A DNA stretch of 64,000 nt from Astropecten irregularis. Lineage: Eukaryota; Echinodermata; Asteroidea; Paxillosida; Astropectinidae. Of the stretch, positions 1 through 64,000 are shown in pieces (position 1 is the stretch's first letter; each line of letters opens with the position of its first letter). Both the position numbers and the translations under genes were made by a program. The stretch is taken from positions 9,830,798 through 9,894,797 of the forward strand of contig OZ020260.1 in assembly GCA_963971285.1 (NCBI GenBank), in the 5' to 3' direction. The notes under the pieces were generated by a model. That model was not told where the DNA came from. It did no database searches and saw nothing but the letters and a program-made list of their open reading frames with translations.

Positions 1-3000
1 CACAGCTGGACACACAACCACTGTAGCCGAAACAACCACAGCTGGAGACACAACCACAGTTGCTGAAACAACCACAGCTGGAGACACAACCACTGTAGCT
101 GACACAACTACGGCTGGAGACACAACCACTGTTGCTGAAACAACCACAGCTGGAGACACAACCACTGTTGCTGAAACTACCACAGCTGGAGACACAACCA
201 CCGTAGCTGACACAACTACCGCTGGGGACACAACCACTCTGGCTGACACAACTACAGCTGGAGACACAACCACTGTAGCTGACACAACCACAGCTGGAGA
301 CACAACCACCGTAGCTGACACAACTACCGCTGGGGCCACAACCACTGTGGCTGACACAACTACAGCTGGAGACACAACCACTGTAGCTGAAACAACCACA
401 GCTGGAGACACAACCACTGTAGCTGAAACAACCACAGCTGGAGTCACAACCACAGTTGCTGAAACTACCACAGCTGGAGACACAACCACTGTAGCTGACA
501 CAACTACAGCTGGAGACACAACCACTGTTGCTGAAACAACCACAGCTGGAGACACAACCACTGTGGCTGACACAACTACGGCTGGGGACACAACCACAGT
601 TGCTGAAACTACCACAGCTGGAGACACAACCACTGTAGCAGACACAACTACAGCTGGAGACACAACCACTGTTGCTGAAACAACCACAGCTGGAGACACA
701 ACCACTGTGGCTGACACAACTACGGCTGGTGACACAACCACTGTGGCTGACACAACTACAGCTGGAGACACAACCACTGTAGCTGAAACAACCACAGCTG
801 GAGACACAACCACCGTAGCTGACACAACTTCCGCTGGGGACACAACCACTGTGGCTGACACAACTACAGCTGGAGACACAACCACTGTGGCTGACACAAC
901 TACGGCTGGAGACACAACCACTGTGGTTGACACAACTACGGCTGGAGACACAACCACTGTTGCTGAAACAACCACAGCTGGAGACACAACCACCGTAGCT
1001 GACACAACTACCGCTGGGGACACAACCACTGTGGCTGAAACAACCACAGCTGGAGACACAACCACTGTTGCTGAAACAACCACAGCTGGAGACACAACCA
1101 CCGTAGCTGACACAACTACCGCTGGGGACACAACCACTGTGGCTGACACAACTACAGCTGGAGACACAACCACTGTAGCTGAAACAACCACAGCTGGAGA
1201 CACAACCACTGTAGCTGACACAACTACAGCTGGAGACACAACCACTGTAGCTGAAACAACCACAGCTGGAGACACAACCACAGTTGCTGAAACAACCACA
1301 GCTGGAGACACAACCACGGTGGTTGACACAACTACGGCTGGAGACACAACCACTGTTGCTGAAACAACCACAGCTGGAGACACAACCACCGTAGCTGACA
1401 CAACTACCGCTGGGGCCACAACCACTGTGGCTGACACAACTACAGCTGGAGACACAACCACTGTAGCTGAAACAACCACAGCTGGAGACACAACCACAGT
1501 TGCTGAAACTACCACAGCTGGAGACACAACCACTGTAGCTGACACAACTACAGCTGGAGACACAACCACTGTTGCTGAAACAACCACAGCTGGATACACA
1601 ACCACTGTGGCTGACACAACTACGGCTGGGGACACAACCACAGTTGCTGAAACTACCACAGCTGGAGACACAACCACTGTAGCTGACACAACTTCAGCTG
1701 GAGACACAACCACTGTTGCTGAAACAACCACAGCTGGAGACACAACCACTGTGGCTGACACAACTACGGCTGGGGACACAACCACTGTGGCTGACACAAC
1801 TACGGCTGGAGACACAACCACTGTTGCTGAGACAACTACAGCTGGAGACACAACCACTGTTGCTGAAACAACCACAGCTGGAGACACAACCACCGTAGCT
1901 GACACAACTACCGCTGGGGACACAACCACTGTGGCTGACACAACTACAGCTGGAGACACAACCACTGTAGCTGAAACAACCACAGCTGGAGACACAACCA
2001 CTGTAGCTGACCCAACAACAGCTGGAGACACAACAACTGTTGCTGACACAACTACAGCTAGAGACACAACCACTGTAGCTGAAACAACCACAGCTGGAGA
2101 CACAACCACTGTAGCTGAAACAACCACAGCTGGAGACACAACCACAGTTGCTGAAACAACCACAGCCGGAGACACGACCACTGTAGCTGACACAACTATA
2201 GCTGGAGACACAACCACTGTAGCTGAAACAACCACAGCTGGAGACTCAACCACTGTAGCTGAAACAACCACAGCTGGAGACACAACCACTGTAGCTGAAA
2301 CAACCACAGCTGGAGACACAACCACTGTAGCTGAAACAACCACAGCTGGAGACACAACCACGGTGGTTGACACAACTACGGCTGGAGACACAACCACTGT
2401 TGCTGAAACAACCACAGCTGGAGACACAACCACCGTAGCTGACACAACTACCGCTGGGGACACAACCACAGATGCTGAAACAACCACAGCGAGAGACACA
2501 ACCACTGTTGCTGAGACAACTACAGCTGGAGACACAACCACTGTTGCTGAGACAGCCACAGCTGGAGACACAACCACCGTAGCTGACACAACTACGGCTG
2601 GGGACACAACCACTGTGGCTGACACAACCACAGCTGGAGACACAACCACCGTAGCTGACACAACTACCGCTGGGGACACAACCACTGTGGCTGACACAAC
2701 TACAGCTGGAGACACAACCACCGTAGCTGACACAACTACCGCTGGGGCCACAACCACTGTGGCTGACACAACTACAGCTAGAGACACAACCACTGTAGCT
2801 GAAACAACCACAGCTGGAGACACAACAACTGTAGCTGAAACAACCACAGCTGGAGACACAACCACAGTTGCTGACACAACTACGGCTGGGGACACAACCA
2901 CAGTTGCTGAAACTACCACAGCTGGAGACACAACCACTGTAGCTGACACAACTTCAGCTGGAGACACAACCACTGTTGCTGAAACAACCACAGCTGGAGA

Positions 3001-6000
3001 CACAACCACTGTGGCTGACACAACTACGGCTGGGGACACAACCACTGTGGCTGACACAACTACGGCTGGAGACACAACCACTGTTGCTGAGACAACTACA
3101 GCTGGAGACACAACCACTGTTCCTGAGACAACTACAGCTGGAGACACAACCACTGTTGCTGAAACAACCACAGCTGGAGACACATCCACCGTAGCTGACA
3201 CAACTACGGCTGGGGACACAACCACTGTGGCTGACACAACTACGGCTGGAGACACAACCACTGTTGCTGACACAACCACAGCTGGAGACACAACCACCGT
3301 AGCTGACACAACTACGGCTGGGGACACAACCACTGTAGCTGAAATAACCACAGCTGGAGACACAACCACTGTAGCTGAAACAACCACAGCTGGAGACACA
3401 ACCACAGTTGCTGAAACTAACACAGCTGGAGACACAACCACTGTAGCTGAAACAACTACAGCTGGAGACACAACCACCGTAGCTGAAACTACCACAGCTG
3501 GAGACACAACCACTGTAGCTGACACAACAACAGCTGGAGACACAACCACTGTTGCTGAAACAACCACAGCTGGAGACACAACCACTGTGGCTGACACAAC
3601 TACGGCTGGGGACACAACCACAGTTGCTGAAACTACCACAGCTGGAGACACAACCACTGTAGCAGACACAACTACAGCTGGAGACACAACCACTGTTGCT
3701 GAAACAACCACAGCTGGAGACACAACCACTGTGGGTGACACAACTACGGCTGGTGACACAACCACTGTGGCTGACACAACTACAGCTGGAGACACAACCA
3801 CTGTAGCTGAAACAACCACTGCTGGAGACACAACCACCGTAGCTGACACAACTTCCGCTGGGGACACAACCACTGTGGCTGACACAACTACAGCTGGAGA
3901 CACAACCACTGTTGCTGAGACAACTACAGCTGGAGACACAACCACTGTTGCTGAAACAACCACAGCTGGAGACACAACCACCGTAGCTGAAACTACCACA
4001 GCTGGAGACACAACCACTGTAGCTGAAACAACCACAGCTGGAGACACAACCACTGTGGCTGACACAACTACAGCTGGAGACACAACCACTGTGGTTGACA
4101 CAACTACGGCTGGAGACACAACCACTGTTGCTGAAACAACCACAGCTGGAGACACAACCACTGTTGCTGAAACAACCACATCTGGAGACACAACCACCGT
4201 AGCTGACACAACTACCGCTGGGGACACAACCACTGTGGCTGACACAACTACAGCTGGAGACACAACCACTGTAGCTGACACAACTACAGCTGGAGATACA
4301 ACCACTGTAGCTGAAACGACCACAGCTGGAGACACAACCACTGTAGCTGAAAGAACCACAGCTGGAGACACAACCACAGTTGCTGAAACAACCACAGCTG
4401 GAGACACAACCACTGTAGCTGAAACAACCACAGCTGGAGACACAACCACAGTTGCTGAAACAACCACAGCGAGAGACACAACTACTTTTGCTGAAACAAC
4501 CACAGCTGGAGACAAAACCACGGTGGTTGACACAACTACGGCTGGAGACACAACCACTGTTGCTGAAACAACCACAGCTGGAGACACAACCACTGTAGCT
4601 GAAACAACCACAGCTGGAGACACAACCACTGTTGCTGAAACAACCACAGCTGGAGACACAACCACTGTGGCTGACACAACTACGGCTGGGGACACAACCA
4701 CAGTTGCTGAAACTACCACAGCTGGAGACACAACCACTGTAGCTGACACAACTACAGCTGGAGACACAACCACTGTTGCTGAAACAACCACAGCTGGAGA
4801 CACAACCACTGTGGCTGACACAACTACGGCTGGGGACACAACCACTGTGGCTGACACAACTACGGCTGGAGACACAACCACTGTTGCTGAGACAACTACA
4901 GCTGGAGACACAACCACTGTTGCTGAAACAACCACAGCTGGAGACACAACCACCGTAGCTGACACAACTACAGCTGGGGACACAACCACTGTGGCTGATA
5001 CAACTACAGCTGGAGACACAACCACTGTTGCTGACACAACTACAGCTGGAGACACAACCACTGTTGCTGAAACAACCACAGCTGGAGACACAACCACTGT
5101 TGCTGAAACAACCACAGCTGGAGACACAACCACAGTTGCTGAAACTACTACAGCTGGAGACACAACTACTGTAGCTGACACAACTACAGCTAGAGACACA
5201 ACCACTGTTGCTGAAACAACTACAGCTGGAGACACAACCACTGTGGCTGACACAACTACGGCTGGGGACACAACCACTTTAGCTGAAACAACTACAGCTG
5301 GAGATACAACCACTGTTGCTGACACAACTACAGCTGGAGATACAACCACTGTAGCTGAAACAACCACAGCTGGAGACACAACCACAGTTGCTGAAACAAC
5401 CACAGCTGGAGACACAACCACTGTAGCTGACACAACTACAGCTGGAGACACAACCACCGTATCTGACACAACTACCGCTGGGGACACAACCACTTTAGCT
5501 GAAACAACTACAGCTGGAGATACAACCACTGTTGCTGACACAACTACAGCTGGAGATACAACCACTGTAGCTGAAACAACCACAGCTGGAGAGACAACCA
5601 CTGTTGCTGAAACAACTTCAGCTGGAGATACAACCACTCTGGCTGACACAACTACAGCTGGAGATACAACCACTGTAGCTGAAACAACCACAGCTGGAGA
5701 GACAACCACTGTTGCTGAAACAACTTCAGCTGGAGATACAACCACTCTGGCTGACACAACTACGGCTGGGGACACAACCACAGTTGCTGAAACTACCACA
5801 GCTGGAGACACAACCACTGTAGCAGACACAACTACAGCTGGAGACACAACCACTGTTGCTGAAACAACCACAGCTGGAGACACAACCACTGTGGGTGACA
5901 CAACTACGGCTGGTGACACAACCACTGTGGCTGACACAACTACAGCTGGAGACACAACCACTGTAGCTGAAACAACCACTGCTGGAGACACAACCACCGT

Positions 6001-9000
6001 AGCTGACACAACTTCCGCTGGGGACACAACCACTGTGGCTGACACAACTACAGCTGGAGACACAACCACTGTTGCTGAGACAACTACAGCTGGAGACACA
6101 ACCACTGTTGCTGAAACAACCACAGCTGGAGACACAACCACCGTAGCTGAAACTACCACAGCTGGAGACACAACCACTGTAGCTGAAACAACCACAGCTG
6201 GAGACACAACCACTGTGGCTGACACAACTACAGCTGGAGACACAACCACTGTGGTTGACACAACTACGGCTGGAGACACAACCACTGTTGCTGAAACAAC
6301 CACAGCTGGAGACACAACCACTGTTGCTGAAACAACCACATCTGGAGACACAACCACCGTAGCTGACACAACTACCGCTGGGGACACAACCACTGTGGCT
6401 GACACAACTACAGCTGGAGACACAACCACTGTAGCTGACACAACTACAGCTGGAGATACAACCACTGTAGCTGAAACGACCACAGCTGGAGACACAACCA
6501 CTGTAGCTGAAACAACCACAGCTGGAGACACAACCACAGTTGCTGAAACAACCACAGCTGGAGACACAACCACTGTAGCTGAAACAACCACAGCTGGAGA
6601 CACAACCACAGTTGCTGAAACAACCACAGCGAGAGACACAACTACTTTTGCTGAAACAACCACAGCTGGAGACAAAACCACGGTGGTTGACACAACTACG
6701 GCTGGAGACACAACCACTGTTGCTGAAACAACCACAGCTGGAGACACAACCACTGTAGCTGAAACAACCACAGCTGGAGACACAACCACTGTTGCTGAAA
6801 CAACCACAGCTGGAGACACAACCACTGTGGCTGACACAACTACGGCTGGGGACACAACCACAGTTGCTGAAACTACCACAGCTGGAGACACAACCACTGT
6901 AGCTGACACAACTACAGCTGGAGACACAACCACTGTTGCTGAAACAACCACAGCTGGAGACACAACCACTGTGGCTGACACAACTACGGCTGGGGACACA
7001 ACCACTGTGGCTGACACAACTACGGCTGGAGACACAACCACTGTTGCTGAGACAACTACAGCTGGAGACACAACCACTGTTGCTGAAACAACCACAGCTG
7101 GAGACACAACCACCGTAGCTGACACAACTACAGCTGGGGACACAACCACTGTGGCTGATACAACTACAGCTGGAGACACAACCACTGTTGCTGACACAAC
7201 TACAGCTGGAGACACAACCACTGTTGCTGAAACAACCACAGCTGGAGACACAACCACTGTTGCTGAAACAACCACAGCTGGAGACACAACCACAGTTGCT
7301 GAAACTACTACAGCTGGAGACACAACTACTGTAGCTGACACAACTACAGCTAGAGACACAACCACTGTTGCTGAAACAACTACAGCTGGAGACACAACCA
7401 CTGTGGCTGACACAACTACGGCTGGGGACACAACCACTTTAGCTGAAACAACTACAGCTGGAGATACAACCACTGTTGCTGACACAACTACAGCTGGAGA
7501 TACAACCACTGTAGCTGAAACAACCACAGCTGGAGACACAACCACAGTTGCTGAAACAACCACAGCTGGAGACACAACCACTGTAGCTGACACAACTACA
7601 GCTGGAGACACAACCACCGTATCTGACACAACTACCGCTGGGGACACAACCACTTTAGCTGAAACAACTACAGCTGGAGATACAACCACTGTTGCTGACA
7701 CAACTACAGCTGGAGATACAACCACTGTAGCTGAAACAACCACAGCTGGAGAGACAACCACTGTTGCTGAAACAACTTCAGCTGGAGATACAACCACTCT
7801 GGCTGACACAACTACAGCTGGAGATACAACCACTGTAGCTGAAACAACCACAGCTGGAGAGACAACCACTGTTGCTGAAACAACTTCAGCTGGAGATACA
7901 ACCACTCTGGCTGACACAACTACGGCTGACGACACAACCATTGTGGCTGACACAACTACGGCTGGAGACACAACGACTGTTGCTGAAACAACTACAGCTG
8001 GAGACACAACTACTGTAGCTGACACAACTACAGCTGGAGACACAACCACTGTAGCTGAAACAACCACAGCTGGAGACACAACCACTGTAGCTGAAACAAC
8101 CACAGCTGGAGACACAACCACAGTTGCTGAAACAATCACAGCTGGAGACACAACCACCGTAGCTGACACAACTACCGCTGGGGACACAACCACTGTGGCT
8201 GACACAACTACAGCTGGAGACACAACCACTGTAGCTGAAACAACCACAGCTGGAGACACAACCACTGTTGCTGAAACAACCACAGCTGGAGACACAACCA
8301 CCGTAGCTGACACAACTACCGCTGGGGACACAACCACTGTGGCTGACACAACTACGGCTGGAGACACAACCACTGTAGCTGAAACTACCACAGCTGGAGA
8401 CACAACCACTGTGGCTGACACAACCACAGCTGGAGACACAACCACTGTAGCTGAAACAACCACTGCTGGAGACACAACCACCGTAGCTGAAACAACCACA
8501 GCTGGAGACATAACCACTGTTGCTGAAACAACCACAGCTGGAGACACAACCACATATGCTGAAATAACCACAGCGAGAGACACAACTACTGTTGCTGAAA
8601 CAACCACAGCTGGAGACACAACCACCGTAGCTGACACAACTACAGCTGGGGACACAACCACTGTGGCTGATACAACTACAGCTGGAGACACAACCACTGT
8701 TGCTGACACAACTACAGCTGGAGACACAACCACTGTTGCTGAAACAACCACAGCTGGAGACACAACCACTGTTGCTGAAACAACCACAGCTGGAGACACA
8801 ACCACAGTTGCTGAAACTACCACAGCTGGAGACACAACTACTGTAGCTGACACAACTACAGCTAGAGACACAACCACTGTTGCTGAAACAACTACAGCTG
8901 GAGACACAACCACTGTGGCTGACACAACTACGGCTGGGGACACAACCACTTTAGCTGAAACAACTACAGCTGGAGATACAACCACTGTTGCTGACACAAC

Positions 9001-12000
9001 TACAGCTGGAGATACAACCACTGTAGCTGAAACAACCACAGCTGGAGACACAACCACAGTTGCTGAAACAACCACAGCTGGAGACACAACCACTGTAGCT
9101 GACACAACTACAGCTGGAGACACAACCACTGTGGTTGACACAACTACGGCTGGAGACACAACCACTGTTGCTGAAACAACCACAGCTGGAGACACAACCA
9201 CTGTTGCTGAAACAACCACATCTGGAGACACAACCACCGTAGCTGACACAACTACCGCTGGGGACACAACCACTGTGGCTGACACAACTACAGCTGGAGA
9301 CACAACCACTGTAGCTGACACAACTACAGCTGGAGATACAACCACTGTAGCTGAAACGACCACAGCTGGAGACACAACCACTGTAGCTGAAAGAACCACA
9401 GCTGGAGACACAACCACAGTTGCTGAAACAACCACAGCTGGAGACACAACCACTGTAGCTGAAACAACCACAGCTGGAGACACAACCACAGTTGCTGAAA
9501 CAACCACAGCGAGAGACACAACTACTTTTGCTGAAACAACCACAGCTGGAGACAAAACCACGGTGGTTGACACAACTACGGCTGGAGACACAACCACTGT
9601 TGCTGAAACAACCACAGCTGGAGACACAACCACTGTAGCTGAAACAACCACAGCTGGAGACACAACCACTGTTGCTGAAACAACCACAGCTGGAGACACA
9701 ACCACTGTGGCTGACACAACTACGGCTGGGGACACAACCACAGTTGCTGAAACTACCACAGCTGGAGACACAACCACTGTAGCTGACACAACTACAGCTG
9801 GAGACACAACCACTGTTGCTGAAACAACCACAGCTGGAGACACAACCACTGTGGCTGACACAACTACGGCTGGGGACACAACCACTGTGGCTGACACAAC
9901 TACGGCTGGAGACACAACCACTGTTGCTGAGACAACTACAGCTGGAGACACAACCACTGTTGCTGAAACAACCTCAGCTGGAGACACAACCACCGTAGCT
10001 GACACAACTACAGCTGGGGACACAACCACTGTGGCTGATACAACTACAGCTGGAGACACAACCACTGTTGCTGACACAACTACAGCTGGAGACACAACCA
10101 CTGTTGCTGAAACAACCACAGCTGGAGACACAACCACTGTTGCTGAAACAACCACAGCTGGAGACACAACCACAGTTGCTGAAACTACTACAGCTGGAGA
10201 CACAACTACTGTAGCTGACACAACTACAGCTAGAGACACAACCACTGTTGCTGAAACAACTACAGCTGGAGACACAACCACTGTGGCTGACACAACTACG
10301 GCTGGGGACACAACCACTTTAGCTGAAACAACTACAGCTGGAGATACAACCACTGTTGCTGACACAACTACAGCTGGAGATACAACCACTGTAGCTGAAA
10401 CAACCACAGCTGGAGACACAACCACAGTTGCTGAAACAACCACAGCTGGAGACACAACCACTGTAGCTGACACAACTACAGCTGGAGACACAACCACCGT
10501 ATCTGACACAACTACCGCTGGGGACACAACCACTTTAGCTGAAACAACTACAGCTGGAGATACAACCACTGTTGCTGACACAACTACAGCTGGAGATACA
10601 ACCACTGTAGCTGAAACAACCACAGCTGGAGAGACAACCACTGTTGCTGAAACAACTTCAGCTGGAGATACAACCACTCTGGCTGACACAACTACAGCTG
10701 GAGATACAACCACTGTAGCTGAAACAACCACAGCTGGAGAGACAACCACTGTTGCTGAAACAACTTCAGCTGGAGATACAACCACTCTGGCTGACACAAC
10801 TACGGCTGGGGACACAACCACAGTTGCTGAAACTACCACAGCTGGAGACACAACCACTGTAGCAGACACAACTACAGCTGGAGACACAACCACTGTTGCT
10901 GAAACAACCACAGCTGGAGACACAACCACTGTGGGTGACACAACTACGGCTGGTGACACAACCACTGTGGCTGACACAACTACAGCTGGAGACACAACCA
11001 CTGTAGCTGAAACAACCACTGCTGGAGACACAACCACCGTAGCTGACACAACTTCCGCTGGGGACACAACCACTGTGGCTGACACAACTACAGCTGGAGA
11101 CACAACCACTGTTGCTGAGACAACTACAGCTGGAGACACAACCACTGTTGCTGAAACAACCACAGCTGGAGACACAACCACCGTAGCTGAAACTACCACA
11201 GCTGGAGACACAACCACTGTAGCTGAAACAACCACAGCTGGAGACACAACCACTGTGGCTGACACAACTACAGCTGGAGACACAACCACTGTGGTTGACA
11301 CAACTACGGCTGGAGACACAACCACTGTTGCTGAAACAACCACAGCTGGAGACACAACCACTGTTGCTGAAACAACCACATCTGGAGACACAACCACCGT
11401 AGCTGACACAACTACCGCTGGGGACACAACCACTGTGGCTGACACAACTACAGCTGGAGACACAACCACTGTAGCTGACACAACTACAGCTGGAGATACA
11501 ACCACTGTAGCTGAAACGACCACAGCTGGAGACACAACCACTGTAGCTGAAACAACCACAGCTGGAGACACAACCACAGTTGCTGAAACAACCACAGCTG
11601 GAGACACAACCACTGTAGCTGAAACAACCACAGCTGGAGACACAACCACAGTTGCTGAAACAACCACAGCGAGAGACACAACTACTTTTGCTGAAACAAC
11701 CACAGCTGGAGACAAAACCACGGTGGTTGACACAACTACGGCTGGAGACACAACCACTGTTGCTGAAACAACCACAGCTGGAGACACAACCACTGTAGCT
11801 GAAACAACCACAGCTGGAGACACAACCACTGTTGCTGAAACAACCACAGCTGGAGACACAACCACTGTGGCTGACACAACTACGGCTGGGGACACAACCA
11901 CAGTTGCTGAAACTACCACAGCTGGAGACACAACCACTGTAGCTGACACAACTACAGCTGGAGACACAACCACTGTTGCTGAAACAACCACAGCTGGAGA

Positions 12001-14735
12001 CACAACCACTGTGGCTGACACAACTACGGCTGGGGACACAACCACTGTGGCTGACACAACTACGGCTGGAGACACAACCACTGTTGCTGAGACAACTACA
12101 GCTGGAGACACAACCACTGTTGCTGAAACAACCACAGCTGGAGACACAACCACCGTAGCTGACACAACTACAGCTGGGGACACAACCACTGTGGCTGATA
12201 CAACTACAGCTGGAGACACAACCACTGTTGCTGACACAACTACAGCTGGAGACACAACCACTGTTGCTGAAACAACCACAGCTGGAGACACAACCACTGT
12301 TGCTGAAACAACCACAGCTGGAGACACAACCACAGTTGCTGAAACTACTACAGCTGGAGACACAACTACTGTAGCTGACACAACTACAGCTAGAGACACA
12401 ACCACTGTTGCTGAAACAACTACAGCTGGAGACACAACCACTGTGGCTGACACAACTACGGCTGGGGACACAACCACTTTAGCTGAAACAACTACAGCTG
12501 GAGATACAACCACTGTTGCTGACACAACTACAGCTGGAGATACAACCACTGTAGCTGAAACAACCACAGCTGGAGACACAACCACAGTTGCTGAAACAAC
12601 CACAGCTGGAGACACAACCACTGTAGCTGACACAACTACAGCTGGAGACACAACCACCGTATCTGACACAACTACCGCTGGGGACACAACCACTTTAGCT
12701 GAAACAACTACAGCTGGAGATACAACCACTGTTGCTGACACAACTACAGCTGGAGATACAACCACTGTAGCTGAAACAACCACAGCTGGAGAGACAACCA
12801 CTGTTGCTGAAACAACTTCAGCTGGAGATACAACCACTCTGGCTGACACAACTACAGCTGGAGATACAACCACTGTAGCTGAAACAACCACAGCTGGAGA
12901 GACAACCACTGTTGCTGAAACAACTTCAGCTGGAGATACAACCACTCTGGCTGACACAACTACGGCTGACGACACAACCATTGTGGCTGACACAACTACG
13001 GCTGGAGACACAACGACTGTTGCTGAAACAACTACAGCTGGAGACACAACTACTGTAGCTGACACAACTACAGCTGGAGACACAACCACTGTAGCTGAAA
13101 CAACCACAGCTGGAGACACAACCACTGTAGCTGAAACAACCACAGCTGGAGACACAACCACAGTTGCTGAAACAATCACAGCTGGAGACACAACCACTGT
13201 AGCTGACACAACTACAGCTGGAGACACAACCACTGTAGCTGAAACAACCACAGCTGGAGACACAACCACCGTAGCTGACACAACTACCGCTGGGGACACA
13301 ACCACTGTGGCTGACACAACTACAGCTGGAGACACAACCACTGTAGCTGAAACAACCACAGCTGGAGACACAACCACTGTTGCTGAAACAACCACAGCTG
13401 GAGACACAACCACCGTAGCTGACACAACTACCGCTGGGGACACAACCACTGTGGCTGACACAACTACGGCTGGAGACACAACCACTGTAGCTGAAACTAC
13501 CACAGCTGGAGACACAACCACTGTGGCTGACACAACCACAGCTGGAGACACAACCACTGTAGCTGAAACAACCACTGCTGGAGACACAACCACCGTAGCT
13601 GAAACAACCACAGCTGGAGACATAACCACTGTTGCTGAAACAACCACAGCTGGAGACACAACCACATATGCTGAAATAACCACAGCGAGAGACACAACTA
13701 CTGTTGCTGAAACAACCACAGCTGGAGACACAACCACCGTAGCTGACACAACTACAGCTGGGGACACAACCACTGTGGCTGATACAACTACAGCTGGAGA
13801 CACAACCACTGTTGCTGACACAACTACAGCTGGAGACACAACCACTGTTGCTGAAACAACCACAGCTGGAGACACAACCACTGTTGCTGAAACAACCACA
13901 GCTGGAGACACAACCACAGTTGCTGAAACTACCACAGCTGGAGACACAACTACTGTAGCTGACACAACTACAGCTAGAGACACAACCACTGTTGCTGAAA
14001 CAACTACAGCTGGAGACACAACCACTGTGGCTGACACAACTACGGCTGGGGACACAACCACTTTAGCTGAAACAACTACAGCTGGAGATACAACCACTGT
14101 TGCTGACACAACTACAGCTGGAGATACAACCACTGTAGCTGAAACAACCACAGCTGGAGACACAACCACAGTTGCTGAAACAACCACAGCTGGAGACACA
14201 ACCACTGTAGCTGACACAACTACAGCTGGAGACACAACCACCGTATCTGACACAACTACCGCTGGGGACACAACCACTTTAGCTGAAACAACTACAGCTG
14301 GAGATACAACCACTGTTGCTGACACAACTACAGCTGGAGATACAACCACTGTAGCTGAAACAACCACAGCTGGAGACACAACGACTGTGGCTGACACAAC
14401 TACAGCTGGAGACACAACCACTGTTGCTGAAACAACCACAGCTGGAGACACAACCACAGATGCTGAAACAACCACAGCTGGAGACACAACCACTGTGGTT
14501 GACACAACTGCAGCTGGAGACACAACCACTGTGGCTGACACAACTACGGCCTTAGACACAACCACCGTAGCTGACACAACTACAGCTGGAGACACAACCA
14601 CCGTAGCTGACACAACCACAGCTGGAGACACAACCACTGTGGTTGACACAACTGCAGCTGGAGACACAACCACTGTGGCTGAGACAACTACGGCTGGAGA
14701 AACAACCCTCTCTGCCTCAAGTGGCAGCTCATTTG
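1..14735 (+). CDS. Giant Thr-rich mucin-like repeat protein, exon block 1 (5' partial)
   Basis: The reading frame is open from base 2 to the splice donor, giving at least 4,911 codons with no stop. Nearly all of it is the 12-residue unit TTTAGDTTTVAE or TTTAGDTTTVAD, about 409 copies. Variation is mostly in third codon positions (Val GTT/GTA/GTG, Asp GAC/GAT, Gly GGA/GGG), as expected if the plus strand is translated. Rare replacements are G to R, D to V/A/Y and T to S. Near the end, repeats decay (TALD, TTAAGD) into a non-repeat tail LSASSGSSFG just before a GTAAG donor at 14736; the last base is the first base of a split codon (phase 1). I choose the splice site over the in-frame stop at 14789-14791 because block 2 ends with the same Ser-Ser-(F/L)-Gly/GTAAG layout. 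The true start and signal peptide lie left of the window. By composition it is an O-glycosylated anionic mucin domain; I do not recognise a named family. Confidence 0.85.
3601..7920 (+). repeat. Higher-order tandem duplication, 2 x 2,160 bp
   Basis: Bases 3601-5760 and 5761-7920 follow the same order of variant 36-bp units (60 units each), including rare markers such as GTG GGT GAC, ACA TCT GGA, GAC AAA ACC and GCG AGA GAC. A difference I noted is AGA (Arg) versus ACA (Thr) near 4351/6511. Downstream of 7920 the order changes. Boundaries are approximate to a few units. Confidence 0.85.
4081..14232 (+). repeat. Higher-order tandem duplication, period 5,040 bp (140 units)
   Basis: The unit order from 4081 to about 9120 recurs from 9121 to about 14232. 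Markers at 5761, 7921 (GCT GAC GAC ... ATT GTG) and 8101 (ATC ACA) recur at exactly +5,040. After about 13,190 the offset becomes +5,112 because two extra 36-bp units are present in the second copy. Each copy contains parts of the 2,160-bp repeat, so the levels are nested. Confidence 0.82.
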
Positions 14736-14801
14736 GTAAGATTGCTTGTATTCTTATGTGGCAGCCATTTTGTATTGTTGTCTACATTTAAGCTCTTTGT
14801 G

Positions 14802-15397
14802 CAGTGTGTCAAAAAAATCGCAACAGGATTTAAATTGAAATTTGTGAAGATTGTGCTAGCTTTACAGTGAAGTGAGTAGTATAATGTTAAAGCCACATTT
14901 ATCTTCTTTCCAATGATATGTTTTTTTATTCATACAAGGTCATGGATGGTTGACAAATAATTCTTTTTGGACAATGGGTCAAAATGGACTTCGGACCAAG
15001 TTTTACACATGGCTTAGAGCATCAAACACATGAATGATTCCTTTGTTGGAGACTTGCAATATCAGGTGGAGGGGTAATTAACACTTTGCCAAAGAAAAAA
15101 GTTACAAGTCATTTCCGGAAATGGTTTCTTAGAGAATTTAAATGATATTGCAACTCTCTCACAAAGAATCATTCATGTGTTTGATGCTCTAAGCCGTGTG
15201 TAAAACTTGGTCCCAAGTCCATTCTGACCCATTGTCCAAAAAAAATGATTACTCAGCCATCCTTGACTGTATATGAATAAAAAACACATTACTGGAAAGA
15301 GGAGAAATGTAGCTGTAACATGATACTACTCACTTTGCTGTAAAACTAACACAATCTTCACAAATTTGAATTTAATTCCTTTTTTTCATACACACTG
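14802..15397. mobile_element. Foldback/MITE-like element, 596 bp
   Basis: Arms at 14,802-15,062 and 15,145-15,397 are inverted copies of each other (about 255 bp each, high identity by eye) around an 82-bp centre. The outer ends read CAGTGTGT and its complement ACACACTG. A TA follows the right end. No transposase is visible; it is non-autonomous. The element is absent from the corresponding position just inside introns B and C. The CAGTGTGTC end recalls mariner-type ends, but that assignment is tentative. Confidence 0.75.
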
Positions 15398-15580
15398 TAT
15401 AACCTTTGCCCAAATTTTGGTTACAACATATTGACAATATATTGACCTCTGTGGTGAGATACTGTGGGAGCAAATTAGGTTTTTTAATCATTTTATGTGT
15501 CTGAGTATCTAAGGATTGTTACTCACTAATGAGGTTTGTCTGCAAATTTCTTAAAGCTGATACTGTGGTACTTACTGATT
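15398..15580. other. Intron A, unassigned AT-rich stretch
   Basis: Non-coding. The part after about 15,470 resembles intron B near 51,140-51,250 and intron C near 58,420-58,500 (common phrases include TATGTG..TATCTAAGG and GTTACTCA). No other feature seen. Confidence 0.5.
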
Positions 15581-15790
15581 TACCAAATGTTTGTGTTCAA
15601 TTGTTTTACTGTGTTTAACTTTCAACTAACATACCTGAAGGGCAGCATTGAGCATGTAGCTTACAATCCACTAAAGATTATTGGTATCATGTCAGGATAA
15701 AATGTTTGTGGAAGCTGCAAAGACTGCACAAGAAACCCTTCAGTTTTGTGTTACATATTACTGTACTCACTCTCTGCACTTGTGTTGTTT
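15581..15790. repeat. Conserved paralogous intron block, copy A
   Basis: A stretch of about 200 bp (from TACCAAATGTTTGTG through CTGAAGGGCAGCATTGAG to TTACTGTACTCAC) is nearly identical to 51,251-51,450 in intron B and 58,507-58,710 in intron C. It is the best preserved piece of the shared introns. Since it sits at a similar place in all three, it marks module duplication rather than independent insertion. Confidence 0.85.
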
Positions 15791-16723
15791 GATAGCTTGA
15801 ATTATTTAGGCTTCTGTTCACATTACTTAATCTTGTTCCTTCAACATCTCCTGTGTCTGCTGTGAGTTTGCATTTACTATTTGGCAGATTTTAGTTGAAA
15901 TGAAATTAACACTTGAAACTGAAGATGTTCTCTTTGTGCAATTTGTTTCCAGAAAATTGCTCTTCCGCTTGTTAGTATTTCCGAGATATAACCTGGCAAT
16001 TCCATCAATTTTATGATAAAAGATTAACCATGACTATTATTCAGAGAAAAGTCATAATTTATGTTGCGAATCTTGCAAAATTCACTGAAAATGACCAATT
16101 AGCCATGAAATTCTGAAAAAATTAACAATGAACGGAGTACATCTTCAAACACTACTTTTAATTTATTCTTTTCCTTTACATGTGGAACTGTATCTAGGCA
16201 ATTGAAGGCAACTTTTACACATAATGATAGGACAGAACTAGTGTAGGTTGTTGTGTTTACAGGTAGGTCTAATTTTGATGTCTGATAAGCACATAACCTA
16301 AAGTATGCATACAGAATAGTAATTCAGGTATCCAAACATTACTTGTGGTGGTCATGTGGTGGTTATTTGTTTACTAAACCAATCAGGAATTATTTTGCTC
16401 TGAAACATTGCACCTGTATTAAATAACCCTTGCTAGATGTTTTGCCTCATTGTTTTGGGGGTCCACGCACATTTGTTGTGATTTCTAAATCACTTACAAA
16501 GTCTCATTAGAACACAAGGCAGGAAATCTTGGTCGTAATGAACACGTTTCGTGATTTGTGGCTTTTATGTCCTTTGGTGGTGGAATTAGAAGAGAATGAT
16601 GATGATTTTTTTGCCAGCAAGTTTTGCAAGAGCAGCTTGGTTTAGCGTAGCAGATACGTGATGCATCTTGTCAACCTACTGGTGTATTTTCTCAGCTGAT
16701 GTGAACTGCAGATGACGGGTAAC
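15791..16723. other. Intron A, remainder of shared 5' half
   Basis: Paralogous in patches to intron B 51,450-52,560 and intron C 58,710-59,700, including the 16,376-16,640 stretch (AATCAGGAAT, TGCACCTGTAT, TTGCCTCATTG, GAATGATGATGATTTTTTTGCC). No open frame is preserved between copies, so no gene is inferred. Confidence 0.7.
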
Positions 16724-16949
16724 AAACTGACATATGTGGATCGGTTTGCAGAAACACCATGGAAGAATCGTTCGTAGTCATCAGGATGAGGACTAGAGCA
16801 GACTAGTCGAAACGTTGAGACCTTACGAGAAGTGTGAATGATATAGAAGTGCGATAGTACGAACGATTCTTACATGGTGTTTTCGCGAACCGATCCACAT
16901 ACCAATTGCCACCATGCAAAGCCTCAAATCTTTCTTAAACTGACATATG
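16724..16949. mobile_element. 200-bp insertion with 13-bp target-site duplication and hammerhead-like core
   Basis: The 13-mer AAACTGACATATG flanks the insert at 16,724-16,736 and 16,937-16,949. Intron B keeps a single uninterrupted copy at 52,560-52,572, i.e. an empty site. Inside are inverted arms of about 45 bp (16,733-16,776 and 16,857-16,901). Between them, GGATGAG, a GACTAG/CTAGTC stem and CGAAAC (16,784-16,813) resemble the core of a hammerhead ribozyme, but the usual CTGATGA is altered at its first two bases, so it may be inactive. Hammerhead motifs are known in Penelope-like retroelements and small non-autonomous retroelements; that link is inference. Confidence 0.7.
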
Positions 16950-17785
16950 CTTTATTGCAGGCTTAAGCTTAGGCTTCCTAAAATATTTCTTTTTTTGATG
17001 AATGGTCTTTGTTAAATACCATTAAGTACAAAAAATAAAAAGGCTTAACCAATGGACAATGTTTCACTGAAAGTGATGTTGCTTGCATTTCCTGGACCTC
17101 AACTGCCACACATTGTTCCAGTAATCAGTCTGTAACCTGATTGACTTCATTTATTTCATTCAAAAACATGTTCATCCAACAAAAGAACAAGGATCCTCAA
17201 GACCACAAAACATCCATTGAGAAGTGAGATATCTACCCGATTTGCGTATTACAGTTCTGTAGACCTTGCACATAAGTTCATTGGATTTTCACCTTATGAA
17301 AATGAGTTGACGTTAGATTGATTGCATGCAGTCAAAACATTCAGTGTATAGAATGAAATACCAATAAAAAGTATTTTCAAAACATGGGTTTTTATGTCAA
17401 GGGTGTGACAAGCATTCGTTAAAGGCATATTGGATAGATAGGTCATCATTTACTTACATAACCTTAACAATAGGCATGGCACTACAAAAATCTCTGAATT
17501 GTCAGACCATTTGTAAAAGTGACTAAACTGTTCACACTGCATGATTTCAACATGACATTGACCTGTGTTGAAGCTAACCCTGCTCAGGAGGTGGGTTGAG
17601 AGCGGTCGACTTGTGTAGAAAATTTGTACTGTAATGGCTCTCAGGTTGAAGCATTGGCAGTGCTGCATTCTAATGCTGCATAAATATTGAATGATCCTTG
17701 GGATTTAGCGGTATATGAGTGGTTTCATGGCTTCTGACTGCAAAGCAAAGAAATATGATTGACTATTAGGGATGCCACCAACATT
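16950..17785. other. Intron A, central shared and unassigned sequence
   Basis: Includes a stretch at about 17,190-17,340 paralogous to intron B 55,330-55,475 (ACCACAAAACATCCATTGAG, GAGATATCT, GATTGATTGCATGCAG), and at 17,570-17,620 a segment resembling intron C 60,925-60,980 (GGGTTGAGAG). No gene seen. Confidence 0.6.
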
Positions 17786-17860
17786 GGGCTGGATAGTTCA
17801 GTTAGTAAGAGAGACAGGATGGTATTCTGGAGGTTAATGGTTCAAATTCCCCTCCAGTCT
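17786..17860 (+). tRNA. Degenerate tRNA-like sequence (pseudogene or SINE head)
   Basis: A 75-base stretch has a 7-bp acceptor pairing (GGGCTGG with CCAGTCT, two G-U pairs), a box A-like TAGTTCAGTTAGTAAGA and a box B-like GGTTCAAATTCC. A T-run follows. An anticodon arm can be drawn with T33 and GGT (Thr) as anticodon, but the D and T stems pair poorly. It is therefore likely not a working tRNA: either a decayed tRNA or the head of a tRNA-derived SINE. It is intronic and in sense orientation to the mucin gene. Confidence 0.4.
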
Positions 17861-19104
17861 TTTTATCTTAATTCACTTATCAATGGCTTAGAATTAATCA
17901 TTTAGTTTGAGGTTATTTGATGATCAAACATACATTGTATTATTCTTCAACCATTGTGCCTCAGATATCATACCGTATAATATCCCAAGTAATGTAATTT
18001 GTTTGTAATATAATAATATATAATGCAACAACCATTTTACTAATACTTAATAATAATACTATTAATTAAGTATAGTTCAACTGGATAACAAAATGAGAAA
18101 TTGTTTAGTTATTGTTGAGAATGCCTCATAAATACACCATTTATTGCAAGAATCTTGAAATATTTTCGTTCAATTTTGAATTCACCATCTGAAATATTAT
18201 TCAAGTCAACGGCAAAGGTAAAAACAAGAATCTGAGGGTGTCTGACCTCTTGATACTTATCAACTGATCACAGATTGTAATTTCTAGTTCTCCACTTTCT
18301 ACTTTGTACTTGTAAACTCCTCAACAAAAGTTTGGGATTTTTTTCAGACATGTATTTCTCATTTAAACACTCCTTTGAATACTGGTAGGTCTGAAAGAGA
18401 AAGTGCACAATTTCGATACATATATTCCGTTGAAAACTTTGTTTAGGATTACACAGTTTAGGAGGATTATGTTAAACATAATATGCTAAATTTGTTGAGT
18501 TTGCTTTGCCATTCTCTGCAGAACAATCATCTGTGTCACTAACAAAGTCAGGAAAACAAACAAACTCTACCATCCACCTTTAGCAGGCTTAATCAGGATT
18601 CATCTGATAATGTGACTTTCTACTACATGTTATATTCCAAGACCAGAATTCAAACCAAACATATTCCTCTGTTGATGGATCTTATAGAACTTTCGTTTGC
18701 AACGTCACAGCCCAAGTTTTTGCCATTCAAGATGCCGGAAACTGTCCAGACCCATAAAATCCGGGCATGGAAAAAAAAACACAATTTGAAAACAATTTGT
18801 ACACAACCTTTCAGAAACATTGAAAGATATTGCTAAATTGAAAAAACTCAAGCAATAATTGTATGCATTTTTAACAGCTATGGAAAGTTTGTTAAAATGT
18901 TGAATTTGGCCATGCCGTCTTTGAGAAGACAAAATTATTTGCAACATTCGGCCGCCCATGTCAACCAGCAGCAAATGTTTGTCAACAAAAGAAAGGTCTA
19001 TAGGATGTGGATTAGGGCTATTTGAGGAAACAAACCAGTACACAAATTGTAATACATTGTACATGTGGAATCTTCAAAATTTAACATGAAACTAAAAGAT
19101 ATTA
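17861..19104. other. Intron A, 3' part
   Basis: AT-rich, non-coding. Bases 18,500-18,700 match intron B 56,150-56,210 and 56,600-56,700 (GAACAATCATCTG, TGACTTTCT, CTGTTGA), interrupted in B by extra DNA. The last 45 bases (AATTTAACATGAAACTAAAAG onward) match the end of intron B closely. Small open frames here are not conserved. Confidence 0.6.
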
Positions 19105-19130
19105 CAATTTTTTTCTTACAGCAGCAGACG
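19105..19130 (+). other. 3' splice site of block 2 with triple NAGNAG
   Basis: A T-rich tract is followed by ACAG CAG CAG AC. Three AGs spaced by three bases (ending at 19121, 19124 and 19127) are each a possible acceptor, all in the same frame, so use of the second or third would remove one or two codons (Ala, or Ala-Ala/Asp at the junction). I use the first AG because it is directly after the tract and matches the CA start of blocks 3 and 4. Confidence 0.6.
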
Positions 19131-22100
19131 TGACAACAACTGCCCCAGGGACAACATCTGTGGCCGAGACAACTACAGCTAGACACACAACCACTGTGGC
19201 TGACACAACTACAGCTGGAGACACAACCACTGTGGCCCGGACAACTACAGCTGGAGATACAACCACTGTTGCTGAAACAACCACAGCTGGAGACACAACC
19301 ACTGTTGCTGACACAACTACAGCTGGAGACACAACCACAGTAGCTGAAACAACTACTGCTGAAGATACAACCACTGTTGCTGAAACAACCACAGCTGGAG
19401 ACACAACCACTGTTGCTGAAACAACCAAAGGTGGAGACACAACCACTGTAGCTGAAACAACTACTGCTGAAGACACAACCACTGTTGCTGAAACAACCAC
19501 AGCTGGAGACACAACAACAGTAGCTGACACAACCACAGCTGTTGACACAACCACTGTAGCTGAAACAACTATAGCTGCAGATACAACCACTGTAGCTGAA
19601 ACAACCACAGCTGGAGACACAACCACTGTGGCCGACACAACCACAGCTGGAGACACAACCACTGTTGCTGAAACAACCACAGCTGGAGACACAACAACAG
19701 TAGCTGACACAACTACAGCTGTTGACCCAACCACTGTAGCTGAAACAACTACATCTGGAGACACGACCACTGTTGCTGACACAACTACAGCTGGAGATAC
19801 AACCACTGTTGCTGAAACAACCACAGCTGGAGACACAACCACTGTTGCTGAAACAACCACAGCTGGAGACACAACCACTGTAGCTGAAACAACTACTGCT
19901 GAAGACACAACCACTGTTGCTGAAACAACCACAGCTGGAGACACAACCACTGTAGCTGAAACAACTACAGCTGGAGACACAACAACAGTAGGTGACACAA
20001 CCACAGCTGTTGACACAACCACTGTAGCTGAAACAACTACAGCTGGAGAGACAACCACTGTAGCTGAAACAACCACAGCTGTAGACACAACCACTGTTGC
20101 TGAAACAACCACAGCTGAAGACACAACAACAGTAGCTGGCACAACCACAGCTGTTGACACAACCACTGTAGCTGAAACAACTACAGCTGGAGATACAACC
20201 ACTGTAGCTGAAACAACCACAGCTGGAGACACAACCACTGTGGCCGACACAACCACAGCTGGAGACACAACCACTGTTGCTGAAACAACCACAGCTGGAG
20301 ACACAACAACAGTAGCTGACACAACTACAGCTATTGACAGAACCACTGTAGCTGAAACAACTACAGCTGGAGACACGACCACTGTTGCTGAAACAACTAC
20401 AGCTGTTGGCACAACCACTGTAGCTGAAACAACTACAGCTGGAGATACAACCACTGTTGCTGAAACAACTACAGCTGGAGATACAACCACTGTGGCCGAC
20501 ACAACCACAGCTGGAGACACAACCACTGTTGCTGAAACAACCACAGCTGGAGACACAACAACAGTAGCTGACACAACTACAGCTGTTGACACAACCACTG
20601 TAGCTGAAACAACTACATCTGGAGACACGACCACTGTTGCTGAAACAACTACAGCTGTTGACACAACCACTGTAGCTGAAACAACTACAGCTGGAGATAC
20701 AACCACTGTTGCTGACACAACTACAGCTGGAGATACAACCACTGTTGCTGGTACAACCACAGCTGGAGACACAACCACTGTTGCTGAAACAACCACAGCT
20801 GGAGACACAACCACTGTAGCTGAAACAACTACTGCTGAAGACACAACCACTGTTGCCGAAACAACCACAGCTGGAGACACAACCACTGTAGCTGAAACAA
20901 CTACAGCTGGAGACACAACAACAGTAGCTGACACAACCACAGCTGTTGACACAACCACTGTAGCTGAAACAACTACAGCTGGAGAGACAACCACTGTAGC
21001 TGAAACAACCACAGCTGGAGACACAACCACTGTTGCTGAAACAACTACAGCTGTTGACACAACCACTGTAGCTGAAACAACTACAGCTGGAGATACAACC
21101 ACTGTTGCTGACACAACTACAGCTGGAGATACAACCACTGTTGCTGAAACAACCACAGCTGGAGACACAACCACTGTTGCTGAAACAACCACAGCTGGAG
21201 ACACAACCACTGTAGCTGGAACAACTACTGCTGAAGACACAACCACTGTTGCCGAAACAACCACAGCTGGAGACACAACCACTGTAGCTGAAACAACTAC
21301 AGCTGGAGACACAACAACAGTAGCTGACACAACCACAGCTGTTGACACAACCACTGTAGCTGAAACAACTACAGCTGGAGAGACAACCACTGTAGCTGAA
21401 ACAACCACAGCTGGAGACACAACCACTGTTGCTGAAACAACTACAGCTGAAGACACAACAACAGTATCTGACACAACTACAGCTGTTGACACAACCACTG
21501 TAGCTGAAACAACTACAGCTGGAGATACAACCACTGTTGCTGACACAACTACAGCTGGAGATACAACCACTGTAGCTGAAACAACCACAGATGGAGACAC
21601 AACCACTGTAGCTGAAACAACTACTGCTGAAGACACAACCACTGTTGCTGAAACAACCACAGCTGGAGACACTACAACAGTAGCTGACACAACTACAGCT
21701 GTTGACACAACCACTGTAGCTGAAACAACTACAGCTGGAGACACAACAACAGTAGCTGGCACAACCACAGCTGTTGACACAACCACTGTAGCTGAAACAA
21801 CTACAGCTGGAGATACAACCACTGTAGCTGAAAGAACCACAGCTGGAGACACAACCACTGTGGCCGACACAACCACAGCTGGAGACACAACCACTGTTGC
21901 TGAAACAACCACAGCTGGAGACACAACAACAGTAGCTGACACAACTACAGCTGGAGATACAACCACTGTTGCTGAAACAACCACAGCTGGAGACACAACC
22001 ACTGTTGCTGAAACAACCACAGCTGGAGACACAACCACTGTAGCTGAAACAACTACAGCTGGAGACACAACAACAGTAGCTGACACCACCACAGCTGTTG

Positions 22101-25100
22101 ACACAACCACTGTAGCTGAAACAACTACAGCTGGAGAGACAACCACTGTGGCCGACACAACCACAGCTGGAGACACAACCACTGTTGCTGAAACAACCAC
22201 AGCTGGAGACACAACCACTGTAGCTGAAACAACCACAGCTGGAGACACAACCACTGTGGCCGACACAACCACAGCTGGAGACACAACCACTGTTGCTGAA
22301 ACAACCACAGCTGGAGACACAACAACAGTAGCTGACACAACTACAGCTATTGACAGAACCACTGTAGCTGAAACAACTACAGCTGGAGACACGACCACTG
22401 TTGCTGAAACAACTACAGCTGTTGGCACAACCACTGTAGCTGAAACAACTACAGCTGGAGATACAACCACTGTTGCTGAAACAACTACAGCTGGAGATAC
22501 AACCACTGTGGCCGACACAACCACAGCTGGAGAGACAACCACTGTTGCTGAAACAACCACAGCTGGAGACACAACAACAGTAGCTGACACAACTACACCT
22601 GTTGACACAACCACTGTAGCTGAAACAACTACATCTGGAGACACGACCACTGTTGCTGAAACAACTACAGCTGTTGACACAACCACTGTAGCTGAAACAA
22701 CTACAGCTGGAGATACAACCACTGTTGCTGACACAACTACAGCTGGAGATACAACCACTGTTGCTGAAACAACCACAGCTGGAGACACAACCACTGTTGC
22801 TGAAACAACCACAGCTGGAGACACAACCACTGTAGCTGAAACAACTACTGCTGAAGACACAACCACTGTTGCCGAAACAACCACAGCTGGAGACACAACC
22901 ACTGTAGCTGAAACAACTACAGCTGGAGAGACAACCACTGTAGCTGAAACAACCACAGCTGGAGACACAACCACTGTTGCTGAAACAACTACAGCTGTTG
23001 ACACAACCACTGTAGCTGAAACAACTACAGCTGGAGATACAACAACCACTGTTGCTGACACAACTACAGCTGGAGATACAACCACTGTTGCTGAAACAAC
23101 CACAGCTGGAGACACAACCACTGTTGCTGAAACAACCACAGCTGGAGACACAACCACTGTAGCTGAAACAACTACTGCTGAAGACACAACCACTGTTGCC
23201 GAAACAACCACAGCTGGAGACACAACCACTGTAGCTGAAACAACTACAGCTGGAGACACAACAACAGTAGCTGACACAACCACAGCTGTTGACACAACCA
23301 CTGTAGCTGAAACAACTACAGCTGGAGAGACAACCACTGTAGCTGAAACAACTACTGCTGAAGACACAACCACTGTTGCTGAAACAACCACAGCTGGAGA
23401 CACTACAACAGTAGCTGACACAACTACAGCTGTTGACACAACCACTGTAGCTGAAACAACTACAGCTGGAGACACAACAACAGTAGCTGACACAACCACA
23501 GCTGTTGACACAACCACTGTAGCTGAAACAACTACAGCTGGAGATACAACCACTGTAGCTGAAACAACCACAGCTGGAGACACAACCACTGTGGCCGACA
23601 CAACCACAGCTGGAGACACAACCACTGTTGCTGAAACAACCACAGCTGGAGACACAACCACTGTAGCTGAAACAACCACAGCTGGAGACACAACCACTGT
23701 GGCCGACACAACCACAGCTGGAGACACAACCACTGTTGCTGAAACAGCCACAGCTGGAGACACAACCACTGTAGCTGAAACAACTACAGCTGGAGATACA
23801 ACCACTGTTGCTGAAACAACTACAGCTGGAGATACAACCACTGTGGCCGACACAACCACAGCTGGAGACACAACCACTGTTGCTGAAACAACCACAGCTG
23901 GAGACACAACAACAGTAGCTGACACAACTACAGCTGTTGACACAACCACTGTAGCTGAAACAACTACATCTGGAGACACGACCACTGTTGCTGACACAAC
24001 TACAGCTGGAGATACAACCACTGTTGCTGAAACAACCACAGCTGGAGACACAACCACTGTTGCTGAAACAACCACAGCTGGAGACACAACCACTGTAGCT
24101 GAAACAACTACTGCTGAAGACACAACCACTGTTGCTGAAACAACCACAGCTGGAGACACAACCACTGTAGCTGAAACAACTACAGCTGGAGACACAACAA
24201 CTGTAGCTGACACAACCACAGCTGTTGACACAACCACTGTAGCTGAAACAACTACAGCTGGAGGGACAACCACTGTAGCTGAAACAACCACAGCTGGAGA
24301 CACAACCACTGTTGCTGAAACAACCACAGCTGAAGACACAACAACAGTAGCTGGCACAACCACAGCTGTTGACACAACCACTGTAGCTGAAACAACTACA
24401 GCTGGAGATACAACCACTGTAGCTGAAACAACCACAGCTGGAGACACAACCACTGTGGCCGACACAACCACAGCTGGAGACACAACCACTGTTGCTGAAA
24501 CAACCACAGCTGGAGACACAACAACAGTAGCTGACACAACTACAGCTGTTGACAGAACCACTGTAGCTGAAACAACTACAGCTGGAGCCACCACTGTTGC
24601 TGAAACAACTACAGCTGTTGGCACAACCACTGTAGCTGTAACAACTACAGCTGGAGATACAACCACTGTTGCTGAAACAACTACAGCTGGAGATACAACC
24701 ACTGTGGCCGACACAACCACAGCTGGAGACACAACCACTGTTGCTGAAACAACCACAGCTGGAGACACAACAACAGTAGCTGACACAACTACAGCTGTTG
24801 ACACAACCACTGTAGCTGAAACAACTACATCTAGAGACACGACCACTGTTGCTGAAACAACTACAGCTGTTGACACAACCACTGTAGCTGAAACAACTAC
24901 AGCTGGAGATACAACCACTGTTGCTGACACAACTACAGCTGGAGATACAACCACTGTTGCTGAAACAACCACAGCTGGAGACACAACCACTGTTGCTGAA
25001 ACAACCACAGCTGGAGACACAACCACTGTAGCTGAAACAACTACTGCTGAAGGCACAACCACTGTTGCCGAAACAACCACAGCTGGAGACACAACCACTG

Positions 25101-28100
25101 TAGCTGAAACAACTACAGCTGGAGACACAACAACAGTAGCTGACACAACCACAGCTGTTGACACAACCACTGTAGCTGAAACAACTACAGCTGGAGAGAC
25201 AACCACTCTAGCTGAAACAACCACAGCTGGAGACACAACCACTGTTGCTGAAACAACCACAGCTGAAGACACAACAACAGTATCCGACACAACTACAGCT
25301 GTTGGCACAACCACTGTAGCTGAAACAACTACAGCTGGAGATACAACCACTGTTGCTGAAACAACTACAGCTGGAGATACAACCACTGTGGCCGACACAA
25401 CCACAGCTGGAGACACAACCACTGTTGCTGAAACAACCACAGCTGGAGACACAACAACAGTAGCTGACACAACTACAGCTGTTGACACAACCACTGTAGC
25501 TGAAACAACTACATCTAGAGACACAACCACTGTTGCTGAAACAACCACAGCTGGAGACACAACAACAGTAGCTGACACAACTACAGCTGGAGATACAACC
25601 ACTGTTGCTGAAACAACCACAGCTGTAGACACAACCACTGTTGCTGAAACAACCACAGCTGGAGACACAACCACTGTAGCTGAAACAACTACAGCTGGAG
25701 ACACAACAACAGTAGCTGACACCACCACAGCTGTTGACACAACCACTGTAGCTGAAACAACTACAGCTGGAGAGACAACCACTGTGGCCGACACAACCAC
25801 AGCTGGAGACACAACCACTGTTGCTGAAACAACCACAGCTGGAGACACAACCACTGTAGCTGAAACAACCACAGCTGGAGACACAACCACTGTGGCCGAC
25901 ACAACCACAGCTGGAGACACAACCACTGTTGCTGAAACAACCACAGCTGGAGACACAACAACAGTAGCTGACACAACTACAGCTGTTGACAGAACCACTG
26001 TAGCTGAAACAACTACAGCTGGAGACACGACCACTGTTGCTGAAACAACTACAGTTGTTGGCACAACCACTGTAGCTGAAACAACTACAGCTGGAGATAC
26101 AACCACTGTTGCTGAAACAACTACAGCTGGAGATACAACCACTGTGGCCGACACAACCACAGCTGGAGACACAACCACTGTTGCTGAAACAACCACAGCT
26201 GGAGACACAACAACAGTAGCTGACACAACTACAGCTGTTGACACAACCACTGTAGCTGAAACAACTACATCTGGAGACACGACCACTGTTGCTGACACAA
26301 CTACAGCTGGAGATACAACCACTGTTGCTGAAACAACCACAGCTGGAGACACAACCACTGTTGCTGAAACAACCACAGCTGGAGACACAACCACTGTAGC
26401 TGAAACAACTACTGCTGAAGACACAACCACTGTTGCTGAAACAACCACAGCTGGAGACACAACCACTGTAGCTGAAACAACTACAGCTGGAGACACAACA
26501 ACAGTAGCTGACACAACCACAGCTGTTGACACAACCACTGTAGCTGAAACAACTACAGCTGGAGAGACAACCACTGTAGCTGAAACAACCACAGCTGGAG
26601 ACACAACCACTGTTGCTGAAACAACCACAGCTGAAGACACAACAACAGTAGCTGGCACAACCACAGCTGTTGACACAACCACTGTAGCTGAAACAACTAC
26701 AGCTGGAGATACAACCACTGTAGCTGAAACAACCACAGCTGGAGACACAACCACTGTGGCCGACACAACCACAGCTGGAGACACAACCACTGTTGCTGAA
26801 ACAACCACAGCTGGAGACACAACCACATATGCTGAAACAACCACAGCTGGAGACACAACAACAGTAGCTGACACAACTACAGCTGTTGACAGAACCACTG
26901 TAGCTGAAACAACTACAGCTGGAGACACGACCACTGTTGCTGAAACAACTACAGCTGTTGGCACAACCACTGTAGCTGTAACAACTACAGCTGGAGATAC
27001 AACCACTGTTGCTGAAACAACTACAGCTGGAGATACAACCACTGTGGCCGACACAACCACAGCTGGAGACACAACCACTGTAGCTGAAACAACTACATCT
27101 AGAGACACAACCACTGTTGCTGAAACAACTACAGCTGTTGACACAACCACTGTAGCTGAAACAACTACAGCTGGAGATACAACCACTGTTGCTGACACAA
27201 CTACAGCTGGAGATACAACCACTGTTGCTGAAACAACCACAGCTGGAGACACAACCACTGTTGCTGAAACAACCACAGCTGGAGACACAACCACTGTAGC
27301 TGAAACAACTACTGCTGAAGGCACAACCACTGTTGCCGAAACAACCACAGCTGGAGACACAACCACTGTAGCTGAAACAACTACAGCTGGAGACACAACA
27401 ACAGTAGCTGACACAACCACAGCTGTTGACACAACCACTGTAGCTGAAACAACTACAGCTGGAGAGACAACCACTGTAGCTGAAACAACCACAGCTGGAG
27501 ACACAACCACTGTTGCTGAAACAACCACAGCTGAAGACACAACAACAGTATCCGACACAACTACAGCTGTTGGCACAACCACTGTAGCTGAAACAACTAC
27601 AGCTGGAGATACAACCACTGTTGCTGAAACAACTACAGCTGGAGATACAACCACTGTGGCCGACACAACCACAGCTGGAGACACAACCACTGTTGCTGAA
27701 ACAACCACAGCTGGAGACACAACAACAGTAGCTGACACAACTACAGCTGTTGACACAACCACTGTAGCTGAAACAACTACATCTAGAGACACGACCACTG
27801 TTGCTGAAACAACTACAGCTGTTGACACAACCACTGTAGCTGAAACAACTGCAGCTGGAGATACAACCACTGTTGCTGACACAACTACAGCTGGAGATAC
27901 AACCACTGTTGCTGAAACAACCACAGCTGGAGACACAACCACTGTTGCTGAAACAACCACAGCTGGAGACACAACCACTGTAGCTGAAACAACTACTGCT
28001 GAAGGCACAACCACTGTTGCCGAAACAACCACAGCTGGAGAAACAACCACTGTAGCTGAAACAACTACAGCTGGAGACACAACAACAGTAGCTGACACAA

Positions 28101-31100
28101 CCACAGCTGGAGATACAACCACTGTAGCTGAAACAACTACAGCTGGAGAGACAACCACTGTAGCTGAAACAACCACAGCTGGAGACACAACCACTGTGGC
28201 CGACACAACCACAGCTGGAGACACAACCACTGTTGCTGAAACCACCACAGCTGGAGACACAACAACAGTAGCTGACACAACTACAGCTGGAGATACAACC
28301 ACTGTTGCTGAAACAACCACAGCTGGAGACACAACCACTGTTGCTGAAACAACCACAGCTGGAGACACAACCACTGTAGCTGAAACAACTACAGCTGGAG
28401 ACACAACCACTGTAGCTGACACCACCACAGCTGTTGACACAACCACTGTAGCTGAAACAACTACAGCTGGAGAGACAACCACTGTGGCCGACACAACCAC
28501 AGCTGGAGACACAACCACTGTTGCTGAAACAACCACAGCTGGAGACACAACCACTGTAGCTGGCACAACCACAGCAGTTGACACAACCACTGTAGCTGAA
28601 ACAACTACAGCTGGAGATACAACCACTGTAGCTGAAACAACCACAGCTGGAGAGACAACCACTGTAGCTGAAACAACCACAGCTGGAGACACAACCACTG
28701 TTGCTGAAACAACCACAGCTGAAGACACAACAACAGTATCTGACACAACTACAGCTGTTGACACAACCACTGTAGCTGAAACAACTACAGCTGGAGATAC
28801 AACCACTGTTGCTGACACAACTACAGCTGGAGATACAACCACTGTAGCTGAAACAACCACAGCTGGAGATACAACCACTGTACCTGAAACAACCACAGCT
28901 GGAGACACAACCACTGTGGCCGACACAACCACAGCTGGAGACACAACCACTGTTGCTGAAACAACCACAGCTGGAGACACAACAACAGTAGCTGACACAA
29001 CTACAGCTGGAGATACAACCACTGTTGCTGAAACAACCACAGCTGGAGACACAACCACTGTTGCTGAAACAACCACAGCTGGAGACACAACCACTGTAGC
29101 TGAAACAACTACAGCTGGAGACACAACCACTGTAGCTGACACCACCACAGCTGTTGACACAACCACTGTAGCTGAAACAACTACAGCTGGAGAGACAACC
29201 ACTGTGGCCGACACAACCACAGCTGGAGACACAACCACTGTTGCTGAAACAACCACAGCTGGAGACACAACCACTGTAGCTGAAACAACCACAGCTGGAG
29301 ACACAACCACTGTGGCCGACACAACCACAGCTGGAGACACAACCACTGTGGCCGACACAACCACAGCTGGAGACACAACCACTGTTGCTGAAACAACCAC
29401 AGCTGGAGACACAACAACAGTAGCTGACACAACTACAGCTGTTGACAGAACCACTGTAGCTGAAACAACTACAGCTGGAGACACGACCACTGTTGCTGAA
29501 ACAACTACAGCTGTTGGCACAACCACTGTAGCTGAAACAACTACAGCTGGAGATACAACCACTGTTGCTGAAACAACTACAGCTGGAGATACAACCACTG
29601 TGGCCGACACAACCACAGCTGGAGACACAACCACTGTTGCTGAAACAACCACAGCTGGAGACACAACAACAGTAGCTGACACAACTACAGCTGTTGACAC
29701 AACCACTGTAGCTGAAACAACTACATCTGGAGACACGACCACTGTTGCTGACACAACTACAGCTTTAGATATAACCACTGTTGCTGAAACAACCACAGCT
29801 GGAGACACAACCACTGTTGCTGAAACAACCACAGCTGGAGACACAACCACTGTAGCTGAAACAACTACTGCTGAAGACACAACCACTGTTGCTCAAACAA
29901 CCACAGCTGGAGACACAACCACTGTAGCTGAAACAACTACAGCTGGAGACACAACAACAGTAGCTGACACAACCACAGCTGTTGACACAACCACTGTAGC
30001 TGAAACAACTACAGCTGGAGAGACAACCACTGTAGCTGAAACAACCACAGCTGGAGACACAACCACTGTTGCTGAAACAACCACAGCTGAAGACACAACA
30101 ACAGTAGCTGGCACAACCACAGCTGTTGACACAACCACTGTAGCTGAAACAACTACAGCTGGAGATACAACCACTGTAGCTGAAACAACCACAGCTGGAG
30201 ACACAACCACTGTGGCCGACACAACCACAGCTGGAGACACAACCACTGTTGCTGAAACAACCACAGCTGGAGACACAACCACATATGCTGAAACAACCAC
30301 AGCTGGAGACACAACAACAGTAGCTGACACAACTACAGCTGTTGACAGAACCACTGTAGCTGAAACAACTACAGCTGGAGACACGACCACTGTTGCTGAA
30401 ACAACTACAGCTGTTGGCACAACCACTGTTGCTCAAACAACCACAGCTGGAGACACAACCACTGTAGCTGAAACAACTACAGCTGGAGACACAACAACAG
30501 TAGCTGACACAACCACAGCTGTTGACACAACCACTGTAGCTGAAACAACTACAGCTGGAGAGACAACCACTGTAGCTGAAACAACCACAGCTGGAGACAC
30601 AACCACTGTTGCTGAAACAACCACAGCTGAAGACACAACAACAGTAGCTGGCACAACCACAGCTGTTGACACAACCACTGTAGCTGAAACAACTACAGCT
30701 GGAGATACAACCACTGTAGCTGAAACAACCACAGCTGGAGACACAACCACTGTGGCCGACACAACCACAGCTGGAGACACAACCACTGTTGCTGAAACAA
30801 CCACAGCTGGAGACACAACCACATATGCTGAAACAACCACAGCTGGAGACACAACAACAGTAGCTGACACAACTACAGCTGTTGACAGAACCACTGTAGC
30901 TGAAACAACTACAGCTGGAGACACGACCACTGTTGCTGAAAGAACTACAGCTGTTGGCACAACCACTGTAGCTGTAACAACTACAGCTGGAGATACAACC
31001 ACTGTTGCTGAAACAACTACAGCTGGAGATACAACCACTGTGGCCGACACAACCACAGCTGGAGACACAACCACTGTTGCTGAAACAACCACAGCTGGAG

Positions 31101-34100
31101 ACACAACAACAGTAGCTGACACAACTACAGCTGTTGACACAACCACTGTAGCTGAAACAACTACATCTAGAGACACAACCACTGTTGCTGAAACAACTAC
31201 AGCTGTTGACACAACCACTGTAGCTGAAACAACTACAGCTGGAGATACAACCACTGTTGCTGACACAACTACAGCTGGAGATACAACCACTGTTGCTGAA
31301 ACAACCACAGCTGGAGACACAACCACTGTTGCTGAAACAACCACAGCTGGAGACACAACCACTGTAGCTGAAACAACTACTGCTGAAGGCACAACCACTG
31401 TTGCCGAAACAACCACAGCTGGAGACACAACCACTGTAGCTGAAACAACTACAGCTGGAGACACAACAACAGTAGCTGACACAACCACAGCTGTTGACAC
31501 AACCACTGTAGCTGAAACAACTACAGCTGGAGAGACAACCACTGTAGCTGAAACAACCACAGCTGGAGACACAACCACTGTTGCTGAAACAACCACAGCT
31601 GAAGACACAACAACAGTATCCGACACAACTACAGCTGTTGGCACAACCACTGTAGCTGAAACAACTACAGCTGGAGATACAACCACTGTTGCTGAAACAA
31701 CTACAGCTGGAGATACAACCACTGTGGCCGACACAACCACAGCTGGAGACAAAACCACTGTTGCTGAAACAACCACAGCTGGAGACACAACAACAGTAGC
31801 TGACACAACTACAGCTGTTGACACAACCACTGTAGCTGAAACAACTACATCTAGAGACACGACCACTGTTGCTGAAACAACTACAGCTGTTGACACAACC
31901 ACTGTAGCTGAAACAACTGCAGCTGGAGATACAACCACTGTTGCTGACACAACTACAGCTGGAGATACAACCACTGTTGCTGAAACAACCACAGCTGGAG
32001 ACACAACCACTGTTGCTGAAACAACCACAGCTGGAGACACAACCACTGTAGCTGAAACAACTACTGCTGAAGGCACAACCACTGTTGCCGAAACAACCAC
32101 AGCTGGAGAAACAACCACTGTAGCTGAAACAACTACAGCTGGAGACACAACAACAGTAGCTGACACAACCACAGCTGGAGATACAACCACTGTAGCTGAA
32201 ACAACTACAGGTGGAGAGACAACCACTGTAGCTGAAACAACCACAGCTGGAGACACAACCACTGTGGCCGACACAACCACAGCTGGAGACACAACCACTG
32301 TTGCTGAAACAACCACAGCTGGAGACACAACAACAGTAGCTGACACAACTACAGCTGGAGATACAACCACTGTTGCTGAAACAACCACAGCTGGAGACAC
32401 AACCACTGTTGCTGAAACAACCACAGCTGGAGACACAACCACTGTAGCTGAAACAACTACAGCTGGAGACACAACAACAGTAGCTGACACAACCACAGCT
32501 GTTGACACAACCACTGTAGCTGAAACAACTACAGCTGGAGAGACAACCACTGTAGCTGAAACAACCACAGCTGGAGACACAACCACTGTGGCCGACACAA
32601 CCACAGCTGGAGACACAACCACTGTTGCTGAAACAACCACAGCTGGAGACACAACAACAGTAGCTGACACAACTACAGCTGTTGACAGAACCACTGTAGC
32701 TGAAACAACTACAGCTGGAGACACGACCACTGTTGCTGAAACAACTACAGCTGTTGGCACAACCACTGTAGCTGAAACAACTACAGCTGGAGATACAACC
32801 ACTGTTGCTGAAACAACTAGAGCTGGAGATACAACCACTGTGGCCGACACAACCACAGCTGGAGACACAACCACTGTTGCTGAAACAACCACAGCTGGAG
32901 ACACAACAACAGTAGCTTTCACAACTACAGCTGTTGACACAACCACTGTAGCTGAAACAACTACATCTAGAGACACGACCACTGTTGCTGAAACAACTAC
33001 AGCTGTTGACACAACCCCTGTACCTGAAACAACTACAGCTGGAGATACAACCACTGTTGCTGACACAACTACAGCTGGAGATACAACCACTGTTGCTGAA
33101 ACAACCACAGCTGGAGACACAACCACTGTTGCTGAAACAACCACAGCTGGAGACACAACCACTGTAGCTGAAACAACAACTGCTGAAGGCACAACCACTG
33201 TTGCCGAAACAACCACAGCTGGAGACACAACCACTGTAGCTGAAACAACTACAGCTGGAGACACAACAACAGTAGCTGACACAACCACAGCTGTTGACAC
33301 AACCACTGTAGCTGAAACAACTACAGCTGGAGAGACAACCACTGTAGCTGAAACAACCACAGCTGGAGACACAACCACTGTTGCTGGAACAACCACAGCT
33401 GAAGACACAACAACAGTATCTGACACAACTACAGCTGTTGACACAACCACTGTAGCTGAAACAACTACAGCTGGAGATACAACCACTGTAGCTGAAACAA
33501 CCACAGCTGGAGAGACAACCACTGTAGCTGAAACAACCACAGCTGGAGACACAACCACTGTTGCTGAAACAACCACAGCTGAAGACACAACAACAGTATC
33601 TGACACAACTACAGCTGTTGACACAACCACTGTAGCTGAAACAACTACAGCTGGAGATACAACCACTGTTGCTGACACAACTACAGCTGGAGATACAACC
33701 ACTGTAGCTGAAACAACCACAGCTGGAGATACAACCACTGTAGCTGAAACAACCACAGCTGGAGACACAACCACTGTGGCCGACACAACCACAGCTGGAG
33801 ACACAACCACTGTTGCTGAAACAACCACAGCTGGAGACACAACAACAGTAGCTGACACAACTACAGCTGGAGATACAACCACTGTTGCTGAAACAACCAC
33901 AGCTGGAGACACAACCACTGTTGCTGAAACAACCACAGCTGGAGACACAACCACTGTAGCTGAAACAACTACAGCTGGAGACACAACCACTGTAGCTGAC
34001 ACCACCACAGCTGTTGACACAACCACTGTAGCTGAAACAACTACAGCTGGAGAGACAACCACTGTGGCCGACACAACCACAGCTGGAGACACAACCACTG

Positions 34101-37100
34101 TTGCTGAAACAACCACAGCTGGAGACACAACCACTGTAGCTGAAACAACCACAGCTGGAGACACAACCACTGTGGCCGACACAACCACAGCTGGAGACAC
34201 AACCACTGTTGCTGAAACAACCACAGCTGGAGACACAACAACAGTAGCTGACACAACTACAGCTGTTGACAGAACCACTGTAGCTGAAACAACTACAGCT
34301 GGAGACACGACCACTGTTGCTGAAACAACTACAGCTGTTGGCACAACCACTGTAGCTGAAACAACTACAGCTGGAGATACAACCACTGTTGCTGAAACAA
34401 CTACAGCTGGAGATACAACCACTGTGGCCGACACAACCACAGCTGGAGACACAACCACTGTTGCTGAAACAACCACAGCTGGAGACACAACAACAGTAGC
34501 TGACACAACTACAGCTGTTGACACAACCACTGTAGCTGAAACAACTACATCTGGAGACACGACCACTGTTGCTGACACAACTACAGCTTTAGATATAACC
34601 ACTGTTGCTGAAACAACCACAGCTGGAGACACAACCACTGTTGCTGAAACAACCACAGCTGGAGACACAACCACTGTAGCTGAAACAACTACTGCTGAAG
34701 ACACAACCACTGTTGCTCAAACAACCACAGCTGGAGACACAACCACTGTAGCTGAAACAACTACAGCTGGAGACAAAACAACAGTAGCTGACACAACCAC
34801 AGCTGTTGACACAACCACTGTAGCTGAAACAACTACAGCTGGAGAGACAACCACTGTAGCTGAAACAACCACAGCTGGAGACACAACCACTGTTGCTGAA
34901 ACAACCACAGCTGAAGACACAACAACAGTAGCTGGCACAACCAGAGCTGTTGACACAACCACTGTAGCTGAAACAACTACAGCTGGAGATACAACCACTG
35001 TAGCTGAAACAACCACAGCTGGAGACACAACCACTGTGGCCGACACAACCACAGCTGGAGACACAACCACTGTTGCTGAAACAACCACAGCTGGAGACAC
35101 AACAACAGTAGCTGACACAACTACAGCTGTTGACAGAACCACTGTAGCTGAAACAACTACAGCTGGAGACACGACCACTGTTGCTGAAACAACTACAGCT
35201 GTTGGCACAACCACTGTAGCTGAAACAACTACAGCTGGAGATACAACCACTGTTGCTGAAACAACTAGAGCTGGAGATACAACCACTTTGGCCGACACAA
35301 CCACAGCTGGAGACACAACCACTGTTGCTGAAACAACCACAGCTGGAGACACAACAACAGTAGCTTTCACAACTACAGCTGTTGACACAACCACTGTAGC
35401 TGAAACAACTACATCTAGAGACACGACCACTGTTGCTGAAACAACTACAGCTGTTGACACAACCCCTGTACCTGAAACAACTACAGCTGGAGATACAACC
35501 ACTGTTGCTGACACAACTACAGCTGGAGATACAACCACTGTTGCTGAAACAACCACAGCTGGAGACACAACCACTGTTGCTGAAACAACCACAGCTGGAG
35601 ACACAACCACTGTAGCTGAAACAACAACTGCTGAAGGCACAACCACTGTTGCCGAAACAACCACAGCTGGAGACACAACCACTGTAGCTGAAACAACTAC
35701 AGCTGGAGACACAACAACAGTAGCTGACACAACCACAGCTGTTGACACAACCACTGTAGCTGAAACAACTACAGCTGGAGAGACAACCACTGTAGCTGAA
35801 ACAACCACAGCTGGAGACACAACCACTGTTGCTGGAACAACCACAGCTGAAGACACAACAACAGTATCTGACACAACTACAGCTGTTGACACAACCACTG
35901 TAGCTGAAACAACTACAGCTGGAGATACAACCACTGTTGCTGACACAACTACAGCTGGAGATACAACCACTGTAGCTGAAACAACCACAGCTGGAGACAC
36001 AACCACTGTTGCTGAAACAACCACAGATGGAGACACAACCACTGTAGCTGAAACAACTACTGCTGAAGACACAACCACTGTTGCTGAAACAACCACAGCT
36101 GGAGACATTACAACAGTAGCTGACACAACTACAGCTGTTGACACAACCACTGTAGCTGAAACAACTACAGCTGGAGACACAACAACAGTAGCTGGCACAA
36201 CCACAGCTGTTGACACAACCACTGTAGCTGAAACAACTACAGCTGGAGATACAACCACTGTAGCTGAAACAACCACAGCTGGAGACACAACCACTGTGGC
36301 CGACACAACCACAACTGGAGACACAACCACTGTTGCTGAAACAACCACAGCTGGAGACACAACAACAGTAGCTGACACAACTACAGCTGGAGATACAACC
36401 ACTGTTGCTGAAACAACCACAGCTGGAGACACAACCACTGTTGCTGAAACAACCACAGCTGGAGACACAACCACTGTAGCTGAAACAACTACAGCTGGAG
36501 ACACAACAACAGTATCTGACACAACTACAGCTGGAGATACAACCACTGTAGCTGAAACAACCACAGCTGTTGACACAACCACTGTAGCTGAAACAACTAC
36601 AGCTGGAGAGACAACCACTGTAGCTGAAACAACCACAGCTGGAGACACAACCACTGTTGCTGAAACAACCACAGCTGGAGACACAACAAAAGTAGCTGAC
36701 ACAACTACAGCTGTTGACACAACCACTGTAGCTGAAACAACTACAGCTGGAGATACAACCACTGTTGCTGACACAACTACAGCTGGAGATACAACCACTG
36801 TAGCTGAAACAACCACAGCTGGAGACACAACCACTGTTGCTGAAACAACCACAGATGGAGACACAACCACTGTAGCTGAAACAACTACTGCTGAAGACAC
36901 AACCACTGTTGCTGAAACAACCACAGCTGGAGACACTACAACAGTAGCTGACACAACTACAGCTGTTGACACAACCACTGTAGCTGAAACAACTACAGCT
37001 GGAGACACAACAACAGTAGCTGGCACAACCACAGCTGTTGACACAACCACTGTAGCTGAAACAACTACAGCTGGAGATACAACCACTGTAGCTGAAACAA

Positions 37101-40100
37101 CCACAGCTGGAGACACAACCACTGTGGCCGACACAACCACAGCTGGAGACACAACCACTGTTGCTGAAACAACCACAGCTGGAGACACAACAACAGTAGC
37201 TGACACAACTACAGCTGTTGACACAACCACTGTAGCTGAAACAACTACAGCTAGAGATACAACCACTGTTGCTGAAACAACTACAGCTGGAGGTACAACC
37301 ACTGTGGCCGACACAACCACAGCTGGAGACACAACCACTGTTGCTGAAACAACCACAGCTGGAGACACAACCACTGTTGCTGAAACAACCACAGCTGGAG
37401 ACACAACCACTGTAGCTGAAACAACTACAGCTGGAGACACAACAACAGTAGCTGACACAACCACAGCTGTTGACACAACCACTGTAGCTGAAACAACTAC
37501 AGCTGGAGATACAACCACTGTAGCTGAAACAACCACAGCTGGAGAGACAACCACTGTAGCTGAAACAACCACAGCTGGAGACACAACCACTGTTGCTGAA
37601 ACAACTACAGCTGGAGATACAACCACTGTAGCTGAAACAACCACAGCTGGAGACACAACCACTGTTGCTGAAACAACCACAGATGGAGAGACAACCACTG
37701 TAGCTGAAACAACCACAGCTGGAGACACAACCACTGTTGCTGAAACAACCACAGCTGGAGAGACAACCACTGTAGCTGAAACAACCACAGCTGGAGACAC
37801 AACCACTGTAGCTGATACAACTACAGCTGGAGATACAACCACTGTTGCTGACACAACTACAGCTGGAGATACAACCACTGTTGCTGAAACAACCACAGCT
37901 GGAGATACAACCACTGTTGCTGACACAACCACAGCTGTTGACACAACCACTGTAGCTGAAACAACTACAGCTGGAGATACAACCACTGTAGCTGAAACAA
38001 CCACAGCTGGAGAGACAACCACTGTAGCTGAAACAACCACAGCTGGAGACACAACCACTGTTGCTGAAACAACTACAGCTGGAGATACAACCACTGTAGC
38101 TGAAACAACCACAGCTGGAGACACAACCACTGTTGCTGAAACAACCACAGATGGAGAGACAACCACTGTAGCTGAAACAACCACAGCTGGAGACACAACA
38201 ACAGTAGCTGACACAACTACAGCTGTTGACACAACCACTGTAGCTGAAACAACTACAGCTGGAGATACAACCACTGTTGCTGACACAACTACAGCTGGAG
38301 ATACAACCACTGTAGCTGAAACAACCACAGCTGGAGACACAACCACTGTTGCTGAAACAACCACAGATGGAGACACAACCACTGTAGCTGACACAACTAC
38401 AGCTGTTGACACAACCACTGTAGCTGAAACAACTACAGCTGGAGACACAACAACAGTAGCTGGCACAACCACAGCTGTTGACACAACCACTGTAGCTGAA
38501 ACAACTACAGCTGGAGATACAACCACTGTAGCTGAAAGAACCACAGCTGGAGACACAACCACTGTGGCCGACACAACCACAGCTGGAGACACAACCACTG
38601 TTGCTGAAACAACCACAGCTGGAGACACAACAACAGTAGCTGACACAACTACAGCTGTTGACACAACCACTGTAGCTGAAACAACTACAGCTGGAGACAC
38701 GACCACTGTTGCTGAAACAACTACAGCTGTTGGCACAACCACTGTAGCTGAAACAACTACAGCTGGAGATACAACCACTGTTGCTGAAACAACTACAGCT
38801 GGAGGTACAACCACTGTGGCCGACACAACCACAGCTGGAGACACAACCACTGTTGCTGAAACAACCACAGCTGGAGACACAACAACAGTAGCTGACACAA
38901 CTACAGCTGTTGACACAACCACTGTAGCTGAAACAACTACATCTGGTGACACGACCACTGTTGCTGAAACAACTACAGCTGTTGACACAACCACTGTAGC
39001 TGATACAACTACAGCTGGAGATACAACCACTGTTGCTGACACAACTACAGCTGGAGATACAACCACTGTTGCTGAAACAACCACAGCTGGAGACACAACC
39101 ACTGTTGCTGAAACAACCACAGCTGGAGACACAACCACTGTAGCTGAAACAACCACAGCTGGAGACACAACAACAGTAGCTGACACAACCACAGCTGTTG
39201 ACACAACCACTGTAGCTGAAACAACTACAGCTGGAGAGACAACCACTGTAGCTGAAACAACCACAGCTGGAGACACAACCACTGTTGCTGAAACAACCAC
39301 AGCTGAAGACACAACAACAGTATCTGACACAACTACAGCTGGAGATACAACCACTGTAGCTGAAACAACCACAGCTGGAGACACAACCACTGTTGCTGAA
39401 ACAACCACAGATGGAGACACAACCACTGTAGCTGAAACAACTACTGCTGAAGACACAACCACTGTTGCTGAAACAACCACAGCTGGAGAGACTACAACAG
39501 TAGCTGACACAACTACAGCTGTTGACACAACCACTGTAGCTGAAACAACTACAGCTGGAGACACAACAACAGTAGCTGGCACAACCACAGCTGTTGACAC
39601 AACCACTGTAGCTGAAACAACTACAGCTGGAGATACAACCACTGTAGCTGAAACAACCACAGCTGGAGACACAACCACTGTGGCCGACACAACCACAGCT
39701 GGAGACACAACCACTGTTGCTGAAACAACCACAGCTGGAGACACAACAACAGTAACTGACACAACTACAGCTGGAGATACAACCACTGTTGCTGAAACAA
39801 CCACAGCTGGAGACACAACCACTGTTGCTGAAACAACCTCAGCTGGAGACACAACCACTGTAGCTGAAACAACTACAGCTGGAGACACAACAACAGTAGC
39901 TGACACCACCACAGCTGTTGACACAACCACTGTAGCTGAAACAACTACTGCTGGAGAGACAACCACTGTGGCCGACACAACCACAGCTGGAGACACAACC
40001 ACTGTTGCTGAAACAACCACAGCTGGAGACACAACCACTGTAGCTGAAACAACCACAGCTGGAGACACAACCACTGTGGCCGACACAACCACAGCTGGAG

Positions 40101-43100
40101 ACACAACCACTGTTGCTGAAACAACCACAGCTGGAGACACAACAACAGTAGCTGACACAACTACAGCTGTTGACAGAACCACTGTAGCTGAAACAACTAC
40201 AGCTGGAGACACGACCACTGTTGCTGAAACAACTACAGCTGTTGGCACAACCACTGTAGCTGAAACAACTACAGCTGGAGATACAACCACTGTTGCTGAA
40301 ACAACTACAGCTGGAGATACAACCACTGTGGCCGACACAACCACAGCTGGAGACACAACCACTGTTGCTGAAACAACCACAGCTGGAGACACAACAACAG
40401 TAGCTGACACAACTACAGCTGTTGACACAACCACTGTAGCTGAAACAACTACATCTGGAGACACGACCACTGTTGCTGACACAACTACAGCTGGAGATAC
40501 AACCACTGTTGCTGAAACAACCACAGCTGGAGACACAACCACTGTTGCTGAAACAACCACAGCTGGAGACACAACCACTGTAGCTGAAACAACTACATCT
40601 GGTGACACGACCACTGTTGCTGAAACAACTACAGCTGTTGACACAACCACTGTAGCTGATACAACTACAGCTGGAGATACAACCACTGTTGCTGACACAA
40701 CTACAGCTGGAGACACAACCACTGTTGCTGAAACAACCACAGCTGAAGACACAACAACAGTATCTGACACAACTACAGCTGGAGATACAACCACTGTAGC
40801 TGAAACAACCACAGCTGGAGACACAACCACTGTTGCTGAAACAACCACAGATGGAGACACAACCACTGTAGCTGAAACAACCACAGCTGGAGACACAACC
40901 ACTGTTGCTGAAACAACCACAGATGGAGAGACAACCACTGTAGCTGAAACAACCACAGCTGGAGACACAACAACAGTAGCTGACACAACTACAGCTGTTG
41001 ACACAACCACTGTAGCTGAAACAACTACAGCTGGAGATACAACCACTGTTGCTGACACAACTACAGCTGGAGATACAACCACTGTAGCTGAAACAACCAC
41101 AGCTGGAGACACAACCACTGTTGCTGAAACAACCACAGATGGAGACACAACCACTGTTGCTGAAACAACCACAGATGGAGACACAACCACTGTAGCTGAA
41201 ACAACTACTGCTGAAGACACAACCACTGTTGCTGAAACAACCACAGCTGGAGACACTACAACAGTAGCTGACACAACTACAGCTGTTGACACAACCACTG
41301 TAGCTGAAACAACTACAGCTGGAGACACAACAACAGTAGCTGGCACAACCACAGCTGTTGACACAACCACTGTAGCTGAAACAACTACAGCTGGAGATAC
41401 AACCACTGTAGCTGAAAGAACCACAGCTGGAGACACAACCACTGTGGCCGACACAACCACAGCTGGAGACACAACCACTGTTGCTGAAACAACCACAGCT
41501 GGAGACACAACAACAGTAGCTGACACAACTACAGCTGTTGACACAACCACTGTAGCTGAAACAACTACAGCTGGAGACACGACCACTGTTGCTGAAACAA
41601 CTACAGCTGTTGGCACAACCACTGTAGCTGAAACAACTACAGCTGGAGATACAACCACTGTTGCTGAAACAACTACAGCTGGAGGTACAACCACTGTGGC
41701 CGACACAACCACAGCTGGAGACACAACCACTGTTGCTGAAACAACCACAGCTGGAGACACAACAACAGTAGCTGACACAACTACAGCTGTTGACACAACC
41801 ACTGTAGCTGAAACAACTACATCTGGTGACACGACCACTGTTGCTGAAACAACTACAGCTGTTGACACAACCACTGTAGCTGATACAACTACAGCTGGAG
41901 ATACAACCACTGTTGCTGACACAACTACAGCTGGAGATACAACCACTGTTGCTGAAACAACCACAGCTGGAGACACAACCACTGTTGCTGAAACAACCAC
42001 AGCTGGAGACACAACCACTGTAGCTGAAACAACCACAGCTGGAGACACAACAACAGTAGCTGACACAACCACAGCTGTTGACACAACCACTGTAGCTGAA
42101 ACAACTACAGCTGGAGATACAACCACTGTTGCTGACACAACTACAGCTGGAGATACAACCACTGTTGCTGAAACAACCACAGCTGGAGACACAACCACTG
42201 TTGCTGAAACAACCACAGCTGGAGACACAACCACTGCAGCTGAAACAACTACTGCTGAAGACACAACCACTGTTGCCGAAACAACCACAGCTGGAGACAC
42301 AACCACTGTTGCTGAAACAACTACAGCTGGAGACACAACAACAGTAGCTGACACAACCACAGCTGTTGACACAACCACTGTAGCTGAAACAACTACAGCT
42401 GGAGAGACAACCACTGTAGCTGAAACAACCACAGCTGGAGACACAACCACTGTTGCTGAAACAACCACAGCTGAAGACACAACAACAGTATCTGACACAA
42501 CTACAGCTGGAGATACAACCACTGTAGCTGAAACAACCACAGCTGGAGACACAACCACTGTTGCTGAAACAACCACAGATGGAGACACAACCACTGTAGC
42601 TGAAACAACTACTGCTGAAGACACAACCACTGTTGCTGAAACAACCACAGCTGGAGACACTACAACAGTAGCTGACACAACTACAGCTGTTGACACAACC
42701 ACTGTAGCTGAAACAACTACAGCTGGAGACACAACAACAGTAGCTGGCACAACCACAGCTGTTGACACAACCACTGTAGCTGAAACAACTACAGCTGGAG
42801 ATACAACCACTGTAGCTGAAACAACCACAGCTGGAGACACAACCACTGTGGCCGACACAACCACAGCTGGAGACACAACCACTGTTGCTGAAACAACCAC
42901 AGCTGGAGACACAACAACAGTAGCTGACACAACTACAGCTGGAGATACAACCACTGTTGCTGAAACAACCACAGCTGGAGACACAACCACTGTTGCTGAA
43001 ACAACCTCAGCTGGAGACACAACCACTGTAGCTGAAACAACTACAGCTGGAGACACAACCACTGTAGCTGAAACAACTACAGCTGGAGACACGACCACTG

Positions 43101-46100
43101 TTGCTGAAACAACTACAGCTGTTGGCACAACCACTGTAGCTGAAACAACTACAGCTGGAGATACAACCACTGTTGCTGAAACAACTACAGCTGGAGGTAC
43201 AACCACTGTGGCCGACACAACCACAGCTGGAGACACAACCACTGTTGCTGAAACAACCACAGCTGGAGACACAACAACAGTAGCTGACACAACTACAGCT
43301 GTTGACACAACCACTGTAGCTGAAACAACTACATCTGGTGACACGACCACTGTTGCTGAAACAACTACAGCTGTTGACACAACCACTGTAGCTGATACAA
43401 CTACAGCTGGAGATACAACCACTGTTGCTGACACAACTACAGCTGGAGATACAACCACTGTTGCTGAAACAACCACAGCTGGAGACACAACCACTGTTGC
43501 TGAAACAACCACAGCTGGAGACACAACCACTGTAGCTGAAACAACCACAGCTGGAGACACAACAACAGTAGCTGACACAACCACAGCTGTTGACACAACC
43601 ACTGTAGCTGAAACAACTACAGCTGGAGATACAACCACTGTTGCTGACACAACTACAGCTGGAGATACAACCACTGTTGCTGAAACAACCACAGCTGGAG
43701 ACACAACCACTGTTGCTGAAACAACCACAGCTGGAGACACAACCACTGCAGCTGAAACAACTACTGCTGAAGACACAACCACTGTTGCCGAAACAACCAC
43801 AGCTGGAGACACAACCACTGTTGCTGAAACAACTACAGCTGGAGACACAACAACAGTAGCTGACACAACCACAGCTGTTGACACAACCACTGTAGCTGAA
43901 ACAACTACAGATGGAGAGACAACCACTGTAGCTGAAACAACCACAGCTGGAGACACAACCACTGTTGCTGAAACAACCACAGCTGAAGACACAACAACAG
44001 TATCTGACACAACTACAGCTGGAGATACAACCACTGTAGCTGAAACAACCACAGCTGGAGACACAACCACTGTTGCTGAAACAACCACAGATGGAGACAC
44101 AACCACTGTAGCTGAAACAACTACTGCTGAAGACACAACCACTGTTGCTGAAACAACCACAGCTGGAGACACTACAACAGTAGCTGACACAACTACAGCT
44201 GTTGACACAACCACTGTAGCTGAAACAACTACAGCTGGAGACACAACAACAGTAGCTGGCACAACCACAGCTGTTGACACAACCACTGTAGCTGAAACAA
44301 CTACAGCTGGAGATACAACCACTGTAGCTGAAACAACCACAGCTGGAGACACAACCACTGTGGCCGACACAACCACAGCTGGAGACACAACCACTGTTGC
44401 TGAAACAACCACAGCTGGAGACACAACAACAGTAGCTGACACAACTACAGCTGGAGATACAACCACTGTTGCTGAAACAACCACAGCTGGAGACACAACC
44501 ACTGTTGCTGAAACAACCTCAGCTGGAGACACAACCACTGTAGCTGAAACAACTACAGCTGGAGACACAACAACAGTAGCTGACACCACCACAGCTGTTG
44601 ACCCAACCACTGTAGCTGAAACAACTACTGCTGGAGAGACAACCACTGTGGCCGACACAACCACAGCTGGAGACACAACCACTGTTGCTGAAACAACCAC
44701 AGCTGGAGACACAACCACTGTAGCTGAAACAACCACAGCTGGAGACACAACCACTGTGGCCGACACAACCACAGCTGGAGACACAACCACTGTTGCTGAA
44801 ACAACCACAGCTGGAGACACAACAACAGTAGCTGACACAACTACAGCTGTTGACAGAACCACTGTAGCTGAAACAACTACAGCTGGAGACACGACCACTG
44901 TTGCTGAAACAACTACAGCTGTTGGCACAACCACTGTAGCTGAAACAACTACAGCTGGAGATACAACCACTGTTGCTGAAACAACTACAGCTGGAGATAC
45001 AACCACTGTGGCCGACACAACCACAGCTGGAGACACAACCACTGTTGCTGAAACAACCACAGCTGGAGACACAACAACAGTAGCTGACACAACTACAGCT
45101 GTTGACACAACCACTGTAGCTGAAACAACTACATCTGGAGACACGACCACTGTTGCTGACACAACTACAGCTGGAGATACAACCACTGTTGCTGAAACAA
45201 CCACAGCTGGAGACACAACCACTGTTGCTGAAACAACCACAGCTGGAGACACAACCACTGTAGCTGAAACAACTACATCTGGTGACACGACCACTGTTGC
45301 TGAAACAACTACAGCTGTTGACACAACCACTGTAGCTGATACAACTACAGCTGGAGATACAACCACTGTTGCTGACACAACTACAGCTGGAGACACAACC
45401 ACTGTTGCTGAAACAACCACAGCTGAAGACACAACAACAGTATCTGACACAACTACAGCTGGAGATACAACCACTGTAGCTGAAACAACCACAGCTGGAG
45501 ACACAACCACTGTTGCTGAAACAACCACAGATGGAGACACAACCACTGTAGCTGAAACAACTACTGCTGAAGACACAACCACTGTTGCTGAAACAACCAC
45601 AGCTGGAGACACTACAACAGTAGCTGACACAACTACAGCTGTTGACACAACCACTGTAGCTGAAACAACTACAGCTGGAGACACAACAACAGTAGCTGGC
45701 ACAACCACAGCTGTTGACACAACCACTGTAGCTGAAACAACTACAGCTGGAGATACAACCACTGTAGCTGAAACAACCACAGCTGGAGACACAACCACTG
45801 TGGCCGACACAACCACAGCTGGAGACACTACAACAGTAGCTGACACAACTACAGCTGGAGACACAACCACTGTAGCTGAAACAACTACAGCTGGAGAGAC
45901 AACCACTGTAGCTGAAACAACCACAGCTGGAGACACAACCACTGTTGCTGAAACAACCACAGCTGAAGACACAACAACAGTATCTGACACAACTACAGCT
46001 GGAGATACAACCACTGTAGCTGAAACAACCACAGCTGGAGACACAACCACTGTTGCTGAAACAACCACAGCTGGAGACACAACCACTGTAGCTGAAACAA

Positions 46101-49100
46101 CTACTGCTGAAGACACAACCACTGTTGCTGAAACAACCACAGCTGGAGACACTACAACAGTAGCTGACACAACTACAGCTGTTGACACAACCACTGTAGC
46201 TGAAACAACTACAGCTGGAGACACAACAACAGTAGCTGGCACAACCACAGCTGTTGACACAACCACTGTAGCTGAAACAACTACAGCTGGAGATACAACC
46301 ACTGTAGCTGAAACAACCACAGCTGGAGACACAACCACTGTGGCCGACACAACCACAGCTGGAGACACAACCACTGTTGCTGAAACAACCACAGCTGGAG
46401 ACACAACAACAGTAGCTGAAACAACTACAGCTGTTGACACAACCACTGTAGCTGAAACAACTACAGCTGGAGACACGACCACTGTTGCTGAAACAACTAC
46501 AGCTGTTGGCACAACCACTGTAGCTGAAACAACTACAGCTGGAGATACAACCACTGTTGCTGAAACAACTACAGCTGGAGATACAACCACTGTTTCTGAA
46601 ACAACTACTGCTGAAGACACAACCACTGTTGCTGAAACAACCACAGCTGGAGACACTACAACAGTAGCTGACACAACTACAGCTGTTGACACAACCACTG
46701 TAGCTGAAACAACTACAGCTGGAGACCCAACAACAGTAGCTGGCACAACCACAGCTGTTGACACAACCACTGTAGCTGAAACAACTACAGCTGGAGATAC
46801 AACCACTGTAGCTGAAACAACCACAGCTGGAGACACAACCACTGTGGCCGACACAACCACAGCTGGAGACACAACCACTGTTGCTGAAACAACCACAGCT
46901 GGAGACACAACAACAGTAGCTGACACAACTACAGCTGTTGACACAACCACTGTAGCTGAAACAACTACAGCTGGAGATACAACCACTGTTGCTGAAACAA
47001 CTACAGCTGGAGATACAACCACTGTGGCCGACACAACCACAGCTGGAGACACAAAAACAGTAGCTGGCACAACTACAGCTGTTGACACAACCACTGTAGC
47101 TGAAACAACTACATCTGGTGACACGACCACTGTTGCTGAAACAACTACAGCTGTTGACACAACCACTGTAGCTGAAACAACTACAGCTGGAGATACAACC
47201 ACTGTTGCTGACACAACTACAGCTGGAGATACAACCACTGTTGCTGAAACAACCACAGCTGAAGACACAACCACTGTTGCTGAAACAACCACAGCTGGAG
47301 ACACAACCACTGTAGCTGAAACAACTACAGCTGGAGACACAACAACAGTAGCTGACTCAACCACAGCTGTTGACACAACCACTGTAGCTGAAACAACTAC
47401 AGCTGGAGATACAACCACTGTAGCTGAAACAACCACAGCTGGAGAGACAACCACTGTAGCTGAAACAACCACAGCTGGAGACACAACCACTGTTGCTGAA
47501 ACAGCTACAGCTGGAGATACAACCACTGTTGCTGACACAACTACAGCTGGAGATACAATCACTGTAGCTGAAACAACCACAGCTGGAGACACAACCACTG
47601 TTGCTGAAACAACCACGGATGGAGACACAACCACTGTAGCTGAAACAACTGCTGCTGAAGACACAACCATTGTTGCTGAAACAACCACAGCTGGAGACAC
47701 TACAAAAGTAGCTGACACAACTACAGCTGTTGACACAACCACTGTAGCTGAAACAACTACAGCTGGAGACACAACAACAGTAGCTGGCACAACCACAGCT
47801 GTTGACACAACCACTGTAGCTGAAACAACTACAGCTGGAGATACAACCACTGTTGCTGAAACAACCACAGCTGGAGACACAACCACTGTGGCCGACACAA
47901 CCACAGCTGGAGACACAACCACTGTTGCTGAAACAACCACAGCTGGAGACACAACCACTGTTGCTGAAACAACCACAGCTGGAGACACAACCACTGTAGC
48001 TGAAACAACTACAGCTGGAGACACAACAACAGTAGCTGACACAACCACAGCTGTTGACACAACCACTGTAGCTGAAACAACTACAGCTGGAGTGACAACC
48101 ACTGTAGCTGAAACAACCACAGCTGGAGACACAACCACTGTTGCTGAAACAACCACAGCTGGAGACACAACAACAGTAGCTTACACAACTACAGCTGTTG
48201 ACACAACCACTGTAGCTGAAACAACTACAGCTGGAGACACGACCACTGTTGCTGAAACAACTACAGCTGTTGGCACAACCACTGTAGCTGAAACAACTAC
48301 AGCTGGAGATACAACCACTGTTGCTGAAACAACTACAGCTGGAGATACAACCACTGTGGCCGACACAACCACAGCTGGAGACACAACCACTGTTGCTGAA
48401 ACAACCACAGCTGGAGACACAACAACAGTAGCTGACACAACTACAGCTGTTGACACAACCACTGTAGCTGAAACAACTACATCTGGTGACACGACCACTG
48501 TTGCTGAAACAACTACAGCTGTTGACACAACCACTGTAGCTGAAACAACTACAGCTGGAGATACAACCACTGTTGCTGACACAACTACAGCTGGAGATAC
48601 AACCACTGTTGCTGAAACAACCAGAGCTGAAGACACAACCACTGTTGCTGAAACAACCACAGCTGGAGACACAACCACTGTAGCTGAAACAACTACAGCT
48701 GGAGACACAACAACAGTAGCTGACACAACCACAGCTGTTTACACAACCACTGTAGCTGAAACAACTACATCTGGTGACACGACCACTGTTGCTGAAACAA
48801 CTACAGCTGTTGACACAACCACTGTAGCTGAAACAACTACAGCTGGAGATACAACCACTGTTGCTGACACAACTACAGCTGGAGATACAACCACTGTTGC
48901 TGAAACAACCACAGCTGAAGACACAACCACTGTTGCTGAAACAACCACAGCTGGAGACACAACCACTGTAGCTGAAACAACTACTGCTGAAGACACAACC
49001 ACTGTTGCTGAAACAACCACAGCTGGAGACACTACAACAGTAGCTGACACAACTACAGCTGGAGAGACAACCACTGTTGCTGAAACAACTACAGCTGGAG

Positions 49101-51077
49101 ACACAACCACTGTAGCTGAAACAACTACAGCTGGAGATACAACCACTGTTGCTGACACAACTACAGCTGGAGATACAACCACTGTTGCTGACACAACTAC
49201 AGCTGGAGATACAACCACTGTTGCTGAAACAACCACAGCCGAAGACACAACCACTGTTGCTGAAACAACTACATCTGGTGACACGACCACTGTTGCTGAA
49301 ACAACTACAGCTGTTGACACAACCACTGTAGCTGAAACAACTACAGCTGGAGATACAACCACTGTTGCTGACACAACTACAGCTGGAGATACAACCACTG
49401 TTGCTGAAACAACCACAGCTGAAGACACAACCACTGTTGCTGAAACAACCACAGCTGGAGACACAACCACTGTAGCTGAAACAACTACAGCTGGAGACAC
49501 GACAACAGTAGCTGACACAACCACAGCTGTTGACACAACCACTGTAGCTGAAACAACTACAGCTGGAGATACAACCACTGTAGCTGAAACAACCACAGCT
49601 GGAGAGACAACCACTGTAGCTGAAACAACCACAGCTGGAGACACAACCACTGTTGCTGAAACAACTACAGCTGGAGATACAACCACTGTTGCTGACACAA
49701 CTACAGCTGGAGATACAATCACTGTAGCTGAAACAACCACAGCTGGAGACACAACCACTGTTGCTGAAACAACCACAGATGGAGACACAACCACTGTTGC
49801 TGAAACAACTGCTGCTGAAGACACAACCATTGTTGCTGAAACAACCACAGCTGGAGACACTACAACAGTAGCTGACACAACTACAGCTGTTGACACAACC
49901 ACTGTAGCTGAAACAACTACAGCTGGAGACACAACAACAGTAGCTGGCACAACCACAGCTGTTGACACAACCACTGTAGCTGAAACAACTACAGCTGGAG
50001 ATACAACCACTGTAGCTGAAACAACCACAGCTGGAGACACAACCACTGTGGCCGACACAACCACAGCTGGAGACACAACCACTGTTGCTGAAACAACTAC
50101 ATCTGGAGACACGACCACTGTTGCTGAAACAACTACAGCTGTTGACACAACCACTGTAGCTGAAACAATCACAGCTGGAGATACAACCACTGTTGCTGAC
50201 ACAACTACAGCTGGAGATACAACCACTGTTGCTGAAACAACCACAGCTGGAGACACAACCACTGTTGCTGAAACAACCACAGCTGGAGACACAACCACTG
50301 TAGCTGAAACAACTACAGCTGGAGACACAACAACAGTAGCTGACACAACCACAGCTGTTGACACAACCACTGTAGCTGAAACAACTACAGCTGGAGATAC
50401 AACCACTGTAGCTGAAACAACCACAGCTGGAGAGACAACCACTGTAGCTGAAACAACCACAGCTGGAGACACAACCACTGTTGCTGAAACAACTACAGCT
50501 GGAGATACAACCACTGTTGCTGACACAACTACAGCTGGAGATATAACCACTGTAGCTGAAACAACCACAGCTGGAGACACAACCACTGTTGCTGAAACAA
50601 CCACAGATGGAGACACAACCACTGTAGCTGAAACAACTACTGCTGAAGACACAACCACTGTTGCTGAAACAACCACAGCTGGAGACACTACAACAGTAGC
50701 TGACACAACTACAGCTGGAGAGACAACCACTGTTGCTGAAACAACTACAGCTGGAGACACAACCACTGTAGCTGAAACAACTACAGCTGGAGATACAACC
50801 ACTGTTGCTGTCACAACCACAGCTGGAGACACAACTACCGTTGCTGAAACAACCACAGCTGGAGACACTACAACAGTTGCTGACACAACTACAGCTGGAG
50901 ACACAACCACTGTTGCTGAAACAACCACAGCTGGAGACACAACAACAGTAGGTGACACAACTACAGCTGTTGACACAACCACTGTAGCTGAAACAACTAC
51001 AGGTGGAGACACAACAACAGTAGTTGAGACAACTAGTGTGGAAGATACAACGTCTGCTACAAGTGGCAGCTCATTAG
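19122..51077 (+). CDS. Giant Thr-rich mucin-like repeat protein, exon block 2 (complete 31,956-bp exon)
   Basis: One uninterrupted exon of 10,652 codons, phase 1 at both ends. It opens with a short non-consensus leader (ADVTTTAPGTTSVAE), continues as about 880 copies of the 12-residue unit, and closes with VVETTSVEDTTSATSGSSLG before a GTAAG donor. Compared with block 1, the first hexapeptide is far more variable: TTTAGD, TTTAVD, TTTAED, TTTAGE, TTTSGD, TTTAVG, TTTDGD. The two blocks have therefore been homogenised separately. The only non-unit indels I noticed are multiples of three (an extra ACA near 23041, a lost codon near 24588). Composition is about half Thr with regular Asp/Glu, so thousands of potential O-glycan sites on an extended chain. 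Alternatives are non-coding satellite DNA or an unspliced transcript; frame retention, matched splice sites and synonymous variation argue against these. Confidence 0.85.
28580..35208 (+). repeat. Dispersed direct duplication, offset about 4.8 kb
   Basis: The unit order at about 28,580-30,420 recurs at about 33,440-35,208. The offset is 4,860 bp at first, then 4,824 and 4,788 after single 36-bp units are gained or lost. Shared rare markers include GCT TTA GAT ATA (29762 and 34586) and GCT CAA (29891 and 34715). Confidence 0.75.
29881..30960 (+). repeat. Direct tandem duplication, 2 x 540 bp
   Basis: Bases 29881-30420 and 30421-30960 (15 units each) are almost identical. They share the rare Gln codon marker GCT CAA and the ACA TAT GCT marker. 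One difference I see is ACA versus AGA (Thr/Arg) near 30401/30941. This is one of the youngest events in block 2. Confidence 0.85.
32520..35933 (+). repeat. Direct duplication, offset 2,448 bp
   Basis: About 965 bp at 32,520-33,485 recur at 34,968-35,933 (68 units apart). They share rare variants: ACT AGA GCT near 32,818/35,266, GCT TTC ACA near 32,915/35,363, and CCT GTA CCT near 33,016/35,464. The second copy adjoins the end of the 4.8-kb duplication, so the events are layered. Confidence 0.75.
38101..42110 (+). repeat. Direct duplication, offset 2,772-2,880 bp
   Basis: Unit order at about 38,101-39,230 recurs at about 40,873-42,110. The offset is 2,772 bp at first and 2,880 bp after three extra 36-bp units in the second copy. 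Shared markers include GCT GAA AGA ACC at 38531 and 41411 and GCT GGA GGT ACA at about 38,801 and 41,681. Confidence 0.72.
39120..45540 (+). repeat. Direct duplication, offset 4,680 bp (130 units)
   Basis: Unit order at about 39,120-40,860 recurs at about 43,800-45,540, with occasional single-base differences (for example ACT versus GCT near 39,755/44,435, and ACA versus CCA near 39,923/44,603). Confidence 0.75.
41541..44564 (+). repeat. Tandem duplication, 2 x 1,512 bp (42 units)
   Basis: The stretch 41,541-43,052 is followed directly by a copy at 43,053-44,564. The rare GCA GCT marker (Ala for Val) near 42,236 and 43,748 is shared. A small difference is GCT versus GAT before GGA GAG near 42,399/43,911. 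Confidence 0.78.
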
Positions 51078-51250
51078 GTAAGATTTTTTGTATTCATTTT
51101 GGCAGCCTTTTTCGTGATACTGTGTATCCAAATCATTTCTTTGAATCTGATTTGTGTGTATGTGATTATCTAAGGTTTGTTAGTCACAAATTAGGTTTTC
51201 CTGTAAAATCTTTATACCTGACAAGATTTAACTGCACAGTACTCCATGAT

Positions 51251-51450
51251 TTACCAAATGTTTGTGTTTGTTTTAGTGTGGTAAATTTTCAATTAATATA
51301 CCTGAAGGGCAGCATTGAGCATGTAGCTTACAATCCATTAAAGATTATTAGTATCATGTCAAGATAAAATGTTTGTGGAAGCTGCAAAGACTGCACAAGA
51401 AACCCTTCAGTTTTGTGTTTCATATTACTGTACTCACTATCTGCACTTTT
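51251..51450. repeat. Conserved paralogous intron block, copy B
   Basis: The intron B copy of the 200-bp block described at 15,581 in intron A; differences are scattered single bases and a small insertion (GTTTTAGTGTGGT region). Confidence 0.85.
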
Positions 51451-52640
51451 TGTTGGTCGATAGTTTTGTGTTATTATTATTAGGCTTTTGTTCAGTTAAC
51501 TCATGTTCATTCATTCAACATAGTCTTTATCTGCTATGAGTTTGCATTTACTATTTCACTAACTACATGTACTCAATTTCGGTTAAAACTTTTCGTAAAC
51601 TAATATTTAAAACTGAAGATGTTCAGCACAATATTGTTTTGTTTATTTATAATTATTTCTTATTTTGCTTGTTAGGACTCTCAGAGAATTCTATCAATAT
51701 CATGAATATTATTCATGACGTTGTGAATCAAGCAAATTTCACTGAAAATTACAGATTAGCCACAAAATTGGCAAACAAATTATAAACTGAGAACATCTTC
51801 AAACACTAATTCTAATTAATTCTCTCTTTTTTTTAAAAGAAATTTTGGAACTTTATTTGGGAAATTGAAGGGAACGTTAACACTCTTTAATTTGTCTCAC
51901 TAATTGTTGTTAAGCACTAAACACTAACATTTATTCTGGCTAATTTGATTGATGATTGATGATGATTGGTTTATAATACTATAGGATAATGATTGGACAG
52001 AACTAGTATAGGATATTGTGTGATACTGATAGGACAGAACTAGTATAGGATCTTGTGTTAAGGTCTGGTTGATGTTTGATAAGCACACAATGTGTTCATA
52101 CACAATATTAATACAGGTATCCAAACACATCTCTTGTATGTTTTCACTTCTTTGTGGAGGTCATTTGTTTACTAAACCAATCAGGAATTTTGCTTTCAGA
52201 CATTGCACCTGTATGAAATAACCTTGGCTGGATGATTTTGCCTCATTGTGTTGGGGTTCACGCACATTGTTGTAATTTCAAAATCACTTGCAAAGTCACA
52301 TTTACTTACACCTTAGAACCCAAGGCAGGAAATCTTGGTCGTAATGAACACGTTTGGTGATTTGTGGCTTTTATATCCTTTGGTGGTGGAATTAGAAGAG
52401 AATGATGATGATTTTTTTTGCCCTCAAGTTTTGCAAGAGCAGCTTTATTGGTTTTAAATGTAGTAGATACATGTACGTGATGCGTCTTGTCAACCTACTA
52501 CTGTTTCTCTACCTTGAGATAATTTTCTCAGCTGATGTGAATTGCAGACGATGGGTAACAAACTGACATATGCTTTAGTGGAAGCTCAAGGTTAGGCGTC
52601 CTAAAATATTTTTTTTGGGGTGAATGGGCTTTATTTAAGA
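51451..52640. other. Intron B, shared 5' half
   Basis: Paralogous to introns A and C. It contains a direct repeat of about 36 bp around 51,985-52,057 (GGACAGAACTAGTATAGGAT twice) that is also duplicated in intron C (59,198-59,270) but single in A. Bases 52,170-52,445 match A and C closely. No gene seen. Confidence 0.7.
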
Positions 52641-52740
52641 TCTTGTTCGCAATGCAGGTGAATGTCATGGTGAACTTATATTGTTACAAATTGGTGGATG
52701 GGGAGTTTAGGTTGCATTTAGGTCATTTGGTACTTCCATT

Positions 52741-53945
52741 TGGAAGAAAAAAGAATTCATTTCCTCAAAATACTATTTTGTTCCCTCAAAATATTTCAAT
52801 TGCTCGAAATCTTTCCGCTAGAAATCTTTTTGTTCCCTCAAAATATTAATTCCGAGGTAATCAAATAAAGGGAAGGTATTTTTTTATTATATTTTTTGTT
52901 CTTTATTCAAAATATCTTTACATTCTTGAAGAATGTATAATAATTATTGAGTTTTGAATATATGAACATTATCAGTGGATCACCATCTGGTTGTCTGTAT
53001 GTTTTAGAGCCTTTTACTTTCAAATTTACTATCAGTTAGCCTAAATTTCAACTAAACATTCACAAACCTAGTGTGACGTTGCTTGTTCACTTCCGTAACT
53101 TATGTCAGAACTTTGTCCAGAGAATATAATTCAGTGGTCATTCTTTGTTTTAAATGACAATTCGATATCTTTACTGGAGCCAAGAGCCATTAAAAGGAAC
53201 TTACAGTAATAGGTTGACAACAATTTCAACAGCAGCAGCAGCAAGCGTCTTTTATGAAACATTTGATTTATTAGCCTTTGAAAACTTCGGCAAAAAAAAA
53301 GACCAAGCGCTCCACTTTCGTGTATAAAAAAAAGGTTTCCCAATTTAGTTTTGAGTCCTTTTCATTGAATTCATGTCCAGTGTTAACTTAATGTTTTTAA
53401 CTTAAACTTTATCTCAACATTGTTTGCCAGTTGCTCACATTGGGATTGCTTCACTTTCAAATCATTTTGTCGTACACAATGCCAAACAAGCATAAGCCGA
53501 ACAAAAGTGACCATAAAAGTACACACTAGGTTCGTGAATGAGTTGGAGTCAAATTGATGCGAACTGGTCATAAGTGTGATTGTGAACCTTTATTTCCGTA
53601 ATTTTTTCTCATCTGTCCTTTACAACGCGCTTGGTATTGTCGCAATTTCCGAAGTTGTCATGACCCCCCAAAAAGTAACGCCTTCAAAAGAGCTCCATAC
53701 ATGTCTAATTCAGGGGAACGAAATATCATTTCAAACAAACAACCCTATTTCCTTCCCTTGAAATGATTTCGTTCCCTCGAAAAAAAAAAAACCATTTCAA
53801 TACCTTCAAATAATTTATTTCTTTTCCTCCCAATAGTGTTTTGAGGAAATTAAATAATATTTTAAGGTAATGAAATACTATTTTGAGGGAACAAAACAGT
53901 ATTACCAGAGAAAAAAATTGTATTTCGAGGGAACAAAATTATTCA
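52741..53945. mobile_element. Possible foldback-type element with iterated GAGGGAACAAAA motif
   Basis: The left part (about 52,755-52,865) contains TTTTGTTCCCTCAAAATA at least twice plus variants. The right part (about 53,745-53,945) contains one forward variant and then the reverse complement TTTTGAGGGAACAAAA and TTTCGAGGGAACAAAA. The motif family thus faces inward from both sides of a core of about 900 bp with no recognised coding region. The whole lies in the part of intron B with no match in A or C, consistent with insertion. Exact ends and class are unknown. Confidence 0.5.
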
Positions 53946-54133
53946 ATCCTTTTTTGTTAAACTGTTATGCCCATCCCCTTAATGGCTCCATGATTTAGAG
54001 TTGATTGTTATGTCAGCGAGTCAAATTTCAGCCAGTACGTTATAACATTCTATAATTGTGCAACTAAATGAAATTAATTTTTTCCCTAACTGATAAAGAC
54101 ATACTTGTCATTTCAAACTGTTTTTGGGGAGCT

Positions 54134-54429
54134 TGTTTCCACAGAGCCAACTTACCGCTAAATAAATGGAGTTGATTTCTTTAGAAATCAACTCCATTTC
54201 CTTTTAATCGGCATCGCTATCGCCTTTTCATCGGTATCGGCAACCTACTCCGAGTAGGTTTTTGGAGATACTTGCTGATTACTTATGAACGTCGTGCAAC
54301 TCCATCAGAACTGAACACGCTAATTAGCGATAGTGTAGGCTGTGGAAACAGCAGCTTAATCGGAAAAACGTAGCGGTATTTAACGATATCCACTTACTTA
54401 CCGCTAATAGCGATGGGCCTGTGGAAACA
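54134..54429. mobile_element. MITE-like element, about 296 bp
   Basis: The ends TGTTTCCACAG and CTGTGGAAACA form terminal inverted repeats. Subterminal TTACCGCTA occurs near both sides (54,152 and 54,399). An internal perfect hairpin has 17-bp arms (54,164-54,180 and 54,183-54,199) with a 2-base loop. GC content is higher than its surroundings. No coding capacity. Confidence 0.6.
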
Positions 54430-54472
54430 TTCTCATAATGTTGAAAGAAGTGTTTCTCATTACCAACAGTCT

Positions 54473-54906
54473 ACCCTATAGTGCACTGCGTCTACATATG
54501 TGGACGTTACTTTTATCATAATTTCAACATGCACGCCTTTTTGACAATACTGCAATGCATTGCATAGTGATCTCTGTACCCAAAGTCATCATTTGTGACC
54601 ATAACTATCACAATGTGGCCAATTGAGGGGACCTGTACAACTTATCAAAATGGCATCCTCCACTTGTGACCATAACTTAGAGAAAGAAGTATTTATCAAA
54701 CAAAATCTTAGGAAACTCACCGTGAAGCTTTACTAGAGTTGTATATAGCCCCTCAATTGGCCACATTGTGATAGTTATGGTCACAAATGACGACTTTGGG
54801 TACAGAGATCACTATGCAATACATCACAGTATTGTCAAAAAGGCGTGCATGTTGATATACTGATAAAGGTAAATTCACATATGTAGATGCAAGGCACTAT
54901 AGGGTT
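54473..54906. mobile_element. Foldback/MITE-like element, 434 bp
   Basis: Arms of about 158 bp (54,473-54,630 and 54,749-54,906) are inverted copies, with ends ACCCTATAGTGC and GCACTATAGGGT-like, around a 118-bp centre. No coding region. It is absent from introns A and C. Confidence 0.75.
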
Positions 54907-55330
54907 AAAATGTGCATGACTCAATATAGACAAAATGGGCAGGACAACATGCATGTACATGTATATCATGAGGGAAATATGAATGGTTGTTATGGAAATG
55001 ATGCAAGTAACCTCAAGTAACTACTGCATCACAGGTCATACTGAATTTTCAATGCCCCGTACTCGATCACTGTGGGATTATAGATCGAGCTACTCTATCA
55101 TGCGATATGGTGCCAGGTGGGGGATCCAATGATGAAGATTTGAATTAAATTTGCTGACCTTGTAGATTTTCAAGATTTTGCACAGTCGTCTCGAGAACTG
55201 ACACTAATACCATACAAAAATCGACATGTGGTGCAAAAGGGAAACCTCGAACAGGCTCACAGGCCCACTTGATGGGGACCCTTGTGTTTAAGGACCTTGA
55301 ATAAAAATGCACAATTCAACATTTAAGGAT
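54907..55330. other. Intron B, unassigned
   Basis: No match to the other introns and no open frame of note. The single-copy sequence ends where similarity to intron A resumes near 55,330. Confidence 0.45.
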
Positions 55331-55555
55331 TCTTCAGACCACAAAACATCCATTGAGTTCAGAAGTGAGATATCTCCCTGATGGGCATATTACAGTTCTG
55401 TAGGCCTTGCACATAGGTGCATTAGATTTTCACCTTATGAACTTGAGGTGACGTTAGATTGATTGCATGCAGTTTTGTTTCCAAAATATGGCTTTTAATT
55501 ATGTCAAGGGATGTGACAAGCAAGTGGATAGTGGATGGATAGGTCATCATTATTT

Positions 55556-55892
55556 AAGTAGGTATCATACTTTGTTTTTTTGTCAAAGAAATGCAGATTC
55601 ATGGGCAAAAATATCAAATGGGATACAGTAAAAGTCATCGGTGAAATTTCCAATCCCATACGGTACTCAGTTTTTGAGAAAAAAGTGAAAAACGCCCACA
55701 AAAATTCTTTAATCTTTTCACCAGTATTTTTTTAAGATAAAAAAAATTTGGTCGTTGCTTAAACTAATTTCTTATTAAATGCAGCATTTTAGGCGGACAG
55801 ATTTTTACAGTATGTTTCTACTGGCACCATCTTTATACCCTGTAGGTAAATCTGTGAACATTTCTATTTTTATTTTATACCAAAGTAGGACT
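55556..55892. mobile_element. MITE-like element, copy 1 (intron B)
   Basis: About 337 bp bounded by GTATCATACTTTG and ACCAAAGTAGGAC. Its reverse complement matches 57,961-58,285 in intron C along its length with moderate divergence (shared phrases: TCATGGGCAAAAATATCAA, GGTCGTTG, TTTCTACTGGCA/TTTCTACCAGCA). It is AT-rich with no coding region. Confidence 0.72.
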
Positions 55893-56220
55893 TCAGGCTC
55901 TGCCAAAAAAATATCTGGGTCGTAAACGGGTAAACCCATGTAAAAATGACTAACCTGTTCAGACTGCATGATTTCAACATGGCGTAGACTCAGGTAGAAC
56001 GTTCATCCTTTGTTGATACCAAACCTGCTTGCTAGATGGTTAAGAGCATTTGAACTGTGTACAACATGTTAAAATCTGTACTCAGTTTAATCCTTTGAAA
56101 AGGTTAACACACAGCTTGAGAGGAATAAACGGAATATGTCAAATTTGATGAGTTTGCTTTACCTTTCCCAACAGAACAATCATCTGCGTCATTAACAAAG
56201 AGAGGAAATCAAACTAACAA

Positions 56221-56482
56221 ATCAATCAATCAATCAATCAATTAGTGGGAACAAGCGCTGCGGCAGCGCATTCCTGCATCTACCTTCGAGCATTACTCCT
56301 TTGGTCTTCTGATGGTCATCCCCCAGGCAGCCACTTGACAAGATAACGATTGATCTGACACAACCACATATCATGTGGATGCCCTTCCGGGTGTATCATA
56401 ACAGTAGTTTTCTCAAAGAGAGAATCCATCTGGCAGGAACAAAAAACAAACAAACACCCAACAAACAAACAAACAAACAACA
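56221..56482. mobile_element. Possible SINE/LINE 3' fragment flanked by tetranucleotide runs
   Basis: An (ATCA)n run at 56,221-56,242 and (CAAA)n-type runs at 56,440-56,482 flank about 200 bp of GC-richer sequence that interrupts similarity with intron A (A is continuous near 18,560). On the minus strand it would end in an (ATTG)n tail, as some non-LTR retroelements do. The class is not established. Confidence 0.35.
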
Positions 56483-56850
56483 CTACTGTCTTTGAGACAT
56501 TAGGCTGCCTCCAGCAAAAGCTGTCGCTATATCAATGCAACAGTATAAAGCAAAACGTTGACCATGTGTCCTCCAAACTTTCACTCTACCGTCCAACTTT
56601 CAAAGGCTTCATCTGAATACATGACTTTCTGCCATGTTTTCTTGAACCAGAGTTCAAAGCACACTCAATCCCCTGTTGAGGAGTTTATAATCACTTTTTG
56701 CTCATATTATAAGATGTAGAGTAGGGCTATAGGGGATAATGTTGACAACCCAGTTAATTTTCTTCACCAGTGACATGAGTCTACATAATACGTGTAGACT
56801 CGCCAAAATTTAACATGAAACTAAAAAGTTTCACAATTTTCTTCTTACAG

Positions 56851-57633
56851 CAACCGCAATGACAACAACCCCTGGGACAACCACTTTGGATGAGACAACT
56901 ACAGCTGTTGTCACAACCACGGCGGCTGCGACAACTAAAGCTGGAGACACAACAACAGTAGCTGACACAACCACAGCTGTTGACACAACCACTGTAGCTG
57001 AAACAACTACAGCTGAAGAAACAACAACTGTAGTTGAAACAACTACAGCTGAAGGCACAACGACTGTACCCGAAACAACTACTGCTGGTGTCACAACCAT
57101 GGCAACTGAAACAACCACAGCTGGTGACACTACCACTGCCGCCGAAACAACTACAGCTGAAGAAACAACAACTGTAGCTGAAACAACCACAGCTGGTGAC
57201 ACAACAACTGTTGCCAAAACAACTACAGCTGGTGACACAACAACTGTTGCTGAAACAACTACAGCTGGTGTCATAACCAAGGCGGCTGAGACAACTACAG
57301 CTGGTGACACAACCACTGTTGCCGAAACAACTACAGTTGGTGATACAACCACTGTTGCTGAAACAACCACAGCTGGAGACACAACCACTGTAGCTGAAAC
57401 AACTACAGCTGGTGACACAACGACTGTAGCTGAAAGAACCACAGCTGGTGAAACAACCACTGTAGCTGAAACAACTACAGCTGAAGACACAACGACTGTA
57501 GCTGAAACAACCACAGCTGGAGACACCACTACTGTGTTGGAGACTACTACTGCTGAAGGCACAACAATTGAAGCTGAAATAACTTCTGTTGCAGACACAA
57601 CCACTTTGGCTGACACAAGTAGCAGCTCTTTAG
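56851..57633 (+). CDS. Thr-rich mucin-like repeat protein, exon block 3 (short, complete)
   Basis: A 783-bp, 261-codon exon with phase 1 at both ends, between CTTCTTACAG and a GTGAG donor. The leader ATAMTTTPGTTTLDE resembles the block 2 leader, and the end SSSSLG matches the other blocks. It holds about 20 copies of the 12-residue unit, but they are much more diverged than in blocks 1 and 2 (AAAT, TVVE, GVTTMATE, GVITKAAE, TIEAEITSVAD). It looks like the un-expanded form of the module: same edges, same phase, no higher-order repeats. The ATG at 56859 is in frame but is more likely an internal Met than a start, because the acceptor and phase match the other blocks. Confidence 0.85.
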
Positions 57634-57960
57634 GTGAGATTTCTTGTTTCGGCATGCATTTTGTTTTGCCCTCTTTTCAGTTTTTTGTCAAAATTTTAAC
57701 CTGAAGCAAAAACTATAACCTGAAGCAAAAACCTGGTCACAAAAAGTATATTAACTGTATGGACCTTACCGAAGATAGCCTGGCAATACGCATATTTATG
57801 CATGTTTTACCACATGCATTGTCATGCGTATATTCGTATAGCTGTGATCTGACATTTGTTTCTGTAAGAAAGCCTTATTACTTTGAGTGTTTTGTACATA
57901 ATGCTCTTGCACAATGGTCCATGGAATATCAATGTACAGACACTTGTTTCAGCTGTGTTA

Positions 57961-58285
57961 AAGGTTGTATCATACTTTGGTAATAGACCAAAACAGAAAT
58001 GTTCTTAGATTTACATATAACTTTCTGGGTATATGAAGATGATGCTGGTAGAAACCTACCGTTAAAATATTTCCGCCTGAAATGGTGTATTTATCCAGAA
58101 ATTAATAAAACAACGACCGAAAATCTTTTTGATCTTTTAAAAGATCAAAAATAAAAGAGAAAAGACTTAAGAAATACTATGGCCGTTTTTCACTGTTTTC
58201 TCATAAAGTTTTACTGTATCTTCCTTGATATTTTTGCCCATGAATCTGTATTTCTTTGACAAAAACCAAAGTATGATACTACCTT
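57961..58285. mobile_element. MITE-like element, copy 2 (intron C)
   Basis: 325 bp with near-perfect terminal inverted repeats (AAGGTTGTATCATACTTTGG at the left; the right end is its complement with one mismatch). It is the inverted relative of 55,556-55,892. Non-coding. Confidence 0.78.
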
Positions 58286-58506
58286 TAAGTTCTTATGCAT
58301 ACAGTAGTTGAATTTATTGTCTGTATAATGTTGAGTTTGCACTTAGTAGCAGCCTTAACAACATTCTGTTTCTAAGAGTGCTTTTTGGCTATCTCCGATA
58401 AGGTCCAATGTGGTACCAATCATTGTGTGTGATTATGTAAAGACTGTTACTCATAAATGAGTTTTACCTGTAAGATTCTTATAGCTGATAAGATTTTACT
58501 GGTACC

Positions 58507-58710
58507 TTACCCAAATGTTTGTGTTCAATTGTTTTACTGTGTTTAACATTCAACTAACATACCTGAAGGGCAGCATTGAGCATGTAGCTTACAATCCACT
58601 GAAGATTATTGGTATCATGTCAGGATAAAATGTTTGTGGAAGCTGCAAAGACTGCACAAGAAACCCTTCAGTTTTGTGTTCCGTATTACTGTACTGTGCA
58701 CTTGTGTTGT
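58507..58710. repeat. Conserved paralogous intron block, copy C
   Basis: The intron C copy of the 200-bp block at 15,581 and 51,251; slightly closer to A in the first 60 bases (CAATTGTTTTACTGTG present in A and C, altered in B). Confidence 0.85.
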
Positions 58711-59740
58711 TTGAAAGCTTTAAATCATTTTGGCTTTTGTTAACTTTCCTTAAACATTTTCCTTCAACATTGTCTGCTGTCTGCTGTGAGTTTGCATTTA
58801 GTATTGCACTCACTACTCACTTTAGATAAAAAATGAAATTAACATTTAAAACTGAAGATGTTCTCTTCGCTCCACATTTAAAACAATTCTTTTCTGGACT
58901 TATACCATGAGAATTCCACCAATATTATGTTAATAGATTAACCATGAATATTATTCAGATTATGGTCATAAACGTTGTGAATCAAGCAAATCTCACTGAA
59001 AAATACCATTTAGCTACAATCACTACTCATAATTCTTTTCCCTTACGTTTTGTGCTGTATTTGGGCAATTGAAGCAACGGTAACACTGTTTAATTTGTCT
59101 CACTTATTGCTGTTATTGCACGTAACACTAACATTATTTTGTTCTGGCTAATTAATTTGATTGATGATTGATGATGATTGGATTATAATACTATAGGATA
59201 ATGATAGGACAGAACCAGTATAGGATATTGTGTGATACTGATAGGACAGAACTAGTATAGGATCTTGTGTTAAGGTCTGGTTGATGTTTGATAAGCACAT
59301 AACGTAGTATGCATAAAGAATGGTCTTGTGGTGGTCAGTTTCTCAAACATTGCACCTGTATGAAATAACCTTGGCTAGATGTTTTTGCCTCATTGTTTTG
59401 GGGGTTCACGCACATTTGTTGTGATTTAAAAAGTCTCACATTTACTCACAGCTTAAAACACTAAGGAGGAGATCTCAGTTGGACATAATGAACACGTTTG
59501 AATGATTTGTGGCTGTTTTGTGTTTTGGATGGAAGAAGCAGAAGAAAATTATGACGATTTTTTTTGCCAGCAAGTTTTACAAGAGCAGCTCGTAGTAGAG
59601 TAGCAGATACGTGATGCGTGTTGTGAACCTACTGGTGTTCTCTACCCTGAGGTAACTCTCTTTAACTGGTGTTCTCTACCCTGAGGTAACTCGCTTTAAA
59701 GCTGATGTGTACAGGACATGGTTTACTGAATGGTTAACCT
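58711..59740. other. Intron C, shared 5' half
   Basis: Paralogous to introns A and B. It contains the B/C-shared direct repeat (59,198-59,270). A 34-bp perfect-but-one tandem duplication lies at 59,631-59,664 and 59,665-59,698 (TCTACCCTGAGGTAACT in both). No gene. Confidence 0.7.
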
Positions 59741-61077
59741 TAGCAGGGGTTGATCCGGGGAGGGGGGTGGGTTGTTATTTGTTATTTTAGATATGGAGAG
59801 AAAGGGGGGGGGGGGAGACAATTTATTTATTGGGCAGTTAACCTGCTAGCTTTGATCAGCCCAGGATACTTTCACTATTGCACTGGTGCATTTTACTTTC
59901 CATCATGTCCATGTCCCCCTGTGGAAAATCCTGGATCTGCCGCTGCTTGGGCTGCCTACACATATATTTGATATCCGAAAGTTCTTTATTAAGTGCACCA
60001 TGCAGATATTGATAAGGTGGGGAACAACGGATTTTGCTAAAATTTGGTGTAAAGGGGGTCCTAGGTAGCCTTGAGGTTGTATACATTTCTAAGTTATCCA
60101 ACCTTCCTATCTTTTTGGTAAAAAAACATTTTATTTATGATTTTGGGGTACGATGTTCAAATGCTTGCTGTGTCACAATGGAAAGTAGTGAAATGTTTAG
60201 ATGTCTTTTCTTTAATAATACGGGGTACCCCTCAATTAGCATCATGTATATAGCTATTTATCAGTAGGTAGTTGTAGTGTCATAAGTGTACGTCTTTGAA
60301 CAATGAGAAAAAAATCATCTCGTATTTGTTACTACTAGTTCTCTTTTAGTGTTTTAGTTGAGTATTAGGTTCCCTAGTGCAAGGTTTTGGATAATTTCAG
60401 CTGGTAGGTCACTGTTCTGTTGGATACCTTTTAAAACCCGCTGCACTGCAAAGCAACGTAGTCCTTTGTCTTCAGAAAACAAACACACAATTACATTATT
60501 TCGATTCAGGTAATAATTCAGAGGTGACAAAATTCATTCCTTTTAATTCTCATTTGTTGTGCAAAATCGAGTATTACACAATCACTTTAAAGCCATAGAA
60601 GTGTAGGACTAGGTGTTGCATACAAAGATGGTTTGTTTGTAGACTTATTGTCGAAATGACAAGGTAACAGTGGAGACAACACAAAGGTTTGCGCCTTCTC
60701 CCCCGAAGAGAAATCAATATTATTAAAAAAGGAATGATTATTCTGGAAATGATACATGTTGACAAGTAGTAACTGGGTCATATTGATTCTGCACAGCATC
60801 CATTCCATGGTCAGAAGCTATTTTTCCACCAATTCTATAATACTTTTTTTTAACCTAGTCCTTAGATGGAAGTGGTTTTGATTTATGTAAGACTGCAAGG
60901 CATGAAAAGTAACTGGCTATTTGTCGCCCATGTTGAAACAAACCCTGCTTGGGAGATGGGTTGAGAGTGGCCGACTTTTGTAAAAAATGTTGACGTGATG
61001 AAACTGATAATGTGGATGCCTCCGTGTTAGATTTCAAACTGGGTTAGCATGTGTCCCGTTGGGTAGCTGATCAAATG

Positions 61078-61078
<1 letters not shown>
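59741..61078. other. Intron C, mostly unassigned
   Basis: Contains a G-rich patch (runs of G at about 59,760 and 59,803-59,815), overlapping short open frames without conservation, and a segment near 60,930-60,980 resembling intron A 17,570-17,620. No gene or element could be assigned. Confidence 0.45.

Positions 61079-61110
<32 letters not shown>
61079..61110. repeat. (TA)n microsatellite
   Basis: About 15-16 uninterrupted TA dinucleotides directly abut the CAGGGTGTCC end of the next element. TA is the usual insertion target of mariner-type elements. Confidence 0.95.
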
Positions 61111-61113
<3 letters not shown>

Positions 61114-61489
61114 GGTGTCCCAAAAATGCAACACTTTTGTCGAGAACTATTATATAAAAATTAAACTGTTTATCACTTCAAGATTCAGATACGTGATAAA
61201 GCTATGTCTTGGCTATCACCATGTAGAATATGAGCAAAATTGGACTAAAATTTAGTGACAAAACTAAGACTGAATTACCAAACCTCCAAACCTAATGTTC
61301 ATCTTTCTTTCATACACATTATGTGTGTATTGACCACAATGCGCGTTATCCTTGCAAATTTGTTTTTAAGGAGTACTCTTTCAATTGATCATATTTTTGC
61401 CAATTTCCGCCCAAATATGCTTAAATTCTACATGGTGATAGCCAAGGCAGGGTTGTATCACATATAAGATTCGTGAAGTGATAAACAGT
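61111..61489. mobile_element. Truncated foldback/mariner-like MITE beside the block 4 acceptor
   Basis: The left end CAGGGTGTCCCAAAAATG sits in a TA run, as for mariner-type termini. Inverted arms lie at 61,163-61,243 and about 61,401-61,488 (AAACTGTTTATCACTTCA and its complement; GGCTATCACCATGTAGAAT and its complement). The outer 50 or so bases of the left end have no partner on the right, so the right end is truncated where the splice-acceptor sequence begins. Confidence 0.7.
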
Positions 61490-61536
61490 TTTTTTCAAGA
61501 ATGAAACTAAAAGATGTTACGATTTTCTTCTTATAG

Positions 61537-64000
61537 CAACTACAGCTGGAGACACTACCGCTGTAGCTGAGACAACCACAGCTGGAGAGACAACCACTGT
61601 AGCTGAAACAACTACAGCTGGAGATACAACCACTGTTGCTGACACAACCACAGCTGGAGACACAACCACTATTTCTCAAACAACCACAGCTGGAGACACA
61701 ACCACTGTGGCCGAGACAACTACAGCTGGAGACACAACAACGGTAGGTGACACAACTACAGCTGTTGACACAAGCACTGTAGCTGACACAACTACAGCTG
61801 GAGATACAACCACTGTTGCTGAAACAACCACAGCTGGAGACACAACCACTGTTGCTGACACAACTACAGCTGAAGACACAACCACTGTAGCTGAAACAAC
61901 TACTGCTGAAGATACAACCACTGTTGCTGAGACAACCACAGCTGGAGATACAACCACTGTAGCTGAAACAACCACAGTTGGAGAGACAACCACTGTTGCT
62001 GAAACAACTACAGCTGGAGATACAACCACTGTTGCTGACACAACTACAGCTGGAGACACAACCACTGTAGCTGAAACAACTACTGCTGAAGACAAAACCA
62101 CTGTTGCTGAAACAACTACAGCTGGAGATACTACCACTGTAGCTGAAACAACTACAGCTGGAGATACAACCACTGTAGCTGAAACAACCACAGCTGGAGA
62201 CACAACCACTGTAGCTGAAACAACCACAGCTGGAGAGACAACCACTGTTGCTGAAACAACTACAGCTGGAGACACAACCACTGTAGCTGAAACAACAACT
62301 GCTGAAGACAAAACCACTGTTGCTAAAACAACCACTGTTGCTGAAACAACCACTGTTTCTGACACAACCACAGCTGGAGACACAACCACTGTAGCTGAAA
62401 CAACCACAGCTGGAGAGACAACCACTGTTGCTGAAACAACTACAGCTGGAGATACAACCACTGTTGCTGACACAACTACAGCTGGAGACACAACCACTGT
62501 AGCTGAAACAACTACTGCTGAAGACAAAACCACTGTTGCTGAAACAACCACAGCTGGAGACACAACCACTGTAGCTGAAACAACTACTGCTGAAGACACA
62601 ACCACTGTTGCTGACACAACCACAGCTGGAGACACAACCACTGTAGCTGAAACAACCACAGCTGGAGAGACAACCACTGTTGCTGAAACAACTACAGCTG
62701 GAGATACAACCACTGTTGCTGACACAACTACAGCTGGAGACACAACCACTGTAGCTGAAACAACCACAGCTGAAGACACAACCACTGTTGTTGACACAAC
62801 CACAGCTGGAGACACAACCACTGTAGCTGTAACAACCACAGCTGGAGAGACAACCACTGTCACTGAAACAACCACAGCTGGAGACACAACCACAGCTGGA
62901 GACACAACCACTGTGGCTGAAACAACCACAGCTGGAGACACAACCACTGTAGCTGAAACAACCACAGCTGGAGACACTACAACAGTAGCTGACACAACCA
63001 CAGCTGTTGACACAACCACTGTAGCTGAAACAACCACAGCTGGAGAGACAACCACTGTTGCTGAAACAACTACAGCTGGAGACACAACCACTGTAGCTGA
63101 AACAACAAATGCTGAAGACAAAACCACTGTTGCTGAAACAACCACTGTTGCTGAAACAACCACTGTTTCTGACACAACCACAGCTGGAGACACAACCACT
63201 GTAGCTGAAACAACCACAGCTGGAGAGACAACCACTGTTGCTGAAACAACTACAGCTGGAGATACAACCACTGTTGCTGACACAACTACAGCTGGAGACA
63301 CAACCACTGTAGCTGAAACAACTACTGCTGAAGACAAAACCACTGTTGCTGAAACAACCACAGCTGGAGAGACAACCACTGTCACTGAAACAACCACAGC
63401 TGGAGACACAACCACAGCTGGAGACACAACCACTGTGGCTGAAACAACCACAGCTGGAGACACAACCACTGTAGCTGAAACAACCACAGCTGGAGACACT
63501 ACAACAGTAGCTGACACAACCACAGCTGTTGACACAACCACTGTAGCTGAAACAACTACAGCTGGAGATACAACCACTGTAGCTGAAACAACCAGAGCTG
63601 GAGACACTACAACAGTAGCTGACACAACTACAGCTGTTGACACAACCACTGTAGCTGAAACAACTACAGCTGGAGATACAACCACTGTAGCTGAAACAAC
63701 TACTGTAGCTGACACAACTACAGCTGTTGACACAACCACTGTCACTGAAACAACCACAGCTGGAGACACAACCACAGCTGGAGATACAACCACTGTAGCT
63801 GAAACAACCACAGCTGGAGACACAACCACTGTAGCTGAAACAACCACAGCTGGAGAGACAACCACTGTTGCTGAAACAACTACAGCTGGAGACACAACCA
63901 CTGTAGCTGAAACAACAACTGCTGAAGACAAAACCACTGTTGCTGAAACAACCACTGTTGCTGAAACAACCACTGTTTCTGAAACAACCACAGCTGGAGA
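61537..64000 (+). CDS. Thr-rich mucin-like repeat protein, exon block 4 (3' partial)
   Basis: Starts after CTTCTTATAG in phase 1 (CA completing an Ala codon, then TTAGDTTAVAETTTAGE) and stays open to the window end, at least 821 codons. The 12-residue unit dominates. Unlike the other blocks it contains many odd half-units: runs such as TTTVAKTTTVAETTTVSD near 62,320-62,360, 63,130-63,175 and 63,940-63,980, and TTTAGDTTTAGD near 62,880, 63,410 and 63,770. Other variants are AEDK and TVTE. It reaches the repeat immediately after the acceptor, with no leader like TTTAPG or TTTPG, so its 5' edge may have been lost or overwritten. The 3' end lies outside the window. Confidence 0.82.
61540..64000 (+). 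repeat. 18/36-bp tandem array, block 4, with 810-bp landmark spacing
   Basis: Same 36-bp family as the other blocks, but 18-bp half-units are gained or lost. The distinctive run (ACA ACT GCT GAA GAC AAA, then three TTTV(A/S) half-units) appears from 62,281, 63,091 and 63,901. These are 810 bp apart, 45 half-units and not a whole number of 36-bp units. Confidence 0.8.

Follow-up and report, generated by a model that had tools for sequence, protein, structure and literature searches.

A predicted 32.0-kb internal coding exon and its giant neighbours in a candidate echinoderm mucin gene

PKZILLA-1, with 45,212 aa, and titin, with about 36,000 aa, are built of modular folded domains. Hyalin, which carries many HYR repeats, and other HYR-domain proteins occur in echinoderms. 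In the Balbiani ring genes the repetitive centre is one exon, and its repeat chemistry differs from the 12-residue acidic repeat described below. Each long Balbiani ring gene has a repetitive centre of about 35 kb and four introns, according to the accessible part of the published account (PMC4192438). For the human mucins, long-read work has revealed extreme alleles; the available text of that report puts MUC4 VNTR alleles at up to 27,843 bp, and for MUC12 it gives proteins reaching 23,080 aa and a 55,233-bp range of sizes (PMC13345508). Here we analysed a window of 64,000 nucleotides, together with its surroundings on the same contig (C24). We consider it likely that the exon in the middle of this window, E2, is internal and symmetric and belongs to a mucin-type gene of very large size in which giant exons stand in series, carried by an echinoderm-like animal. 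An echinoderm is indicated by COX1, in which AAA stands for Asn at 5 of 5 sites.

The initial annotation had claimed an open frame of 10,652 codons running from acceptor to donor, in phase 1 at both ends, and our analysis confirmed it at the same coordinates, with no stop codon and with both borders intact (Table 1). This frame is offset by two bases, and the other sense frames contain 469 and 991 stops. The acceptor side reads ...TTTTTTTCTTACAG, followed in the exon by CAGCAGACG, and the exon ends with AGCTCATTAG, followed in the intron by GTAAGATTT. The 1/1 phase results from a split codon that places two bases at the start of the exon and one at its end; as the acceptor is a CAGCAG tandem, the true start of E2 could be displaced by 3 or 6 nt. 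Judged from its sequence, E2 is a real, exceptionally large and phase-symmetric internal coding exon. Its proposed place among the largest internal coding exons known did not stand: the yardsticks used were outdated, and E2 is exceeded by the long MUC12 alleles, as far as the available text on them goes, and by its five giant neighbours, being the smallest of the six giants of its own locus.

Table 1. Exons and introns of the locus; plain coordinates are those of the window, and C24 marks contig coordinates.
Feature	Position	Strand	Details
Giant exon E1, 3' part in window	1..14735	+	open frame, 12-aa repeat, donor TTTG/gtaagat, phase 1
Giant exon E1, whole	C24:9812449-9845532	+	33,084 nt, 11,028 codons
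Intron E1-E2	14736..19121	+	4,386 nt; GT..AG
Giant exon E2	19122..51077	+	31,956 nt (10,652 x 3), phase 1/1, about 888 repeat units
Intron E2-E3	51078..56850	+	5,773 nt
Short exon E3	56851..57633	+	783 nt, E2-type repeat, phase 1/1; acceptor 11.6, donor 9.2
Intron E3-E4	57634..61536	+	3,903 nt
Giant exon E4, 5' part in window	61537..64000	+	
Giant exon E4, whole	C24:9892334-9927631	+	35,298 nt
Giant exon E5	C24, start 9939129 or 9939141	+	60.1 kb
Giant exon E8	C24	+	66.4 kb
Giant exon E11	C24	+	80.8 kb (80,817 nt); basis: both ends and 19 interior samples, 2,310 of 80,817 nt

The E2 array consists of the 12-residue repeat TTTAGDTTTVAE encoded by a 36-bp unit (885 copies complete). The phase of the repeat jumps twice, in frame both times, and across the approximately 888 units no frameshift was detected. 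The translation of E2 contains 49.5% Thr, 1,779 D+E against 38 K+R, and no Cys. The main 36-mer occurs 184 times, on the forward strand only, and the stretch read round the locus also holds 184. Three of the six frames of the consensus unit are free of stops, and two antisense frames of E2 contain only 9 and 5 stops, so that openness by itself is weak evidence of coding; these features would suit a non-coding satellite kept open through its composition. The 21 once-only site variants in E2, which show no codon-position bias (8/6/7), also count against coding, a pattern that is expected of young mutations. The common variants, however, are biased to the third position, and differences among the 126 distinct unit types fall 46/102/325 at first, second and third codon positions. 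When E2's own changes were placed regardless of codon position in 200 simulations, a mean of 60 stops (minimum 43) was obtained where E2 has none, third positions took 44% of the changes (maximum 46%) vs 81% in E2, and amino-acid changes numbered 1,426 vs 740, a comparison that exaggerates significance because repeat copies are non-independent. The splice sites are in phase at both ends of E2, and so are the leader and HYR exons upstream. Together, these results led us to read E2 as coding, and we regard the satellite as extremely improbable.

On the plus strand of C24 the order begins with a signal-peptide-like exon and an HYR-domain exon, followed by E1. The Thr-rich exons measure, in order, 33.1, 32.0 (E2), 0.8, 35.3, 60.1, 66.4 and 80.8 kb, and two pairs of Thr/Ser exons of 177-189 nt are interspersed with them; an exact-word search with 49 bases from the second Thr/Ser exon gave two genomic matches, each of them inside the giant-exon locus. 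Calcium-binding EGF exons were found downstream of E11, where short stretches of C24:10074798-10190000 were read; no 3' end of the gene or membrane anchor was encountered. The six giants range from 32 to 81 kb. All modelled exons lie on one strand and agree in phase 1, and each except the first has a length divisible by 3 and phase 1/1. E1, E2, E4, E5 and E8 contain 48-49.5% Thr, with Ser and Pro each below 1%. The candidate signal peptide, MSSIKSVFLLMGFILPLLNAQ, was spotted by eye and joins in phase. The HYR domain (PF02494) reached 72.7 bits at C24:9811540-9811782, with 150 of 808 candidates scored, and 70.7 bits in a further scoring; it was the only HYR on C24 among the scored candidates, and a motif search of the 62 kb upstream likewise gave a single one. 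EGF_CA scored 78.4 bits across two neighbouring exons and was present in at least five plus-strand places at C24:10.174-10.190 Mb (150 of 1,899 candidates scored). Across the 12 introns that precede E11, a motif search detected neither HYR nor EGF, and no open frame exceeded 155 aa. A genome-wide search for the SEA domain, carried out without a positive control, gave no match among 28 candidates scored, and Rfam and tRNA scans of the window gave none.

Joining 13 exons, with the last limited to 504 nt, produced 229,174 nt and 76,391 codons without a stop; with the whole of E11, counted by length only, the total is 309,487 nt and 103,162 codons. We infer that a single mRNA takes in the giant exons, that the gene extends to the EGF exons, and that its product is O-glycosylated with a role at the membrane or in mucus. 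Such a product would be a secreted or tethered, strongly acidic brush, heavily O-glycosylated, with arrays free of cysteine. In its fullest form, which we put forward tentatively, a single mRNA with more than 300 kb of coding sequence and six giant exons of up to 80.8 kb would specify one polypeptide with no fewer than 103,000 residues and a mass, sugars excluded, of about 10 MDa. This protein, part of an echinoderm mucus or body-surface layer, would be longer than any described so far, and its largest coding exon would likewise exceed all others described.

The locus most likely encodes a huge acidic threonine-rich mucin that arose through repeat amplification combined with duplication of symmetric exons. 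Unequal exchange would have enlarged the arrays, acting on the 36-bp unit as well as on blocks of several kilobases, and phase-1 symmetry would allow whole exon-intron units to be duplicated with the frame intact. Homology in pieces links the three introns of the window (with the end of the E2-E3 intron taken one base short in this comparison), and exon borders and introns resemble duplicates of each other. Near-identical blocks, at up to 10 mismatches, extend over 4.2 kb in E1, 3.95 kb in E5 and 3.8 kb in E8, and could mean that the assembly inflated or collapsed the array lengths. Nevertheless, such an artefact is very unlikely: the corresponding blocks in E2 measure at most 1.8 kb (958 bp exact), short for long reads, and from 9803425 to 10074797 there is a single run of 200 N, upstream (9803425-9803624).

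Exons of this size bear on how splice sites are recognized. The initial annotation held that E2 challenges exon definition, which is fair, although it is true of giant exons generally and not special to E2. According to splice-site scores from approximate matrices, the best acceptor within E2 away from its borders scores 4.6 vs 11.7 for its own acceptor, and only two internal acceptors score at least 4. The mean was 123 when E2 was dinucleotide-shuffled 20 times and 102 when 20 synonymous versions were drawn at random; the introns hold 6.7 such acceptors per kb. AATAAA and ATTAAA are both absent from the 226.8 kb of five giant exons, and occur 19 and 16 times, respectively, in 25.6 kb of four introns. 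The depletion of decoys and of poly(A) signals is a property of one repeated unit and amounts to few independent observations. With pyrimidine tracts and poly(A) signals scarce in the repeat, the real sites would meet little competition inside the exons, and splicing across such giants is probably feasible through this scarcity of internal competitors. In E8, acceptor-like sites scoring at least 4 number 55 vs 189 in shuffles, and those scoring at least 6 number 21 vs 39; together with the GGTGAG words of E5 (10) and E8 (4), they make cryptic splicing less firmly excluded there than in E2.

The main rival to a single molecule is alternative inclusion, in which the exons are as modelled but act as symmetric cassettes, transcripts hold one or a few of them, and mucins of several lengths result. 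We give this a real, if somewhat less than even, chance. As 3 divides the length of all exons but the first, and both their ends are in phase 1, each could be skipped, and the duplicate-like borders and introns also favour cassettes. A SAFB-like factor might hold back A-rich giant exons in most tissues; mammalian giant coding exons repressed by SAFB contain more than 33% A, with one exception, and GAAGAA is a purine motif of SAFB/SR proteins, in the available part of that study (PMC10901741). The five fully read giant exons contain 35-37% A vs 30-32% in four introns. However, GAAGAA is absent from E1, E2, E4 and E5 (14.4 in shuffles of E2) and occurs 15 times in E8 vs 58 in shuffles. As this motif fails, SAFB was dropped as a mechanism outside alternative inclusion.

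The join between E4 and E5 is weak (donor 5.0, acceptor 1.8), and a second gene could therefore begin there; the EGF exons, too, could sit in a separate gene. In line with a break, the E4-E5 intron, at 11,497 nt, surpasses all others read and has two weak splice sites, and E1-E4 and E5/E8/E11 have distinct border families. Two or more genes are nonetheless unlikely, as the motif search detected neither HYR nor EGF in this intron and none of its open frames exceeds 103 aa. A split there would still leave one part of 33,809 codons and another of at least 69,353. Both this alternative and alternative inclusion dispute only how the exons are combined, and so overlap with the mucin gene of serial giant exons that we prefer.

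Several giant exons in series are more interesting than the size of E2 by itself. If they form one transcription unit, the ceiling on how large proteins and exons can be moves, and the locus offers a natural test of the pairing of splice sites 30-80 kb apart with few decoys between them; even if the exons are used singly, the gene is built of duplicated giant cassettes. It is also a candidate for a main structural mucin of an echinoderm. From the sequence, RNA is expected to show exons free of internal introns and of internal poly(A) sites, with skipping that leaves the frame intact. No mention of the locus was found among the top matches in the open-access literature, a weak negative.

With human MUC12 and MUC4 the locus shares, as far as the available account of those genes goes, a large exon of in-frame tandem repeats; it differs in its series of six exons that each exceed 30 kb, in an HYR domain N-terminal to them and in an acidic 12-residue repeat that is almost free of proline, and the likeness lies in architecture. 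With the Balbiani ring genes of Chironomus, a different animal, the accessible description points to a giant repeat region within a spliced gene as the common feature. The phase 1/1 of the HYR exon and the many HYR exons of this genome recall hyalin and other HYR proteins, whereas here one HYR exon was found and the bulk is a mucin-like array. Finally, the locus resembles PKZILLA-1 and titin in extreme length, with a simple repeat instead of modular folded domains, and if one mRNA carries all the exons, the predicted protein would be more than twice as long as the largest of these.

E2, the giant exon under study, reads without stops in one frame over its 31,956 nt; it is preceded by TTTTTTTCTTACAG and followed by GTAAGATTT, with phase 1 at either end, which bears out the uninterrupted, splice-bounded, phase 1/1 frame proposed in the initial annotation. 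The open frame by itself is weak proof of coding, because the 36-bp unit is stop-free in three of the six frames and two antisense frames across E2 are nearly open; therefore, the exon was subjected to constraint tests. E2 was parsed into ~888 copies of TTTAGDTTTVAE (885 complete), the array showing two phase jumps, both in frame, and no frameshift was detected across this parse. Identical changes were re-placed in 200 simulations, to be read bearing in mind that the repeat copies are non-independent: third positions held 81% of the 2,475 departures from the consensus vs 44% simulated (maximum 46%), stops numbered 0 vs 60 (minimum 43) and amino-acid changes 740 vs 1,426. Among the 126 distinct units, differences fell at codon positions 1, 2 and 3 in 46, 102 and 325 cases, respectively. 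The 21 site variants occurring once showed no codon-position bias (8/6/7), as young mutations would. We take the E2 frame to be coding.

Splice sites were scored with an approximate frequency matrix. The E2 acceptor and donor reached 11.7 and 8.9; the best scores in the interior away from the borders were 4.6 and 6.5, and there was no sign of hidden introns. Two acceptors scored at least 4; dinucleotide-shuffled versions averaged 123 and versions with randomized synonymous codons 102 (introns carry 6.7 per kb). Donors scoring at least 5 numbered 14, vs 108 and 181, respectively; the longest pyrimidine run was 5 in E2 vs 21 in introns. Acceptor depletion was weaker in the giant exon E8 (55 vs 189 and 198). 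The poly(A) signals AATAAA and ATTAAA were absent from the 226.8 kb of the five fully read giant exons (E1, E2, E4, E5 and E8), whose shuffled versions summed to ~11 and ~4; four introns (25.6 kb) contained 19 and 16. As a single unit recurs throughout the arrays, the depletions represent few independent observations. Glycine is encoded mostly by GGA in the giant exons (642 of 713 in E2); the short exon E3 uses GGT at 9 of 15 glycines and has five donor-like GGTGAC words, possibly because selection against decoys is weaker where an exon is short.

Contig C24 (OZ020260.1) belongs to an assembly of 475.7 Mb in 168 contigs; the window corresponds to C24:9830798-9894797, and beyond it 260 kb of flank plus short stretches were covered. 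A run of 200 N lies at C24:9803425-9803624, and no further non-ACGT letters were found in the sequence covered up to C24:10074797. The longest repeated block at up to 10 mismatches measured 1.8 kb in E2, 4.2 in E1, 2.8 in E4, 3.95 in E5 (boundary two bases off, length hardly affected) and 3.8 in E8; usual long reads exceed such blocks.

Features of the locus on C24
Feature	Position	Strand	Length or remark
ATG and hydrophobic leader	C24:9808348	+	
HYR exon	C24:9811544-9811786	+	
E1	C24:9812449-9845532	+	33,084 nt
E2	window 19122-51077	+	31,956 nt, between E1 and E3
E3	C24:9887648-9888430 (window 56851-57633)	+	783 nt
E4	C24:9892334-9927631	+	35,298 nt
E5	C24:9939129 (or 9939141)-9999194	+	60,066 nt
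Two Thr/Ser exons	between E5 and E8	+	189 and 177 nt
E8	C24:10003127-10069570	+	66,444 nt
Second Thr/Ser exon pair	between E8 and E11	+	near copies of first pair
E11	C24:10074294-10155110	+	80,817 nt
Calcium-binding EGF exons	C24:10173683 onward	+	

Thirteen exons joined (the last cut at 504 nt) gave 229,174 nt, or 76,391 codons without stops (7.4 MDa); counting E11, which was sampled, at full length gives a total of 309,487 nt and 103,162 codons. Coverage of E11 consisted of its two ends and 19 internal samples (10082000-10155089; 2,310 bases); all 19 were Thr-rich, stop-free and in its frame. Between E11 and the EGF exons, coverage was likewise by samples. The 12 introns up to E11 contained neither HYR or EGF motifs nor open frames above 155 aa. 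The weak point of a single gene is the E4-E5 join, where an 11.5-kb intron lies between a donor scoring 5.0 and an acceptor scoring 1.8. All modelled exons after the first, up to E11, are multiples of three with phase 1/1, so that every giant exon could be skipped without frameshift; therefore, their alternative inclusion, instead of all together, is the main rival. An upstream neighbour (C24:9757834-9758517) is an open frame with a terminal EYDKDEL, an ending similar to that of the ER chaperone BiP.

The three window introns have pieces in common, the longest of 976 aligned bases at 73% identity (other same-orientation pieces above 300 bases, 70-81%), so the exon-intron units probably arose by duplication. 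The starts of E8 and E11 are nearly identical. Each window intron also holds a self-complementary stretch (14822-15383, 54473-54905 and 61163-61491; ~330-560 bases, 67-81% identity) resembling inverted-repeat transposons, and two introns carry nearly the same 37-base unit as a tandem duplicate (51985-52058 and 59197-59270). Elsewhere, dense HYR exon clusters with many identical scores occur at C9:26.09-26.81 Mb and C19:17.88-17.97 Mb (150 scored of 808 candidates), perhaps very long hyalin-like genes, and a regular EGF_CA exon array of period ~11 kb at C24:1.217-1.285 Mb (150 scored of 1,899).

A 16,335-bp contig encodes a COX1 with ten in-frame TGA. Aligned to the best solved COX1 (a mammalian reference), AAA matched Asn at all five sites, and AGA matched Ser at two of seven, Asn, Ala or Gly at the others and Arg at none, a pattern that fits the echinoderm code. 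Flatworms share this reading of AAA, but with a COX1 that diverges much more strongly. A stop-free COX1 at C131:32162-33484 may lie on a bacterial contaminant contig, and a match with seven TGA at C25:9951047-9952018 resembles a mitochondrial sequence transferred to the nuclear genome.

E2 is a genuine exon and, as a mucin-type repeat exon, unremarkable in type; it is the surrounding predicted gene whose scale is extraordinary. The composition of E2 (Thr 49.5%, net charge about -1,740) and the domains suggest a putative mucus or surface brush function. PKZILLA-1 and titin are proteins of extreme length. The initial annotation suggested that E2 could be among the largest internal coding exons known, but alone it is no record: a 2026 medRxiv report (PMC13345508) describes MUC12 proteins between 4,677 and 23,080 aa, with a size range of 55,233 bp; in certain people this is, as far as its authors know, the single coding exon of greatest size. 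The same report puts MUC4 at up to 27,843 bp. As the MUC12 exon would thus be at most 69.2 kb (3 x 23,080) in that sample, E11 would be larger. PKZILLA is mentioned in passages of PMC12300183 that give no size, A-rich giant cassette exons are described as repressed by SAFB proteins (PMC10901741), and long Balbiani ring genes as ~40 kb with four introns and a repetitive centre of ~35 kb (PMC4192438).
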